From positions 62,001 to 126,000 of the forward strand of contig JAFRDE010000020.1 in assembly GCA_017403985.1 (NCBI GenBank): a stretch of 64,000 nt of DNA. Direction: 5' to 3'. This document shows, in pieces, positions 1-64,000 of the stretch (position 1 is the stretch's first letter; each line of letters begins with the position of its first letter). Under the pieces are notes generated by a model. That model did not search any database and was not told where the DNA came from. It saw nothing but the letters and a program-made list of their open reading frames with translations. The position numbers and the translations under genes are program-made. The stretch is from Ruminococcus sp. (lineage in GTDB: Bacteria; Bacillota; Clostridia; Oscillospirales; Acutalibacteraceae).

Positions 1-241
<241 letters not shown>

Positions 242-255
242 TCATCTTTTAACGA

Positions 256-792
256 TTAATAGTTTTCTGCATGGATTTCAAAGAAGCTTTGCGGATGATT
301 GCAGGTCGGGCAGATTTCGGGAGCCTTCGTACCGACGACGATATGTCCGCAATTGCGGCACTCCCAGACCTTGACCTCGCTCTTTTCAAATACCTGCGCT
401 GTTTCAACATTACTGAGCAGCGCGCGGTATCTTTCCTCATGATGCTTTTCGATAGCCGCAACCAGTCTGAATTTTGCCGCGAGCTCGGGGAATCCTTCTT
501 CCTCGGCGGTTTTGGCAAAGCCATCGTACATATCCGTCCACTCGTAGTTCTCGCCGTCTGCGGCAGCTTTCAGATTATCGGCAGTAGAACCGATCCCTTC
601 CAGCTCCTTGAACCACATCTTCGCGTGTTCCTTCTCATTATCAGCGGTTTTCAGAAACAGCGCCGCAATTTGCTCATAGCCCTCTTTCTTCGCAACCGAG
701 GCAAAGTAGGTATACTTGTTTCTCGCCTGAGATTCGCCTGCAAAAGCAGCCTCCAGATTCTTTTCTGTTTGTGTACCTGCGTATTTTGACAT
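256..792 (-). CDS. rbr: Rubrerythrin
   Basis: This 178-residue cytosolic protein is a non-haem iron peroxidase that reduces hydrogen peroxide in anaerobes. The first ~135 residues form the ferritin-like four-helix di-iron domain, with E20, the EKEH stretch at 53-56, the EEE near 97-99 and EKHHEE near 115-120. A rubredoxin-like Fe(Cys)4 domain follows with CxxC pairs at C145/C148 and C161/C164. Length is close to that of typical rubrerythrins. It lies 18 bp after the superoxide reductase gene, so superoxide would be turned to peroxide by one product and peroxide to water by the next. The electron donor is not encoded beside it. Confidence 0.97.
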
Positions 793-810
793 GAATAATC
801 CTCCCTTTTT

Positions 811-1185
811 TCAGCTTTTCCACAGACTGTGGAGATTGCAGTAGGCGTATGCCGCCTCAAACTTTTCTCCTTCACACAGCGCGAAGCATGCTTTGGGTTC
901 GTCGCCCGGCTCGAGCTTCTTGCGCTGGTTGCCCTGATCGGTGCTGATCGCGATCCACTCGATATAATGCTCGGGAGCCATCGGGTGCGCGACCTCGCCG
1001 ACTGTTACGATCACTTTACCGTCTTTGACCTCGACGACCGGTACATGCTTTTCAGCGGCGGCGTCAGTAGTGCCCGGGACAATCTCAGTCATCTTTTCGC
1101 CGCAGCAGGAGACAGGCGCTCCGCTTGCTTTGACAACAGCGATAATGTTGCCGCAGTGTTTGCATTTGTAGAATTTCAATTCCAT
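811..1185 (-). CDS. dfx: Desulfoferrodoxin (superoxide reductase)
   Basis: This 124-residue protein reduces superoxide to peroxide without making oxygen. The N-terminal desulforedoxin centre has C8, C11 and the adjacent pair C27/C28. The catalytic Fe(His)4Cys centre is H47 (in EKHVPV), H67, H73, C116 and H119 (in CNLH). The lysine next to H47 that attracts superoxide is present. It is therefore a two-iron desulfoferrodoxin of normal length. It is the first intact gene of the minus-strand stress operon, with an AGGAGG site ahead of its ATG. Its promoter must lie in or beside the aldo/keto reductase remnant upstream. Confidence 0.97.
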   Translation of the reverse strand: MELKFYKCKHCGNIIAVVKASGAPVSCCGEKMTEIVPGTTDAAAEKHVPVVEVKDGKVIVTVGEVAHPMAPEHYIEWIAISTDQGNQRKKLEPGDEPKACFALCEGEKFEAAYAYCNLHSLWKS

Positions 1186-1224
1186 AATTAACCTCCTAAA
1201 ATAATATGATTTTATTTGTATAAC

Positions 1225-1487
1225 TTACGGCAGATACTTGCCCGAGGCAAGATACAGCCGATACCATTCGTTGTGGGTGAGATCGACCTTTGTCGCTTCA
1301 CAGATTTCCCTGAGATGGCTCCGATTCATTGTTCCGGCTATTGCCTGGATCTTTGCGGGATGACGCAAAATCCAAGCGATCGCGATCGCAGTCTTGGATA
1401 CGCCGTATTGAGCGCAGGCATACGCATACATCCGAGGATGATCTGAGAAGCGTTTTGAGGTCCGTTGACAATATTGATCTGTTTCAT
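1225..1487 (-). pseudogene. Aldo/keto reductase remnant with large internal deletion
   Basis: A start at 1487 encodes MKQINIVNGPQNASQIILGC, a typical N-terminus of the YdhF-like aldo/keto reductases. After about 25 codons the sequence jumps, in another frame, into the C-terminus of such a protein (YGVSKTAIAIAWILRHP ... AIAGTMN, stop at 1225). Some 200 central codons are missing and the two ends differ by one frame, so no functional enzyme is possible. The junction lies around 1405-1435, where the sequence could code plausibly in both frames, as expected after recombination across a short shared sequence. The remnant is directly upstream of dfx. Confidence 0.8.
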
Positions 1488-1690
1488 ATTGCTCTGCCTT
1501 TCCGATGATCGTAAATCATTCGCTGCGTGTATGTTTATGCAATTAATTCTACTATGTAAAAACTTATACTACTATCATATCAGAAATAATCGTTTTTGTC
1601 TACGAAAAACAAGGCGATTTTCACCGCCCTGCTTCTTGTCTTAATAATGTATTTCATCGATGTAAAAGAAGCAGTTTTTTATCATACGAC

Positions 1691-1719
1691 TTGACAAATC
1701 GATTTGGAAGCGATATAAT
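1691..1719 (+). promoter_or_regulatory. Consensus sigma-A promoter for the DUF3793 gene
   Basis: TTGACA at 1691-1696 and TATAAT at 1714-1719 are separated by exactly 17 bp, a perfect consensus housekeeping promoter. Such a strong promoter usually needs repression, which fits the dyads immediately downstream. Confidence 0.85.
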
Positions 1720-1723
1720 CCAA

Positions 1724-1812
1724 GTTAGCAATAGGTAACTGGATTATAATAACACCGTCAGCATCCGGGAATCGGGTGCTTGCTTTTAGGATATTAGTTA
1801 GCGGTTGCTAAC
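1724..1812 (+). promoter_or_regulatory. Two DtxR-like operator dyads
   Basis: GTTAGCAATAGGTAAC (1724-1739) starts 5 bp after the -10 box, so it covers the transcription start. GTTAGCGGTTGCTAAC (1797-1812) has perfect 6-bp arms and lies in the leader. Both resemble the TTAGG-TTAGC-type half sites bound by DtxR/IdeR-family iron repressors, which is an inference. Between them, 1759-1779 can form an 8-bp hairpin. The 355-bp stretch 1488-1842 otherwise holds no gene. Confidence 0.55.
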
Positions 1813-1842
1813 CGCAACAAATGAGGATGGAGGGATATACCG

Positions 1843-2460
1843 ATGTCGGAGGAAATGATCGTCAGGCACTGCTCGCCGACTTTGGCGGGGCTGAAAACAG
1901 GAAACCTGTTCAGCTGCTCCTATCAGGATAGAGGAGAGATACTCAGCTTTCTGCGCGAATGGAACACCAAGCTTAGGCGCAAAGGCGTTCGGCTGATACC
2001 GCTTCGGCTGCAGGAGAACAAAGCGCTGATCTATGTTTATCGTCCTTCCCGGCTCAGCAAGGATTTCAGCGACGGCGCTGTATGCGATCTTCTTTCTCAG
2101 CATGGCTACTGTACCGAAAGCTGTGAGAAGTGTGTTGTCGAGCTGATGAAACGAATCCGTCAGAACGATGATTTCCCGCATGAGATCGGGCTGTTCCTCG
2201 GCTATCCGTGCGAGGATGTCAAAGGCTTTATCGAGAACAAGGCGGCGTGCGCTAAATGCGTCGGGTGTTGGAAGGTCTACGGCGACGCGGATAAAGCGCA
2301 GAAACTGTTTGAACGCTTCAAGAAATGTACAAGGATTTATCAGAAGCAATATGAAAACGGCAGACCGCTGATACTGTCATTCCGAGGGAGCACAGCGACC
2401 GTGGGAATCCCCCTGTCATTACTACCGGTTGCAAAAGGAAGGGGATTGCCACAGGCGTGA
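1843..2460 (+). CDS. DUF3793 family protein with repeat-derived C-terminus
   Basis: This 205-residue protein begins with the family's HCSPTLAGLKTGNLF block and carries several cysteine pairs (CEKC, CAKCVGC) and the GLFLGYP motif typical of DUF3793, a clostridial family of unknown function often found near iron or flavodoxin genes. An AGGATGGAGGG site precedes the ATG. From about residue 178 the reading frame enters a dispersed GTCATTCCGAGGG repeat (2376-2486), so the last ~28 residues and the stop codon come from the repeat. The native end was presumably near residue 177. Two DtxR-like dyads upstream suggest metal control, an inference from sequence only. Confidence 0.8.
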   Translation: MSEEMIVRHCSPTLAGLKTGNLFSCSYQDRGEILSFLREWNTKLRRKGVRLIPLRLQENKALIYVYRPSRLSKDFSDGAVCDLLSQHGYCTESCEKCVVELMKRIRQNDDFPHEIGLFLGYPCEDVKGFIENKAACAKCVGCWKVYGDADKAQKLFERFKKCTRIYQKQYENGRPLILSFRGSTATVGIPLSLLPVAKGRGLPQA

Positions 2461-2486
2461 CGCAGTCGTCACGCCCTCGCAATGAC
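2376..2486. repeat. GTCATTGCGAGG-family palindromic element, copy 1
   Basis: A 111-bp element bounded by GTCATTCCGAGGG and CCCTCGCAATGAC with inner inverted blocks GTGGGAATCCCC and GGGGATTGCCAC. It forms the 3' end of the DUF3793 gene and the spacer to the next gene. Confidence 0.85.
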
Positions 2487-2513
2487 ATTCAAACAATAAC
2501 AGGAGGGTTTATT

Positions 2514-2783
2514 ATGATTAAAACAACATTAACCATCGACGGCATGATGTGCGGTATGTGCGAGAGCCATATCAACGATACTGTTCGGAATCATTTCAAG
2601 ATCAAAAAGGTTTCTTCTTCTCATTCAAAGGGAGTCACCGAGATCATCAGCGAAAGCGCACTTGATGAAACAGCTCTGAAAGAAGCGATCGGCAAGACCG
2701 GGTACAAGGTACTGGAGGTCAAAACCGAGCCTTATGAAAAGAAGAAGTTTTCGTTCCCGCTGTCATTCCGAGGGAGCGACTGA
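2514..2783 (+). CDS. Heavy-metal-associated (HMA) domain protein
   Basis: Translation starts at the ATG at 2514, behind CAGGAGGG at 2501-2508, and gives 89 residues. The first ~70 form a copper-chaperone-like ferredoxin fold with the metal motif MMCGMC near residues 11-16. Such domains bind soft metals through the two cysteines and hand them to P-type ATPases or sensors; no partner ATPase is in the window. It follows the DUF3793 gene by 53 bp of repeat and may share its promoter. The last residues, PLSFRGSD, are encoded by the left end of another copy of the same repeat, so two neighbouring genes carry the same transposed tail. Confidence 0.85.
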   Translation: MIKTTLTIDGMMCGMCESHINDTVRNHFKIKKVSSSHSKGVTEIISESALDETALKEAIGKTGYKVLEVKTEPYEKKKFSFPLSFRGSD

Positions 2784-3003
2784 GCGACCGTGGGAATCCC
2801 AAAAAATTCGCAGTCATTGCGAGGGCTTTAGCCCGTGGCAATCCCACAAAGAGGAGCAGAACGACTTCTGTCACATCAAACGTCATCAATGACAGGGGGA
2901 TTACCACGTCGGGCAATAATAAGGTTTTTGTAGTGCCCTCCTCGTAATGACGCTGTTGCATTAATGTCGATTGAATCGGCAATTATAAAGGCTTCGCAAT
3001 GAC
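2762..3003. repeat. Nested GTCATTGCGAGG-family elements, copies 2 and 3
   Basis: The outer copy starts with GTCATTCCGAGGG at 2762 and seems to end with GCTTCGCAATGAC at 3003. A second full copy runs from GTCATTGCGAGGG at 2813 to CCTCGTAATGAC at 2951, apparently inside the first. The left end codes for the tail of the HMA protein. Confidence 0.75.
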
Positions 3004-3029
3004 ATAGTATTTGAAAAGAGGTTAGATAT

Positions 3030-3731
3030 ATGAGTATCGTTCAATTTGAAAACGTCACCAAAACCTATACCAGCGGCGACCATGTATTAAAGGCGCTGAA
3101 TCAGGTCAGCTTTACTTTGGATGAAGGCAAATTCGTCGTCATCCTTGGGCCCTCCGGCGCGGGCAAAAGCACGCTTCTGAACCTCTTGGGCGGCTTGGAC
3201 AGTCCGACCGAGGGCACCATCACGGTGAACGGCAGAGATATCAGCACACTATCCGACAACGAACTATCCGATTACCGCGCGGCGACGGTCGGTTTTGTGT
3301 TCCAGTTCTATAACCTCATCCCGACACTGACGGTCTATGAGAATGTCGAGCTGGTATCAGAGATCTCCAAAGATGCGCTCGACGCCAAGCAGATGATCGA
3401 AGAGGTCGGCTTGACCGATCACCTGCACAACTTCCCGGCGGAGTTATCCGGCGGCGAACAGCAGCGCATTTCGATCGCGCGCGCACTTGCCAAGAATCCG
3501 AAGATCCTGCTCTGCGACGAGCCGACCGGCGCGCTCGATTCCGAGACCGGCGTGATGGTCTTAAAGCTCCTGCTCAGCATGGCGAAGAACTACGGCAAGA
3601 CTATCGTGATCGTCACCCATAACCAGAGTATCGCCAAGATGGCGGACGTCGTGATCCGCGTCAAGAACGGCAAGATCCGCTCGATCGAAGAACAGGCGAA
3701 TCCCATGAGCGCCGACGAAGTGGAGTGGTGA
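3030..3731 (+). CDS. ABC transporter ATP-binding protein (MacB/LolD type)
   Basis: This 233-residue ATPase powers the FtsX-like permease encoded 1 bp downstream. Walker A is GPSGAGKST (residues 40-48), the Q-loop is FQFYN, the signature is LSGGEQQR near residue 140 and Walker B is ILLCDEPTGALD. The PTGALD form and the short length place it in the MacB/LolD/FtsE group, whose members export peptides or lipoproteins or act in antimicrobial peptide resistance by mechanotransmission. No two-component system of the BceRS type is adjacent, so the substrate is open. Confidence 0.95.
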   Translation: MSIVQFENVTKTYTSGDHVLKALNQVSFTLDEGKFVVILGPSGAGKSTLLNLLGGLDSPTEGTITVNGRDISTLSDNELSDYRAATVGFVFQFYNLIPTLTVYENVELVSEISKDALDAKQMIEEVGLTDHLHNFPAELSGGEQQRISIARALAKNPKILLCDEPTGALDSETGVMVLKLLLSMAKNYGKTIVIVTHNQSIAKMADVVIRVKNGKIRSIEEQANPMSADEVEW

Positions 3732-3732
3732 T

Positions 3733-6213
3733 ATGCTTATCAGAAAACTATTCCGAACCGCGTGGAGCTACAAGGCGCAGTTCATCTCCATGATCATCAT
3801 GATCACGCTGGGGATGGGTATCTTCCTCGGCTTCAACATGGAGTGGCGCACCATCGAGGTCGATACCGGCAAGTTCTTTGACGATACCAACTATGCCGAC
3901 TATCGCCTGTATTCGGAAAAAGGCTTCACAGCGGATGATTTACAAAAGATAGAGAGTATCGAGGGCGTAGATAAGGCGACGCGCTATCTCTCCGTCAACC
4001 TCGATATAAAGCAACGTGACGTTGCATCCAATCACGCCTATGGAAAAGATGATGAATCATTAGCGTATGATCAACGGCGTGGTCAAGACGAAGCGGTGTC
4101 CGAAAGTATAAAATATAAGAGCCTTGCATTGGACGTCAGCGAGGATTTCAATGTATCCACTTTTATTGTGACAGACGGTGCTGAATACGACGAAAACAGC
4201 GATGGCTTCTGGCTGAGTGATAAATTTGCCGCCGCGAATGAGTATGAGATCGGCGACACGCTGACCCTCGAATTTCAAGGCATAGAGATCACCGGCGAGA
4301 TCGTCGGACTGATCAAGTCGGGCGAGCATATGATTTGCGTTGCCGACAAAAACCAGATGATGCCCGATTACAACACCTTCGGTTATGCCTATATCATGCC
4401 GAAAAAGCTCAGAGGCGTTGTTGAAGAAAAAGCGAAAAACACCGCCATAGATGAGCTGAAAGCGGCAGGCGTTCCTGATGAATATCTCGACGACAGCCTT
4501 AAAGAAGTCCTCAATGAAGAGAAAATCGACGAGGCGCTCGATCAGGTCTATGCACAGGTGAACGTTATCTCCGATCTGTCTAAGGAAGATCTGGAGGACG
4601 CGGTCAAAGATGCGCTCGGGCGCACGATCATGGTCACCTCAAAGGAGGATCATGTCGTCTACAAAGAAGCGATGGGCGAAGCTGAGGAAGGCAAGACGAT
4701 GGGCTCGGTGTTGCCCGTGCTGTTCCTCGCGATCGCCATCCTCACGATGGTCACCACCATGCACCGTATTGCTACCAAAGAGAAGCTGCAGATCGGCACG
4801 CTGAAAGCGCTGGGATTCAAGAATCGCCGGATACTGAGGCACTATACCTCCTACGGTCTGTTCATCGGCATCGTCGGTACGGCGCTCGGCTCGCTTCTTG
4901 GCTTAGGCGTATGCAAGCTCGTGATGAGCGAGGACGGCATGATGGGCACCTACTTCGATATGCCCGACTGGGGCGCGGCTGTTCCGACGTTCTGCTACCC
5001 CGTGATGATCGGGACGATACTGCTCCTGACGCTCATCAGCTTTCTGTCCGTCAGGCAGCAGCTCAAGGGCACCGCTGCCGACGCGCTGCGTCCCTATACG
5101 CCCAAGAAGATGCGCAAGATGTTTTTGGAGCGCTTCCGCTTCTGGGACAAAATGAAGTTCGGGACGAAGTGGAACCTCAGAGATCTCAGCCGCCACAAGA
5201 GCCGTTCGGCAATGACGCTGTTCGGCATTGTCGGATGCATGATCCTGTTGGTCGGCGGACTCGGAATGCGCGACACGATGGCGGGCTTCCTCGACCTGCT
5301 CGACAACGATATCTCCAACTATACCACAAAGGTCAACCTCGTCGATAACGCCGATAAGGAAAAGGCGATCTCCCTCGCAGATGAGCTCGACGGCGACTGG
5401 GAGAGCCTGACCGGTATCAGCCTTTCCGGCAATACTGTCGCGCTGGACGTCGTACATAATCCGCACGATCTGATGAATGTCATCGACGAGGATAACAACC
5501 GGATCGATCTGAGCGACGAGGGCGTTTATCTCTGCCTCAGATTAAAGGACAAAGCGGATATCGGTGACGAGATCGAATTCTCGCCCTATGGTTCAACGGA
5601 TACCTACAAGGTCAAGGTCGCAGGCTATAACCGCTCGATCATGACCGAAAGCGTTACGATGACCGACGCCCTTGCCGACAAGCTCGGGATCGACTATACC
5701 CTCACCTCGATCTATACGGATAAAACCACCGATGAAGTATCCTCGTCCGACCTGATCGCAGGCAAGCAGGATAAAGCCCAGCTCATGGAAAGCTTTAACA
5801 GCTTTGTGCAGATTATGGACAGCATGGTGATCATCCTTGTGGTCGCCGCCGTGATCCTCGGCATCGTGGTGCTGTATAACCTCGGTATCATGAGTTATGT
5901 GGAACGCTCGCGTGAGCTCGCTACCCTGAAGGTACTCGGCTTCCGCAACCGCGCCATCGGTAAGCTGCTGATCTCGCAGAATATCTGGCTGACCGTCCTC
6001 GGCGTGCTCATCGGTCTGCCTGCTGGCGTAGGCGTACTGCACTGGCTGATCACGGCGCTCGCAGGTGAATACGAAATGAAGCTGATGCTGGGGCCGCTGA
6101 CCTATACCGTATCCATTCTCCTGACCTTCGGCGTATCGCTCTTGGTCGGCTTGATGGTGGCGCGAAAGAATAAGAAGATCGATATGGTAGAAGCCCTGAA
6201 AGGGTTAGAATAA
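3733..6213 (+). CDS. FtsX-like ABC transporter permease
   Basis: This 826-residue membrane protein has the duplicated layout of large Firmicute FtsX/MacB permeases. There is one N-terminal membrane helix (about 15-35), a ~280-residue extracellular region rich in acidic residues, then three helices (about 330-450) with the conserved EKLQIGTLKALGFKNRRI loop. The same plan repeats: a helix near 495, a second extracellular region, and three helices from about 700 to the end with SRELATLKVLGFRNRAI. It pairs with the ATPase directly upstream. A strong terminator follows at 6267-6301, so the two genes form a complete transcription unit. Confidence 0.93.
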   Translation: MLIRKLFRTAWSYKAQFISMIIMITLGMGIFLGFNMEWRTIEVDTGKFFDDTNYADYRLYSEKGFTADDLQKIESIEGVDKATRYLSVNLDIKQRDVASNHAYGKDDESLAYDQRRGQDEAVSESIKYKSLALDVSEDFNVSTFIVTDGAEYDENSDGFWLSDKFAAANEYEIGDTLTLEFQGIEITGEIVGLIKSGEHMICVADKNQMMPDYNTFGYAYIMPKKLRGVVEEKAKNTAIDELKAAGVPDEYLDDSLKEVLNEEKIDEALDQVYAQVNVISDLSKEDLEDAVKDALGRTIMVTSKEDHVVYKEAMGEAEEGKTMGSVLPVLFLAIAILTMVTTMHRIATKEKLQIGTLKALGFKNRRILRHYTSYGLFIGIVGTALGSLLGLGVCKLVMSEDGMMGTYFDMPDWGAAVPTFCYPVMIGTILLLTLISFLSVRQQLKGTAADALRPYTPKKMRKMFLERFRFWDKMKFGTKWNLRDLSRHKSRSAMTLFGIVGCMILLVGGLGMRDTMAGFLDLLDNDISNYTTKVNLVDNADKEKAISLADELDGDWESLTGISLSGNTVALDVVHNPHDLMNVIDEDNNRIDLSDEGVYLCLRLKDKADIGDEIEFSPYGSTDTYKVKVAGYNRSIMTESVTMTDALADKLGIDYTLTSIYTDKTTDEVSSSDLIAGKQDKAQLMESFNSFVQIMDSMVIILVVAAVILGIVVLYNLGIMSYVERSRELATLKVLGFRNRAIGKLLISQNIWLTVLGVLIGLPAGVGVLHWLITALAGEYEMKLMLGPLTYTVSILLTFGVSLLVGLMVARKNKKIDMVEALKGLE

Positions 6214-6266
6214 TGCAAAAAGTGAATTGCAGCGATTTCATTTTTGCACAATTTTCCTTTTGAGAG

Positions 6267-6301
6267 AAACGCGGTCGTCGTGATCCGGCGGCTGCGTTTT
6301 T
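6267..6301 (+). terminator. Intrinsic terminator of the FtsX exporter operon
   Basis: A stem of about 14 bp (AAACGCGGTCGTCG pairing with CGGCGGCTGCGTTT, with a few G-T pairs) and a TGATC loop is followed by five T residues. Confidence 0.8.
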
Positions 6302-6338
6302 CGCAAGGACAGAAGATTATCAAACAGGAGTTGAAGTT

Positions 6339-6737
6339 ATGAAAAAACAAAAACAACCTTCATCGCTTTCCCGGCTGATGGAATATGCCGGCGGCTATAA
6401 AATACTGACGTATCTCTCATGGATACTGTCATTTATCAGCGCGCTGACGGCGCTTTTGCCGCTCGTGTATATCTTCTTTATCATCCGGGAGGTGCTTGAG
6501 GTTGCGCCCGATTTCTCAAAGGCGACCTCCATCGTGCATAACGGCGTTATGGCAGTTGTATTCTCGGCTGCTGCGCTCTTGATCTATTTCGGTGCATTGA
6601 TGTTTAGTTCTAATATAACTGGAACGCTCCTTTTCTTCAATAGCAAAGATCAAAAAATCGGCGTCAAAACCGGCAACAATCATTTTACAATCCCAAATTG
6701 CCGCAAATCCGCTCTTTTTTGCCTTGCTATCACATAA
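6339..6737 (+). pseudogene. Truncated ABC exporter permease-ATPase
   Basis: The first ~90 residues read as the N-terminus of a type I ABC exporter: a basic start, a helix over TYLSWILSFISALTALLP, the IREVLEVAPDFSKA loop and a second helix ending YFGALMF. After about 6605 the frame runs into unrelated sequence and stops at 6737. The remaining four membrane helices and the whole nucleotide-binding domain are absent. A CAGGAG site precedes the ATG, so the stub may still be translated. It appears to be a 3' deletion of a gene that once followed the FtsX exporter. Confidence 0.75.
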
Positions 6738-7084
6738 AAGATGCGCAGGGCAGACGATGAAAAAGAGGAAACAGCGGAACGGGCGCAGCCTCACGCGTAG
6801 TATTACAGCCCCGCGCACAGAAAAATCGGCGATAACGAAAATAAACATCAAATGAACATCAACGGTTTATCTCGCCTTATGTGCTGTTTTTTTACTTGCT
6901 GCTGTAACGACTCTATTGTAAACCTACAGATTCGTATGATCGCAGCCTGTGCGGGATTTGACAACAGGGGGTCCGTATGTTATATAATATATCATGTTAT
7001 TATATAGTATATTCTGTAAGATTCCCTTGATTATGCTGTTCGAAGACCGGAAATCATGAGGCGACGTTTTGTAGGAGACGGAGT
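6738..7084 (+). other. Non-coding stretch upstream of the sensor kinase
   Basis: No gene is visible. It contains the motif ATAAACATCA-AATGAACATC at 6841, which recurs at 13600, and the promoter at 6958-6988. Confidence 0.5.
6958..6988 (+). promoter_or_regulatory. Sigma-A promoter of the kinase/SBP operon
   Basis: TTGACA at 6958-6963 is followed by TATATAAT at 6981-6988, giving a 17-bp spacer to TATATA or 19 bp to TATAAT. The AT-rich tract continues to 7015. The leader to the ATG at 7085 is about 90 bp. Confidence 0.7.
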
Positions 7085-9622
7085 ATGAAAAGGATTGTTA
7101 TTATTGTCAATGCGATCATTATGGCTGCCATATTGGTCTTTGTTGTTCTCTACTCCCAATTTGAAAGCAAAGATACATATTCAAGACAGATAGAGCACTT
7201 TCAGAACATAACGGTCACCATGGAACATGTGACGGAGAACTATCTGGAGGGCGAGCAGAGAATCTGCGACGTCTGGGCGCGTTATATCAACAACAATCCC
7301 ATGACGATGGAAGAGGCGCACGAGTTTATCTGTTCTTCGCGTGTGCTGGAGAACACGTCTGCGCATCTCGTGTATCGCGACACGCTCACCGGTCTGTCTA
7401 CGCGCCCGAAACAGGGAGCTGCCGACGACTATACTGTTACTTATCAGCGGATAGATCTCCTGGAGGATGTGAGCTGGATCAACGAGATCGGAGAGTCGAT
7501 CAATGTTTCCCGTGCATATACCAATCCGATGAACGGCGAGCAGTCGCTGGCTTTCTGCGACAGGGTCACGCTGAAGGATCCTGACAGCAGCGCCCCCGTG
7601 GAGGCGATTCTTCTGCGCGTGATCCCCGTGCTGGAGCTCGAGCAGAAATGGGTCTTCCCGCAGGAGGAGTTTGCGAATGCCGAGCTCTCCATGATCGACT
7701 CCAAAGGCGATTATATTCTCAAAGGATACAGCTTTAAGAACTCCAACTTTTTCGAGTTCTATAAATCATACAATCCGTCGGATCCCGCGTCGTCAAAGGC
7801 ATTGTTCGACAAAATCACTTCGGCTACCGGCTCTCTTTCAATGGTTAATTCACACGGGGAGGAGTGCATCCTTGCCTATACCCCTCTCACCGACTCCGTC
7901 GGGTGGACGCTGCTGGGTTTTGTGCCGGCGAAGGATCTCTCCGGCGGTATCGAAAACTGGCTGTTGGTCGGGACTGTTTCTGCCGGTTTATTGATCCTGT
8001 TCCTCTTCGACCTGCTGTATATGCTCAATCTGAACAAGCGGCTTCAGGTTACGGCTAAGGAAGCGGAAAACGCGAATAAGGCGAAGACCGATTTTCTCTC
8101 TGCCATGTCTCATGACATCCGTACGCCGATGAACGCTATCATTGGTCTTACGACGATCGCCGAGAATAATCTCGGGGATGTGGCGTCAACAGGGGAGAGC
8201 ATCAGGAAGATCAGGCTTGCCGGAAATCATCTGCTGACCTTGATCAATGATATTCTTGATATCTCCAAGGTTGAAAGCGGAAAGCTGAAACTGACGCCTC
8301 TGACGTTTTCCATCGAGGAAACGGTTGAGAACCTGATCAACATCTCGCAGCCGATGGTCAAGGAAAAGAATATTGATTTCACCTTCTGGATTAACGGGAT
8401 GGAAAAGGAATATCTGCATACAGACCAGCTTCGCCTGAACCAGATTTATATCAACATTCTCTCTAACGCTGTCAAATATACGGAACCCGGCGGGAGCGTG
8501 AACGTTGAGCTGCGAGAGGAAGAGAGCGCCGTACCCGGCTGCATACAGCTGACCTATGTGGTCGCCGATACGGGCATCGGTATGAGCCCGGAGTACATGG
8601 CGACCATGTATCAGCCCTTCTCGCGCCAGATAGACAGCCGTGTCAACAAGATTCAGGGAACCGGCCTCGGACTGGCGATCACCAAGCAGATGGTCGAGCT
8701 GCTCGGCGGCACGATCGAATGCCAGAGCGAAGAAGGCAAGGGGACGACCTTTACCGTCGTGCTGGATATACCTGCAGCCGACAGGCAGCGGGATAATCTC
8801 CGGCTTGAACCCGTTGATGTTCTGGTCGTTGACGACGATGAGAGCACGCTCACGACTGCCGCCGATACGCTCGAAGCTCTCGGCGCCTCAGCACAGCAGG
8901 CGCGAAGCGGAGCGGAAGCGATCAGCATGATCGAGCAAAAGCATCTGTCGGGACGGGATTACGATGTGGTCATTGTTGATTGGAAAATGTCCGGGACAGA
9001 CGGCATTGAGACGATCCGCCGTATCAGCTCGAACGCAGAATGGAAGATTCCGTTCTTGCTGATTTCCGCATATGATTGGTCGGATATTGAGGACAAGGCA
9101 AAAGAGGCGGGCGCAACCGGCTTTATCAGAAAACCGTTTTTCCGCTCCACGCTCTATGAAAAGATCAACGATCTGACCGGTAACAATTCCGATTCACGCG
9201 AGCCGGAGGATGATTACTCCGATCTGCAGGGGCTGCATATCCTTATCGCCGAGGATAACGACATCAACTGGGAGATCATATCCGCCATGCTCGGCATGTT
9301 CGGGATCACAACCGACCGCGCGGAGAACGGGCGCGTCTGCGTAGATATGATCAACAGCGCGGCCGAAGGAAGCTATGAGATGATCTTCATGGATGTGCAG
9401 ATGCCTGAGATGAACGGACTCGACGCAACAAGAGCGATCCGGAGTTCAGAGAACCCATGGGTGTCCTCGATCCCGATCGTCGCTATGACGGCAGATGCTT
9501 TCTCCGAAAACGTAGCGGAATGTCTGAACGCAGGAATGAACGGGCATATTGCAAAGCCCGTTGATATCAAATTAGTCATCAAAGAAATCCGAAGAATCAA
9601 AGAAAGAAGGGAACAATCATGA
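7085..9622 (+). CDS. Membrane hybrid sensor histidine kinase with two receiver domains
   Basis: The 845-residue protein has a membrane helix at about 4-22, an extracytoplasmic sensor of ~265 residues (Cache-like by its position and the GWTLLGFVP end), a second helix near 292-315, and a HisKA domain with the phospho-histidine in FLSAMSHDIRTPMN (H343). The HATPase domain shows DTGIGM and GTGLGLAI. Two receivers follow, with phospho-acceptor Asp in VDWKMSGTDG (D632) and MDVQMPEMNG (D770). No DNA-binding output exists, so signalling must leave by phosphotransfer or protein contact. Its stop codon overlaps the ATG of a solute-binding lipoprotein by 4 bp, which suggests that the lipoprotein presents the ligand. 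Confidence 0.94.
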   Translation: MKRIVIIVNAIIMAAILVFVVLYSQFESKDTYSRQIEHFQNITVTMEHVTENYLEGEQRICDVWARYINNNPMTMEEAHEFICSSRVLENTSAHLVYRDTLTGLSTRPKQGAADDYTVTYQRIDLLEDVSWINEIGESINVSRAYTNPMNGEQSLAFCDRVTLKDPDSSAPVEAILLRVIPVLELEQKWVFPQEEFANAELSMIDSKGDYILKGYSFKNSNFFEFYKSYNPSDPASSKALFDKITSATGSLSMVNSHGEECILAYTPLTDSVGWTLLGFVPAKDLSGGIENWLLVGTVSAGLLILFLFDLLYMLNLNKRLQVTAKEAENANKAKTDFLSAMSHDIRTPMNAIIGLTTIAENNLGDVASTGESIRKIRLAGNHLLTLINDILDISKVESGKLKLTPLTFSIEETVENLINISQPMVKEKNIDFTFWINGMEKEYLHTDQLRLNQIYINILSNAVKYTEPGGSVNVELREEESAVPGCIQLTYVVADTGIGMSPEYMATMYQPFSRQIDSRVNKIQGTGLGLAITKQMVELLGGTIECQSEEGKGTTFTVVLDIPAADRQRDNLRLEPVDVLVVDDDESTLTTAADTLEALGASAQQARSGAEAISMIEQKHLSGRDYDVVIVDWKMSGTDGIETIRRISSNAEWKIPFLLISAYDWSDIEDKAKEAGATGFIRKPFFRSTLYEKINDLTGNNSDSREPEDDYSDLQGLHILIAEDNDINWEIISAMLGMFGITTDRAENGRVCVDMINSAAEGSYEMIFMDVQMPEMNGLDATRAIRSSENPWVSSIPIVAMTADAFSENVAECLNAGMNGHIAKPVDIKLVIKEIRRIKERREQS

Positions 9623-10917
9623 AAAAGGCCTTGTGTATTCTGTTAGCGCTGCTGATGCTGCTGGGACTGACTGCGTGCGGCTCAGAAGAGAAGAAGGAAG
9701 AGGCGGCCGTGGAAGGCTATCAGCCTGCTCTCGACAGTGCGACAAAATGCAAAATCACTGTAGCCGGCGGTTACGACAACTTTGAGGCGCTGGAAACCGA
9801 ATTTGAGCGCTTCAACGCGTATTATCCCAATGTTGAGCTGACGTTCACGAAGGTCGACGACTATAATAATATGATCGGCACGGTTCTGGACGGAAACGAC
9901 GCCCCCGACATCTACGTCAATTACTCATGGATGTACGGTCGGGATCAGTATAAGTCTTCGATCGATCATGCCGAGAATCTGGCTGATCCCGCGCTGAATC
10001 TTGATCTGAGCTGCATCCGCAGCAATATCATCCTGAATACGGACGACGGTACGCTCCCGATGGTCCCGGTCTTTTCAAACACCTACGGTATGCTGGTGAA
10101 CAACGATCTTTTTGAGAAGGAAGGTCTGAGCGTTCCTACGACCTATCAGGAGCTGGTCGAGGTGTGCAAAGCATTCCGTGAGAAGGGCTATGAGAATCCG
10201 CTGATGGGCTTTACCAACGCGGAGACGACGTCGCTGTTTACTTTGACGATATATCCGTTCTTCTGCGGAACGGTAGCGAAAGATGAAGAGGCTGTCAAGA
10301 AGCTCAACGCCCTTGATCCGTCAGCCGGCGAGTATATGCGCCCCTCCCTTGAAAAGATGGCGCAATTTCTGAGCGAAGGCTGTGTGAATCCGGATGCCTG
10401 CGCGAAGATCGAAAACAACTATGACGCCGTGATCCTCCGCTTTTTTGAAGGAGACGTCCCCATGATGACCTGCTCCGGAGATACCGTCTCCGGAACCAAG
10501 AAGAGGGAGAGCCGTTCCGAGGCGTTTATTGCCAACCCCTTTGACTACACCTTTGTTCCTGTTCCTATGTCTGACGAAGGCGCTTACTTCCTCGATATGC
10601 CCAATCTGCAGTTCTCTGTCAACAAAGACAGCCGTAATCTGGATATGGCAAACGAGTTTATGCGTTTTCTGATTACATCGCGGGAGCTGAACGAGATGGC
10701 ACAAAATAAGGGACTTATGTCGCCGACCAAAGATCTGTCCTTTAACAGTATGTATGCCGCGTTCGGAGTTATTCCGGAATCCCGGGTCTTCTCGCCGGAA
10801 GAAATCGGCTTGACGGATGACGCGGTCATCCAGTTAAGGCAGGCGGTTTACGGAGTCGGAACAGGAGCTATGACCATAGACGAGGCAATCGCGGGCTTCG
10901 GCACATATACCCGGTGA
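9619..10917 (+). CDS. Extracellular solute-binding lipoprotein (family 1 type)
   Basis: This 432-residue lipoprotein has a signal peptide ending in the lipobox LTAC (C20) and then a sugar-binding-protein-like fold: an FEALETEFERFNAYYPNVELTF opening, a YVNYSW/MYGRDQ region and a late NEFMRFLITSRELNEMAQNKGLMSPTKD block, all usual in carbohydrate ABC receptors. No permease or ATPase gene is near. The ATGA overlap with the hybrid kinase means coupled translation and near-equal dosage, which fits a role as ligand-binding co-sensor rather than importer. The ligand is unknown. Confidence 0.9.
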   Translation: MKKALCILLALLMLLGLTACGSEEKKEEAAVEGYQPALDSATKCKITVAGGYDNFEALETEFERFNAYYPNVELTFTKVDDYNNMIGTVLDGNDAPDIYVNYSWMYGRDQYKSSIDHAENLADPALNLDLSCIRSNIILNTDDGTLPMVPVFSNTYGMLVNNDLFEKEGLSVPTTYQELVEVCKAFREKGYENPLMGFTNAETTSLFTLTIYPFFCGTVAKDEEAVKKLNALDPSAGEYMRPSLEKMAQFLSEGCVNPDACAKIENNYDAVILRFFEGDVPMMTCSGDTVSGTKKRESRSEAFIANPFDYTFVPVPMSDEGAYFLDMPNLQFSVNKDSRNLDMANEFMRFLITSRELNEMAQNKGLMSPTKDLSFNSMYAAFGVIPESRVFSPEEIGLTDDAVIQLRQAVYGVGTGAMTIDEAIAGFGTYTR

Positions 10918-11140
10918 TCGGTTTCGAAAAGCAGACCGACCGGAGTGCTGTATATTGAATAAAAATCAGGATGACGCAAAACGGCTGTGAGGTATTATTT
11001 GCCATCGTCGTTGATCGCCGTACTCGATAAGCGTATCCGGTTGGTACGCTTTGACCTCGCGGAACACGCGTGTTCGCGGCTCCTCCTCTCCCCATAAAGG
11101 GCGATGTTCTTAACGGAACAATAAAAACTGAATAGGATAC
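10918..11140. other. Non-coding stretch with a possible gene remnant
   Basis: On the minus strand between about 11090 and 10960 an open frame without a start reads RPLWGEEEPRTRVFREVKAY and onward, with protein-like composition. I do not recognise it. It may be the remnant of a lost gene. Nothing else is evident. Confidence 0.3.
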
Positions 11141-11174
11141 AAAAAAGCTGTCTTGAGTTATTCAAGGCAGCTTT
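11141..11174 (-). terminator. Intrinsic terminator downstream of the Cthe_2159-like fragment
   Basis: On the minus strand AAAGCTGCCTTGA pairs with TCAAGACAGCTTT around an ATAAC loop and is followed by a run of six T residues. It follows the stop of the minus-strand fragment at 11201. Confidence 0.75.
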
Positions 11175-11200
11175 AATACTATTTGATTTTATGTATATGA

Positions 11201-11467
11201 TTAGTCCGGTTTAGCCGGAGGGGTGCCGTTGTCGTTGTGATCGTTGCCAGGCTTATCTCCGCCGTGACCGCCGGAAGAGCTGACGGTGAATTCGATCGCA
11301 GTACCCGAGGATGCTGTGCCCTCTTGATATTCGATGCCGTTCACATATAGTTTGTGACCGTTGAGTTCGATACTGTCGGCATCACAGGTCAGCGAGGTGA
11401 TGTAGCTGTCGGCTGTCAATGTCCACTTAGAACCCCCGCTTAATTCTACATAGACGCTGCCTGCTTT
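11201..11467 (-). pseudogene. C-terminal fragment of a Cthe_2159-like secreted protein
   Basis: About 88 residues from around 11467 to the stop at 11201 read SVYVELSGGSKWTLTADSYI, then SIELNGHKLYVNG, then a low-complexity tail GGHGGDKPGNDHNDNGT. This matches the end of the beta-helical carbohydrate-binding proteins of the Cthe_2159 family. Upstream on the same strand the frame continues only as antisense of a ZIP transporter, so the signal peptide and most of the helix are lost. Its own terminator survives. Confidence 0.65.
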
Positions 11468-12029
11468 CATCGGCTTCTGGCTCGGCGTCGGATTCCTGCT
11501 GTTGCTCGACCATATCATCCCCCATCTGCACATCAATGAAGATAAGGCGGAGGGACCGAAAAGCCGATTGGCGCGCACGACGATGATGGTGCTCGCCGTA
11601 ACCTTACATAATATCCCCGAAGGTATGGCGGTCGGCGTCGTATACGCAGGTCTGGTATCCGGCTCGGCAGAAATATCAGCCGGAGGCGCGCTTGCGCTCT
11701 CGCTCGGCATTGCGATCCAGAACTTTCCCGAGGGCGCGATTATCTCCATGCCGCTCCATGCACAGGGACAGTCAAAAGCAAAAGCGTTTTGGAACGGCGC
11801 TCTGTCGGGCGCAGTCGAGCCGATCTTCGGCGCATTGACGGTACTGTTCGCGGGACTTGTCGTACCCGCTATGCCGTATCTGCTCAGCTTTGCCGCAGGC
11901 GCGATGATGTATGTGGTGGTAGAGGAGCTGATCCCCGAAATGGCACAGGGAGAGCATTCTCACATCGGCGTATTGCTCTTTGCCGTAGGCTTTACTGTGA
12001 TGATGACGCTGGACGTAGCGCTGGGATAA
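11468..12029 (+). pseudogene. 5'-truncated ZIP family metal transporter
   Basis: The frame is open back to about 11460 and reads IGFWLGVGFLLLLDHIIPHLHI before the first Met at 11502, so the native protein started further upstream. What remains carries the ZIP hallmark helices: VTLHNIPEGMAVG (metal-binding HNxPEG) and IAIQNFPEGAI, then three more helices to the stop. The N-terminal two or three helices are missing, cut at the junction with the Cthe_2159-like fragment on the other strand. A shortened protein from 11502 (175 residues) could be made but is unlikely to transport. Confidence 0.75.
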
Positions 12030-12052
12030 GTAAAAAAGAAAAGAGGATAATA

Positions 12053-12185
12053 ATGAAACCTGATTATAAAAACTGGATGCCGAAGGGTATGATCTACGGC
12101 TCAGCTGCGGTGACGCTTCTGTTCTTGATCTTGTTTATTCATTTTCGGATGTACCGGCATCACCAACGGCGCGCTGAAAACTGTA
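12053..12185 (+). pseudogene. 5' end of membrane methyltransferase, out of frame with the rest
   Basis: An AGAGG site and ATG at 12053 encode MKPDYKNWMPKGMIYGS followed by a hydrophobic helix. Near the T4 run at 12142-12145 the coding signal moves by one frame and goes on as FGCTGITNGALKTVLFIVLL into the catalytic domain. Removing one T would rejoin the two parts. Confidence 0.7.
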
Positions 12186-12839
12186 TTGTTCATCGTACTG
12201 CTCATATTGACGTTGCTCGCTTGCGTGATCACCGTATGGATGGTATTGATGTACCGCGCGTTTTCCTACGATGGTAAACGGCAGATGTCAAAGCAGATTA
12301 TTGAAGGAGTCGCATCCTATGTGAACGTTCCCGGCGGCGGTAAGATCCTCGACGTCGGATGCGGCAGCGGAGCGCTTGCGATCGCCTGTGCCAAACGAAA
12401 TCCGAATGCCGAGATCATCGGCATCGACCGCTGGGGCAAGGAATATGCCTCTTTCAGCAGACAGCTCTGCGAGAGAAACGCGAGTGCGGAGAAGGTGAAC
12501 AACGCCAAATTCCAACACGGCGACGCGGTGAAGCTCGATTTTGCCGATGAAACCTTTGACGCGGTAACGAGCAACTATGTGTATCACAATATCCCGAGCA
12601 AAGACAGGCAAACGATCCTGCTCGAAACCCTGAGGGTACTGAAAAAAGGCGGCACCTTTGCCCTTCACGATATCTTTTCAAAATCAAAGTACGGCGATAT
12701 GCAAGCCTTTGTCAAAAAGCTGAAAGAGATGGGTTATGAAAAGGTTGAGCTGATCGACACGACAGACAAATTTATGAAAAAATGGGAACCGGTATGGATG
12801 GAATTGTCCGGCTCCGCGATGTTGGTCGGCAAGAAGTAA
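12186..12839 (+). CDS. Class I SAM-dependent methyltransferase, membrane-anchored (3' part)
   Basis: The frame from the Met at 12186 gives 217 residues: a membrane helix (FIVLLILTLLACVITVWMVL), then a Rossmann methyltransferase domain with the SAM motif ILDVGCGSGALA, the acidic motif IIGIDRW, AVTSNYVYHNI and ALHDIFSKSKYGD. The substrate is not indicated. The intact gene probably began at 12053 and encoded a two-helix anchor; a single-base shift at 12142-12145 separates the first helix. A second methyltransferase gene follows after 12 bp. Confidence 0.82.
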   Translation: MFIVLLILTLLACVITVWMVLMYRAFSYDGKRQMSKQIIEGVASYVNVPGGGKILDVGCGSGALAIACAKRNPNAEIIGIDRWGKEYASFSRQLCERNASAEKVNNAKFQHGDAVKLDFADETFDAVTSNYVYHNIPSKDRQTILLETLRVLKKGGTFALHDIFSKSKYGDMQAFVKKLKEMGYEKVELIDTTDKFMKKWEPVWMELSGSAMLVGKK

Positions 12840-12851
12840 GAAAGAAGGTAT

Positions 12852-13478
12852 ATGATGGGACTTTACAAGAATTTCGTTAATCAAACAAGAAAGCCGGAGG
12901 GCTTCCTCGGTAAGATGATGGTCAACGGCATGAACAGCGGACACGCCAAGCTCGCTGACTGGGGAATGGCGCACCTCAAAGGAATCGCTCCTTCAAGCAT
13001 TGCCGAACTCGGATGCGGCGGAGGTCGCAACACAGCCGAACTCTTGAAACGCTATCCGCAGGCAAAGGTCACGGCGCTTGATTATTCCGCACTATCGGTC
13101 GAAAAAACAAAGGAGTATAACAAGGATATGATCGCGGCTGGCAGATGTACCGTCGTTCAAGGGAATATTGCCGAACTGCCCTTTGAGGACGGCGCCTTTG
13201 ATCTCGCCACAGCGTTTGAGACGGTCTATTTCTGGCCCGGGCTTGAACATTGTTTTTCAGAGGTGTGCAGGGTTTTGAAGCCCGGCGGTACCTTTATGAT
13301 CTGTAACGAATCCGACGGAACCGATGATACGAGTCTGAAATATGAGAAGATCATTAAAGGCATGAAGTGCTATACCGTCGATGAGCTCTTTTCTGCACTG
13401 ACAGAAGCCGGTTTTACAGAGGTGAAATCCGACTCTTATGGCGGAAAACCTTGGATCACAGTGATTGCAAGGAAGTGA
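12852..13478 (+). CDS. Class I SAM-dependent methyltransferase
   Basis: This 208-residue soluble enzyme has a Methyltransf_11/25-type domain: SIAELGCGGGRNT (SAM glycine loop, about 50-60), VTALDYSALSV, ELPFEDGAFDLATAFETVYFW and the late VLKPGGTFMICNE. It lacks a membrane helix, unlike its upstream neighbour, and the two may form an operon. Substrate unknown; small molecules or quinone-like compounds are common in this group. The start is either of two adjacent ATGs, with AAGAAAGAAGG just upstream. A terminator-like hairpin lies at 13643-13687. Confidence 0.9.
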   Translation: MMGLYKNFVNQTRKPEGFLGKMMVNGMNSGHAKLADWGMAHLKGIAPSSIAELGCGGGRNTAELLKRYPQAKVTALDYSALSVEKTKEYNKDMIAAGRCTVVQGNIAELPFEDGAFDLATAFETVYFWPGLEHCFSEVCRVLKPGGTFMICNESDGTDDTSLKYEKIIKGMKCYTVDELFSALTEAGFTEVKSDSYGGKPWITVIARK

Positions 13479-13642
13479 GGATCGTTTTTAAAACAGGTAT
13501 ACTATAAAAGTCCTCGAGTGTTTGGCACTATCATACCGTCGTTCATAGAACTTTCTGCGTCCTTGATTTTGATTCTGAGGAGTAGCCTTGATGTTCACAA
13601 TAAACATCAAATAAACATCAAATCATAGAATCACAAAAGAAG

Positions 13643-13687
13643 AACCGCATGGGTAGGCTCAAAAATGGCTTATCCATGCGGTTTTTT
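13643..13687 (+). terminator. Intrinsic terminator, readable in both directions
   Basis: AACCGCATGG pairs with CCATGCGGTT and is followed by TTTTTTG on the plus strand. On the minus strand it closes the array of tRNA-Thr remnants, with a weaker T tract. Confidence 0.75.
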
Positions 13688-13688
13688 G

Positions 13689-13862
13689 TGGAGCTAGAGA
13701 TGGGACCTTTCCCTACCGAGCTACGCAAAGAAAAACGGACACCTCAAACAAGATGTCCGTGGAGCTAGAGATGGGACCTTTCCCTATCGAGCTATGCATA
13801 GAAAACGGAGCTGTATCTCTACAGCCCCGTGGAGCTAGAGATGGGACTCGAACCCACGACCT
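13689..13862 (-). repeat. Array of three tRNA-Thr 3'-end remnants
   Basis: The plus-strand string TGGAGCTAGAGATGGGAC (the tRNA 3' end including CCA, read in reverse) occurs at 13689, 13760 and 13830. The first two copies continue identically into CTTTCCCTA-C/T-CGAGCTA. The third extends through the T arm to about 13862. Between copies lie hairpins with T tracts on the minus strand (13735-13759 and 13808-13829). The spacing is 71 and 70 bp. Confidence 0.8.
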
Positions 13863-14053
13863 GCGTCGTCGTTCGCTGTACTCGCCGAGGGCGATTTCTC
13901 GGCGAAATCACCCTCCTGCTCGCGTCGCGACTCCTCCTTCCCCCACCGCGCAGGGGCGCGTCGGGGACCCCTCTTTCAAATCAATAGCTCGACAGGGTTG
14001 AGTCCGACCACTAAATCAATAGGGAGAGAACCATCAGGTGCTCTCCCTATTGA

Positions 14054-14129
14054 TGGAGCTAGAGATGGGACTCGAACCCACGACCTATTGATTACGAATC
14101 AATTGCGCTACCAACTGCGCCACTCTAGC
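14054..14129 (-). tRNA. tRNA-Thr (anticodon CGU)
   Basis: A complete 76-nt cloverleaf on the minus strand: acceptor GCTAGAG/CTCTAGC, D arm GCGC-AGTTGGTA-GCGC, anticodon arm ATTGA-TTCGTAA-TCAAT with anticodon CGT, five-base variable loop, T arm with TTCGAGT, and an encoded CCA at 14054-14056. A hairpin GGGAGAG..CTCTCCC follows downstream at about 14023-14050. The region 13863-14053 holds no gene. Confidence 0.95.
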
Positions 14130-14469
14130 GGATATGAAATTGTATTCCATGGATATTGCAAGTCCTATGCGGCAAACAGCAGATAAAACGTTGTCTCCTG
14201 CTGTTGCCGATCTGTCTTTACAAAATCGCTACACATGATTATATACTACTTTTCGAAAGATTTCAAGTAGTTTTTAAAAGTGAATGAAATATGCTCTGCT
14301 ATAAGCGAATGGAAATGCGATAAACAGCTTACGAGTTGCGAAATATCCCGCCTTTTCCGATCAGCCTTTCCGTCCGATAATACAAACATATCCATCTGAC
14401 AAAACGCACCGGCGACCGCTGTCATAATTTGCATTTTTCAGGGCATCCTAAGGTAACGGGAGCCACTAT

Positions 14470-14511
14470 GTGAAGAAAATTCACCGGAAAATGAATGTGA
14501 AAAATATTCAC
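14470..14511 (+). promoter_or_regulatory. Paired GTGAA-N5-TTCAC dyads upstream of the XRE gene
   Basis: GTGAAGAAAATTCAC (14470-14484) and GTGAAAAATATTCAC (14497-14511) are perfect 5-bp-arm palindromes with centres 27 bp apart, in the promoter region of the XRE regulator. They look like autoregulatory operators. No gene lies between the tRNA and 14577. Confidence 0.6.
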
Positions 14512-14576
14512 GTTATACTCAAATCGACGCCGGTTAACATCGTTGATTTGCTCTGACCGGCTGCGGGAGGTGCTAT

Positions 14577-14960
14577 ATGAATCCGGGAAGGAAAGAAATT
14601 GCCGAAAAGCTGAGGCATTATCGCGAGTCGTGCGCGCTGTCACAGCAGCAGGTCGCCGACGCGCTGAACATCGAACGCTCCACCTATACCAAGTATGAAA
14701 CCGGCAAAAGTGATCCCAATATCAAAACCTTGGTCAAAATCGCAAAGATCTTCAACATTGATCCTGTGGAACTTCTGCCGACCGAAAGCTCCGACGACGA
14801 GCGGGTCACTCGCCTGCGGGACGTCACGCACGCCGACAGCCCCATCTTCCAGCTTTCAAAGGATGAGCGCGGCTTGATCGCGAAATATCGCACGCTGAGC
14901 AGGGAAGAAAAGAAGCTCGCGCTCGAGATGATGGGTAATTTGTCCAAAAAAGACAAATGA
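14577..14960 (+). CDS. XRE family transcriptional regulator
   Basis: This 127-residue protein begins with a Cro/C1-type helix-turn-helix (about residues 6-62: EIAEKLRHYRESCALSQQQV, then LNIERSTYTKYETGKSDP, then IAKIFNIDPVELL). A charged C-terminal half (about 75-127) contains SKDERGLIAKYRTLSREEKK, commonly seen in stand-alone clostridial XRE regulators. Translation starts behind GGGAGGTGCTAT. Two matching dyads lie 66-107 bp upstream and are the probable self-operator. It stands alone; the downstream gene is rpsO with its own leader. Confidence 0.92.
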   Translation: MNPGRKEIAEKLRHYRESCALSQQQVADALNIERSTYTKYETGKSDPNIKTLVKIAKIFNIDPVELLPTESSDDERVTRLRDVTHADSPIFQLSKDERGLIAKYRTLSREEKKLALEMMGNLSKKDK

Positions 14961-15127
14961 TATCCGCTAAAATAGGAAGATGTTCTATTCGATTTTTCTT
15001 TACTTTTGAGAAAAAATATGATATTATATCACTTGACGCCCGATATGGTTCAGGGGTTACGCCTCAACGAGGACTTCACCTGCCCTGTACTATGCGGAGC
15101 GCAAATCATTAAGAAAGGGTGAAACAA

Positions 15128-15391
15128 ATGCTGAAGGAAGAAAAGATTGCTATCATGCAGGAGTATGCGACTCATGAGGGTGACACCGGTTCTCCCGAGG
15201 TCCAGATCGCTCTTCTCACCAAGAGAATCAACGACCTCACCGAGCACCTCAAGATCCACAAGAAGGACCATCACTCCCGCCGCGGTCTGTTCAAGATGAT
15301 CGGTCAGCGCCGCGCGCTGCTCAACTACCTGATCAAGGTAGATATCGAGAGATACCGTTCCATCATCAAGAGACTGGGTATCCGTAAGTAA
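15128..15391 (+). CDS. rpsO: Ribosomal protein S15
   Basis: This 87-residue protein of the 30S subunit binds 16S rRNA. It shows the S15 signature from [19 protein letters not shown] to [11 protein letters not shown] and the C-terminal [13 protein letters not shown] chose the ATG at 15128 because AAAGGGTGA is correctly spaced ahead of it; an in-frame GTG at 15119 lies within that site. The ~90-nt leader from about 15035 can fold and may take part in S15 autoregulation, as in other bacteria (inference). pnp follows after 517 bp of repeat-rich sequence. Confidence 0.97.
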
Positions 15392-15908
15392 TCAATTGCC
15401 TGACAGGAATAATCTGAACCTGCTGAAATGGCAATATTTCGGCAGGTTTCGGTTTATCAATCTCGTCAGGCGCCAGCCTGACTTCGCTTTCTGCACCGAA
15501 ACTTGCTCGAAATCTTGCGCATTTCAGTCCTCTGGAATTTTGATGGAGCAGATTTTTGGCTGACCGCGACAAAACCACAGTCAACCCTTTACGGGTTGAC
15601 GCGGATTTTAACAAAGGACAGGCTAAAATATGCCCGTCAAAATCATGATTCAGATTATTACTGTCAGGCACAGCATGAGGGCAGACGGAATCTTCCGTTT
15701 GCCCTGCATTTCTATCAAACGAAATGTGAAACACATTCAATTTCAGGATTATACAGTTCAGCTTAGCGGTAAAACGAGAGGGTTTGTAGGGACGACCATC
15801 GGTCGTCCGCGGACGGGCAAAGCCCGTCCCTACGATTGAAATCCTTTGGTTTTATTGCTAAACGGCTGTAATGATCCTGTACAAATCCATTTTACAGGAG
15901 GTAACTCT
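15392..15908 (+). other. rpsO-pnp intergenic region
   Basis: It opens with a hairpin at 15419-15447 (CCTGCTGAAAT pairing with ATATTTCGGCAGG), a possible attenuator with a poor T tract. A second hairpin around GTCAACCCTTTACGGGTTGAC sits near 15580-15600. A GTAGGGACG-family element occupies 15786-15833. A minus-strand open frame here (15366-15740) does not look like a protein I recognise. Confidence 0.5.
15786..15833. repeat. GTAGGGACG-family inverted repeat, short copy
   Basis: A 48-bp double hairpin: GTAGGGACGACC-ATC-GGTCGTCCGC followed by GGACGGGC-AAA-GCCCGTCCCTAC. It is like the full-size copies at 29491 and 31635 but without their interior. Confidence 0.8.
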
Positions 15909-18134
15909 ATGGCTAACAAGGCTATGACTTTTGACAAGTACCGCGTGTTCGAGACCGAGCTCGCGGGCAGACCGCTGGTCGTCGAAACCGGCAAAATGAC
16001 CCAGCTCGCCAACGGCGCGTGCTTAGTACGCTACGGCGAGACCGTCGTGCATGTAGCGGCTACCGCTTCGGCGAAGCCCCGCGACGGCATCGACTTCTTC
16101 CCCCTCTCCGTCGACTATGAAGAGAAGCTCTATTCCGTGGGCAAGATCCCCGGCAGCTATATGCGCCGTGAGGGTCGTCCCTCCGAAAAGGCGATCCTGA
16201 CGTCCCGCGTCATCGACCGTCCGATCCGTCCGCTGTTCCCGAAGGACATGCGCAACGACGTCAGTATCGTCGCGACCGTCATGTCCGTCGATCCCGACTG
16301 CGCTCCCGAGATCACCGCGATGATCGGTACCTCGATCGCGATCTCCATCTCCGATATCCCGTGGAACGGCCCGATCTCCGGCGTAAGCGTCGGCTTGGTC
16401 GACGGCGAGATCGTCATCAACCCCAACGCCGAGCAGCGCAAGGTCAGCGATATGTCCACCACCGTCGCTTCTACCGACAGCCGCATCGCGATGATCGAAG
16501 CGGGCGCGAACTGCGTTTCCGACGAGGTCATGTACAACGCGATCATGGCGGGTCATGAGGCGAACCAGAAGATCATCGAGTTCATCAAGGGCATCGTCGC
16601 CGAGATCGGCAAGCCCAAGTTTGAATATCCGTCCAACGAGCCCGATCACGATATGTTCGAGGCGATTAAGGCGTTTGCCGAGGAGGACGTCAAGGCGGCT
16701 CTCGACACCGACGACAAGACCGTCCGCGATGAGCGACTCAAGCCCATCTATGAGGCTGTCCATGAGAAATTCGACGAGATCTATCCCGAGTCTGAAGCGA
16801 AGATCGACGAGTGCCTGTACAAGACCCAGAAGTTCATTGTCCGCCGCTGGCTGCTCGACGAGCAGAAGCGTGTCGACGGCAGAGGCATGGATGACATCCG
16901 TCCCCTCGCGAGTGAAGTCGGCATCCTGCCCCGCGTACACGGTTCGGGTCTGTTCACCCGCGGTCAGACACAGGTCCTGACCATCGCTACCCTCGGCACC
17001 GTCGGCGATATGCAGCTGCTCGACGGCATCGATGAAGAGACCGAGAAGCGCTATATGCATCACTACAACTTCCCCTCCTACTCCGTCGGCGAGACCCGTC
17101 CTTCACGCGGTCCCGGCAGACGCGAGATCGGTCACGGCGCGCTGGCTGAAAGAGCGCTGCTGCCCGTGATCCCCTCCATGGAGGAGTTCCCCTATTCGCT
17201 GAGACTGGTATCTGAGGTCGTATCCTCCAACGGTTCCACCTCTCAGGGCTCCGTCTGCGGCTCCACATTGGCGCTGATGGACGCGGGCGTTCCGATCAAG
17301 GCTCCGGTCGCCGGTATCTCCTGCGGTCTGATCACCGAGGGCGAGCGCTGGATGACCATGGTCGACATCCAGGGACTCGAGGACTTCTTCGGCGACATGG
17401 ACTTCAAGGTCGCCGGTACCCACGAAGGCATCACCGCGATCCAGATGGATCTGAAGATCAGCGGTCTGCTGCCCGAGATGGTCAAGGAGGCGCTCGAAAA
17501 GACCCACAAGGCGCGCGTCTACATCCTCGACGAGATCATGCTCAAGGCGATCGCCGAGCCCAGACCCGAGCTCAGCAAATACGCTCCCAAGATGTTCACC
17601 ACCACCATCGCCGCCGACAAGATCGCCGAGGTCATCGGCAAGAGCGGCAAGGTCATCAAGGAGATCCAGGCGCAGTGCGACTGTAAGATCGACATCGAGG
17701 AAGAGGGCGAGATCGGACAGGTATTCGTCGCGGGCTTAGACGCCGAGAAGTGCCAGCGCGCGATCGATATCATCCAGACCATCGCCACCGACCCCGAGCC
17801 CGGCGCAATGTATCTGGGCAAGGTCACCCGCCTGATGGACTTCGGCGCGTTCGTTGAGATCGCTCCCGGCAAGGAAGGCCTCGTACACATCAGCCAGCTC
17901 GACGTCAAGCGCGTCGACAAGGTCACCGACGTCGTGAACGTCGGCGATGTGATCCGCGTCAAGGTTCAGGAGATCGACGACAAGGGCCGCCTCAACCTCA
18001 GCCGCAGAGACGTGCTGATCGAGGTAGACGGTCTGACTCCCGAGAACAACCCCGATGAGGAACGCAGACCCCGCCGCGACGGCGGCAGAGGCGGTCGCGG
18101 TCCCCGCGGCGGCGGCAGAGGCAGAAGAGGTTAA
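15909..18134 (+). CDS. pnp: Polyribonucleotide nucleotidyltransferase
   Basis: This 741-residue PNPase degrades RNA 3' to 5' by phosphorolysis as a trimer and can join a degradosome. Translation starts at the ATG at 15909 behind CAGGAGGTAAC. Two RNase PH cores are visible (1-~220, with FFPLSVDYEEKLYSVGKIPGS; ~320-550, with TRGQTQ and GRREIGHGALAERAL), with the alpha-helical linker between them. Then come a KH domain with GKSGKVIKEI, an S1 domain (GAFVEIAPGKEGLVHISQL) and a basic RG-rich tail of ~20 residues. The rpsO-pnp order is ancestral. The RG tail is an added RNA-binding feature found in some lineages. Confidence 0.97.
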   Translation: MANKAMTFDKYRVFETELAGRPLVVETGKMTQLANGACLVRYGETVVHVAATASAKPRDGIDFFPLSVDYEEKLYSVGKIPGSYMRREGRPSEKAILTSRVIDRPIRPLFPKDMRNDVSIVATVMSVDPDCAPEITAMIGTSIAISISDIPWNGPISGVSVGLVDGEIVINPNAEQRKVSDMSTTVASTDSRIAMIEAGANCVSDEVMYNAIMAGHEANQKIIEFIKGIVAEIGKPKFEYPSNEPDHDMFEAIKAFAEEDVKAALDTDDKTVRDERLKPIYEAVHEKFDEIYPESEAKIDECLYKTQKFIVRRWLLDEQKRVDGRGMDDIRPLASEVGILPRVHGSGLFTRGQTQVLTIATLGTVGDMQLLDGIDEETEKRYMHHYNFPSYSVGETRPSRGPGRREIGHGALAERALLPVIPSMEEFPYSLRLVSEVVSSNGSTSQGSVCGSTLALMDAGVPIKAPVAGISCGLITEGERWMTMVDIQGLEDFFGDMDFKVAGTHEGITAIQMDLKISGLLPEMVKEALEKTHKARVYILDEIMLKAIAEPRPELSKYAPKMFTTTIAADKIAEVIGKSGKVIKEIQAQCDCKIDIEEEGEIGQVFVAGLDAEKCQRAIDIIQTIATDPEPGAMYLGKVTRLMDFGAFVEIAPGKEGLVHISQLDVKRVDKVTDVVNVGDVIRVKVQEIDDKGRLNLSRRDVLIEVDGLTPENNPDEERRPRRDGGRGGRGPRGGGRGRRG

Positions 18135-18155
18135 GCAACAGGTTGTTGCATCGGT

Positions 18156-18203
18156 TCCGGCAGTTTGAAGCTGCACCCGATCCGGCAGCTTGAAGCTGCA
18201 CCC
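18156..18203 (+). repeat. Tandem 25-bp repeat after pnp
   Basis: TCCGGCAGTTTGAAGCTGCA continuing CCC occurs twice with one difference (18156-18178 and 18181-18203). Each copy contains GCAGCTT/AAGCTGC-type self-complementarity. Confidence 0.75.
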
Positions 18204-18284
18204 AATTCCGCCTTTTGCGATCGTTGATATTCATTAACGTTTCATCAACGGCGGGTCAAAGCAGAATAAAACATGATAAAATGA

Positions 18285-18315
18285 CGGCGTCGCTGAAAAG
18301 CGGCGCCGTTTTTAC
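18285..18315 (+). terminator. Intrinsic terminator of rpsO-pnp
   Basis: ACGGCGTCGCT pairs with AGCGGCGCCGT around a GAAA tetraloop and is followed by TTTTTACTTT. Confidence 0.85.
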
Positions 18316-18397
18316 TTTCAAAAATCCGATTGATTCATACGGTGTTTTGTGATAAGCTAAATACAACAGGATTTTTAGCAAACAAAGGAGCCGCCTT

Positions 18398-19519
18398 ATG
18401 AAATTCATCCATCTGTCCGACCTGCACATCGGCAAGCGGGTCAACGAATTCTCGATGCTGGAAGATCAAAAGCACATCTTAAACCAGATCCTCGATATCA
18501 TCGACAGCGAACATCCCGACGCGGTATTCATCGCCGGCGACATCTATGATAAATCCGTCCCGCCGACCGAGGCGGTCGAGCTGCTGGACGACTTTTTGTT
18601 CCGGCTGTCGGAGCGCGAAACGGAAACTTTCATCATCAGCGGCAACCACGACAGCGCCGACCGTCTGGCGTTCGCCTCGCGGCTGATCGAGAACAGCGGC
18701 GTCCATATCTCGCGCGTCTATAACGGCAAAGTCGCGCGCTATACGGTCGAGGGTGTGAACATCTACCTTTTGCCGTTCCTCAAGCCCGCCCATGTGCGCC
18801 GATACTTTGAGGACGAAAAGATCGGCAGCTACACCGACGCGATGCGGGTCGTCGTCGACAGCCTGAACCTCGACGCGAATCAGCGTAATATCCTGATCAC
18901 CCACCAGTTCGTGACCGGTTCCTCGCGCACAGAATCCGAGGAGATCTCCGTCGGCGGCGCGGACAATGTGGACACGGAGGTCTTCGCGCCGTTCGACTAT
19001 GTCGCGCTCGGGCACATCCACCGCCCGCAGAACTGCGGAAGCGAGCGCATCCGCTACTGCGGCACGCCGCTGAAATACTCCTTCTCCGAAGCAAAGGACA
19101 AAAAGTCCGTGACCGTCGGCGAGCTTGCTGATAACGGAGAGCTTACGATCCGCACCGTCCCCCTCGTCCCCGAGCGCGAGATGGTCGAGCTGAAAGGCTC
19201 CTACGACGAGCTGACGAGCAAGCAGTTTTATGATAACACGACCTACCGCGAGGACTATGTCCACATCACCCTCACCGACGAAGAGGATATCCCCGACGCG
19301 GTCGGCAAGCTTCGGGCGATCTACCACAAGCTGATGAAGCTCGATTACGATAATCAGCGCACCCGCTCCGACAGCAGTCTGTCCCTCGACGCGCAGGCGG
19401 ATACGAAAACGCCGCCGGAGCTGTTCAGCGACTTCTTCACCGCGCAGAACGGAAAGCCGATGAACGAGGAACAAGAGGCATATATCCAAAGCATGATGGA
19501 AAGCGTATGGGAGGGCTGA
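18398..19519 (+). CDS. sbcD: Exonuclease SbcCD subunit D
   Basis: This 373-residue Mre11-type nuclease cleaves DNA hairpins and protein-blocked ends together with SbcC. The five phosphoesterase motifs are in place: DLHIGK (8-13), GDIYD, GNHD, the ITHQFV histidine and ALGHIHRPQ. A capping domain and the C-terminal SbcC-contact region follow. An AAAGGAG site precedes the ATG. The stop lies 1 bp before sbcC, so the subunits are co-translated. SbcCD restricts long palindromes, which is relevant in a genome so rich in inverted repeats. Confidence 0.96.
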   Translation: MKFIHLSDLHIGKRVNEFSMLEDQKHILNQILDIIDSEHPDAVFIAGDIYDKSVPPTEAVELLDDFLFRLSERETETFIISGNHDSADRLAFASRLIENSGVHISRVYNGKVARYTVEGVNIYLLPFLKPAHVRRYFEDEKIGSYTDAMRVVVDSLNLDANQRNILITHQFVTGSSRTESEEISVGGADNVDTEVFAPFDYVALGHIHRPQNCGSERIRYCGTPLKYSFSEAKDKKSVTVGELADNGELTIRTVPLVPEREMVELKGSYDELTSKQFYDNTTYREDYVHITLTDEEDIPDAVGKLRAIYHKLMKLDYDNQRTRSDSSLSLDAQADTKTPPELFSDFFTAQNGKPMNEEQEAYIQSMMESVWEG

Positions 19520-19520
19520 T

Positions 19521-22286
19521 ATGAGACCGATAAACATGACCGTGTCCGCATTCGGACCCTATGCCGACAAGACAGATATCGGTTTTTACAAACTTGGCAA
19601 AAACGGACTGTATCTGATCACCGGCGATACCGGCGCCGGAAAGACGACCATCTTCGACGCAATCGTCTACGCCCTGTACGGTAAGACCGGCAGCGACGAC
19701 CGCAAGCCGGAAATGCTGCGCTCAAAGTATGCCGAACCCGGTACCCAAACCTATGTTCAGCTGGAATTCCAATGCGGCGATAAAACCTACCGGATCAAAC
19801 GCAATCCCGAGTACCTGCGTCCGAAAAAGAGCGGTACGGGCCTCACAAGCGAATCAGCCGGCGTTGAGCTGATCATGCCCGACGGCGATATCGTCACCGT
19901 CCGTTCCGAAGCGGATGAAAAGATCCGCGATATCATCGGGCTCGACCGCAGCCAGTTCATGCAGATCGCGATGATCGCGCAGGGCGAGTTCAAAAAGCTC
20001 CTGCTCGCCGGCACGGACGATCGGAAAAAGATCTTTCGTCAGATCTTCAACACATCCAAATACGACGCTCTCCAGCGAAAGCTCAAGGAAGACTTTCTGA
20101 ACGCGAAGCGTCAGCTTGACGACGCGAACAAGAGCGTCTGTCAGTACATCGGCGGCGTGATCTGCCCCGAGGACAGCGGTTATTATCTCACGCTCGAAAA
20201 GGCGAAGCGGAAGGAAGCGCCCCTGACGGAGGCGACGGCGGCGCTCGAGGGGATCAACCGCGACGACAGCGAAGCGCTCGAACAGCTTGCGGGATCGCTC
20301 AAAGCGCTCGAAGAAAAGCTCGAAGCCGTCAACAACGACCTCGGCAAGGCGGAAGAGAACCGCAAGACAAAGGAAAAGTTCAAAACGATCAGCGACCGCA
20401 TCACCGAAGAGACCGAAAAGCTGAAGCCGACAAAGGAACAGCTCGATAAGGCGCAAAAGGATCACGAAGAGGTCGACACACTGAGAGGTCGGATCGGTGA
20501 ACTGAAAGCGAAGATGCCCGATTACGAGCGCTTTGAAACGCAGTCGGCGGCTCTGAAAATAACCGAAGCGGATATCATAAAGCTGAAAGCCCATATCGCC
20601 GCCTTGGAAGACACGATACAAGCCTCACAGAAAAGCATCGAGGCGCTGAAAGCGGAAAAGACCTCGCTCGACGGCGCGGATGCGGAAAAGCTGAAAGCCG
20701 AAGCCGAAAAGCAGGCGGCGTCCGCAAAAATGACCGCCCTGCAAAAGCTGCAGAAGCAGATCGGCGGGCTCCTCGACGAGGAGAAGAAATACGCTACCGA
20801 ACAGCAGGCGTGCGACAACGCGATCCGCGCGGCGCAGGAGGCTCAGCAAGCGTATAATGAAATGCACGCGGCGTTCCTGCGCGAACAGGCAGGCATCCTT
20901 GCCGAAACATTACAGCCCGGCGAGCCCTGCCCCGTATGCGGCAGTACGGAACACCCCTCCCCCGCACGCAAATCGACCGACGCGCCTGACGAGGCGTCGC
21001 TGAAGAAAGCGAAACAGACCGCCGATACCGCGCAGGGCAAAGCCGAAAAGCTCAGCGCTGATTGCGCGGGACACAGGGGCAGGATCGACAGCCAAAAGAC
21101 GTCCGTCACGGAACAGCTCAAAGAGAACGGCATCAACGCGGAACTCTCCGCGGCAAGCGATATCCTCGCGGACAATATCTCCGCTCTGCAAAAGCAGACA
21201 ACATCGCTCGACGCGCAGATCGCGGCGCAGGAAAAGCGCATCGAACGCAGAAAGACGCTCGACAGCCTTATCCCCGACAGCGAAGAAAAGCTCAAAGCAC
21301 ATAAAGATGATTTAGCTGACTCCGAAAAAGCGCTGTCCGCGCTGACGGCAAAAAAAGAAGAGCTGACCAATCAGCTCGAAGCGCTCCAATCGAGCCTGCG
21401 CTTCGGCGCCAAAAAAGAAGCGCAAGAGCATCTGGACAGCTTGGAGGGCAGGATCACCGCGCTGAAAACCGCGCTTGAGGACGCTCGTGAGAAACACAAC
21501 CGACAAAAGGATATCGTCGAACAGCTGACCGGTCAGCGCATCCAGCTCGAGGCGCAGATCGCCGAAGCCGTCGAGATCGACGAAGAAAAGCTCACAGCGG
21601 AAAAGGCGGAGCTGACCGCCCGCAAAAAGGAGATCGCCGATCGGCGCGAAGCCGTCAGCAACCGTTACGCCTCCAACAAAAAAACACTCGACAACATCCG
21701 CGACCGCATGAAAACCATCGAGCAAGCGGAACAGCGTTATCAGCTGACGAAAGCCATGTCCGACACCGCGAACGGCGAGATTCCCGGCAAGGACAAGATC
21801 ACGCTCGAGGCGTACATCCAGACGACCTACTTCGACCGCGTCATCGCCCGCGCGAACACGCGGCTGATGGTGATGTCCGACGGCAGATATGAGATGAAGC
21901 GCCGCACGGAAGCCGCCAGCAGGAAGACTCAGAGCGGTCTGGACATTGACGTCATCGACCACTACAACGGCAGCGAGCGCCCCGTCAACACCCTCTCGGG
22001 CGGCGAATCGTTCAAGGCTTCGCTGGCGCTGGCGCTCGGGCTCTCGGATGAGGTGCAGTCCGCGGCGGGCGGCGTTCGCCTCGACACCATGTTCGTCGAC
22101 GAGGGCTTCGGCACGCTGGACGACGAATCGCTCCGCAGCGCCGTCACCGCGCTGGTCAGCCTGAGCGAGGGCAACCGGCTGGTGGGCATCATCTCTCATG
22201 TCAGCGAACTCAAGGAACGCATCGACAAGCAGATCGTCATCACAAAGAGCCGCACCGGCAGCAGCGTAGAGATCGTCTGCGACTGA
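19521..22286 (+). CDS. sbcC: Exonuclease SbcCD subunit C (SMC-like ATPase)
   Basis: This 921-residue Rad50-type ATPase opens with Walker A in TGDTGAGKTTIFD. A long heptad-rich coiled coil (about 180-730) is interrupted near residue 470 by the zinc-hook EPCPVCGS, whose CxxC pair joins two molecules. The C-terminal lobe has the signature NTLSGGESF and Walker B DTMFVDEGFGTLDD. It is a little shorter than many SbcC proteins, through a shorter coiled coil. It lies in the order sbcD-sbcC and is followed after 52 bp by a phosphatase gene. Confidence 0.96.
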   Translation: MRPINMTVSAFGPYADKTDIGFYKLGKNGLYLITGDTGAGKTTIFDAIVYALYGKTGSDDRKPEMLRSKYAEPGTQTYVQLEFQCGDKTYRIKRNPEYLRPKKSGTGLTSESAGVELIMPDGDIVTVRSEADEKIRDIIGLDRSQFMQIAMIAQGEFKKLLLAGTDDRKKIFRQIFNTSKYDALQRKLKEDFLNAKRQLDDANKSVCQYIGGVICPEDSGYYLTLEKAKRKEAPLTEATAALEGINRDDSEALEQLAGSLKALEEKLEAVNNDLGKAEENRKTKEKFKTISDRITEETEKLKPTKEQLDKAQKDHEEVDTLRGRIGELKAKMPDYERFETQSAALKITEADIIKLKAHIAALEDTIQASQKSIEALKAEKTSLDGADAEKLKAEAEKQAASAKMTALQKLQKQIGGLLDEEKKYATEQQACDNAIRAAQEAQQAYNEMHAAFLREQAGILAETLQPGEPCPVCGSTEHPSPARKSTDAPDEASLKKAKQTADTAQGKAEKLSADCAGHRGRIDSQKTSVTEQLKENGINAELSAASDILADNISALQKQTTSLDAQIAAQEKRIERRKTLDSLIPDSEEKLKAHKDDLADSEKALSALTAKKEELTNQLEALQSSLRFGAKKEAQEHLDSLEGRITALKTALEDAREKHNRQKDIVEQLTGQRIQLEAQIAEAVEIDEEKLTAEKAELTARKKEIADRREAVSNRYASNKKTLDNIRDRMKTIEQAEQRYQLTKAMSDTANGEIPGKDKITLEAYIQTTYFDRVIARANTRLMVMSDGRYEMKRRTEAASRKTQSGLDIDVIDHYNGSERPVNTLSGGESFKASLALALGLSDEVQSAAGGVRLDTMFVDEGFGTLDDESLRSAVTALVSLSEGNRLVGIISHVSELKERIDKQIVITKSRTGSSVEIVCD

Positions 22287-22338
22287 GCGGAAAATATGAA
22301 GAAAGGAGCCGCGACAGATTATCTGTCAGTGCCATGAT

Positions 22339-22803
22339 ATGATAAAAATACTTTTCGTATGCCACGGCAACATCTGCCGCAGCCCGATGGCGGAATTCGT
22401 CATGAAACAATATGTCCGCGAGGCGGGACTCAGCAAGGAATTTGAGATCGCCTCCGCAGCCACCAGCCGCGAGGAGCTGGGCAACCCCGTCTATCCTCCC
22501 GCGCGGCGTGAGCTCTTAAAACACGGCATCTCCTGCTCGGGCAAATACGCCCGACAGATGACCGCCGCCGAGTATGACCGCTGGGATTACATTCCCATCA
22601 TGGATCGGAACAACGAGCGCAACATCATGCGCATCATCGGCAGCGACCCGCAGCGCAAGGTGCGTCGGCTGATGGAATACGCCGGTCAAAGCCGCGACGT
22701 CGCCGACCCGTGGTACACGGGCGACTTTGAACAGACGTGGGAGGATATCACACAGGGGTGTCGGGCGCTGCTCGACCATATTCGAAAAGAGCATCATATC
22801 TGA
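22339..22803 (+). CDS. Low-molecular-weight protein tyrosine phosphatase
   Basis: This 154-residue cytosolic phosphatase has the P-loop C8-X5-R14 in FVCHGNICRSPMAEF and the general-acid aspartate in DPWYTGDF near residue 128. The nearby DRNNERNIMRI matches the tyrosine-lined DxxN region. No tyrosine kinase or capsule operon is adjacent, so it may act on protein arginine or tyrosine phosphates in general; the substrate is not deducible. It probably reads through from sbcDC. Confidence 0.95.
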   Translation: MIKILFVCHGNICRSPMAEFVMKQYVREAGLSKEFEIASAATSREELGNPVYPPARRELLKHGISCSGKYARQMTAAEYDRWDYIPIMDRNNERNIMRIIGSDPQRKVRRLMEYAGQSRDVADPWYTGDFEQTWEDITQGCRALLDHIRKEHHI

Positions 22804-22810
22804 TACGCGA

Positions 22811-22836
22811 ACAGGCTGTCCTTTCGGACAGCCTGC
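22811..22836 (+). terminator. Hairpin terminator after the phosphatase gene
   Basis: AGGCTGTCC-TTTC-GGACAGCCT is a perfect 9-bp stem. The T tract after it is weak (GCTTCTGT). Confidence 0.5.
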
Positions 22837-22854
22837 TTCTGTATCGTTATCAAA

Positions 22855-23115
22855 TCACGCGCAGATCAATCTCGCGGCGGTGTCGAAATCGTAATGCAGA
22901 TTCACCATATTCACCGCTTCGCCGAGCATGCGTGTCAGGCTGCGCTCGATCGCGGCGATGGGATAATCATCTCCATTGAGGGTGATGTACTTCAGCGACC
23001 AGCCGCGTTCGGTGCGGCGGGCGCGCAGGACGCGCATGCCGCGCATGTCGGAGGTTGCCTCCTTCGCGGCGCTCATCACGTTCTCGCTTGTGTTCCAATC
23101 ATTTCTGTTCAACAT
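22855..23115 (-). CDS. Small protein of unknown function (86 aa)
   Basis: The second of two close ATGs (23115) is chosen because AAAGGAG sits 7 nt before it. The product, MLNRNDWNTSENVMSAAKE and onward, is soluble and mixed alpha/beta in composition. It has an arginine-rich stretch (MRVLRARRTERGW) and a plausible beta segment (SLKYITLNGDDYPI). I do not recognise a family. The Shine-Dalgarno site and codon usage like that of the neighbours support a real gene. It faces the phosphatase gene convergently. Confidence 0.65.
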   Translation of the reverse strand: MLNRNDWNTSENVMSAAKEATSDMRGMRVLRARRTERGWSLKYITLNGDDYPIAAIERSLTRMLGEAVNMVNLHYDFDTAARLICA

Positions 23116-23274
23116 ATCCATTCTCCTTTGCTGTCTGAAAAATATAGGCTGTCCTTGTTCGTTCCTACAATAACAGTATAGCAAAGGATAATGACAATAA
23201 ACGGGACTTTGAACGCACGGCGTCATTCTTTAATTGTAAAAGTAAACGCAAGTCATCATGCTGTGTTGATCGCG

Positions 23275-23307
23275 CAAAAAATGCCTGCTCCTTTAAGGAA
23301 CAGGCAT
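23275..23307 (-). terminator. Intrinsic terminator of the NSS transporter gene
   Basis: On the minus strand ATGCCTGTTCC pairs with GGAGCAGGCAT and is followed by TTTTTTG, just beyond the stop at 23321. Confidence 0.85.
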
Positions 23308-23320
23308 TATCTTTATGCTG

Positions 23321-24703
23321 TCAATAAACACCCAGCGAGCCGAGCAGCAGTATCACCAGCAGGATCGGCGCGACCACCTTGATCATACCGATATACAGCC
23401 ATTTTCTGCGGAACTTTTCGCCGTTCTTGGTCGCCTCGTCGATGATCGTCTTGGGCTTTAATACCCATCCGATCAGGATACAGGTACCGATCGCCAAGAG
23501 CGGCATCAGCACGTTATTGCTGAGGTAATCCATGATATCGAGGATCTGACCGACGGAGCCGTTGGGCAGCTTGAAATCGAAGTAGAGTACGTTGTAGCCA
23601 AGGCATACAACGGTGCTGAGTACCAGCGCGATGATACCCTCGGTGATGGTCGCCTTTTTGCGGGACATCCCCTTGTCGATCATACCCGAGCAGATCGCCT
23701 CCATGATGGAGATACAGCTCGTCAGCGCCGCGAACAGCACCATCAGGAAGAACAGCGCGCCGAAGATATTGCCGGCGACGCCCATCTGGTCGAATATCTT
23801 GGGCATCGCTTCAAACAACAGACCCGGTCCCGCCTTAGATAAGCCCTCTTCGCCGAGAAAGACGTAGACAGCGGGAATGATCATCACGCCCGCGAGGAAC
23901 GCAACCATCGTATCAAAAAACTCGATCTGGTTGACCGACTTGATCAGGTTGTCGTCATCCTTGTAATAGGAGCCGTAGGTGACCATGATGCCCATCGCCA
24001 CGCTGATACTGTAGAACAGCTGCCCCATCGCGTCCATGATCGTCATCAGCACGTCGCGCACGCCGACTCCGTTAAAGTTCGGGATCACATAGATGCCCAA
24101 GCCCTGCATAGCAGTCCTGCCGCCGGTCGCATCATTACCCTTGAGCGTCAGCGAATAGACAGCGATACCGATGATCAGCACGAACAGGATCGGCATGAGC
24201 ACCTTGGAGAGCGATTCGATACCCTTGTTGACGCCGCGGAAGATGACCGCCGCCGTCATCAGCAGGAACACAAAATTATAGACGATCGGCTCGGCATAGC
24301 CCGTGATGAACTGTACGAAGAATCCGTCGCCGGCGGCGGCTCCGCCCCGACCGGTGATGAACACCAACGCGTACTTTAAGACCCAGCCGCCGATCACGCA
24401 GTAGTAGGGCATGATGATGAACGGCACGATGCTGGCGAGTCCGCCCAGAAAGCCCCATTTTTTATGAAGCCTGCCGTAAGCGGTCAGGCAGCTTTGCTTT
24501 GTTTTTCGTCCGATGGAGACCTCGGTCATCAGCAGCGTAAAGCCGAAGGTCAGGGCGAGGATGATGTAGATCACCAAAAACAATCCGCCGCCGTCCTTCG
24601 CCGCCAGATACGGGAATCTCCAGATATTTCCCAGGCCTACCGCGCTGCCCGCCGCCGCGAGCACAAAGCCGATAGAACCCGAAAAGGAACTGCGTTTTTC
24701 CAT
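23321..24703 (-). CDS. Sodium-dependent transporter of the NSS (SNF) family
   Basis: This 460-residue membrane protein has about 11-12 helices and the LeuT fold. The first helix carries the unwound sodium/substrate site AAAGSAVGLGNIWRFPYL. The loop GGLASIVPFIIMPYYCVIGGWVL matches helix 3. NSS carriers import amino acids or related amines with sodium; the substrate cannot be read. An AAGGAG site precedes the ATG, a promoter lies at 24745-24773 and a terminator follows, so it is a single-gene unit. Confidence 0.95.
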   Translation of the reverse strand: MEKRSSFSGSIGFVLAAAGSAVGLGNIWRFPYLAAKDGGGLFLVIYIILALTFGFTLLMTEVSIGRKTKQSCLTAYGRLHKKWGFLGGLASIVPFIIMPYYCVIGGWVLKYALVFITGRGGAAAGDGFFVQFITGYAEPIVYNFVFLLMTAAVIFRGVNKGIESLSKVLMPILFVLIIGIAVYSLTLKGNDATGGRTAMQGLGIYVIPNFNGVGVRDVLMTIMDAMGQLFYSISVAMGIMVTYGSYYKDDDNLIKSVNQIEFFDTMVAFLAGVMIIPAVYVFLGEEGLSKAGPGLLFEAMPKIFDQMGVAGNIFGALFFLMVLFAALTSCISIMEAICSGMIDKGMSRKKATITEGIIALVLSTVVCLGYNVLYFDFKLPNGSVGQILDIMDYLSNNVLMPLLAIGTCILIGWVLKPKTIIDEATKNGEKFRRKWLYIGMIKVVAPILLVILLLGSLGVY

Positions 24704-24744
24704 GGTTTTGCTCCTTGATTAAGGTATTTGCAGGTTGCCTGTTT

Positions 24745-24773
24745 ATTGTATCATAATCGGCAAATATTGACAA
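24745..24773 (-). promoter_or_regulatory. Sigma-A promoter of the NSS transporter gene
   Basis: Minus-strand TTGTCA (24773-24768) and TACAAT (24750-24745) are 17 bp apart. The start codon is about 42 bp beyond the -10 box. Confidence 0.7.
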
Positions 24774-24829
24774 TAGTCAAGACAAAAGAATAATCATTAT
24801 AATTGTGAATAATATGCCGTCGTATCCGG

Positions 24830-25945
24830 CTACTTCAGCCTGAACTTCATCTCCACAGGATTGTGGTCGCTGTAGGCAAAGCCGGTATCGACAACGTCGA
24901 CAAAGGTCGGCTCGACGTTATCGGATACGATGAAGCCGTCGACCGTCACAACGAAGTTATCCTCGCTGTAGGGAACGTCCGCGTTCCGGCAGGAGGGCCG
25001 CAGCCCGCTCGCGTAATCCGTCACGCGGGAGAATCCCTCGGGGATCATATCGGCAGGGAACTCGGCGCACCACGCCAGCGTATCCATATCCTCAGGAGTC
25101 GCGTCGTTGAGCTTGAAGCGGCTGTCACCGGTGAAATCGTGGTTGAAATCGCCGCCGCAAATGACATAATTGCCCTTATCGTATTCCGCCTTCATATCGT
25201 CGAACATCATCTGCATCTGCTGGGTCTGCAGATCGCCGTCGGTACCGTAGGCGGAGGTATGCGTATTGAGGATCACCAGCTCCTTGCCGTTGTCAACGGG
25301 GATGCGGCTGACGCAATAGGCGCGGTCAAGATCGAGGATCTTCTTGACGTCCGTCGCGATCGGCAGGCTGCGCCGCAGCGCCGACGAGATCGTGCTTTCA
25401 CTGAGGGTCAGCAGACCGCTGTTGGAGGCGCCGTGAGGCTGGGTGAAGGGATAAAAGAGAAACGCCGAATGGTAGTTGATCGCGAAAGCGGAGCTGTATT
25501 CGGGGAACTGTGCGATGATCTGATCTCTCTCATCCACATGGTAACTGCGGGTCGAGTTGAAATCTACCTCCTGGAGCATCGCGAAGTCGACGTTATGATC
25601 TTTCAGGATATTTGCCGCGCCGTCGATACAGGCGATCACGCTTTCTTTTGACGCCGCCCACGAGCTTTTACCGCCGTCCATAAAGAAGGAAAAATCGGGC
25701 GTATACGCGCCGAAGCCGACGTTGTAGGTCATCGCGGTGTACTCCTCCCCCGCCCGCGCGGCGGTATGCTGCGGCGTACCCTCGGGGATGATCGGCTGAT
25801 TATCGTCGATTCGGCTGTAGGAGATAAAGACGTAGGAAACATAGATGATCGCGACGATCAGTATGACTGCGATCAGGATGAGCGGTATCTTCCACCAGCG
25901 GAATTTCTTTTTCTTGCCTTTCAGCGGTTCGTTGACATACATCAT
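24830..25945 (-). CDS. Membrane-anchored endonuclease/exonuclease/phosphatase family protein
   Basis: This 371-residue protein has a basic N-terminus (GKKKKFRWWK) and one membrane helix at about 20-42, which puts the catalytic domain outside the cell. The EEP fold is shown by AMTYNVGFG, FAMLQEVDFN (metal Glu), ILNTHTSAYG, ICGGDFNHDF and the final YSDHNPVEM (catalytic Asp-His). Substrates in this superfamily range from nucleic acids to phospholipids and inositol phosphates; an extracytoplasmic lipid or sugar-phosphate target is plausible but unproven. The FkbM gene is the next gene upstream on the same strand. Confidence 0.9.
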   Translation of the reverse strand: MMYVNEPLKGKKKKFRWWKIPLILIAVILIVAIIYVSYVFISYSRIDDNQPIIPEGTPQHTAARAGEEYTAMTYNVGFGAYTPDFSFFMDGGKSSWAASKESVIACIDGAANILKDHNVDFAMLQEVDFNSTRSYHVDERDQIIAQFPEYSSAFAINYHSAFLFYPFTQPHGASNSGLLTLSESTISSALRRSLPIATDVKKILDLDRAYCVSRIPVDNGKELVILNTHTSAYGTDGDLQTQQMQMMFDDMKAEYDKGNYVICGGDFNHDFTGDSRFKLNDATPEDMDTLAWCAEFPADMIPEGFSRVTDYASGLRPSCRNADVPYSEDNFVVTVDGFIVSDNVEPTFVDVVDTGFAYSDHNPVEMKFRLK

Positions 25946-25982
25946 GTGCCTCCGATTTCAATCGTCATTATCAGTTTTTTCA

Positions 25983-27038
25983 TTATGATATTGCGTATAT
26001 ATTCAGATCCCAGCAGGGGATGTAGGGATGCTTCCTCAGAAAAATGCGGTAATCGGGATCGATCTCGTGTAATCGCAGAATCAGCTTGAAGAAATCCTCC
26101 GCGCGGTGATACGCGGCGAGGTTCAGCTTCGGTCTGCCCTCTTTCAGCGTACGGATCGCACCGTCGAGCATCGCGCTCTCCATGCCCTCGATATCGACCT
26201 TGATATAGGTCGGGTTGCCACCGATACTGTCCACGGTCACGACAGGGACTTCAACGCCGCTGTCGGCGTTCAGCGCCGCCATCCTGCCGCCGCCCTTGGT
26301 GACATACATCACACCCTCGCGGTCGGCGATACCGGCGTTCACAGCCGTGGCGTTTTTGATATTCTCTAAATGCTCGCTGAGCTTTCGAAAATTCTTCGGA
26401 TTCGGCTCGACGGCGGTGATGCTTTCGTATCCGTCGGCATAGCGCAGGAATTCATCTACCGTGTCGCCGCGATACGCGCCGAGGTCGAGATATCGCTCGT
26501 TGTGTAAGCGCAGGATATCATGGAACACTTCATCCTTATCGCTTTCGATCCCTTTCAGGTATCCGAGCCGTCCGGTATAATAAAAGTCCAGTGCGCCTTT
26601 GAATACGCGGCGGGACGGATCGTCCGCAAGCAGTGCATATGCGCTTTCGATCTCCGCTTGGTGTGCTTCAATAAAAGCGTCGTCCATCAGGCTGTCGCCG
26701 ACAACGGGGACGTTAGGGACGAGCAGGGTGTGCCGCCGGGCGACCTCATCAATATGGTTCATCACATCCGGCAGAGAGCTGCCGAAGCACAGCGCGACGG
26801 TAAAGCTGCCGAATTCACTTTCAAAATCGCTCTGCTTCTTGACCGTGAAGCCGCGATACTCCTGATAGCGGCAAAAGTCGTCGCTCGCCATCACGCCCGC
26901 GGCTTTGATATTGCGTTTTTCAAATGCATCCAGCACCTTATCGGCGCCGTTGCCCATGCCGTACAGGACGATCGGCTCGCGGCAATCCGCGAGCGCCGTC
27001 CAGACGTTGGGATAATCAAAATGGAATAATGAAGTCAT
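25983..27038 (-). CDS. FkbM family methyltransferase
   Basis: This 351-residue protein has an N-terminal Rossmann-like part (VLYGMGNGADKVLDAFE) of the type seen before FkbM domains, then a C-terminal FkbM methyltransferase with YLDLGAYRGDTVDEF (SAM loop), ITAVEPNPKNF and the diagnostic YIKVDIEGMESAML. FkbM enzymes O-methylate sugars or polyketides. No glycan or natural-product cluster is near, so a modified cell-surface sugar is only a guess. It is 37 bp upstream of the EEP gene and probably shares its transcript. Confidence 0.9.
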   Translation of the reverse strand: MTSLFHFDYPNVWTALADCREPIVLYGMGNGADKVLDAFEKRNIKAAGVMASDDFCRYQEYRGFTVKKQSDFESEFGSFTVALCFGSSLPDVMNHIDEVARRHTLLVPNVPVVGDSLMDDAFIEAHQAEIESAYALLADDPSRRVFKGALDFYYTGRLGYLKGIESDKDEVFHDILRLHNERYLDLGAYRGDTVDEFLRYADGYESITAVEPNPKNFRKLSEHLENIKNATAVNAGIADREGVMYVTKGGGRMAALNADSGVEVPVVTVDSIGGNPTYIKVDIEGMESAMLDGAIRTLKEGRPKLNLAAYHRAEDFFKLILRLHEIDPDYRIFLRKHPYIPCWDLNIYAIS

Positions 27039-27084
27039 ACTAAAGCCAATAGGTGGAAATCGTTTTATCAGCCGGTCACTGAGT

Positions 27085-28146
27085 TCACGGCATACAGCCG
27101 GGACAGGGGGTGTATCCCTGCGCGACAGCCTCGTCGCGCGAATCGAAGAACACCTTGTTTTTCTCTTTCATATTTATCGCGCCGTCACAGTCGGAATAGT
27201 GGAAATAAAGGCTGTTTTTATTGCCGACATATTTCAGCTTTTCGGCGGTGTGCTTCTCCTCCCCCGCCGTACAGGTATAGGAGGAAAGGTCCTGATTCTC
27301 CGCTTCAAAGCGCAGGCTCTTTCCGTCGGTATATGCGACGATCGTGCCCGCCTCATCGGTACGCAAGAGCGGACAGCCCATCGTCTTGAACTTCTGCACC
27401 GTCTCGCGGTGCGGATGACCGTATTCGTTGCCTTCGCCGCAGGACGCCACGCCAAAGGCGGGATTCACCGCTCGCAACAGCTTATCACTCGAAGCGTCGG
27501 AGGAGCCGTGATGGCCGCATCGTATCACGTCGGCGCTGAGATCGGCTCCCGCGTCGACGATATCGTACTCGCTCGCGTGCTCGGCGTCGCCCATCACCAG
27601 AAAGCCGATATCACCGCAGGTGACCTTGGTGACGACCGAGAGATCGTTGAAGCTCTCATAATCGCGCGACACCGGTCCCATAATCGTGAAGCTCGCTTCA
27701 CCGAAGGAATAGGTCTGTCCGACCTCGGCTTCGATTTGATTGATGTTGTTCTGATTTACCGCTCTGAGCAGCTTTTCCCATGTATAGGTATCGCTGTCGC
27801 AGGAAACGGTAATGAAATTCTCCGTATCTATCCCGTCGATCACCGTCCGCAGCCCGCCGACGTGGTCGGAATGGGGATGCGTCGCGATCACATATTTCAG
27901 CTCGTCGGCGCCGCGGTCTTCGATATATCGAAGCACCTCTTCGCCGTAGTCGCGCTCGCCCGCGTCGATCAGCACGAACTCGTCATCAGACTCGAGCAGG
28001 GTGCAGTCGCCCTCGCCGACGTCGATAAAATGCACCGTCAGCTTCGGGTCGTCGCCGCCCGTCATTTGCGGCGCGGCAGAACGTGAGCATGAGCCGACAA
28101 AGAGCACCATCGTCAGTGCCGAAAGCACACATAAAAACCGTTTCAT
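27085..28146 (-). CDS. Secreted metallo-beta-lactamase-fold lipoprotein (ComEC C-domain-like)
   Basis: Starting at the Met at 28146 the 353-residue product has a lipoprotein signal (RFLCVLSALTMVLFVGSC). An MBL domain like the C-terminal domain of ComEC follows: HFIDVGEGDCTLLES, THPHSDHVGG (metal motif), MGDAEH and GHHGSSDASS. The last ~45 residues hold a small Cys/His zinc-binding domain, YFHYSDCDGA to GYTPCPGCMP, of the Ada/Endo-nuclease type that often accompanies secreted nucleases. It may degrade nucleic acids outside the cell; that is inference. The longer frame to 28194 has no ribosome binding site. Confidence 0.88.
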   Translation of the reverse strand: MKRFLCVLSALTMVLFVGSCSRSAAPQMTGGDDPKLTVHFIDVGEGDCTLLESDDEFVLIDAGERDYGEEVLRYIEDRGADELKYVIATHPHSDHVGGLRTVIDGIDTENFITVSCDSDTYTWEKLLRAVNQNNINQIEAEVGQTYSFGEASFTIMGPVSRDYESFNDLSVVTKVTCGDIGFLVMGDAEHASEYDIVDAGADLSADVIRCGHHGSSDASSDKLLRAVNPAFGVASCGEGNEYGHPHRETVQKFKTMGCPLLRTDEAGTIVAYTDGKSLRFEAENQDLSSYTCTAGEEKHTAEKLKYVGNKNSLYFHYSDCDGAINMKEKNKVFFDSRDEAVAQGYTPCPGCMP

Positions 28147-28202
28147 AACATTAATCACCGCTACTATCATACACCAAAGAGCACCCCGATTCAAGATAAA
28201 AT

Positions 28203-28231
28203 TTGACTATTCGGATAAAATATGGTAATAT
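28203..28231 (+). promoter_or_regulatory. Sigma-A promoter of the AraC-type gene
   Basis: TTGACT (28203-28208) and TAATAT (28226-28231) with a 17-bp spacer. A GGGCGGGCGCTTCCCGCACCC block, the same as in the modular repeats, lies in the leader at about 28272-28292. Confidence 0.65.
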
Positions 28232-28310
28232 ATATAAAGCAGATGGTTTTCAGTGAATATTGAATAGTGATGGGCGGGCGCTTCCCGCACCCAAACAGTG
28301 AGGTATTATT

Positions 28311-29192
28311 ATGGCTGCGAACTACAAAGGAAAATATGAGATCGTGACGGCGGACGACAACCTCCCCGGCAAGGTGATGCTGTATGAAAAGCCCGGCAAG
28401 GAGTGCTACACCAACAAGCACTGGCACAAGAACCTCGAGATCGACTACATCGTACGCGGATGCATGTGGACGAACCTGAACGGCGAGGACAGAGACCTGT
28501 ACAACGGCGACTATATCCTCGTCAACAGCGAAGCGATCCACCAGACCTGCGGCAAAGAACCCGACGAGCCGGTGAAGTATCTGGTCGTGCTGTTCTCCTA
28601 CAACTACATCAAGTCGTATTTCCCCGACTTTGACAGCTACTACTTTGACGTCAATAAAAACGAACAGGTCCGCGCCCGTGTGCGCGATCTGCTGAAAGCG
28701 ATCGTCTTTGAGGCGGAGAATCCTTCGGAATTTTCCAAGCTGAAGACCTCCTGCGCGATGGCACAGATACTGATGAACCTGTTCACCAAATGCCGCATCA
28801 AGCGCGAAGTCGATCCCAACGCCGCGCCCGCAGAGGATGCCCCCGACTACATCACCAAGGCGATCAACTACATCAAGGACAACTACCGTCACCGCATCTC
28901 CCTCGAAGACATCAGCTCCTTTGTCGGACTGACTCCGACCTACTTCTCGCGCTATTTCTCCGCGTGCACCGGCAAGACGTTCAAAAACTATCTCAACCTC
29001 GTCCGTCTGGAAAACACGCTGATCGATATCCAGCAGAACGGCATGAGCGAGACCCGCGCCTCGCTCGAGAACGGCTTCCCGAGCGTCAAGGCGTTCATCA
29101 CGGTATTCAAAAGCGTCTACGGCTGCGCCCCGAGCGAGTACGTCAAGAAGTATCAGGAAGAAGCGCCGATCTCACAGATCCATAAAATATAA
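28311..29192 (+). CDS. AraC family transcriptional regulator
   Basis: This 293-residue regulator has an N-terminal cupin-like sensor (NKHWHKNLEIDYIVRG, LYNGDYILVNSEAIHQTC) that normally binds a sugar or similar small molecule, and a C-terminal double helix-turn-helix (about 190-285: ISLEDISSFVGLTPTYFSRY, ETRASLENGFPSVKAFI). In clostridia this architecture usually controls carbohydrate use. No transport or glycosidase genes adjoin it, so its regulon is elsewhere. It is a single-gene unit with its own promoter and terminator. Confidence 0.94.
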   Translation: MAANYKGKYEIVTADDNLPGKVMLYEKPGKECYTNKHWHKNLEIDYIVRGCMWTNLNGEDRDLYNGDYILVNSEAIHQTCGKEPDEPVKYLVVLFSYNYIKSYFPDFDSYYFDVNKNEQVRARVRDLLKAIVFEAENPSEFSKLKTSCAMAQILMNLFTKCRIKREVDPNAAPAEDAPDYITKAINYIKDNYRHRISLEDISSFVGLTPTYFSRYFSACTGKTFKNYLNLVRLENTLIDIQQNGMSETRASLENGFPSVKAFITVFKSVYGCAPSEYVKKYQEEAPISQIHKI

Positions 29193-29200
29193 AATGAAAG

Positions 29201-29252
29201 GGCTGTGAAGAAATGAAGTATGGAACTTCGTTCTTCACAGCCTCTTAATTAT
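29201..29252 (+). terminator. Intrinsic terminator of the AraC-type gene
   Basis: GGCTGTGAAGAA pairs with TTCTTCACAGCC across an 18-nt loop, followed by the T-rich TCTTAATTATT. Confidence 0.65.
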
Positions 29253-29695
29253 TGATAGAAAAGCCGTCTTTTACGAATAGAGATCGGTCAAGAGCCTTCC
29301 CCTTGAGGTGCTCCCCGTTGGGGAGACGTCGCGCAGCGACAGAGGGAGATTCCCCTGCTAGGGGAAATGTCCGCAAAGCGTACAAAGGGGTCGGCTGTCT
29401 TCGCAGAAGAAGCCGTTTTCGGCTGAAGAATGCTCCTCCCGTTTCTTTTCCGACAGATGGAACATTCATGCGGAGCAAATACCTGATAACGTAGGGACGG
29501 TCATTGACCGTCCGCAGAATGACGGGCGTGCCGGTTATCGAATACGTCGGATAGGATCCATACTATCCTGCTATGCGGACGAGCAATGCTCGTCCCTACG
29601 ATGACACGCTGCTCTTTGACCGACACGTACGGTAAACCAATGCTCTGCCGCGGGAGCAGCAAGCCGCTCCCCTACAGATTCACATCATATACGCT
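29253..29695. repeat. Composite repeat tract without genes
   Basis: 29290-29400 holds an inverted-repeat block with CCCCTTGAGGTGCTCCCCGT and AGATTCCCCTGCTAGGGGAA, of a kind seen between clostridial genes. 29491-29600 is a full GTAGGGACG-family element. 29655-29682 holds a related half element ending GCTCCCCTAC. I see no gene. Confidence 0.6.
29491..29600. repeat. GTAGGGACG-family element, full copy
   Basis: A 110-bp element starting GTAGGGACGG-TCATTGA-CCGTCCGCA and ending TGCGGACGAGC-AAT-GCTCGTCCCTAC, so each end is itself a hairpin and the two ends are inverted copies. Confidence 0.8.
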
Positions 29696-31600
<1,905 letters not shown>

Positions 31601-31634
31601 GGTACCACTCCTTTCTGTTAGTTGATGATAATTT

Positions 31635-31743
31635 GTAGGGACGAGCATTGCTCGTCCGCTTGACAGAAACGTTTCTTTCCTATCTACAGTTTTCGATATC
31701 GGTATCGCCCGTCATTCAGCGGACGACCGATGGTCGCCCCTAC
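31635..31743. repeat. GTAGGGACG-family element, full copy
   Basis: A 109-bp element starting GTAGGGACGAGC-ATT-GCTCGTCCGC and ending GCGGACGACC-GAT-GGTCGCCCCTAC, immediately upstream of the ABC-F gene. Confidence 0.8.
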
Positions 31744-31777
31744 GGAAGCGAAGCTTTGCTTCGCGTTTAAACATCTT

Positions 31778-32710
31778 TTATTCCGTGCGTTTTGTTTTGA
31801 ACTTCATATTGATCAATACCACAGACGCCAGCACCAGCGCGATGCCGAGATAGCCGAACGGAACCGCTACGGGCTCGCTGAATACGACCGCGCCGATGAC
31901 CGTCGCCACCACGGGCTCGATCGTCGCGATGATCGAGGCGGTGCTTGACTTGATGTGTTTCAACCCCAGCGTATAGAACACATACGGCAGGATGCAGGAT
32001 ACCAGCGCGAACAGCAGAGCGTACATCACGCTGCCGAAATCAGCGAACACGACGCCGATCACGGGGCGGATATCCGTGACGCAAAGGCAGAATACCGCCG
32101 AGAAAAGGAAGGTATAGAGCGTGATCGTGAACGGCTCATATCCCCTGTCCAGCGCGAAGCGCGAGAAGATCGAATACAGCGCGTAGCATACGCCCGAACC
32201 GAGTCCGAAGAGAAATCCCGCGAGGGTAACGGTCAGATTCCCGCCGATCAAGCCGGTCGTCATCGCGCAGCCCAGGATCGCCAAAACGAGCGATATCGCC
32301 TTCGCGGCCGTCATCTTTTCTTTGAAAAAGATCAACGAGAACAGCATAACGAAGGCGGGCGCGGTATAGAGCAGCACCGCCGCCACGGACAGGGAGCTCA
32401 GCTCGATAGACGTAAAATAACAGTAGGTAAACAGCCCGACGCTGATCACGCCGGAGCCGACGAATATCCAGATATCTTTCAGTCTGATTTTGAACAGGCT
32501 TCGCTTGTAGATCAGCACAAACAGCGCAAAGATGACCGCCGACAGCACCATACGCACGGCGACAGTCTGCATGGAGCTCAGTCCGAGCGCGTTGTAACGG
32601 CGCACAAAGAGACCGATACAGCCCCACAGCGTACCGGCGAGCAGTACAAAGAATACAGAAAGTTTTTTCAGACCCGCAGGGTCTTTTTTTTGCCTTTTGC
32701 TAAGTTCCAT
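31778..32710 (-). CDS. EamA family (DMT superfamily) transporter
   Basis: This 310-residue protein has ten membrane helices from two EamA repeats. The first opens with FVLLAGTLWGCIGLFVRRY and ends around FFKEKMTAAKAISLVLAILG. The second ends with IATIEPVVATVIGAVVFSEPVAVP, the usual E-P helix. EamA carriers export amino acids, metabolites or drugs; the substrate is not readable. It is flanked by ABC-F and an asparaginase-like gene on the same strand. Confidence 0.93.
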   Translation of the reverse strand: MELSKRQKKDPAGLKKLSVFFVLLAGTLWGCIGLFVRRYNALGLSSMQTVAVRMVLSAVIFALFVLIYKRSLFKIRLKDIWIFVGSGVISVGLFTYCYFTSIELSSLSVAAVLLYTAPAFVMLFSLIFFKEKMTAAKAISLVLAILGCAMTTGLIGGNLTVTLAGFLFGLGSGVCYALYSIFSRFALDRGYEPFTITLYTFLFSAVFCLCVTDIRPVIGVVFADFGSVMYALLFALVSCILPYVFYTLGLKHIKSSTASIIATIEPVVATVIGAVVFSEPVAVPFGYLGIALVLASVVLINMKFKTKRTE

Positions 32711-32754
32711 TTATTTCTGCCTTTCTTCAACGGCGGGTTTCCGTCGCTGAAGTA

Positions 32755-33708
32755 TCACCATTTCTTCATAAACTCTTTTATGCTCATCACACCCTGCGCG
32801 CAGGCGAGCAAGAGCTTGACATACGCGCACTCGGGCGCGATATCATACAGCGGAATCGCTCCCGCTTCGATCGCGTCGATCGCCGTCCGGTACAGCTTTC
32901 TGCCGCTGCGAAACGAGGCGAGGAACACCGGAAAATCGGGATGCGCCTTCATCCACGGGATGAACCTCTCGCTGTCCAAGGTCGCGCTGTGATACAGCGT
33001 ATGCAGCGCGGCGCGCGTTATGACCGGTTGGATGCCGCTGTAATCCTGCAAAGGATACGGATGGATCAGCAAAACAATATCATCGATTTGCGGCGGCATA
33101 TCCCGATCGAATACCGGCGGGATATGCTGTGCGATATACGGCCGCTTTTCACGCAGAGTGCCGTTTTCAAATACGGCGTAAGCGCCGTGAAAGCTGACAA
33201 AATCATCCGACAGATCGGCTTGACGGATATCGGTCGCGCTGTGAACATACATCACGCCGTCAGAATTACGATACGGCACATACACGCCGCTTTTTTTCTG
33301 ACGGATCAGTTCGACCGCACAGGCAAAATTCACCGTCCCGTTCGCCCCGGGATCGGACAGCACCTTATCGGACGCGACAAGGCAGATCGGAACGCCGCAC
33401 CCGCCGAACAGCAAACCGACAAAGGTGCCGAGATAGGCAAGGTTATCACTTCCGACCGTGAGGATCACGCCGTCATAATCGGAAAGATCCGCTTCAAACA
33501 GCGCTTTCGCCAGCGTATTGAAATCGTCGGCGGTAATGCTCTCGCTGAGGATGTTCAGCGGAGATTTGATATCAAATTGTACGCACGCGTGCGTGTTTTC
33601 GCTCAGATATTTCTCAACGACGGAACATCCTTTGTGGGAAACATTGATACTGTTCCCGTCAAAGGCAGAACCGATCGTCCCGCCGGTAGTGAATAGTAAA
33701 ATGTTCAT
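32755..33708 (-). CDS. Asparaginase/glutaminase-like protein, divergent
   Basis: From the Met at 33708 the 317-residue product starts MNILLFTTGGTIGS, the first asparaginase motif with its nucleophilic Thr. The second motif, normally HGTDT, reads TVGSDNLAYLG: the Asp is kept, Thr becomes Ser and His is lost. It may be an amidase with altered specificity or a cytosolic asparaginase of a divergent clade. Upstream residues of the longer frame come from the repeat at 33731, so they are excluded. Confidence 0.8.
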   Translation of the reverse strand: MNILLFTTGGTIGSAFDGNSINVSHKGCSVVEKYLSENTHACVQFDIKSPLNILSESITADDFNTLAKALFEADLSDYDGVILTVGSDNLAYLGTFVGLLFGGCGVPICLVASDKVLSDPGANGTVNFACAVELIRQKKSGVYVPYRNSDGVMYVHSATDIRQADLSDDFVSFHGAYAVFENGTLREKRPYIAQHIPPVFDRDMPPQIDDIVLLIHPYPLQDYSGIQPVITRAALHTLYHSATLDSERFIPWMKAHPDFPVFLASFRSGRKLYRTAIDAIEAGAIPLYDIAPECAYVKLLLACAQGVMSIKEFMKKW

Positions 33709-33730
33709 ATTATAACGCGATCGTATCATT

Positions 33731-33873
33731 GTCATCGCGAAGCCCGAAGCCTCCCATAAGGAGGTGCCGCGGGCAGGCTGTGGCAATCCCCTTGTCATTA
33801 ATACCGTTCGATGTAAAAGAGAGCTTTATTCCCTGTTTGTGGGATTGCCACGCCCTAAAGGGCTCGCAATGAC
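33731..33873. repeat. GTCATTGCGAGG-family element, copy 4
   Basis: A 143-bp element from GTCATCGCGAAGCCC to GGGCTCGCAATGAC with inner GTGGCAATCCCC and GGGATTGCCAC. It separates tktB from the asparaginase-like gene. Confidence 0.85.
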
Positions 33874-33899
33874 TCCTTTCTTGCAGAGTATTCCTAATC

Positions 33900-33926
33900 T
33901 AACAAGAAGCCCGCCTTGCGGCGGGC
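33900..33926 (-). terminator. Intrinsic terminator of the transketolase operon
   Basis: Minus-strand GCCCGCC-GCAA-GGCGGGC followed by TTCTTGTT, within 30 bp of the tktB stop. Confidence 0.75.
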
Positions 33927-33933
33927 GCTGTGT

Positions 33934-34881
33934 TTATTTCTTCTCTAATTCTTCGAGAATGACTTTCTTGATGCCGGGAGCGGTCAGACCGAAGATCTCG
34001 AGCAGCTCCTTCGCGGGACCGGAATAGCCGAACTCGTCGTTTACGCCGACGCGCCTGACGGGTACGGGACACTCGGCAGATGTGACCTCGCATACCGCGT
34101 CGCCCAGACCGCCGATGATGTTATGCTCTTCGACGGTGATGATGCGGCCGGTCTCCCGAGCCGCCTTGAGGACGATCTCACGGTCGATCGGCTTGATGGT
34201 ATGGATGTTGATTAATCTGACGCTCTTGCCTTCCTTTTGGAGCTCGTCGACTGCCTTCAGACTCTCCAGCACGCACAGACCCGTCGCGATAACGGTGATA
34301 TCCGCGCCCTCGCGCAGAGTGATACCCTTGCCCCACTCGAATTTGTAGGTCTCGGGATCGTTGAAGCTGTCGACAGCCAGTCTGCCTAAACGGATATAGA
34401 CGGGACCCTCGTACTCGATCGCCGCCTTGGTCGCCGCCTTCATCTCCCAGTGGTCTGCGGGATTCAGAACGACCATGCCGGGGATGGTACGCATGATGCC
34501 GATATCCTCGAGACACTGGTGGGTCGCGCCGTCCTCGCCGGTAGAGATACCCGCGTGAGAACCCGCGATCTTGACGTTGAGGTTCGGATAAGCGACGGAG
34601 TTGCGGATCTGCTCAAAAGCTCTGCCGGTCGCGAACATCGCGAACGAAGCCGCTACGGGAGTCTTGCCGCAAGCCGCCAGGCCTGCCGCTACGCCGACCA
34701 TGTTCGCCTCGGCGATACCGCAGTCAAAGAAACGGTCGGGATGCGCGTTTTTGAAGATCGCGGTATTGGTAGCCGCCGCGAGATCGGCGTCCAGAACGAT
34801 GATGTCGTCGCGGGTATCGGCCATTTCGCTCAGCGCCTCGCCGAAGCTGACGCGCGTCGCCTTGGTAATGATCTCAGCCAT
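33934..34881 (-). CDS. Transketolase, C-terminal subunit
   Basis: This 315-residue subunit carries the pyrimidine-binding and C-terminal domains of a split transketolase, which moves two-carbon units between pentose phosphates. Visible are RVSFGEALSEMA, the catalytic-Glu region DCGIAEANMVGVAAGLAACGK, SHAGISTGEDGATHQ and the C-terminal GLGDAVCEV. It starts 2 bp after the N-terminal subunit gene. With no oxidative pentose phosphate genes near, it serves ribose and erythrose supply, as usual in anaerobes. A terminator follows. Confidence 0.95.
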   Translation of the reverse strand: MAEIITKATRVSFGEALSEMADTRDDIIVLDADLAAATNTAIFKNAHPDRFFDCGIAEANMVGVAAGLAACGKTPVAASFAMFATGRAFEQIRNSVAYPNLNVKIAGSHAGISTGEDGATHQCLEDIGIMRTIPGMVVLNPADHWEMKAATKAAIEYEGPVYIRLGRLAVDSFNDPETYKFEWGKGITLREGADITVIATGLCVLESLKAVDELQKEGKSVRLINIHTIKPIDREIVLKAARETGRIITVEEHNIIGGLGDAVCEVTSAECPVPVRRVGVNDEFGYSGPAKELLEIFGLTAPGIKKVILEELEKK

Positions 34882-34883
34882 GA

Positions 34884-35723
34884 TTACGCCTCCAATTCCG
34901 CGAGCTGTGCTTCGAGCTCAGCCATCGCAACCTTAAATTCATCGGCGTTGCACGCCTTGCCGTGCCAGCCTACCTGATTTTCCATAAAGGATACGCCCTT
35001 GCCCTTGACCGTCTTCATGATGATCGCGAAGGGCTTGTCAGACGCTTTCGCCTGATTCAGCGCGCCTTCGATCGCGTCGAAGTCGTGACCGTCGATGATC
35101 GCGACGTCGAAGCCGAAAGACTCGAACTTGGTGTCGAGCGGCTCTACGCCGCCGACCTCGGCGGTGGTACCGTCGATCTGTAAGCCGTTGCAGTCAACGA
35201 TGACGGTCAGGTTATCGAGACCGTGGTGACCGGCGAACATCGCCGCCTCCCAGACCTCGCCTTCCTCACACTCGCCGTCGCCGAGCACGGTGTATACGCG
35301 GTAATCTTTATGATCGATCTTTCCGACGAGCGCCATACCGCAGGCGGCGGAAACGCCCTGACCGAGAGAACCGGAGCTCATGTCGATACCGGGAGTACCC
35401 TTCATATCTGGATGACCCTGCAGCATCGCGCCCACATGGCGGAGCACCTCTAATTCTTTCCATTCAAAATAGCCTTTAAGCGCCAGAACGGCATAGAGGC
35501 TGGGACAGCAGTGACCCTTGGATAATACGAAACGGTCGCGGTCAGCCCAAGTCGGGTTCTGCGGATCGACGTTCATCTCTTTGAAATAGAGATAGGTGAA
35601 CATATCCGCCGCTGACAGCGAGCCGCCCGGATGTCCGGATTTCGCGTGAAATGTACCGATGATCGCGCCCATACGCGCTTTGCAAGCGAGAATCTCAAGA
35701 TTTCTCTTCTCAGCCTGATTCAT
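34884..35723 (-). CDS. Transketolase, N-terminal subunit
   Basis: From the Met at 35723 (GGGGAGG upstream) the 279-residue subunit holds the thiamine diphosphate domain: FHAKSGHPGGSLSAADM, SKGHCCPSLYAVLA, GSLGQGVSAACGMAL and the TPP/Mg motif GDGECEEGEVWEAAMFAGHH ... VDCNG. Together with the partner gene downstream it makes an alpha2-beta2 enzyme. Divergent from coaX across a 187-bp region. Confidence 0.96.
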   Translation of the reverse strand: MNQAEKRNLEILACKARMGAIIGTFHAKSGHPGGSLSAADMFTYLYFKEMNVDPQNPTWADRDRFVLSKGHCCPSLYAVLALKGYFEWKELEVLRHVGAMLQGHPDMKGTPGIDMSSGSLGQGVSAACGMALVGKIDHKDYRVYTVLGDGECEEGEVWEAAMFAGHHGLDNLTVIVDCNGLQIDGTTAEVGGVEPLDTKFESFGFDVAIIDGHDFDAIEGALNQAKASDKPFAIIMKTVKGKGVSFMENQVGWHGKACNADEFKVAMAELEAQLAELEA

Positions 35724-35862
35724 CCTTGATTCCTCCCCCAAAATATCACAATTTTTGCAGAATTGCACACTTGTACATGATTCATCATACATCAATACTC
35801 TACCACAATTATCTCAAAATATTTTTCATTATGTGAAAAAAGCCGAAAATCGGTCAATTATA

Positions 35863-35891
35863 TTGAAACTACCTAAAAATTATGATACAAT
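35863..35891 (+). promoter_or_regulatory. Sigma-A promoter of coaX
   Basis: TTGAAA (35863-35868) and TACAAT (35886-35891) with a 17-bp spacer. The start codon follows within 20-26 bp, so the leader is very short. Confidence 0.7.
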
Positions 35892-35910
35892 CCCATCGGA
35901 AAGGAGCGAA

Positions 35911-36696
35911 ATGTATATGCTGCTGACAGTCGATATCGGTAACACCAACATCAAGTTCGGTATCTTCCGCGAAAATGAGCTGATCCGTACGCTGACCATC
36001 TCCTGCAACAAGGCGAAAACCGCCGATGAATACGGCGTGGAGCTCTACTCGCTGATCCGCGTAATGGGCATCCACCGCGAAGATTTCTCGGGTTGTATCA
36101 TCAGCTCTGTCGTTCCGCTCGTCACCACCCGCATCGAGGACGCCGTCCGCGAGCTGCTCGGCGTGGAGCCGCTGATCGTCGGCCCCGGCGTGAAGACCGG
36201 GCTGAACATCCGCATCGAAGACCCGTCCACCTTAGGCGCCGATCAGGTATGCGCCTGCGTCGCGGCGAACGCCGGCGGCAAAGCGCCCATGATCGTTATC
36301 AGCATGGGTACGGCGACGGTATGGTGCGTCATCGACCGCAACGGCAGTATGATCGGCTGTCCGATCGCTCCCGGCGTTTCCGTTTCTCTCGAAGCGCTGA
36401 CCAAGAATACGGCGCTGCTGCAGGACGTCGCCTTCACCGCTCCCGACTCGGTCATCGGCAAGAACACCGATAAGAGTATCCGCGCGGGCGTGGTATGGGG
36501 CACCGTATGCATGATCGACGGCATGATCGACCGGATCGAAAAGGAGCTGGGCGAAAAAAGCACGATCCTCGCGACCGGCGGCTTAGCCAACAAGATCATT
36601 CGCTACTGCGAGCATGATATCACGATCAACGAGAACCTGATCCTCGAAGGACTCAGGCTGATCTATGAAAGAAATAAAAAAGGCTCCCTTTCCTAA
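35911..36696 (+). CDS. coaX: Type III pantothenate kinase
   Basis: This 261-residue enzyme makes 4'-phosphopantothenate, the first step of coenzyme A synthesis, and is not feedback-inhibited in this type. It shows LLTVDIGNTNIKFGIF (phosphate-binding DxGNT), the substrate region GPGVKTGLNIRIEDP and the ASKHA motif VISMGTATVW. The usual GADR is GADQ here. Start is either the ATG at 35911 or that at 35917, both after AAAGGAG. The C-terminal KKGSLS and stop come from a dispersed repeat. A putative pantothenate S component follows. Confidence 0.9.
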   Translation: MYMLLTVDIGNTNIKFGIFRENELIRTLTISCNKAKTADEYGVELYSLIRVMGIHREDFSGCIISSVVPLVTTRIEDAVRELLGVEPLIVGPGVKTGLNIRIEDPSTLGADQVCACVAANAGGKAPMIVISMGTATVWCVIDRNGSMIGCPIAPGVSVSLEALTKNTALLQDVAFTAPDSVIGKNTDKSIRAGVVWGTVCMIDGMIDRIEKELGEKSTILATGGLANKIIRYCEHDITINENLILEGLRLIYERNKKGSLS

Positions 36697-36828
36697 GGGA
36701 GCTGTCGCCATAGGCGGCTGAGGGTTGACTCGCTGCAATTGGATGGCTGTTTCGGTATTCATCTCTTCAAACGCAGCAACCCTCCGCCCCTTCGGGGCAC
36801 CCCCTTAGAAAAGGGAGGCTTTAACTGC
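36680..36828. repeat. AAGGCTCCCTTT-family inverted-repeat element
   Basis: About 149 bp with ends AAGGCTCCCTTTCCTAAGGG..GAGGGTTG and CAACCCTCCGCC..CCCTTAGAAAAGGGAGGC, forming long imperfect terminal inverted repeats. Its left end supplies the last codons and the TAA of coaX. Related pieces are at 59179 and 59738. Confidence 0.8.
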
Positions 36829-36901
36829 ATATCGATCCTTACGGATTTGATATAAATATTGCGCTTCATCCATATTTTTGGAGAGGCAGCAGGAGGTTAT
36901 T

Positions 36902-37501
36902 ATGTCAAACACAAGTAAATCGAACACCTACCGTCTGACGGGACTGGGAACCTTGACAGCTATCATCATTGTGCTGCAGATATTCACCACCTTCGTCCGT
37001 TTCGGTCCGTTCTCCATCACCCTCGCGCTGATACCCATCGTGGTCGGCGCGGCAATGTACGGCAAAGGCGCCGGCGCTTACTTAGGCGCGGTATTCAGCG
37101 TGGTCGTCGTGATCATGTGCATCACGGGCGGCGACCTCGGCGGCGCGATGGTCTGGGCGGCGAATCCCTTTATGTGCGTCGTCATGTGCATGCTCAAGGG
37201 TACCGCGGCAGGCTTTTTGGCGGGTCTGATGTATCAGCTCGTCGCTCCGAAAAATCAGCTCGTCGGCGTGATCTTAGCGGCGCTGATCTCCCCCATCGCC
37301 AACACCGGCATCTTCATCATCGGCATGCTGCTGTTCTTCCGTGAAACGCTCGCGGCATGGGCAGGCGGCTCTGATCTGCTGACCTACATCATCCTCGGTC
37401 TGACCGGCGTGAACTTCCTCGTCGAGTTAGGCGTGAACATCGTGCTCAGCCCGATCGTCGTGAAAATCATCGAAGCGGTGAGAAAGACGAGCAGAGCGTA
37501 A
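36902..37501 (+). CDS. ECF transporter S component, probably for pantothenate
   Basis: The ATG at 36902 (CAGGAGGTTATT upstream) gives a 199-residue protein with about six helices and the S-component look: LGTLTAIIIVLQIFTTFVRFGPFSITLALIPIVVGAAMYG and the AAxxG-rich third helix. S components capture a vitamin and share the EcfAA'T energizing module, encoded elsewhere. Its position right after pantothenate kinase suggests pantothenate as ligand (PanT-like), an inference from context. A hairpin terminator inside the following modular repeat (37662-37697) ends the unit. Confidence 0.85.
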   Translation: MSNTSKSNTYRLTGLGTLTAIIIVLQIFTTFVRFGPFSITLALIPIVVGAAMYGKGAGAYLGAVFSVVVVIMCITGGDLGGAMVWAANPFMCVVMCMLKGTAAGFLAGLMYQLVAPKNQLVGVILAALISPIANTGIFIIGMLLFFRETLAAWAGGSDLLTYIILGLTGVNFLVELGVNIVLSPIVVKIIEAVRKTSRA

Positions 37502-37502
37502 G

Positions 37503-37769
37503 AGTTAGGAATGAGGAGTTAGGAGTTAGGAATTGACGGCGGGCGCTGCCCGCACCCATTCTAAGTGACCAGTGTCAAGTGACCAGTGGTTAGTTGAATC
37601 AGGCGGGACACCCGCACCTGATTTGTATAACATCTAACAGAATATGTATCTTACAGTAATAACGCTTGCAGTTCATAAAGGGCTGCAAGCGTTTTTTATA
37701 TGCCTATAAAATTGTATGAGCGCAGCGAGAAACCGAAACTCCTCACTCCTAACTCCTCACTCTTAACTA
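37503..37769. repeat. Modular repeat with central terminator hairpin, copy 1 (inverted)
   Basis: It begins with AGTTAGGAATGAGGAGTTAG strings and a GGCGGGCGCTGCCCGCACCC block and ends with CTCCTAACTCC-type strings. The centre has ACGCTTGCAG-N11-CTGCAAGCGT followed by TTTTTT (37662-37697). The GC block is reversed relative to the other copies. No gene lies here. Confidence 0.75.
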
Positions 37770-38498
37770 AATAACTATTCCTCCATTAACGCCTAAAACC
37801 TGCCCAGTGATAAACTTCGCCTTAGTGCTCGCGAGGAACACGACCGCGTCGGCAATGTCCCCGGGCGTACCGAGGGCGTTCAGCGGCGTTTCCTCTTTCA
37901 ATGCGGCGAGATCGTCGTCCGTGTACTCCGCCATCATATCGGTCATGATCACTCCCGGCGACACCGCGTTGATGCAGATTCCGGAGGGTCCGACCTCCTT
38001 GGCGAGCGCCTTCGTCAGTCCGATCACGCCCGCTTTCGCCGCGGAATAGGCGGCCTCGCAGGACGCGCCGACCTCACCCCACATCGAGGCGATATTGACG
38101 ATCGCACCGCTGTGGGCGAGGATCATATCCTTCAGTGCTTCGCGGCAGCAGTAAAACGTACCGCTGAGGTCGGTATCGATCAGGCGCTTCCACTCGTCGT
38201 CGGTCAAATCGGTCAGCAGTCCGGTGTGGGCGATACCGGCGTTGTTGACGAGGACATCAACCGAGCCCAGCTCCCTGCGGACGGCTTCAAACATCTCTTT
38301 CACCTGCGCGCTGTCGCCGACGTCCGCGCATACGGCAAAAGCCCTCGCGCCGAGGGCTTTTATTTCAGTCACCAATTGATTCGCTTTTTCTTCGCTGCGG
38401 CAGTAATTTATCGCGACATCATAGCCTTCCCTTGCGAAAGCGAGGGCGCACGCGGCGCCGATACCGCGCGAGGCGCCGGTGATCAGTACTACAGACAT
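37767..38498 (-). CDS. Short-chain dehydrogenase/reductase (FabG or EF-P aminopentanone reductase type)
   Basis: This 243-residue Rossmann enzyme has the NADP motif TGASRGIG (7-14), NNAG, the catalytic Ser in NIASMWGEVGAS and YSAAK. C-terminal FITGQVLGVNGGIVI is normal for FabG-like proteins. The block MWGEVGASCEAAYSAAKAGV also fits the clade annotated as elongation factor P 5-aminopentanone reductase (YmfI). No fatty-acid genes are adjacent, which weakly favours the latter. The start is separated from trkH by a 14-bp tandem repeat. Confidence 0.85.
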   Translation of the reverse strand: MSVVLITGASRGIGAACALAFAREGYDVAINYCRSEEKANQLVTEIKALGARAFAVCADVGDSAQVKEMFEAVRRELGSVDVLVNNAGIAHTGLLTDLTDDEWKRLIDTDLSGTFYCCREALKDMILAHSGAIVNIASMWGEVGASCEAAYSAAKAGVIGLTKALAKEVGPSGICINAVSPGVIMTDMMAEYTDDDLAALKEETPLNALGTPGDIADAVVFLASTKAKFITGQVLGVNGGIVI

Positions 38499-38520
38499 AG
38501 TCAGAACCCCTTTTTAAGAG

Positions 38521-38562
38521 TTTCGAGTTGGTAGTTTCGAGTTGGTAGTTTCGAGTTGGAAA
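38521..38562. repeat. Three tandem copies of a 14-bp unit
   Basis: TTTCGAGTTGGTAG is repeated at 38521, 38535 and 38549, the last changed in its final bases. It lies between the SDR start and the trkH stop. Confidence 0.85.
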
Positions 38563-38576
38563 ACTACAAACTAATC

Positions 38577-40031
38577 TTAATTCTTCCTCCAAGCAGAGGG
38601 GATAAAGATCAGCAGGAACGGATACAGCTCCAGTCTGCCCGCGAGCATATTGAAACAGAAAACGATCTTCGAGAACACGGAAAAGCCCGCGTAGTTGCCG
38701 GTCGAGCCGACGACGTTCATACCGGGACCGGTGTTGTTCAGCGTCGCCAGTACGCTCGAAAAGCTCGTCATAAAATCATAGCCGTTCAGCGAAATCAGGA
38801 TCGTCGTGACGATGATGATCGCCATATAGATGGCAAAAAACACGCTGACGGAACGGGACACCTCGTGGGTGATCTTCTTTTGATCCATCTTGACGGTCTG
38901 GACGGTGCGCGGGTGCAGGATCAGCGTGAATTCCTTCCTGATACCCTTGAGCAACAGGATAAAGCGCGATACCTTCAAGCCGCCGCCGGTCGATCCGGCA
39001 CAGGCGCCGATACAGGTCGCGATCAATACCAGCGTTTTTGAAAACTCTGGCCATGTATTGACGTCCGTCGTCGCCATTCCCGTCGAGGATTCGATCGAGG
39101 TGACGTAGAAAAAGCTCTGGTGGATCGAGTTGTACAGGCTGTCGCCGTAGATATGATGCGTATACAGATCGGCGGCGATCAGACCGGTGATCAAGAAAAC
39201 AATTCCGAAATAGACCCACATCTCCTCGCTTTTGACCACCTGTTTGAAGCGGCGGAAAAGGATCAGGATATAGATATAAAAGTTGACGCCGAACAGCATC
39301 ATAAAGACAGCCACAACCGTCTGCAGATACGGGCTGAAGCTCGCCATGCTGTCGTTGTATACCATAAAGCCGCCGGTACCGGCAGTAGAGAACGAGGTGG
39401 TGACCGCATCAAAGATACTCATGCCGCCGCACAGCAGCAGGATACATTCGAGCAGGGTCAGCCCGCCGTAGATCCCGTACAGCAGCGCCGCGTAATTACG
39501 CAGCTTGGGGATGCTTTTGCTGACGGAAGGACCGGTGGACTCCGCCTTCATCAGGTTGATGTTCTGGGTGCCGCCCAGACGCGGGATGATCGCGAGCAGG
39601 AACACGACGACGCCCATACCGCCTAAGAAATGGGAAAAGCTGCGCCAGAACAGCATACAGCGCGGCAGATGCTCGATCTCGGTGAGGATGGTCGCACCGG
39701 TAGTGGTGAAGCCGGAGATCGTCTCGAACACCGCATCCACAAAATGAGGGATCGTGCGCGACCACCAGAGCGGCAGGCATCCTGCGATCGACAGCACCAG
39801 CCACGACAGCGCCGTTGCCGCAAAGCCGTCCTTGAGGTGCATGACGTTGTTTTTCGGCTTTTTGAACACCAGCAGAGCGCCCAGTATCAGCAGCGTAACG
39901 CCGACATAAAAGAAATATTTCATGAAGTGCCATTCCCGGTAGATCAGACCGACCACGGTCGAAATCTGCATCGCAGCGCCTTCGACCAGCAGCACCCATC
40001 CCAAAATATAACTTATCAATCGCTTGTTCAT
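38577..40031 (-). CDS. trkH: Potassium uptake protein TrkH/KtrB family
   Basis: This 484-residue membrane channel has the four pore repeats of Trk/Ktr proteins. Selectivity-loop segments TTTGATI, TAGTGGF, SSTGMATT and NNTGPGMN are all seen, giving one glycine filter position each. It imports K+ under control of the cytosolic TrkA ring, encoded 136 bp upstream on the same strand. Length is normal. Confidence 0.95.
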   Translation of the reverse strand: MNKRLISYILGWVLLVEGAAMQISTVVGLIYREWHFMKYFFYVGVTLLILGALLVFKKPKNNVMHLKDGFAATALSWLVLSIAGCLPLWWSRTIPHFVDAVFETISGFTTTGATILTEIEHLPRCMLFWRSFSHFLGGMGVVVFLLAIIPRLGGTQNINLMKAESTGPSVSKSIPKLRNYAALLYGIYGGLTLLECILLLCGGMSIFDAVTTSFSTAGTGGFMVYNDSMASFSPYLQTVVAVFMMLFGVNFYIYILILFRRFKQVVKSEEMWVYFGIVFLITGLIAADLYTHHIYGDSLYNSIHQSFFYVTSIESSTGMATTDVNTWPEFSKTLVLIATCIGACAGSTGGGLKVSRFILLLKGIRKEFTLILHPRTVQTVKMDQKKITHEVSRSVSVFFAIYMAIIIVTTILISLNGYDFMTSFSSVLATLNNTGPGMNVVGSTGNYAGFSVFSKIVFCFNMLAGRLELYPFLLIFIPSAWRKN

Positions 40032-40069
40032 GGTTTTCTCCTATAAAACAGCCTGTTATGCAAGGCGGC

Positions 40070-40155
40070 AGAATGCTCCCGCCTTTGCTCTGCTACGCTT
40101 TTATAGTTTATCTGACAGAAATGTTTCGGCGGGAGCAAGCTCCCGCCCTACGAAT
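40070..40155. repeat. Inverted-repeat remnant between trkA and trkH
   Basis: AGAATGCTCCCGCC and GGCGGGAGCAAGCTCCCGCCCTAC with an inner CTGACAGAAATGTTTC that resembles the interior of the GTAGGGACG element at 31635. It is probably a diverged copy. Confidence 0.55.
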
Positions 40156-40167
40156 GGTTTCTATGAT

Positions 40168-41526
40168 TTATTTCAATATATCTCTCAGGTCGGACAGACC
40201 CTTATGCTTGGTGATGACGATGACTCTGTCACCCGGTTCGATGGTGTCGCCGCCGCCGGGCATAATCACTCTGCCGCCGCGGCTGATACATACGATCTGC
40301 AGATCGTTTTTGAGATTCAGCTTTGACAGCGGCACGCCGGTCACCGCACTGCTTTCACGCACGATGAACTCCAGCGCCTCGGCGCGGTCGCCGTTCACCT
40401 TGTACATGGTCTCGACGTTGTTGCCGACGGCGTTCTGCATGCCGCGGACATAGCGGACGATCGACTCGCCGGTCAGCTGCTTGGGACGGATCACACTGTC
40501 GAGCGGCAGGGTGTCCACCACGGAGCTGAATTTGAGGTTCCCGAGCTCGGTGACGACCTTCGCCTTGGGATTCACCTTTTTAACGTACAGTGACGCGAGC
40601 AGATTCTCTTCGTCGGTATCCATCAGGCATACCACGCCGTCCGCGCGCTCGATATGCTCACTCAAAAGCAGATCCTCATCCATCGCGTCGGCGTTGATGA
40701 TCATCACGCCGTCAAGCCCTTCGGAAAGCTCCTCACAGCGGTGGGGATCCTTCTCGATAATCTTTACGTTGACGCCCGCGACGCGCAGGATCTTCGCCAG
40801 ATAGAAGCCGATCTTGCTGCCGCCGAGGATATAGACAGAACGACCTTTATTAGAAATCGTGCCGAGCTGACGGAGCAGCTTCGCCGCCGCGCCGGCAGGC
40901 GCGACAAAGGACACCATGTCGTCGGTATGAAGAACAAAATCGCCGGTGGGGATATGGACGTCGCCGTCGCGCTCGACAAAGACGATGCGTACCATGCCTT
41001 TAAGCAGCGACGCACAGTCCGCGACGCGCTTGCCCGCGATGGGAGAGCTGTCGGTCAGGCGGATCTTGATGAAATCGACCATACCCTTGGCGAAGGAGCT
41101 GATCTTGATAGCGCCGGGATATTTCACCAGACGCGCGATCTCGCTCGCGCAGGTATACTCGGGATTGATCGCCAGCGTCAGCTTCAGATCGTCCTTGACG
41201 ATCTCAACGTCGTTGATATACTCGGGGTTGCGCACGCGCGCGATGGTCGACGGTACGCCCGCGTTCTTGGCAAGCAGGCAGGTGTAGAGGTTCAGCTCGT
41301 CGGTAGGGGTGACCGCGATCAGCAGATCGCAGTTCTCGATCTCCGCCTCGTGCAGGACGCTGTAGGTAGCGCCGTTGCCTTCGATCGCCATGACGTTCTG
41401 GGTATCGGTAAGCCTTTCCAGCGCCTCGACGTTCTCATCGATCACGGTGATGGCATGACCTTCCATATTCAGCTGTTCCGCGATCGAGCGGCCCACGCGA
41501 CCGCAGCCTACGATAATGATATTCAT
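40168..41526 (-). CDS. trkA: Trk system potassium uptake regulator TrkA
   Basis: This 452-residue peripheral protein has two RCK units. Each starts with a nucleotide-binding Rossmann motif, MNIIIVGCGRVGRSIAEQL (1-19) and VYILGGSKIGFYLAKIL (about 225-245), and each ends with a TrkA_C domain. The last reads VISRGGRVIMPGGGDTIEPG. NAD(H) or ATP/ADP binding gates TrkH. GAGGT precedes the ATG and a sigma-A promoter lies at 41572-41600. Confidence 0.95.
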   Translation of the reverse strand: MNIIIVGCGRVGRSIAEQLNMEGHAITVIDENVEALERLTDTQNVMAIEGNGATYSVLHEAEIENCDLLIAVTPTDELNLYTCLLAKNAGVPSTIARVRNPEYINDVEIVKDDLKLTLAINPEYTCASEIARLVKYPGAIKISSFAKGMVDFIKIRLTDSSPIAGKRVADCASLLKGMVRIVFVERDGDVHIPTGDFVLHTDDMVSFVAPAGAAAKLLRQLGTISNKGRSVYILGGSKIGFYLAKILRVAGVNVKIIEKDPHRCEELSEGLDGVMIINADAMDEDLLLSEHIERADGVVCLMDTDEENLLASLYVKKVNPKAKVVTELGNLKFSSVVDTLPLDSVIRPKQLTGESIVRYVRGMQNAVGNNVETMYKVNGDRAEALEFIVRESSAVTGVPLSKLNLKNDLQIVCISRGGRVIMPGGGDTIEPGDRVIVITKHKGLSDLRDILK

Positions 41527-41571
41527 GGTTTACCTCATCGATCAATCGATCGTTGTCTTAGAAGTACCCAT

Positions 41572-41600
41572 ATTTTACATCAACCGATTTTCAAAATCAA
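41572..41600 (-). promoter_or_regulatory. Sigma-A promoter of trkA-trkH
   Basis: Minus-strand TTGATT (41600-41595) and TAAAAT (41577-41572) with a 17-bp spacer. Confidence 0.6.
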
Positions 41601-41665
41601 TATCATAATAGAAATATATCTCCGTTTGTTTACAATTTTTTCTTTATTTTTCCCGTATACTATGT

Positions 41666-41709
41666 TATAATGCGATTATATAATGGGATATTATAGGGGT
41701 TCGACCCCT
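41666..41709 (+). promoter_or_regulatory. secA -10 box and leader hairpin
   Basis: TATAAT at 41666-41671 lacks a good -35 match. The leader has AGGGGT-TCG-ACCCCT at 41695-41709, 25 bp before the start codon, possibly affecting secA translation. Confidence 0.4.
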
Positions 41710-41734
41710 GTTTCCTGCTGAAAGGAAGGTTACT

Positions 41735-44626
41735 ATGGGTTTATTCAAGACGCTTTTCGGCGATTACTCCGCGCGCGAGCTCAAGCGCATCAGGCCGATC
41801 TGCGATAAGGTCCTCGCTTTGGAGGACAAATACTCGAAAATGAGTGAAAAAGAGCTGAAGGCTCAGACCAATGTATTGAAGGAACGCCTGCAAAACGGCG
41901 AGACCACCGACGACATCCTGCCCGACGCCTTCGCGGTATGCCGCGAGGCAAGCTGGCGCGTACTCGGTATGAAGCACTTCCCCGTACAGGTCATCGGCGG
42001 CATCGTCCTGCATCAGGGACGCATCGCAGAGATGAAGACCGGTGAAGGTAAAACGCTGGTAGCGACCCTGCCCGCCTACCTCAACGGCCTGACCGGCGAG
42101 GGCGTACACATCGTCACCGTCAACGACTATCTGGCAAAGCGCGACTCTGAGTGGATGGGTAAACTGTACCGTTACTTGGGTCTTACCGTGGGTCTGATCA
42201 TTCACGACGTTCCTGCCAACGAGCGAAAAGCGATGTATGAGGCGGATATCACCTACGGCACGAACAACGAGCTGGGCTTTGACTATCTGCGCGACAACAT
42301 GGTCGTGTACAAGGAGCAGAAGGTCCAGCGCAATCATGCGTTCGCCATCGTCGACGAGGTCGACTCCATCCTCATCGATGAAGCGCGTACCCCGCTGATC
42401 ATCTCCGGCAAGGGCGACAAGGCGAGCGACCTCTACGAGCGCGCCGATCAGCTCGCCCGCACCATGAAAAAATACGTTTTCACCGAAACGGACGCGAAAG
42501 AGGATCTGGAGGAATTCTATCAGGAGAACAACATCGACTACATCGTCGACGAAAAGGCTCACACCGCCACCCTCACCCAGCTGGGTGTAAAAAAAGCGGA
42601 AGGCTTCTTCGGTCTGGAGAACCTCTCCGACCCCGATAACGTCACCATCCAGCACCACGTCAACCAGGCGATCAAAGCCCACGGCTGCATGAAGAACGAG
42701 GTCAACTACGTCGTCAAGGACGGCGAGGTCATCATCGTCGACGAGTTCACCGGCCGTTTGATGTACGGCAGACGCTACAACGAGGGTCTGCATCAGGCGA
42801 TCGAAGCCAAAGAGGGCGTCAAGGTCGAAAGCGAATCTAAAACTCTCGCCACCATCACCTTCCAGAACTTCTTCCGTCTGTACGGTAAGCTGTCCGGCAT
42901 GACCGGTACCGCCAAGACCGAGGAAGAAGAGTTCCAGGAGATCTACAAGCTCGACGTCGTCGAGATCCCCACCAACAAGGAAGTTATCCGTCAGGATATG
43001 CAGGACGCCATCTACCGCACCGAGCGCGGCAAGTTCAATGCGATCATCGAAGAGATCAAAAGAGCGCACGAAAAGGGACAGCCCGTGCTGGTCGGTACCA
43101 TCTCCATCGAAAAGAGCGAACAGCTCGCCAAGCTGCTGAAGAAAACGGGTATTCCACATAACGTCCTGAACGCAAAACACCATGAAAAGGAAGCGGAGAT
43201 CGTCGCGCAGGCAGGTAAATTCGGCGCCGTCACCATCGCCACCAACATGGCGGGCCGCGGTACCGATATCGTCTTAGGCGGCAACGCCGAATACATGGCG
43301 AAAGCACAGCTGAGAAAAGACGGCTACGACGACGAAGTCATCGCCGAGGCGACCGGCTTCGCGGACACCGACGACGAGTTGATCAAGGAAGCGCGTCAGA
43401 AATATCAGGAATACTACGACAGCCATAAAGAAGAGATCGGCGTGGAAGCGGACAAGGTCCGCGCCGCGGGCGGTCTGTACATCATCGGTACCGAGCGCCA
43501 TGAGAGCCGCCGTATCGACAACCAGCTGCGCGGCCGTTCCGGCCGTCAGGGCGACCCCGGTATGAGCAAGTTCTTCCTCTCGTGCGAGGACGACCTCATG
43601 CGCATCTTCGGCGGCGAGCGGATGGCAATGATCCTCGACCGCATGAACGTCGACGAGGATCAGCCCATCGAAGCCAAGATGCTGACCAATATCGTGGAAA
43701 GCTCCCAGCAGAAGGTCGAAAGCCGCAACTTCGCGATCCGTAAATCCGTCCTCGACTACGACGACGTCATGAACCGCCAGCGCGAGATCATCTACGGTCA
43801 GCGCAATCAGGTGCTCGACGGTGAGGACGTTCACGACACCGTCGTAAAGATGGTGACCGATACCATCGAGACCAACGTCAACATGTTCTGCGCCGATGAC
43901 GTTCTGAAAGAAGAATGGAACCTCGCGGGTCTTAACGAGCTGTATCGCGGCTGGCTGATCGACGACGACAACCGTTTCAGGCACAGGAACACCGCCGATA
44001 AGGACAGAGCGGATATCGTCAGGGAGCTGCAGGACAGAGCGATGAAGCTCTACGGTGAGAACGAAGAGCTCGTCGGCAGCGACACCATGCGCGAGATGGA
44101 GCGCATCTACCTCTTGAAGAACGTCGACATCTACTGGATGGATCATATCGACAACATGGATCAATTAAAGCAGGGCATCCGCCTGCGCGCCTACGGTCAG
44201 CGCGACCCGGTCGTCGAATACCGTATCGAAGGCTTCGATATGTTCGACGAGATGATCGAGACCATCAAGCAGGAAACCGCCAAGATGATCCTCGTCGCTC
44301 CCAAGCGCGTGTATGAGATCCAGAAAAAGCGCGAAGAGATCGAAGCAAAGCGCAGAGAGATGGAAGCGCAGGCGGCGGCAGCCCATCAGGTCGTCCTCAA
44401 GACAGAGGAAGATCGAAAGCCCAAGCCCTCTGCCATTGAGTTAGGTCTCAAGCGTGAGCAGGTCGCAAAACCGGTGGAATTCTCGGGCGACGGCACCGTT
44501 TCCGGCAACAAGACCGTTGTCAACAAGAAGAAAAAGCCCGGTCCCAACGACCCCTGCTGGTGCGGCTCGGGCAAAAAATACAAGAAATGTCATAAACCGA
44601 TAGATGAGGGATATCAAAGTGAGTAA
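41735..44626 (+). CDS. secA: Preprotein translocase ATPase SecA
   Basis: This 963-residue motor drives secretory proteins through SecYEG. Walker A is MKTGEGKT (100-107), followed by the DEAD-like [20 protein letters not shown], the preprotein crosslinking domain, helicase motifs [10 protein letters not shown] and [10 protein letters not shown], and the C-terminal zinc motif [13 protein letters not shown] that binds SecB or ribosomes. AAAGGAAGG precedes the ATG. The stop overlaps the start of gltX, an unusual partner for secA that couples the two genes. Confidence 0.98.
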
Positions 44627-46067
44627 GGTCAGAACAAGATTCGCGCCCAGTCCGACGGGCTTCATGCACGTCGGCAACCTGAGAACGGCGCTGTATGAAT
44701 ATTTAGTCGCGAAAAGTCAGGACGGTACCTTCGTCCTGCGTATCGAGGACACCGATCAGGAACGCTATGTCGAAGGCGCGATAGACGTGATCTACAAAAC
44801 GCTCGAGGCCGCGGGTCTCAAGCACGACGAAGGTCCCGATATCGGCGGCGATTACGGTCCCTATGTCCAGAGCGAACGCATGGACATGTACCTCCCCTAC
44901 GCCGAACAGTTGATCAAAGAGGGCAAGGCGTACCGCTGTTTCTGCACCAAAGAGAGATTGGAAAAAATCCAGAACGAAACCGTCGGCGGCGGCTACGACC
45001 GTCACTGCCGCGATCTTTCCGAAGAAGAGATTCAGGCGAACCTTGACGCGGGCGTTCCTTACGTTATCCGTCAGAAGATGCCGATCGAGGGCTCAACCAC
45101 CTTCACCGACGCCGTTTTCGGCGAGATCACCGTAGACAACAGCGAGCTGCAGGACCAGATATTGATCAAACAGGACGGCTTTCCGACCTACAACTTCGCT
45201 AACGTCATCGACGACCACACCATGGGCATCACCCATGTCGTGCGCGGAAGCGAGTACCTCAGTTCTACGCCGAAATACAATCTGCTTTATGAGGCGTTCG
45301 GCTGGGAGATCCCGATCTATGTCCACTTACCGCTGATCAACGGTAAGAACCCGGACGGGACCGTATCGAAGCTCAGTAAACGTCACGGCTCCACGAGCTT
45401 TGAGGGGCTTGTCACAGAAGGCTACCTGCCCGAGGCAATCATCAATTATATCGCCCTGCTCGGCTGGTGCCCCAAGGACAACCGCGAGCTTTTTACGCTT
45501 GAGGAGCTGGTTGAAGTCTTTGATATCGACGGCATCAGCAAGAGTCCGTCCGTATTCGACTACGACAAGCTGGATTGGTTCAACAGCGAATATATCAAGG
45601 CGATGGACGACGAGAAATTTATCGCTCTCTGCACACCGTTTTTCAAAGAGGTGCTGGGCGATAAGGAGCTCGATTACAGCAAGCTTGCCGCCATCCTCAA
45701 GCAGCGCGTCATCAAGCTGACCGATATTCCGGAAAAGATCGATTTCTTTGCCGCTCTGCCGGAGTATGATAAAGAGCTGTTCTACAACAAAAAGAGCAAG
45801 ACCAACGCCGAGAACGCTCCCGTCATGCTCCAAGCGGTCTACGACGAACTCAAAGCCCTGCCCGAATGGAACCACGACGCCATCCACGAGGCGCTGATCA
45901 ACCTCGCACAGAAGTTAGAGGTCAAGAACGGCACGGTCATGTGGCCGGCGCGTATCGCCGCGGCGGGCAAGACCGTCACCCCCGGCGGCGCGATCGAGAT
46001 CCTCGATATTCTCGGACGCGAAGAAAGCCTGCGCAGAATGGAGATAGGGCTGGAGAAACTGAGATAA
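44619..46067 (+). CDS. gltX: Glutamyl-tRNA synthetase
   Basis: This class I synthetase of 482 residues charges tRNA-Glu. The HIGH-like motif is [14 protein letters not shown] and the KMSKS-like motif is KLSKRHG. I choose the GTG at 44619, 8 nt after GAGGG (44606-44610) and overlapping the secA stop; the in-frame ATG at 44604 lacks a site. The next synthetase gene, glnS, means that Gln-tRNA can be made directly and GltX need not be non-discriminating. Confidence 0.95.
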
Positions 46068-46089
46068 TAATGAGCGTCACTACAATCGC

Positions 46090-46210
46090 GTCATTGCGAA
46101 GCCCCATCGGGGCTGTGGCAATCCCCTTGTCGGAAATACAGTTTGATGTAAGAGAAGTGTAATACCCCTCTTTGTGGGATTGCCACGTCGCTTACGCTCC
46201 TCGCAATGAC
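46090..46210. repeat. GTCATTGCGAGG-family element, copy 5
   Basis: A 121-bp element from GTCATTGCGAAGCCCC to GCTCCTCGCAATGAC with inner GTGGCAATCCCC and GTGGGATTGCCAC, between gltX and glnS. Confidence 0.85.
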
Positions 46211-46256
46211 ATCGATAGGGTAGTTTTTGCAATACACGTAAAATGAGGGAAATACT

Positions 46257-47948
<1,692 letters not shown>

Positions 47949-47960
47949 TGCACTTCTTCT

Positions 47961-48163
47961 AATGAGAAATTAGGAATTTTGAGAAACGCTGATGCGTTTT
48001 GAATGGATAATACAGTTATATAACAATAACGCTCATGACTCTTTTAAAAAGCCATGAGCGTTTTTTGTTAAGAAATGGTCTTGATAAATACAATTAAATC
48101 GGGTGCGGGCAGAGCCCGCCATTCATTCCTAATTCCTAACTCCTAACTCCTAACTCCTAATTC
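47961..48163. repeat. Modular repeat with central terminator hairpin, copy 2
   Basis: Order: AATGAGAAATTAGGAATT, GAAACGCTGATGCGTTTT hairpin, ACGCTCATG..CATGAGCGT hairpin with TTTTTT (48029-48066), CGGGTGCGGGCAGAGCCCGCC, then strings of CCTAACT. The hairpin serves as the glnS terminator. Confidence 0.85.
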
Positions 48164-49536
48164 ACCAAAGCGCTGATCGCCGCTTCGACGACGGGGGTCG
48201 CGGCTTGGATGCCGTAGCCGCCCTCGACAACGGTCGCGGCAAAGGCGTAGGGATGGTTCATATCGTCGATGAAGCCGACGAACCACGCGGTCGGCTCCTT
48301 ATCCTCCCCTACCTCGGCGGTACCGGTCTTGGCGCAGAAAGGCAGTCCCGACAGACTGACGCCGCGCCATGAATAGCTTTCGGCGGAGCCCTTCATCAGC
48401 TCCTTGACTTTAGACGCGGTATCGGCGCTGATCATCGGCACATCGCCGCCCTTGTTGACGGCGATATTCAGCTTGTCGATCAGGTTGCCATCATCCTCCA
48501 CGATGTAGGGCGCGGCGGCGGTGCCGTCGTTCGCGACAGCGGAGGAGATCATCGCCATCAGCATCGGATTCGCAAGGTCCGTGTACTGTCCGATCCCCGA
48601 CCACGCGAGCGCGTTGTCGCCGTCGCCGACGGCGTCGTAGTGGCTTTCGATGATCGGGATCTCGCTCATCTTGAAGCTGTCGTTATTGAAGCCGAATTTT
48701 TCGGCGGTCTCTTTCATCTTGTCGTCGCCGACCTGCGTCGCGATCTGCGCGAAGGCACAGTTGCAGGAATTGGCGAACGCTTCTTTGAACGTCTGGGTAC
48801 CGTGGGCGTACTCGCAGGTGATCGGGTTGCCCTCGACGTCCAGCTCGCCGTAGCAGGTGAAGGTCTGATCGTATATATCTGGGACGTTCTCGATCGCCGC
48901 CGCCGCGGTGATGATCTTGAACACCGAGCCGGGAGTGAAGCGGGAGGATACGACGTTGTCGAGATACACGCCGTCGTATTCGTCCTCATTTTCCTCGGTG
49001 ATCTCGGGCGGATCGGCAGGGTCGAAGCTCGGCGCGGAAACGTCGCACAGCACCTCGCCCGTCAGATAGTTGTATACCACGCAGCAGCCCTTTTTGCCGT
49101 TCATCGCTTCATACGCCGCTGTACACGCATCCGCGTCCACCGTCAGCTTGAGGTCGGTGTTCGGGCGCAGGGAATCGGGCACGCCCGCACCCAAGATGAA
49201 GTTATAACCCGACAGTCCGGTACGGTAGCGGCTCTGGATACCGGTCGAGATATTCAGCCCGTCGTCGCCGATAACATGGAGGAGGGCTTCGCGGGTGGTT
49301 TCATCGTCGCTGTAATAGCGCTCGTTGTTCTCGCTGTAGGCGAGGGTCTTGTCGTTGCGGTCATAGATCTTGCCCGCCTTGCTGAGCCCGTTCGCGGACG
49401 CCATATGTCCGTTGAAGGGCTGCTGTACCCACTCGTTGTGGTGCCAGACGGTCATCACGCTGAGGTATACCATACCGCCTAAAAAGGCGAAGGTCACGAA
49501 CCACAGGACCAGTGAACGCGTCAATATCCGTTTCAT
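48157..49536 (-). CDS. Class B penicillin-binding protein (transpeptidase)
   Basis: This 459-residue PBP has one N-terminal membrane helix (about 8-30) and a short non-catalytic domain. In the transpeptidase domain are S204-x-x-K207 (TPGSVFKI), S257-C-N259 and K403-T-G. It is shorter than cell-division FtsI proteins and resembles the PbpA type. Its ATG overlaps the upstream FHA-SEDS gene by 4 bp; SEDS glycosyltransferase plus class B PBP is the standard peptidoglycan polymerase pair. Confidence 0.94.
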   Translation of the reverse strand: MKRILTRSLVLWFVTFAFLGGMVYLSVMTVWHHNEWVQQPFNGHMASANGLSKAGKIYDRNDKTLAYSENNERYYSDDETTREALLHVIGDDGLNISTGIQSRYRTGLSGYNFILGAGVPDSLRPNTDLKLTVDADACTAAYEAMNGKKGCCVVYNYLTGEVLCDVSAPSFDPADPPEITEENEDEYDGVYLDNVVSSRFTPGSVFKIITAAAAIENVPDIYDQTFTCYGELDVEGNPITCEYAHGTQTFKEAFANSCNCAFAQIATQVGDDKMKETAEKFGFNNDSFKMSEIPIIESHYDAVGDGDNALAWSGIGQYTDLANPMLMAMISSAVANDGTAAAPYIVEDDGNLIDKLNIAVNKGGDVPMISADTASKVKELMKGSAESYSWRGVSLSGLPFCAKTGTAEVGEDKEPTAWFVGFIDDMNHPYAFAATVVEGGYGIQAATPVVEAAISALVN

Positions 49537-51278
49537 GCGCGCACCTCCCTATCCCGCCTGTCCTGAACGGGCAAAGCGTTTTCGGGAGCTTTCACCCTGC
49601 GCTTCGCGGCGTAGGTGCGCTCGTCAGCAGCCTTGATAAAGGCGAGCAGTCCCCAGCAGGAGATCATCGATGAGCCGCCCGCCGACAGGAACGGCAGCGT
49701 AACGCCGGTCAGCGGCAGGATATCCGTGATGCCGAAGATGTTCAAAGCACTTTGCACCACCATCAGCCCCGCTGCACAGCATGCGGAGATCGCGTAAAAG
49801 CTGGAGCGGGAACGGGTCGTGATCGCGCGGGAATAGAACGCCAGCGCGATGATCGCCGCCGCCAGAGCGAACGCGATGATCACGCCCATCTCCTCGGCGA
49901 CCAGTCCGAACACGAGATCGGATTCGGACGCGAATACATATTTGAGATAGCCGTTGCCGACGCCGACGCCGAACAAGCCGCCCGACGCCATATAGGACAT
50001 CACGCGCACCTGCTGGTAGCCGCCGCTGTCCTGCGTATGCTCCCACACGTGTCCCCACGCCGAAAAACGGTCGGCGACATAGGGCTTGACGTTGAGCACG
50101 AGGAAGACGGCGAACGCCGCCGCGACGAGCGCCAGGATCACGGTCTTGAAGTCGCCCGAACGCATGAACGCGATGAGCAGGAAGGTCATGAAGAAGATCA
50201 GCGCGGTACCGAAGTCGCCCATCAGCGCGAGCGCGCCGACGCAGATCGCCGAAAAGACGATGAACTCGATGAAGTTGCGCTTGGTCTGTAATTTATCCAG
50301 CGCCGCCGCGCCGACGAAAATGAACGCGACTTTGACAAATTCCGACGGCTGTACGGAGATACCGCCGATAGAGATCCAGTTCGCCGCGCCGTAGGTGACA
50401 CGCGCGAAGATAAAGGTGACGCCGAGCAGTCCCACGGAACCGAGCATGATCCACAGCCGCCACGAGTTGACGCGGTCGGGATTCTCGATGAATTTGACGA
50501 TCACGGCAAAAAGGATCATACCGATGACCATCGCGATCAGCTGGACGATCGACGAACGAAGCTCCTGCCGCACGAGCAGTAGGATTCCCATGCCCGAAAG
50601 GAAGCACGCCAAAGCCTCCAACTCAAAATTCACGCGGTTCAGAGCGTAAGACGAAACGCAGAAGAACGCCCACATCACGAGCTCCATCGCGCCGAACACA
50701 AACAGCGGCGCGAAGTCCTGCACTTCGTTACTAAAACACGCCTCCACCGCCATGAACAGGTGGAAGAAGGTGATCAGGATCATTAATTTGTACGGCTTTA
50801 AAGCGCCCTTATCCGACGCCTTGGAGAAGAACCACGAGGGCCGCAGCTTCTCCTGATACTCCTCGCCGCGCTTTAAGATCAGGGTCGTATGACCGATGGT
50901 GATCTCGTCGTCGAGCGCCACCATCGTACGCCCCTCGGCGCGTTCTCCGTTAACGAAGGTGCCGAACTTGGAGCCGATATCCGAGATGAACCAGCCCTCC
51001 TTGCGCCTGAGAAAAACACAGTGGTCGCGCGACACGCTGATATCCGAGATGCGGATATCCGATCCCTTTGACCTGCCGATGGAGTTTTCCCAGAAGAGGA
51101 CGGGGATCTTCTGCCCCGTCTGGAGCACCTCCAGCGTGACCAGCGGCTTTTCGGGACGTCTGTGACGGCGCGCGGAAGCAAAGCACTGGTAAATGATCAC
51201 CAGCGCGTACACGGGCAGCAGCGCCCGCAGCGCGATCGCCGCGATATCCAGAAGGACCTGCAGATTCAAACGCCTCAC
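49533..51278 (-). CDS. FHA domain fused to SEDS peptidoglycan glycosyltransferase (FtsW/RodA/SpoVE family)
   Basis: This 581-residue protein starts with a membrane helix (about 10-32). A forkhead-associated domain follows at about 48-135 with the phosphothreonine-binding residues G68-R-S70, S83-R-x-H86 and N110-G111. Ten SEDS helices occupy ~160-550, including the catalytic loop NWISIGGISVQPSEF and FLSAGGSSM. The fusion lets a Ser/Thr-kinase-phosphorylated partner recruit or control a peptidoglycan polymerase. Its transpeptidase partner is the next gene. No kinase gene lies in the window. Confidence 0.93.
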   Translation of the reverse strand: MRRLNLQVLLDIAAIALRALLPVYALVIIYQCFASARRHRRPEKPLVTLEVLQTGQKIPVLFWENSIGRSKGSDIRISDISVSRDHCVFLRRKEGWFISDIGSKFGTFVNGERAEGRTMVALDDEITIGHTTLILKRGEEYQEKLRPSWFFSKASDKGALKPYKLMILITFFHLFMAVEACFSNEVQDFAPLFVFGAMELVMWAFFCVSSYALNRVNFELEALACFLSGMGILLLVRQELRSSIVQLIAMVIGMILFAVIVKFIENPDRVNSWRLWIMLGSVGLLGVTFIFARVTYGAANWISIGGISVQPSEFVKVAFIFVGAAALDKLQTKRNFIEFIVFSAICVGALALMGDFGTALIFFMTFLLIAFMRSGDFKTVILALVAAAFAVFLVLNVKPYVADRFSAWGHVWEHTQDSGGYQQVRVMSYMASGGLFGVGVGNGYLKYVFASESDLVFGLVAEEMGVIIAFALAAAIIALAFYSRAITTRSRSSFYAISACCAAGLMVVQSALNIFGITDILPLTGVTLPFLSAGGSSMISCWGLLAFIKAADERTYAAKRRVKAPENALPVQDRRDREVRA

Positions 51279-51307
51279 CTCCGAAAGGGGATATTTTTAC
51301 AGTTTAT

Positions 51308-51336
51308 ATTTTACTATACGGTATGCCGAAAGTCAA
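51308..51336 (-). promoter_or_regulatory. Sigma-A promoter of the FHA-SEDS/PBP operon
   Basis: Minus-strand TTGACT (51336-51331) and TAAAAT (51313-51308), 17-bp spacer, about 30 bp before the start codon. Confidence 0.7.
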
Positions 51337-51394
51337 ATGAACGGAATGTAAATTTAAGGTGAAAATGAAGGGTTAGGGTGACTGTAGTAGTCCT

Positions 51395-51522
51395 ACGAAA
51401 AAGCCTGACGGCTTTTGCATTACTATAACGATAGAAAACAATAATGCTCATGACTCTTTGAGAAGCCATGAGCATTTTTGCTTTTTATCAGTAATATCAG
51501 GTGCAGGCGGAGCCCGCCGTTA
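51395..51522. repeat. Modular repeat with central terminator hairpin, copy 3
   Basis: It holds AAAGCCTGACGGCTTTT, the hairpin ATGCTCATG..CATGAGCAT with TTTTT (51444-51479) and GGTGCAGGCGGAGCCCGCC. The flanking string of short repeats is lost. It lies downstream of the L,D-transpeptidase gene. Confidence 0.75.
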
Positions 51523-51533
51523 ACCAATCACCG

Positions 51534-53000
51534 TCAATAGATGATGACCGGCGTGCCGGTGGGAATGTTGTTATAGATGGTCCTTACCGCGTTGTAAGGC
51601 GTGTTGACACAGCCGTGGGAGCCGTTGCCCTTGTAGATCGGGTTACCGAACTCGGAACGCCAGGAGGCGTCATGGATACCGTAGGAGGTGCCGATGAAAG
51701 CCATCCAGTATTCAACAAAGGAGCTGTAACCCGCACCGTTAAGATAGATGTTGCGGGACTTGCTCTCTACCTCATAGTAGCCCTTGGGGGTATCACAGTC
51801 GCCCTTGTTGCCGGTAACGACCTCGGTAGAGGCGATCTGGCTGCCGTTCTTGTACGCCCACATATGCTGCTGGTCGATACTGATCTCAATATAGGTGCTG
51901 CCGACATAGTCGCCGTAGGCCCTGTCGGTGATCTTCTGGCTCTTCTTATTGCTGGTGCCCTCGATCGTGGTGGAACCGCTCCTGTAGATCGGACGGATGC
52001 GGAACCAGTAGGTCTTGCCGACGGGCAGCTTCTGTGTATTGTAATACAGGCGCGGAGTGGTGAACTGCTTGACAAAGCCGGAGTTGCTCGAGGTGGTGGA
52101 CATGAACACCTCGTAGTGGGTCGCGTACGCATTGGCGCGCCATGTCAGATTCACTCTGCCGAGGCGGGAGGTGATGGAATAGTCGGGTCCGCACAGACCG
52201 CCCATAAAGGTCATGGTCGCCGCGTCGGAGCTGTAGGAAGTATCATAAAGCTCTCTGAACGCCTTGACGCGGAATTTATAGACGCGGCCGCCCTTGGCGC
52301 CGCTCTCGGTATAGGTGGTATTCTTGTTGCCGCGGATGGTCTTATAGAGCGTTTCCTTGCCGCCGCCCTCGGTGCGGTAGATGCGGTAACCGGTCGCCTT
52401 ATCGTTGCGGTCCCATTCCATCTCCATCACGTCGGAGGAGCGCCACTTGGTCAGCCCCGTAACCTTCGCGGGCTGGGTAGCGGTCTTCTTGAGCGTCTTT
52501 TCACCCTCGATGATACTGCCCTTGTACTCGATGTACGCACTGACCTTGAAGTGGTACTGTGTACCCTGTCGCAGGGGCGTAACGAGGCAGGAGTTGGTCT
52601 TGACGTCGGCAAACCTCGAGAAGTTCTTATGGTTGTCGGCGTTCAGATAATAAACATAATAGCCGGACGCGCCCTCAACGGGATCCCAGTTCAGCAGGCA
52701 GGCGTCGCTCTCATAGCTGTCTCTTTCGAGATTCTTGACTCTGCCCACCTCAGGCACAGGCTCTTCGGTGGGAGCCTCTGTGGGAGCTTCGGTAGGCGCT
52801 TCGGTACCGGGCTCGACCGCGACGGGTGCAAGATCGGCGTTATCCGCCGGGACGGTCTCTTCGACGATCTCTTCCGCGACGGTAGGCTCTGCGGTGTCCT
52901 CTGCGTCGGCGGCGGTAAAGCCGACAGCCGTCATGGCGCCGACCGTGATGAATATCGCCATCAGTACACAGAGCAGCTTTTTGGTAGTTCCTTTCATCAT
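51534..53000 (-). CDS. Secreted L,D-transpeptidase with fibronectin type III domains
   Basis: This 488-residue protein has a signal peptide (about 1-32), an acidic stretch, a TEAPTEAPTEAP linker, three fibronectin type III modules (about 85-355) and a C-terminal YkuD domain. The catalytic motif runs from H443 to S-H462-G-C464. Such enzymes make 3-3 crosslinks in peptidoglycan or attach proteins, using a carbapenem-sensitive cysteine. The Fn3 modules probably position it in the wall. AAGGAGAG precedes two adjacent ATGs; the first is used here. Confidence 0.94.
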   Translation of the reverse strand: MMKGTTKKLLCVLMAIFITVGAMTAVGFTAADAEDTAEPTVAEEIVEETVPADNADLAPVAVEPGTEAPTEAPTEAPTEEPVPEVGRVKNLERDSYESDACLLNWDPVEGASGYYVYYLNADNHKNFSRFADVKTNSCLVTPLRQGTQYHFKVSAYIEYKGSIIEGEKTLKKTATQPAKVTGLTKWRSSDVMEMEWDRNDKATGYRIYRTEGGGKETLYKTIRGNKNTTYTESGAKGGRVYKFRVKAFRELYDTSYSSDAATMTFMGGLCGPDYSITSRLGRVNLTWRANAYATHYEVFMSTTSSNSGFVKQFTTPRLYYNTQKLPVGKTYWFRIRPIYRSGSTTIEGTSNKKSQKITDRAYGDYVGSTYIEISIDQQHMWAYKNGSQIASTEVVTGNKGDCDTPKGYYEVESKSRNIYLNGAGYSSFVEYWMAFIGTSYGIHDASWRSEFGNPIYKGNGSHGCVNTPYNAVRTIYNNIPTGTPVIIY

Positions 53001-53215
53001 ATCTCTCCTTACATTTTGTATCTGTCAGGTCATGCACACACAATATGTGCGATGGATGTTAACAAACTGTTAATAAAAATCATTTTAACACGGTTGTCCG
53101 TTCTTTGCAAGGGGTTTTATCAACTTTTTAGGGGCGAAGGTTTTGATATTTTCGGCGTAAAACGGTCGGCTTTTATCACTTTTTGACAAAAAAGCCGAAA
53201 TCGGCTCGTTTCCGA

Positions 53216-53245
53216 CAAAAAGCGGCGGAGATCACTCTCCGCCGC
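53216..53245 (-). terminator. Intrinsic terminator of the hflX-lipoprotein unit
   Basis: Minus-strand GCGGCGGAGA-GTGA-TCTCCGCCGC with a TTTTT tract. The 53001-53215 stretch otherwise holds only the L,D-transpeptidase upstream region. Confidence 0.85.
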
Positions 53246-53259
53246 CGATAGGCTGTCTG

Positions 53260-53718
53260 TTATTCCGTTGCATCCTGAGCGGAAAGCACATCTGCAGATT
53301 TGACGTCGTAAGAAGAAGTGTCCGCGCCCGGCTTTGCAAAATACCCGTATTCACCGTCGGCGAGCTTAAGCTCCAACACGCCGCCTTTCATCACAGCGGT
53401 CATGGTCTCGTTGTTTAAATCGGTGATGGTGACGGTCGAACCGTTCACAACAAAGGTCAGCGCGTTGGAATAGGCGCTGTTATCGAAGCTCCCCGTACCG
53501 TCGGCGTTCAGTGTGACCGTACTTACATCCGTCGAACCCTCCACGCTGACAACAGCATCACCGGACTGAGCAGTCTTGATACCGAACAGTGTGTAGGTAC
53601 CGACGTACTCTTCGGGGATCGCCTGACTGTCGGCAGTATTCTGACCGCAGCCGCACAGCGCAAAGATCAGCACCGTTATCAAAACGGATGCGATGATCGT
53701 TTTAATAGCTTTCATCAT
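53260..53718 (-). CDS. Small lipoprotein of unknown function
   Basis: The start at 53718 (AGGAGG upstream) gives 152 residues with a lipoprotein signal peptide ending LCGC. The mature part contains a beta-strand-rich repeat-like stretch, TVTLNADGTGSFDNS and GSTVTITDLNNETMTA, typical of small lipocalin-like or DUF-type extracellular lipoproteins in Ruminococcaceae. No function can be given. It begins 10 bp after hflX and ends at a strong terminator. Confidence 0.8.
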   Translation of the reverse strand: MMKAIKTIIASVLITVLIFALCGCGQNTADSQAIPEEYVGTYTLFGIKTAQSGDAVVSVEGSTDVSTVTLNADGTGSFDNSAYSNALTFVVNGSTVTITDLNNETMTAVMKGGVLELKLADGEYGYFAKPGADTSSYDVKSADVLSAQDATE

Positions 53719-53728
53719 TATTTTCCTC

Positions 53729-54973
53729 CTAATCAATGACAAATTCTCTCAGCCGCGCATATTGGATCTCGTCGAGGGTGACCTCGATCTCAAGCCCGTC
53801 GGCGGTGTATTCCTCAGCATGCAGGACGGCTGACTGCCGCAGCTTGGCGGCGATACCCGCTTTATCAAAAGGCAGGAGGAGCTTTACCCTTTTCAGCTTT
53901 TTCGGCAGGTTATCCTCGATCGCTTTCAGCAGATCGTCGATACCGGTCCCGTACTTTGCCGAAATATGTACCGCGCCGGAGATACCGGTCATGTTGTCGT
54001 GGATAAGATCGCACTTATTCAGCACGGGGATGATCGGCTTGTCCAGACTCGACAGGGACGCCAGCAGATCCCGCGTGACCTCCAAATGCAGACGGCTTTC
54101 CTCGCTGCTCGCGTCGCAGACGTTGAGGATGATATCCGCCTGCGCGGCTTCCTCGAGCGTCGACTTGAATGCCTCTACAAGATGATGGGGCAAACGTCTG
54201 ACCAGTCCGACGGTGTCGATCAACATGACGGATACGCCGTTCGGGAGCTTTAGCGCGCGCGAGGTCGGGTCGAGGGTGGCGAAGAGCTTGTCCTCGCTGA
54301 GCACGCCCGCGTCGGTGAGGGTATTCATCAGGGTGGACTTGCCGGCATTGGTATAGCCGACGATGGCGACGGTGATCACGCCGTCTTTCGCACGGCGGCT
54401 CCTGAGCTGATGGCGGTGCGCCTCCACATCGGCGAGCTGTTCCTTCAGGGTCTCCATCCTGCGCTTGATATGACGGCGGTCGGTCTCTAACTTCGTCTCG
54501 CCGGGGCCTCTTGTTCCGATACCGCCGCCCAGACGCGACATCTCGACGCCTTTGCCGGTGAGGCGGGGCATCATGTATTTGAGCTGCGCCAGTTCCACCT
54601 GCAGCTTACCCTCTCGGGACTTCGCGCGCAAGGCGAAGATATCGAGGATCAGCATGGTGCGGTCGATGGCGCGCACGTCGGTCTCTTTCTCGATGTTGCG
54701 GATCTGCACGGGAGAGAGTTCGAGATCGAAGATGATCAGGTCGATCTCCTCGGCTTCGCAGTACTCCTTGATCTCCTCCAGCTTGCCCGAGCCGACACAG
54801 GTCGCGGCGTCGACATGCTGCAGCTTCTGGCTGATCGACGCGACAGGCTCCGCGCCGGCGCTTTCGGCGAGCTCAAACAGTTCCGCCAAAGACGCTTCGG
54901 CGTCATATTCGCCGGTATCGACCTCGACGAGCAGGGCGCGGGTCGGCTTTTGTTCGGTAACAGTCAATTCCAT
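53729..54973 (-). CDS. hflX: GTPase HflX
   Basis: This 414-residue GTPase splits or rescues stalled ribosomes under stress. The N-terminal nucleotide-binding subdomain (to ~180) and the glycine-rich GGGIGTRGPGETKLETDRR linker precede the G domain with GYTNAGKST (G1), DTVGLV (G3) and NKCD (G4). A C-terminal region follows. A small lipoprotein gene lies 10 bp downstream. Confidence 0.97.
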   Translation of the reverse strand: MELTVTEQKPTRALLVEVDTGEYDAEASLAELFELAESAGAEPVASISQKLQHVDAATCVGSGKLEEIKEYCEAEEIDLIIFDLELSPVQIRNIEKETDVRAIDRTMLILDIFALRAKSREGKLQVELAQLKYMMPRLTGKGVEMSRLGGGIGTRGPGETKLETDRRHIKRRMETLKEQLADVEAHRHQLRSRRAKDGVITVAIVGYTNAGKSTLMNTLTDAGVLSEDKLFATLDPTSRALKLPNGVSVMLIDTVGLVRRLPHHLVEAFKSTLEEAAQADIILNVCDASSEESRLHLEVTRDLLASLSSLDKPIIPVLNKCDLIHDNMTGISGAVHISAKYGTGIDDLLKAIEDNLPKKLKRVKLLLPFDKAGIAAKLRQSAVLHAEEYTADGLEIEVTLDEIQYARLREFVID

Positions 54974-55065
54974 ATCGTTCTCCGTAAAAACAGTTGAATT
55001 CTTTTGATGTACCTATTATAATAGGTAATAATCAAAAATGCAAACGGAGTTTTCCTTATTCCTCA

Positions 55066-55401
55066 TTAAATCAAAAGGTACATCAGCGCCAGCGTCAGGT
55101 TCATATCCGCGCCGTCTTTCATCAACAGCACCAACAGCAACAGGATCAGGCTCTGATCCTTATCCTTCATAAAGATATCGAGCAGGCTGCCGGGCGATGA
55201 TGTTTTTTCGGGGGACGGTTTTTCTTCGGAAGCCTCCTTTTCCGCCTTCGGCGGTTCGGGCTTCGGTTCTGATGGCTGCGTTTGCGGAGCGGGACGAGGC
55301 TGACGCGGAATGTTGCCGGTATCGGCGCGCGCGCCGTCAAAAGGCGCGTACATCCGCCTGACCCTTTCCATCGCCTCCTGCTCCAATGATTGCTGCGGCA
55401 T
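55066..55401 (-). CDS. Small protein with C-terminal hydrophobic segments, unknown function
   Basis: From the ATG at 55401 (AGGAGG spaced 5 nt) come 111 residues. The N-terminal ~80 are charged and Pro/Glu/Lys-rich (PQTQPSEPKPEPPKAEKEAS). The end, LLDIFMKDKDQSLILLLLVLLMKDGADMNLTLALMYLLI in two pieces, is two hydrophobic helices around KDGAD. It is the third gene of a small operon. I do not know the family; similar tails occur in clostridial proteins of unknown role. Confidence 0.7.
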   Translation of the reverse strand: MPQQSLEQEAMERVRRMYAPFDGARADTGNIPRQPRPAPQTQPSEPKPEPPKAEKEASEEKPSPEKTSSPGSLLDIFMKDKDQSLILLLLVLLMKDGADMNLTLALMYLLI

Positions 55402-55420
55402 ATCGTCCTCCTGTATCAAA

Positions 55421-55804
55421 TCACAAGTCAAACAGCGGAAGGTCCTTCAACAGCGGCATCAGCTTCATCACCTTGATCAGGCGCTTTGCCTTATCGAGCT
55501 TTATCCGGCGCTCTTCCGATAAAAACGGCCGTATCGCGTCCAAGAGGCGAGTGGTGTCGTCGTCCTGCTTCAAAGAGCCCAGCATCGGCGCGAGCGCCAT
55601 GAGCTGCTTCACCGTGTCGTCGGAGCCCGAAAGGTTCCCCAACAGAGAGGCCGGATCCGACTGAGGCTTGGGCGGCGGCTGGCTCTCCTGCGTATGTAAG
55701 CCCGACGCGTCAACGCCGAGCTGAGAAGCCAGAGCCGCGATGTCCCGCATCGCTTCCGGATCACTTAAAATCCCGCTGAGCTTTTCGGAGAGATCGTCCG
55801 TCAT
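55421..55804 (-). CDS. Small helical protein, unknown function
   Basis: This 127-residue soluble protein opens with MTDDLSEKLSGILSDPEAM, has a short Pro/Gln-rich linker (QESQPPPKPQSDP) and a helical second half with LMALAPMLGSL and LIKVMKLMPLLKDLP. Its ATG overlaps the stop of the upstream gene (ATGA), and the next gene begins 19 bp after its stop. The length, the couplings and the good downstream Shine-Dalgarno sites argue for a functional trio. Function unknown. Confidence 0.72.
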   Translation of the reverse strand: MTDDLSEKLSGILSDPEAMRDIAALASQLGVDASGLHTQESQPPPKPQSDPASLLGNLSGSDDTVKQLMALAPMLGSLKQDDDTTRLLDAIRPFLSEERRIKLDKAKRLIKVMKLMPLLKDLPLFDL

Positions 55805-56034
55805 CCCATGATCCTCTTCATGATCGCTTTCGCCTGCGGCGAGTTCAGGAATTCCTTTGCCTTCGCTTCGTCGTTAAGGATCTCTTCCATCTGCTTCGCC
55901 TTATCGGAGGGAAGACGGTTGAGCAGCTTGCCGTAGCTCGACTTACCGACGGCGTCTTTGATCTCGTTTTCGGGCGTACCCGTGCGCTCGCTGAGCTTCT
56001 TTATCAAAATATTGATCTGTTCATGATCAGCCAT
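55801..56034 (-). CDS. Small protein, first gene of an unknown three-gene set
   Basis: The ATG at 56034 behind GAGGTG gives 77 residues (MADHEQINILIKKLSERTG and onward), all-helical and charged, ending FLNSPQAKAIMKRIMG. It overlaps the next gene by 4 bp. It is divergent from the phosphodiesterase gene with only 45 bp between starts, so promoters overlap. Family not recognised. Confidence 0.7.
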   Translation of the reverse strand: MADHEQINILIKKLSERTGTPENEIKDAVGKSSYGKLLNRLPSDKAKQMEEILNDEAKAKEFLNSPQAKAIMKRIMG

Positions 56035-56079
56035 AATCAATTCACCTCATGTATTATACTATGCAGTCAGGAGAAAAAT

Positions 56080-56544
56080 ATGAAAATAATCGTAGTATCC
56101 GATACCCACGGCTCATACAGAAACTTCAGAAAAGTGATGCACCTGCACCGTAACGCCGATATCGTCGTGCACTGCGGCGACAGCCGCGACGAGCTCGACA
56201 AGATCATGATGGATCATCCCAATATGCGCTTTTATGCCGTCAAGGGCAACTGCGACTTCGGCACGAATCTGCCGGTCACAGAGGACTTTACCGTTCAGGG
56301 CGTGCACCTCATGGCGACGCACGGTCATGTTTACAACGTCAAATACGGCTTATTCGACCTTGACCGCGCCGCGAGAGAAAAGGGAGCCGACGTCGTGCTG
56401 TACGGTCACACCCATATCGCGATGGACGTCTTAAGAGACGGGATCCGCTTCTTCAACCCCGGGTCGCTGGGCTACGGCGGCAGCTTCGGCGTGATCGAGA
56501 TCAAGGACGGCATGGTACTCTCCAATATCGCACACTTGAAGTAA
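56080..56544 (+). CDS. YfcE/MJ0936-type metallophosphodiesterase
   Basis: The ATG at 56080 (CAGGAG upstream) gives 154 residues. Metal ligands lie in VVSDTHGS, CGDSRDE, KGNCD, ATHGH and GHTH, the full calcineurin-like set for two metals. These small enzymes hydrolyse phosphodiesters such as cyclic nucleotides in vitro; the true substrate is unclear. The gene precedes holB by 68 bp. Confidence 0.92.
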   Translation: MKIIVVSDTHGSYRNFRKVMHLHRNADIVVHCGDSRDELDKIMMDHPNMRFYAVKGNCDFGTNLPVTEDFTVQGVHLMATHGHVYNVKYGLFDLDRAAREKGADVVLYGHTHIAMDVLRDGIRFFNPGSLGYGGSFGVIEIKDGMVLSNIAHLK

Positions 56545-56612
56545 GCACAAAAATAACAGTAGCTTTTTTGCGGCAACTATGGTATAATGAGGATTTAGAA
56601 GGCGGTGAGGGC

Positions 56613-57470
56613 ATGGAAATCAGACTGCAAAAGGATAACGAAGAGGTCATCCGCGGTCTCGTCAGCTCCGGTCGGATCCCGCACACCGTCATCATCGAGG
56701 GCGGCAACAGCGAAGAGCGCAAATGCGCCGCCGTATTGCTGGCGGCGGGAGCCGTCTGCCGTGAAAAAGACCGTCCGTGCCTGTGCTGCAATGCGTGCCG
56801 CAAGGTGCTCGACGGCTTTCATCCCGACGTCTTCATCCCCGAACCGAGCAAAAACCTCAAAAGCGGCATCCTGTCGCTCAAGGATCTGCGCGATCTCTAT
56901 CTCTCGCAGATGAGCATCAAGCCGAACGAGGCGGACGTCAAGGCGTATCTCTTCATCGACGCGGACAAGCTGCTGCGCGAGGATTCACAGAACGCGCTGC
57001 TCAAAACCATCGAGGAGCCGCCGCAGAATCTGCTGTTCGTCTTCACGGTCGAAAGCGCGAAGTCGATGCTGCTGACGGTGCGCTCGCGCTCGCGCGTCAT
57101 CACGCTCCGTCACACGTTCAGCGCCGACGAAGAGGCTGAACAAGCCGCTTCATCCATCATCGACGGCGTCATCTCGCTGTATGAATACGACCTGCTCAAG
57201 ACGCTGTCCGCGCTGACTGATAAACAGGCGCTCAAGGACGCTCTCGGCGTCTTTGTCGAAAAGCTCAGACAGGCGCTGAGCTTCTACAGCGGTATCGATA
57301 CCGCGGATCCCGACGTCAAAAAGCTGACCCGCAAGCTCGACCGCGCCCGCGTGATCGCGCTGATCGGCGTCACCAACGAGGCTGTCGGCAAGCTCAAAAC
57401 CAACGTTAACCTGCAGCTGCTGCAAACGTGGCTGTCATCACAATACAGGAGGATTACATGGCAGAAGTAA
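56613..57470 (+). CDS. holB: DNA polymerase III subunit delta'
   Basis: From the Met at 56613 the 285-residue product matches the clamp-loader delta' subunit: four zinc-binding cysteines (REKDRPCLCCNACRKV), the AAA+ sensor 1/Walker B region AYLFIDADKLLREDSQNALLKTIEEPP and the late SR motif TVRSRSRVI, in which the usual Cys is Ser. The Walker A is degenerate (IEGGNSEERK), as expected for a subunit that does not use ATP. It overlaps ricT by 13 bp, the usual clostridial order. Confidence 0.92.
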   Translation: MEIRLQKDNEEVIRGLVSSGRIPHTVIIEGGNSEERKCAAVLLAAGAVCREKDRPCLCCNACRKVLDGFHPDVFIPEPSKNLKSGILSLKDLRDLYLSQMSIKPNEADVKAYLFIDADKLLREDSQNALLKTIEEPPQNLLFVFTVESAKSMLLTVRSRSRVITLRHTFSADEEAEQAASSIIDGVISLYEYDLLKTLSALTDKQALKDALGVFVEKLRQALSFYSGIDTADPDVKKLTRKLDRARVIALIGVTNEAVGKLKTNVNLQLLQTWLSSQYRRITWQK

Positions 57471-58330
57471 TCGGCGTAAGATTCAAAGAGGTAGGCAAGG
57501 TCTACTACTTTGACCCCAATAAACTCAAACTCAAACAGGACGCTGTCGTCATCGTCGAGACCTCACGCGGTATCGAATGCGGCAGAGTCGCCATCGCCAA
57601 TAAAGAAGTCCCCGACGAGGAGATCGTCCATCCTTTGAAGAAGGTCATCCGCGTCGCGACTAAGGACGATATGCGCAAATTAGAGGAAAACGCCCGCAAG
57701 GAAAAGGAAGCGCTGAAGATCTGTGAGCAGAAGGTCGCGGAGCACGGGCTGGAAATGAAGCTCGTCGACGTGGAATACACCTTTGATAACTCGAAGATCC
57801 TGTTCTACTTTACCGCTGACGGCAGAGTCGACTTCCGCGCGCTGGTCAAGGATCTCGCGTCCGTCTTCCGCACCCGCATCGAACTCAGACAGATCGGCGT
57901 ACGCGACGAGAGCAAGATGCTCGGCGGCCTCGGCGTATGCGGCAGACCCTTCTGCTGTTCGTCCTTCCTCGGCGAGTTCCACCCCGTATCCATCAAGATG
58001 GCGAAGGAGCAGGGGCTGTCCCTCTCCCCCACCAAGATCTCCGGCACCTGCGGCAGGCTGATGTGCTGCTTAAAATATGAACAGGAGGCGTACTCCGACC
58101 TCTTGAAGCACACCCCCAAGGTAGGCGCGATCGTCAAGACCCCGCTGGGCAGAGGTCTGGTCGTGGAAAGCAACCTACTGACCCGCACGCTCAAGGTCAA
58201 GATGGACAACACGCCCGACGACGCCGCTCCCCAGACCTTCAAGGTCAAGGAGGTACGCATCGTCAAGGACGGCTACATCAAGGTCAACAAGAAAGAGATC
58301 GAGGAGCTGAAACAGCTCGAGGACCAGTAG
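57458..58330 (+). CDS. ricT: PSP1 domain protein RicT (YaaT)
   Basis: The ATG at 57458 follows AGGAGG by 5 nt, inside the end of holB. The 290-residue protein has a PSP1 domain (about 60-145) and the iron-sulfur cysteine set GVCGRPFCCSSF and CGRLMCC. In Bacillus the Ric complex (RicA/F/T) directs RNase Y-dependent RNA processing and affects sporulation phosphorelay. The C-terminal KOW-like stretch and acidic tail are usual. The terminator lies in the repeat at 58391-58427. Confidence 0.95.
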   Translation: MAEVIGVRFKEVGKVYYFDPNKLKLKQDAVVIVETSRGIECGRVAIANKEVPDEEIVHPLKKVIRVATKDDMRKLEENARKEKEALKICEQKVAEHGLEMKLVDVEYTFDNSKILFYFTADGRVDFRALVKDLASVFRTRIELRQIGVRDESKMLGGLGVCGRPFCCSSFLGEFHPVSIKMAKEQGLSLSPTKISGTCGRLMCCLKYEQEAYSDLLKHTPKVGAIVKTPLGRGLVVESNLLTRTLKVKMDNTPDDAAPQTFKVKEVRIVKDGYIKVNKKEIEELKQLEDQ

Positions 58331-58331
58331 A

Positions 58332-58525
58332 ATAATTAGGAATTTTGGGAAACGCTGACGCGTTTTGATTTGTAATAACGACATATAAAAACGTCTGCAG
58401 CTCTATGATATTGCTGTAGACGTTTTTCCTGTATACGACGTTTATTGTCTGGTATTTTAGGAATCGGGTGCGGGCAGCGCCCGCCCTTAATTCCTCATTC
58501 CTCATTCCTCATTCCTCACTAAATT
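58332..58525. repeat. Modular repeat with central terminator hairpin, copy 4
   Basis: Order: AATTAGGAATTTTGG, AAACGCTGACGCGTTT hairpin, ACGTCTGCAGC..GCTGTAGACGT with TTTTT (58391-58427), CGGGTGCGGGCAGCGCCCGCC, then TTCCTCA strings. The central hairpin is the only terminator candidate for holB-ricT. Confidence 0.85.
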
Positions 58526-58567
58526 AGATTTCTCCGGTTAGCATATGATAATTTTTTAAACAAGACC

Positions 58568-58595
58568 TTGATTTTTTCAGCGGTTGTGCTACAAT
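58568..58595 (+). promoter_or_regulatory. Sigma-A promoter of the ferredoxin gene
   Basis: TTGATT (58568-58573) and TACAAT (58590-58595) with a 16-bp spacer, 28 bp before the start codon. Confidence 0.7.
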
Positions 58596-58623
58596 GTAGG
58601 CAACAACTATAAGGAGGTTCATT

Positions 58624-58794
58624 ATGGCTTATAAAATTTCTGATGATTGCATTTCCTGCGGTGCTTGCGCTGACGAGTGCCCTGTAAGCGCTATTTCCGA
58701 GGGCGATACCCAGTACCAGATCGACGCTGATGCTTGCATCGAGTGCGGCGCTTGTGCTGACGCTTGCCCTGTTGGCGCTCCTGCTGCAGAGTAA
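58624..58794 (+). CDS. 2[4Fe-4S] ferredoxin, clostridial type
   Basis: This 56-residue electron carrier begins MAYKISDDCISCGACADECP and has a second cluster motif, CIECGACADACP. Each half is the CxxCxxCxxxCP pattern, so two [4Fe-4S] clusters are held. It serves pyruvate:ferredoxin oxidoreductase, hydrogenase and related low-potential enzymes. AAGGAGG precedes the ATG. Own promoter and strong terminator make it a single-gene, presumably highly expressed unit. Confidence 0.97.
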   Translation: MAYKISDDCISCGACADECPVSAISEGDTQYQIDADACIECGACADACPVGAPAAE

Positions 58795-58810
58795 TTGAAG
58801 CAAAAAACGA

Positions 58811-58839
58811 CCGAGGCGAACGCCTCGGTTATTTTTTTT
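58811..58839 (+). terminator. Intrinsic terminator of the ferredoxin gene
   Basis: CCGAGGCG-AA-CGCCTCGG followed by TTATTTTTTTT. Confidence 0.9.
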
Positions 58840-58843
58840 GCCG

Positions 58844-58872
58844 TTTACAAGAAGAAATCTATATGGTAAAAT
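58844..58872 (+). promoter_or_regulatory. Sigma-A promoter of the trmN-like gene
   Basis: TTTACA (58844-58849) and TAAAAT (58867-58872) with a 17-bp spacer, directly behind the ferredoxin terminator. Confidence 0.65.
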
Positions 58873-58912
58873 GATGGTAAATGAAATGATAATTGTGAAA
58901 GGAGGATTTGCC

Positions 58913-59740
58913 ATGCGCCTGGAACCGCTCGGAAACGGCGTTGAGGTCTACGTTACCGACGCCCATCATTTTTCCACCGATACGATACTGCTGGCGCATT
59001 TCGCCGCCGTAAAAAACGGTGAGCGCGTCGTCGAGCTGGGTACCGGCTGCGGCACGATCCCCCTTTTACTGATCCGCGAGCATACGCCAAAGGATATCAT
59101 CGCGATCGATATCCAAGAGGAAGCGATCGGACTTTTGCAAAAGAGTATCGCGCATAACCTGAACAAGGCTGATTATTCGGTTTCTCCCTCCGGTCGATCA
59201 AATCATACAATTCCTCAGTCGCCGGTCGGCGACAGCTCCCTTTCCCAAAGGGAGCCTTGCGCAAGAGCTGCGATCATCCGACCGGTTTTGGAGAATATTA
59301 AAAATATCCAAGCAAGCTTGCCCGCCGGAGAAACAGACCTCGTGATCTGCAACCCGCCGTATAAGCTCGGCGGCTCGGGGATACAAAGCCCCGACGCGGC
59401 GAAGAATATCGCCCTGCATGAGACGGAATGTACGCTCGACGATATATGCGCGGCGGCAAACCGTCTGCTGCGGTTCGGCGGGCGGTTCGTCATCTGTCAG
59501 CGTCCCGAACGGCTGACAGACGTGCTGAGTTCACTCAGGGCGCACGATATGGAGCCTAAGCGCCTGCGTTTTGTTCAGGGCAGAGCCGGCAAAGCGCCGA
59601 AGCTCTTTTTATGCGAAGCCAAGCGCGGCGCGAAACCCGGATATATGGACGTCCTCCCTGCGCTGATCATCGAGGATGAAAACGGATTCACCGCCGAGAT
59701 GAGAGAAATCTACGGAACCTATAAGGATGAACACTGTTAA
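58913..59740 (+). CDS. tRNA1(Val) adenine-37 N6-methyltransferase-like protein with in-frame repeat insertion
   Basis: The ATG at 58913 (GAAAGGAGG upstream) gives 275 residues. The SAM motif is VVELGTGCGTIPLLL and the amino-methyltransferase motif is VICNPPYKLGGSG, as in TrmN6/YfiC. Residues ~89-116 (VSPSGRSNHTIPQSPVGDSS and on) are encoded by an 80-bp dispersed repeat at 59179-59258, without breaking the frame. Relatives lack such a segment, to my knowledge. The insertion lies between the acidic SAM loop and NPPY, probably in a surface loop. rsmI follows, as is common. Confidence 0.88.
   Translation: MRLEPLGNGVEVYVTDAHHFSTDTILLAHFAAVKNGERVVELGTGCGTIPLLLIREHTPKDIIAIDIQEEAIGLLQKSIAHNLNKADYSVSPSGRSNHTIPQSPVGDSSLSQREPCARAAIIRPVLENIKNIQASLPAGETDLVICNPPYKLGGSGIQSPDAAKNIALHETECTLDDICAAANRLLRFGGRFVICQRPERLTDVLSSLRAHDMEPKRLRFVQGRAGKAPKLFLCEAKRGAKPGYMDVLPALIIEDENGFTAEMREIYGTYKDEHC
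59179..59258. repeat. AAGGCTCCCTTT-family element inside a coding region
   Basis: In reverse orientation it begins AAGGCTCCCTTTGGGAAAGG and continues with GAGCTGTCGCC, like the left end of the element at 36680. The other end reads ACCGGAGGGAGAAACC. It leaves the methyltransferase frame open. Confidence 0.8.
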
Positions 59741-59805
59741 GCCTCCCTTTTCTAAGGGAGGTGGCGCGCAGCGCCGGAGGGTTGCCGCAAAGCGGCTTTC
59801 CTGCG
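59738..59805. repeat. AAGGCTCCCTTT-family half element before rsmI
   Basis: TAAGCCTCCCTTTTCTAAGG and CGCAGCGCCGGAGGGTTGCCG form hairpins. The first bases include the TAA stop of the methyltransferase gene. Confidence 0.75.
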
Positions 59806-59822
59806 TTTATGAAAGGATTATT

Positions 59823-60644
59823 ATGAGCAACACACTATACGTCGTCGGCACACCGATCGGCAACATGAGCGATATGACGCCCCGCGCGGTCGAGACCCTG
59901 CAGCAGGTGGATTTCATCGCCGCCGAGGATACGCGCGTGACCGTCAAGCTGCTGAATCACTTCGGCATCAAAAAACCGATGATCAGCTACTTTGAACACA
60001 ATAAACACGAAAAAGGAAAACAGATCATCGACCGCATCCTCTCGGGCGAGAGCTGCGCCATCGTCACCGACGCGGGGATGCCGTGCATCAGCGATCCCGG
60101 CGAAGACCTGATCAAACAGTGCGAAGAGGCGGGCGTCAAAACCGTGGTCGTACCCGGTCCGAGCGCCGTGATCTCGGCGCTGGCGGTATCGGGTCTGGAA
60201 ACGGGCAGATTCACCTTTGAGGGCTTTTTGTCCGTCAACAAAAAGAGCCGCTCCGAACACCTTGAGAGCCTGTTGCAGGAGCGCCGCACGATGATCTTTT
60301 ACGAAGCGCCGCACAAGCTGCCGAATACCTTAAAAGACCTGTACGCGACCTTCGGTGACCGAAAGCTGACGATCGCAAGAGAGCTGACCAAGGTACATGA
60401 GGAGATCATCCGCACCACGACCAAAGAAGCGGCACGGCAATACGCGGACGGCTCTCTCAAAGGCGAGATCGTGCTGGTTTTAGAGGGCAGGAAGGAAACG
60501 GAAAAAGCTGAGATATCCCTTTCCGACGCCGTCGCCTACGCGCAGTCATTAATCGACAACGGTATGCGTCCCACCGACGCCGCTAAGGAGGCGGCAGCCA
60601 TGGCGGGGCTGAAAAAGAACGATATCTATAAGGAATTGATGTAA
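59823..60644 (+). CDS. rsmI: 16S rRNA (cytidine(1402)-2'-O)-methyltransferase
   Basis: The ATG at 59823 (GAAAGGA upstream) gives 273 residues. The enzyme 2'-O-methylates C1402 in the ribosomal P site. It has the tetrapyrrole-methylase-like fold with LYVVGTPIGNMSDMT, AEDTRVT, ISYFEHN, DAGMPCISDPGEDLI and VPGPSAVI. The open frame reaches back into the repeat at 59738, but no ribosome binding site supports an earlier start. folC follows after 27 bp. Confidence 0.96.
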   Translation: MSNTLYVVGTPIGNMSDMTPRAVETLQQVDFIAAEDTRVTVKLLNHFGIKKPMISYFEHNKHEKGKQIIDRILSGESCAIVTDAGMPCISDPGEDLIKQCEEAGVKTVVVPGPSAVISALAVSGLETGRFTFEGFLSVNKKSRSEHLESLLQERRTMIFYEAPHKLPNTLKDLYATFGDRKLTIARELTKVHEEIIRTTTKEAARQYADGSLKGEIVLVLEGRKETEKAEISLSDAVAYAQSLIDNGMRPTDAAKEAAAMAGLKKNDIYKELM

Positions 60645-60671
60645 ACAAGACTGACGATAAAGGAGATCTTT

Positions 60672-61934
60672 ATGACCTACGAAGACAGCTTACGCTTCAT
60701 CTATTCGCTCGACAAATACGGCTCGCGGCCCGGACTCGACAGAATCAGAAAACTGTTCCGCCTCATCCCCGGGCTGACGGGACAGAAATTCGTCCATATC
60801 GCCGGCACCAACGGCAAGGGCTCCGTCTGCGCGATGCTCAGCGCCGTGACGGCAAAGGCGGGATATAAAACGGGGATGTTCACCTCCCCCGCCGTCGTCG
60901 ATATCCGTGAGCGTATACAGATCAATAACCATATGGTCGGGAAAGAAACCTTCGCCGCGGCGGTAGAGGCGCTCAAGCCGCTCGTGGAACAGCTCAACGC
61001 CGACGGCACCGTGATCACAGAGTTCGAGTTCTTCACCGCGCTGGGTTTCTACATCTTCAAAGAAGAAAAATGCGATATCGTCTTCTGTGAAGCGGGGATG
61101 GGCGGCTTACAGGACGCCACCAACCTCATCCCCTATCCGCTTTGCTCGGTGATCACCCGCATCGACCTTGACCACACCGCTTTTCTCGGCGAATCGATCG
61201 AGGCGATCGCCTTCCAGAAAGCGGGTATCATCAAAAGCTATTCGACCGCCGTCGTCGCCCCGCAGGTGCGCGAGGCGTACGCCGTGATTGAGCAGAAAGC
61301 GAGAGAGGAACACAACACCCTCTACCGCGCCGAGGACGTGCGCCTGACGGTCACCGACAAAAGCCGCGGCGGCACGCGTTTTATCTACCGCGACGTCGAA
61401 ATGCTCCTGCCGCAGATCGGCGCTCACCAGATCGATAACCTGCGCTGCGCGCTCGCGGTGATCGAGGTGCTGCAAAAAGAGCATCATATGACGATCTCTG
61501 CCGAAAATATCCGCGACGGTCTCAAAGAGCTGCGCCATCCCGCGCGCTTTGAAAAGCTGCGCGACGATCCAACGGTGATACTCGACGGTGCCCACAACCC
61601 CAACGGACTGCATGCGTTCGCCCGCGCGGTACGCACCTACTACCCCGACGGCGACAAAACGCTGATCATCGGGATGCTCGCCGATAAGGACAGCCGCGTG
61701 CTGAGTTATCTCGACGGGCTGTTCACCCGCGTCATCGCCGTCGATATCAACAACCCCAGAGCGCTGCCCGCCGAAGATCTGGCAAGGCGGCTGGGTGGTA
61801 TCGCGGAAAGCGTCGAGGTGATATCCGACCCGAAAGCGGCGTATGAAAAAGCGCTGACATACGGCGGCGATATCTTCATCTGCGGTTCGCTGTACCTCGC
61901 CCGCGAGATCAGACCGGCTGTTTTGAATAAATAA
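60672..61934 (+). CDS. folC: Folylpolyglutamate synthase / dihydrofolate synthase
   Basis: This 420-residue Mur-ligase-type enzyme adds glutamate to folates and makes dihydrofolate from dihydropteroate. The P-loop is AGTNGKGSVCAML (about 43-55), then EFEFFTALGFYIF, the EAGMGG metal site and the C-terminal DGAHNPNG. AAGGAGA precedes the ATG. It ends the trmN-rsmI-folC run with a terminator at 61966-62001. Confidence 0.95.
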   Translation: MTYEDSLRFIYSLDKYGSRPGLDRIRKLFRLIPGLTGQKFVHIAGTNGKGSVCAMLSAVTAKAGYKTGMFTSPAVVDIRERIQINNHMVGKETFAAAVEALKPLVEQLNADGTVITEFEFFTALGFYIFKEEKCDIVFCEAGMGGLQDATNLIPYPLCSVITRIDLDHTAFLGESIEAIAFQKAGIIKSYSTAVVAPQVREAYAVIEQKAREEHNTLYRAEDVRLTVTDKSRGGTRFIYRDVEMLLPQIGAHQIDNLRCALAVIEVLQKEHHMTISAENIRDGLKELRHPARFEKLRDDPTVILDGAHNPNGLHAFARAVRTYYPDGDKTLIIGMLADKDSRVLSYLDGLFTRVIAVDINNPRALPAEDLARRLGGIAESVEVISDPKAAYEKALTYGGDIFICGSLYLAREIRPAVLNK

Positions 61935-61965
61935 AGCCTGTCCGTCAAAAATCAGCATATTATTC

Positions 61966-62001
61966 AAGCCTATCCTGATAGAATCGGGGTAGGCTTTTTT
62001 A
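61966..62001 (+). terminator. Intrinsic terminator of folC
   Basis: AAGCCTATCC pairs with GGGGTAGGCTT and is followed by TTTTTT. Confidence 0.85.
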
Positions 62002-62002
62002 G

Positions 62003-62250
62003 TTAGGAATGAGGAATTAGGAATTTCGGGAAACGCTGACGCGTTTTAAATTGAAATAACAACATAAAAAAGTAATGTCCGCGACTCTTTGATAAGCTGC
62101 TGACATTTTTCTTTTCCTGTTTATGTCATTGCGAGGGAGCTTGCGACCGTGGCAATCCCACAAAGAGGAGCAGCACCCTTCTCATAATGACTTTTTTTCG
62201 GGTGCGGGCAGCGCCCGCCATTCATTCCTCATTCCTAATTCCTCATTTAA
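62003..62250. repeat. Modular repeat copy 5 with a nested GTCATTGCGAGG element
   Basis: Order: AGTTAGGAATGAGGAATTAG, AAACGCTGACGCGTTT, ATGTCCGCG..TGCTGACAT with TTTTT (62075-62111), a 67-bp GTCATTGCGAGG-family element (62125-62191), GGGTGCGGGCAGCGCCCGCC, then CATTCCTAATTCC strings. It fills the whole region between folC and spoIIAA, so the spoIIA promoter must lie in it or upstream. Confidence 0.8.
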
Positions 62251-62261
62251 AAGGAGGTACC

Positions 62262-62564
62262 ATGGTCAATATCACATACAACGACAACACGGTCACCGCA
62301 AAGCTGTACGGCGAGATCGATCACCATGTCGCGCCCGGAATACGGGGCGAGATCGACGCGAAGTGCGAGAGCTGCCGTCCGCGAAAGCTGATCCTCGACT
62401 TCTCAAAGGTAGGATTCATGGACAGCTCGGGCATCGGGCTGGTTATGGGGCGATACCGCATGATCTCCTTGCTCGGCGGCAGACTCGAGGTCGTGAACGT
62501 CCCGCCGAATCTCAAGAAAATCTTTGTCCTGTCGGGGCTCGAAAACTTGGGGGTGATGAAATGA
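62262..62564 (+). CDS. spoIIAA: Anti-sigma F factor antagonist SpoIIAA
   Basis: The ATG at 62262 (AAGGAGG, 4 nt) gives 100 residues with a STAS fold. FMDSSGIGLVMGRY holds the serine phosphorylated by SpoIIAB (Ser55/56). When dephosphorylated it binds SpoIIAB and frees sigma F in the forespore. Its stop overlaps the spoIIAB start by 4 bp. Confidence 0.96.
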   Translation: MVNITYNDNTVTAKLYGEIDHHVAPGIRGEIDAKCESCRPRKLILDFSKVGFMDSSGIGLVMGRYRMISLLGGRLEVVNVPPNLKKIFVLSGLENLGVMK

Positions 62565-63007
62565 ATATCGTCAACAGCATGAAGCTGAGCTTTATCTCCA
62601 AAAGCGCGAACGAGAGCTTCGCGCGCGCGGCGGTCGCGGCGTTTCTGCTGCCGCTCGATCCGACCGTCGCCGAGATCGCCGACGTCAAGACCGCCGTATC
62701 GGAGGCGGTCACCAACGCGATCGTCCACGGTTACCCCGACACGTTCGGTACCGTGTACATCGACATGAAGCTGACGGATACGGGCAAAGCGATCATCAAA
62801 ATACGCGACAAGGGCGTAGGTATCCCCGATATTGAAAAGGCGATGGAACCGCTGTACACTACCTCCTCGGACGAGCGCGCGGGCTTGGGCTTCGCGGTCA
62901 TGCAGAGCTTTACGGACAGCGTCAAAGTGCGCTCAACCGTCGGGAAAGGCACGACCGTCACGCTCGAAAAGAACATCATCCGCGCCGCGACACATGGACA
63001 GAAATGA
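62561..63007 (+). CDS. spoIIAB: Anti-sigma F factor SpoIIAB (serine kinase)
   Basis: This 148-residue GHKL kinase binds and silences sigma F and phosphorylates SpoIIAA. The N box is EAVTNAIVHGY (48-58), the G1 box is IRDKGVGIPD and the G2 region is DERAGLGFAVM. Translation is coupled to both neighbours by overlaps of 4 and 14 bp. Its presence with SpoIIAA and SigF shows a standard forespore switch. Confidence 0.97.
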   Translation: MNIVNSMKLSFISKSANESFARAAVAAFLLPLDPTVAEIADVKTAVSEAVTNAIVHGYPDTFGTVYIDMKLTDTGKAIIKIRDKGVGIPDIEKAMEPLYTTSSDERAGLGFAVMQSFTDSVKVRSTVGKGTTVTLEKNIIRAATHGQK

Positions 63008-63659
63008 GCTGATCCGGCACAATCTGCGGCTCGTCCACGCCTGCGCTCACCGCTTCGAGGGAAAAGGGATCGAATATGACGACCTGTTTTCGGCGGGATG
63101 CGTCGGGCTGGTCAAGGCGGCGGACCGCTTTGACGAAGAGAAGGGTTTTCGCTTTTCCACTTACGCCGTACCGGTGATCCTCGGCGAGATCCGGCAGCTT
63201 TTCCGTTCGGGAGGCAGTATCAAAATCTCGCGTTCCCTGCAGGAGCTGAGTATCCGCGCCAAAAAGATATGCGAAGCGTACCGTAAAGAGCACGACGGGG
63301 AAATAACCATCACCGCCCTCGCCGAAAAGCTCGGCGTAGACGCGTATCAGGCGGCTCAAGCCCTGAACGCCTCGCGGGCTGTCCTATCCCTTTCGTATGA
63401 CGACGGAGATAATGATACGGATCCAAAGGCGCTCGTGTCCGATATCCCCGTCCCCTCGCATGAGGAAACGCTGACCGAACGCATGGCGCTCAAACAGGCG
63501 CTGAACGCGCTGGCCGATGACGACCGCGACCTGATCGCCATGCGGTATTTTCAGCACAAGACCCAGCAGCAGACCGCGGATCAGCTCGGGACGACACAGG
63601 TGCAGATATCGCGCCGCGAGAAGAAGATACTGATAAAAATGCGGATGATGCTGATATAA
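62994..63659 (+). CDS. sigF: RNA polymerase sporulation sigma factor SigF
   Basis: This 221-residue sigma-70 protein lacks region 1 and has region 2 (DLFSAGCVGLVKAADRFDEE ... FSTYAVPVILGEIRQLFR), region 3 (about 90-150) and a region 4 helix-turn-helix (KTQQQTADQLGTTQVQISRR). It directs early forespore genes. The ATG at 62994 lies in the end of spoIIAB, the normal operon order. A bidirectional terminator separates it from metA. Confidence 0.97.
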   Translation: MDRNELIRHNLRLVHACAHRFEGKGIEYDDLFSAGCVGLVKAADRFDEEKGFRFSTYAVPVILGEIRQLFRSGGSIKISRSLQELSIRAKKICEAYRKEHDGEITITALAEKLGVDAYQAAQALNASRAVLSLSYDDGDNDTDPKALVSDIPVPSHEETLTERMALKQALNALADDDRDLIAMRYFQHKTQQQTADQLGTTQVQISRREKKILIKMRMMLI

Positions 63660-63690
63660 AAAAGCCGGCCCTCACGGGTCGGCTTCATTT
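63659..63690. terminator. Bidirectional terminator between sigF and metA
   Basis: AAGCCGGCCC-TCAC-GGGTCGGCTT, with T residues on the plus side (CATTT) and a run of T on the minus side. Confidence 0.7.
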
Positions 63691-64000
63691 CAATCATAAT
63701 ACATCTTTTTCAAGTCCTCGAGGTTATACGGCGTTTGCTGATACAGATAGTAGTTCAGCCAGTTCGCGTACAACAGCGACGCGTGTGAGCGCCACGTCAT
63801 CACGGGCTTGCGGTTGACGTTATTATCAGGGAAGTAGTTGTAGGGCATCTGGATATCGATCCCCTTCTCCACGTCGCGGTAATACTCCTTGGCGAGGGTA
63901 TCATAGTCGTACTCGCAGTGACCGAGCAGATAGAACTCTCTGCCGTTCTTGGAGCAGATGATCGCGACGCCTGCCTTTTTGGAGGTCGCGAGGATCTCCA
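63690..64000 (-). CDS. metA: Homoserine O-acyltransferase MetA, C-terminal part (runs off right edge)
   Basis: About 102 residues up to the stop at 63690 match the end of MetA, which acylates homoserine at the start of methionine synthesis. Seen are [19 protein letters not shown] with the catalytic-site histidine, [13 protein letters not shown] and [19 protein letters not shown]. Whether acetyl- or succinyl-CoA is used depends on a residue outside the window. Confidence 0.93.

What the first reader, a model, noticed from the sequence alone, without database searches (positions are those of the whole stretch)
37503..62250. Modular dispersed repeat that carries a covarying terminator hairpin
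Copies at 37503, 47961, 51395, 58332 and 62003 share order and flanks, but the central stem differs with both arms changing: ACGCTCATG/CATGAGCGT, ATGCTCATG/CATGAGCAT, ACGTCTGCAG/CTGYAGACGT, ACGCTTGCAG/CTGCAAGCGT. Each is followed by 5-6 T. Several lie where a gene needs termination (ECF S gene, glnS, ricT). This looks like a mobile or modular transcription terminator under structural selection, a class I do not know to be described.
Basis: partly seen in the sequence, partly recalled or inferred. Interest (0 to 1): 0.75.

Follow-up and report, generated by a model that had tools for sequence, protein, structure and literature searches.

The report
Modular intergenic repeat carrying bidirectional terminator
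Some uncultured Ruminococcus-like gut bacteria carry a small dispersed DNA element that folds on itself, and its copies between two genes that run towards each other usually contain a hairpin that looks like a two-way transcription stop signal, while many copies between genes running the same way lack it.

Summary
The five window copies belong to a dispersed intergenic element found in several genomes of one Ruminococcus-like genus. Anatomy: inverted heptamer arms, hairpin 1, an optional central hairpin (HP2), hairpin 3. HP2 covaries: 8 of 9 predicted pairs show both-sided changes, and the signal falls away when partners are slid. T-rich tails lie on both strands (6.3 and 6.1 T of 9). HP2 tracks gene arrangement: intact HP2 is between convergent genes in 24 of 28 classifiable copies, absent or broken HP2 in 1 of 69 (p=1.4e-17; 6 of 98 if genome G023 is included). 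Starting from HP2, 39 of 46 sites are convergent against 17 of 244 background pairs. At 17 of 24 convergent sites HP2 is the only terminator found. Best reading: a MITE-like modular repeat whose optional module is a bidirectional intrinsic terminator. Termination and transposition are inferred, not shown.

The parts
47966..47978 (+). left heptamer arm, copy 2 (short, TTAGGAA type)
47981..48002 (+). hairpin 1 (HP1), copy 2, downstream of glnS
   Evidence: C15:109981-110002
48029..48066 (+). HP2 hairpin and T tract, copy 2; convergent genes glnS(+) and penicillin-binding transpeptidase(-)
48100..48163 (+). hairpin 3 (HP3) and right inverted heptamer arm, copy 2
58331..58346 (+). left heptamer arm, copy 4 (after the PSP1-domain, RicT-like gene)
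58347..58368 (+). HP1, copy 4
58391..58427 (+). HP2 and T tract, copy 4; co-directional genes
58465..58520 (+). HP3 and right arm, copy 4
62003..62026 (+). left heptamer arm, copy 5, starting just after the T tract of a terminator-like hairpin at 61966-61996
62028..62049 (+). HP1, copy 5
62065..62118 (+). HP2 with mismatched stem, copy 5; co-directional genes
62199..62250 (+). HP3 and right arm, copy 5, separated from HP2 by a CATTGCGAGG..GCAATCCC repeat
51397..51420 (+). HP1 of AAAGCC type, copy 3
51444..51479 (+). HP2 and T tract, copy 3, between two minus-strand genes (FtsW/RodA-type and YkuD-type)
51500..51518 (+). HP3, copy 3
37502..37557 (-). arm and HP3 of copy 1 (composite), after the ECF substrate-component gene
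37600..37620 (-). second HP3-like hairpin of the composite copy 1
37662..37697 (+). HP2 and T tract, copy 1; convergent genes
37716..37768 (-). alternative hairpin 1 and opposite heptamer arm, copy 1

Best explanation
A MITE-like, non-coding, modular repeat: inverted heptamer arms form a basal stem, from which hairpin 1, a centre and hairpin 3 branch. The centre is optional: many copies have only a short linker, others carry HP2, a hairpin with a conserved loop (RACTCTTTGA) and T-rich tails on both strands. HP2 most likely stops RNA polymerase arriving from either side, so it serves both genes of a convergent pair and is the only intrinsic terminator at most such sites examined. Shown: anatomy, covariation, two-sided T tails, convergent bias, presence and absence at glnS, one in-place inversion. 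Inferred: termination in the cell, transposition, and selection rather than tolerance.
For: Covariation: 8 of 9 pairs with both-sided changes; score 0.456 vs 0.247 shuffled and 0.04-0.15 slid; on 44 model-found sequences 0.438 vs 0.216 shuffled, 0.06-0.12 slid. T tails 6.34 forward and 6.09 reverse of 9, against 31% T in the element interior (32 copies). Context: intact HP2 convergent 24 of 28, not intact 1 of 69; own genome alone 9 of 10 vs 0 of 13 (p=1.2e-5); four other genomes 9 of 10 vs 0 of 27 (p=8e-8); HP2-anchored 39 of 46. HP2 is called a terminator on both strands at 18 of 24 convergent sites, and no other terminator is called at 17 of 24; of 16 convergent regions without an HP1-like sequence 15 have a call, at least two of them HP2-like themselves. 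At glnS, of the five species nearest by GlnS identity G035, G012 and G017 carry the element, G004 and G060 a plain GC-rich hairpin.
Against: No RNA data. About 15 sites with HP2 lie between co-directional genes: 4, 7 model-found, 5, one of them counted twice. 'Intact' was defined by stem pairing, and model-found sequences lean to the structure. With G023 included, not-intact copies are convergent in 6 of 98. With the other hairpin-1 type the link is weaker: intact 15 of 20 convergent, not intact 6 of 20 (p=0.010); three of those six have HP2 with a loop longer than my rule allowed (p=0.0003 if counted intact). Short copies are not significantly rarer than background at convergent sites (1 of 59 vs 17 of 244, p=0.21). 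Runs of 4 or more T occur in only 18 of 32 (forward) and 17 of 32 (reverse) tails. In the second covariation set the number of pairs with both-sided change is not beyond shuffles (81 of 500).
Confidence: 0.72

Rival explanations
1. Passive parasite: the repeat moves at random, and HP2 copies survive mainly between convergent genes because elsewhere they harm transcription; no service to the host (the main reading given for SPRITE).
For: Convergent bias is what purging predicts; the 10 'broken' rows with known context are all non-convergent, though some are chance matches to the loop; short copies follow the background. The SPRITE authors argue this way, while also suggesting co-option (passages).
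Against: HP2 is the only terminator called at 17 of 24 convergent sites, and stems are kept through many paired changes, which tolerance alone does not predict.
Confidence: 0.35
2. Covariation comes from mutation, not selection: template switching within quasi-palindromes or conversion between copies rewrites both arms at once.
For: Heptamer arms also change type together (66 of the 78 copies with both arms typed match); hairpins 1 and 3 vary in paired fashion by eye; stems come in a few recurring types.
Against: Does not explain T-rich tails on both strands or the link to gene arrangement.
Confidence: 0.25
3. HP2 is a structured DNA or RNA site for another purpose (protein binding, processing, transposition), and its likeness to a terminator is incidental.
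For: The loop stays nearly fixed although stems change, which a terminator does not need.
Against: Copies without HP2 are common (64 of 110), so it is not needed for the repeat's spread; T tails and convergent bias fit termination.
Confidence: 0.15

Closest known systems
[quoted passage not shown]
   Same: Small dispersed repeat resembling an intrinsic terminator, enriched between convergent genes and near gene 3' ends, possibly co-opted (PMC3049150, passages).
   Different: SPRITE is described as an 18-bp duplex with a U-rich tract and AAAA/TTTT ends; here the hairpin is an optional module inside a larger element with heptamer inverted arms and two more hairpins, diverse covarying stems and T tails on both strands.
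BOX elements of pneumococcus
   Same: Modular, with end modules and an optional variable middle; a BOX element has been proposed to act as a terminator (passages).
   Different: Sequences not compared; no heptamer arms are mentioned in the passages seen.
REP / BIME palindromes
   Same: Small palindromes lying mainly between unidirectional and convergent genes (PMC3733652, passages).
   Different: No Y1 (IS200-like, PF01797) transposase found in the own genome; the GTAG/CGTC tag was not tested.
TAACTGA heptamer direct repeats (Beggiatoaceae, cyanobacteria, some Bacteroidetes)
   Same: Intergenic heptamer arrays that put stop codons in all three frames in one direction (PMC4679880, passages).
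   Different: There direct arrays, mostly facing a start codon; here inverted pairs bounding an element, with several heptamer types.
Small dispersed repeats of cyanobacteria (Elhai et al. 2008)
   Same: Very small mobile repeats; that they can be flanked by heptamer tracts is recalled, not checked.
   Different: Paper not read; its title was seen only in a reference list.

Membership tests
Intrinsic (Rho-independent) terminator | G+C-containing stem followed by a T-rich tract | tested here: met
   32 HP2 copies, mean T of 9 6.34 forward and 6.09 reverse; called on both strands at 18 of 24 convergent sites
Intrinsic (Rho-independent) terminator | Stops transcription | not testable with these tools
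   no RNA data
MITE | Terminal inverted repeats, short, non-coding, many intergenic copies | tested here: met
   arms of a copy match each other above permuted pairs (mean 15.96 vs 9.14, sd 0.60; own partner in the top 10% for 39 of 89); 23 HP1 copies in the own genome
MITE | Target site duplication and a partner transposase | tested here: inconclusive
   only PF01797 searched, no match in the own genome; target duplications not worked out
MITE | Occupied and empty sites in relatives | tested here: inconclusive
   glnS: element in own, G035, G012, G017, not in G004 and G060, but no exact empty site could be defined
SPRITE | Same sequence family | not tested
   sequences not compared; anatomy differs from the passages
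REP/RAYT | Y1 (RAYT-type) transposase in the genome | tested here: not met
   no PF01797 match at E<=0.001 in the own genome
REP/RAYT | GTAG or CGTC tag at the foot of the palindrome | not tested
   not examined systematically
Known Rfam family | Match to a curated covariance model | tested here: not met
   whole window at gathering score: one tRNA only; 47900-58600 at E<=1, which holds three copies: only a weak osmY match at 50456-50526, outside the copies

The most novel reading that the evidence does not exclude
A self-contained, invertible intergenic punctuation cassette: inward-facing heptamer arms stop translation in all three frames from both sides, an interchangeable bidirectional hairpin stops transcription from both sides where genes converge, the hairpin is lost or swapped when the surroundings change, and the matched arms let the whole cassette flip or be rewritten in place.
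Probability: 0.25. Interest if true: 0.72.

Novelty: new variant of a known kind. Interest (0 to 1): 0.5.

Why it matters
If HP2 is a working two-way terminator, this is a natural series in which a dispersed repeat supplies terminators with diverse, covarying stems, and in which the presence of the module can be read against gene arrangement copy by copy. It offers a ready set of natural bidirectional terminators and a test case for how parasitic repeats become punctuation.

Tried and rejected
Rejected: chance repeats; a known Rfam RNA; plasmid or phage DNA (one copy searched in each, no match); an IS200-type partner in the own genome. The claim that short copies avoid convergent sites was dropped (p=0.21). 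Frequent in-place inversion was not upheld: of 34 site pairs compared, 27 have cores no more alike than the 95th percentile of random pairs, and of 14 flipped pairs only one passes it, barely (0.84 vs 0.83), so opposite orientation may be separate insertions; the glnS pair G012/G017 is the clear case. A stop-codon role for the arms stays a suggestion: inward stops in all three frames in 80% of arms of 42 bases, outward 25%, shuffled 36%, which may follow from purine-rich heptamers. Paper searches bearing on novelty; none listed this element, but the library is partial. Of the papers named I saw passages only.

Rows dropped: 31 copies of G023, 26 of them without a hairpin-3 match (29 classifiable: 5 convergent, 22 co-directional, 2 divergent; none with HP2), left out of the main table; 13 rows of unknown context; L103 left out of the HP2 alignment, the damaged L040 and the window copy 51443 put in, and L128 not passed on, so 33 of the 34 sequences went into; 4 of 48 sites (L284, L297, L303, L306) left out of A2. 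L054 and L060 are probably chance hairpin-1 matches. Sets overlap (L301 and L106 are one site; about a third of the 40 sites are also), and allowed slightly longer loops. Of 30 glnS loci 14 gave no usable gene call and were not read. Genes were called by my own script, not by a standard gene finder.

Full report
What is there. Five copies of one element lie in the window. From the window and overlapping loci L001-L053 of the own genome the anatomy is: a heptamer tract (TTAGGAA, TTAGGAG, TGAGGAA and other types), hairpin 1 (GGGAAACGC-TGAC-GCGTTTTG or GGGAAAGCC-TGAC-GGCTTTTG), an A+T-rich stretch, an optional hairpin HP2, more A+T-rich DNA, hairpin 3 (GGTGCGGGC-AGC-GCCCGCC, GGTGAGGGC..GCCCTCC, GGTGCGGGTGTCCCGCC) and the inverted heptamer tract. 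The five window copies fold better than shuffles, z -4.46 to -9.23; in four of them the arms form the basal stem, in 51395 only a few bases do. Copy 62003 and others hold a second dispersed repeat (CATTGCGAGG..GCAATCCC) between HP2 and hairpin 3, and copy 37503 is a composite.

Distribution. The hairpin-1 pattern (up to 3 mismatches) has 23 hits in the own genome, none in the reversed control. It matches in 8 of 59 genomes including the own: 5 or more hits in G000, G004, G012, G017, G023 and G035, one each, probably by chance, in G002 and G053; the control gave one hit in 59. An exact 25-mer was found in 51 stretches of genome contigs, whose titles name MAGs of Ruminococcus, Ruminococcaceae, Oscillospiraceae, Clostridia, Clostridiales or just 'bacterium', some from goat or reindeer; the own genome has no name here. 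The HP2 model R1 matches at E<=0.1 in 31 of 60 genomes of the genus including the own; 10 to 42 matches (both strands of one palindrome count twice) occur in G000, G004, G012, G017, G035, G067 and G073, the others have 1-4. In a draw from the order, 11 of 146 other genomes have 1-3 matches at E<=0.001, the best 41.7 bits, which I read as ordinary terminators.

Covariation. On 33 distinct HP2 sequences RNAalifold predicts 9 pairs, 8 with both sides changed in some sequence. Counting a 13-pair structure: 91.1% of cells pair (81.3% shuffled), covariation 0.456 (0.247 shuffled, 0 of 500), slid controls 0.04-0.15. On 44 sequences found by the model in other genomes: 90.4% (79.6% shuffled), 0.438 against 0.216, slid 0.06-0.12; there the number of pairs with both-sided change (9) is not beyond shuffles (81 of 500). 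The loop CTCTTT stays nearly fixed while stems change. Both sets favour paired stems by how they were chosen.

Gene arrangement. Genes were called by a small codon-usage script whose calls in the window agree by eye with the long reading frames. Of 141 hairpin-1 copies, 110 remain without G023 and 97 of them have a known context. Intact HP2: 24 convergent, 4 co-directional. Absent or broken: 1 convergent, 65 co-directional, 3 divergent (p=1.4e-17). With G023 the second group would be 6 convergent of 98. Own genome: 9 and 1 against 0 and 13 (p=1.2e-5); G004, G012, G017 and G035 together: 9 and 1 against 0 and 27 (p=8e-8). Starting from HP2, 48 sites in seven other genomes: 39 convergent, 7 co-directional, 2 unknown, none divergent; at least three of them (L274, L284, L297) show no arms or other hairpins. 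Background pairs without an HP1-like sequence: 17 convergent of 244. With the other hairpin-1 type, 40 sites: intact 15 convergent and 5 co-directional, not intact 6 convergent and 14 others (p=0.010); of those six, three carry HP2 with a long loop, two another hairpin in its place, one is a short copy. Short copies are not rarer than background at convergent sites. So HP2, not the repeat, goes with convergence.

Terminator features. After the outermost G-C pair the next 9 bases hold 6.34 T forward and 6.09 T on the other strand in 32 copies, against 31% T in the element interior. A terminator scan calls HP2 on both strands at 18 of 24 convergent sites; 17 of 24 have no other call; 15 of 16 convergent regions without an HP1-like sequence have a call, at least two of them (window 37501-37766, L083) HP2-like themselves.

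Movement and change. At glnS, own, G035, G012 and G017 carry the element before a convergent gene; G004 and G060 carry plain GC-rich hairpins; the ten more distant loci that could be read show none by eye, 14 of 30 loci were not readable by the script. G073 and G067 also show it at what reads as a glnS end (by eye). G012 and G017 hold nearly identical cores in opposite orientation: intergenic identity 0.66 direct, 0.86 reversed, one difference by eye within the core. G035 has the same HP2 hairpin but another arm type on both sides. Across 89 copies left and right arms match above permuted pairs (15.96 vs 9.14, sd 0.60), 66 of 78 with both arms typed agree in type, though the own partner is in the top 10% for only 39 of 89. 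At 27 of 34 shared-site pairs cores are no more alike than random copies, so turnover or repeated insertion is fast.

Verdict. A modular dispersed repeat whose optional module has the sequence marks of a bidirectional intrinsic terminator. SPRITE and BOX in pneumococcus are the closest described relatives in kind (passages). What is new to me is the combination: interchangeable covarying two-way terminator, matched inverted heptamer arms, a strong link between module and gene arrangement, and one in-place inversion.

Noticed in passing
window 62130-62190, 2812-2862, 33776-33874, 46111-46187: A second dispersed palindromic repeat (CATTGCGAGG...GTGGCAATCCC, often with CACAAAGAGG) that also sits inside copies of the element between HP2 and hairpin 3.
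   Followed up: no
window 15783-15833, 29470-29599, 31632-31764: A third dispersed repeat (GTAGGGACGA..CGTCCGC), with two copies in inverted orientation 2 kb apart.
   Followed up: no
L237 and L238 (glnS locus of G012 and G017): Near-identical element core in opposite orientation at the same site in two species.
   Followed up: yes
window 61966-62003; L003; L026: The heptamer arm begins directly after the T tract of an ordinary terminator-like hairpin, hinting at insertion into terminators.
   Followed up: no
L151-L175 and L058, L064, L069, L074 (genome G023): 31 hairpin-1 copies, only 5 with a hairpin-3 match and none with HP2: a divergent branch of the repeat.
   Followed up: no
L107 (OMTA01000001.1): Two hairpin-1 units about 130 bases apart in the same direction.
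   Followed up: no
heptamer arms of 89 copies: Read inwards, 80% of arms have stop codons in all three frames within 42 bases, read outwards 25%.
   Followed up: partly
L328, L333, L351: Copies whose frame holds a hairpin unlike HP2 in the central place, as if another terminator had been swapped in (by eye).
   Followed up: no
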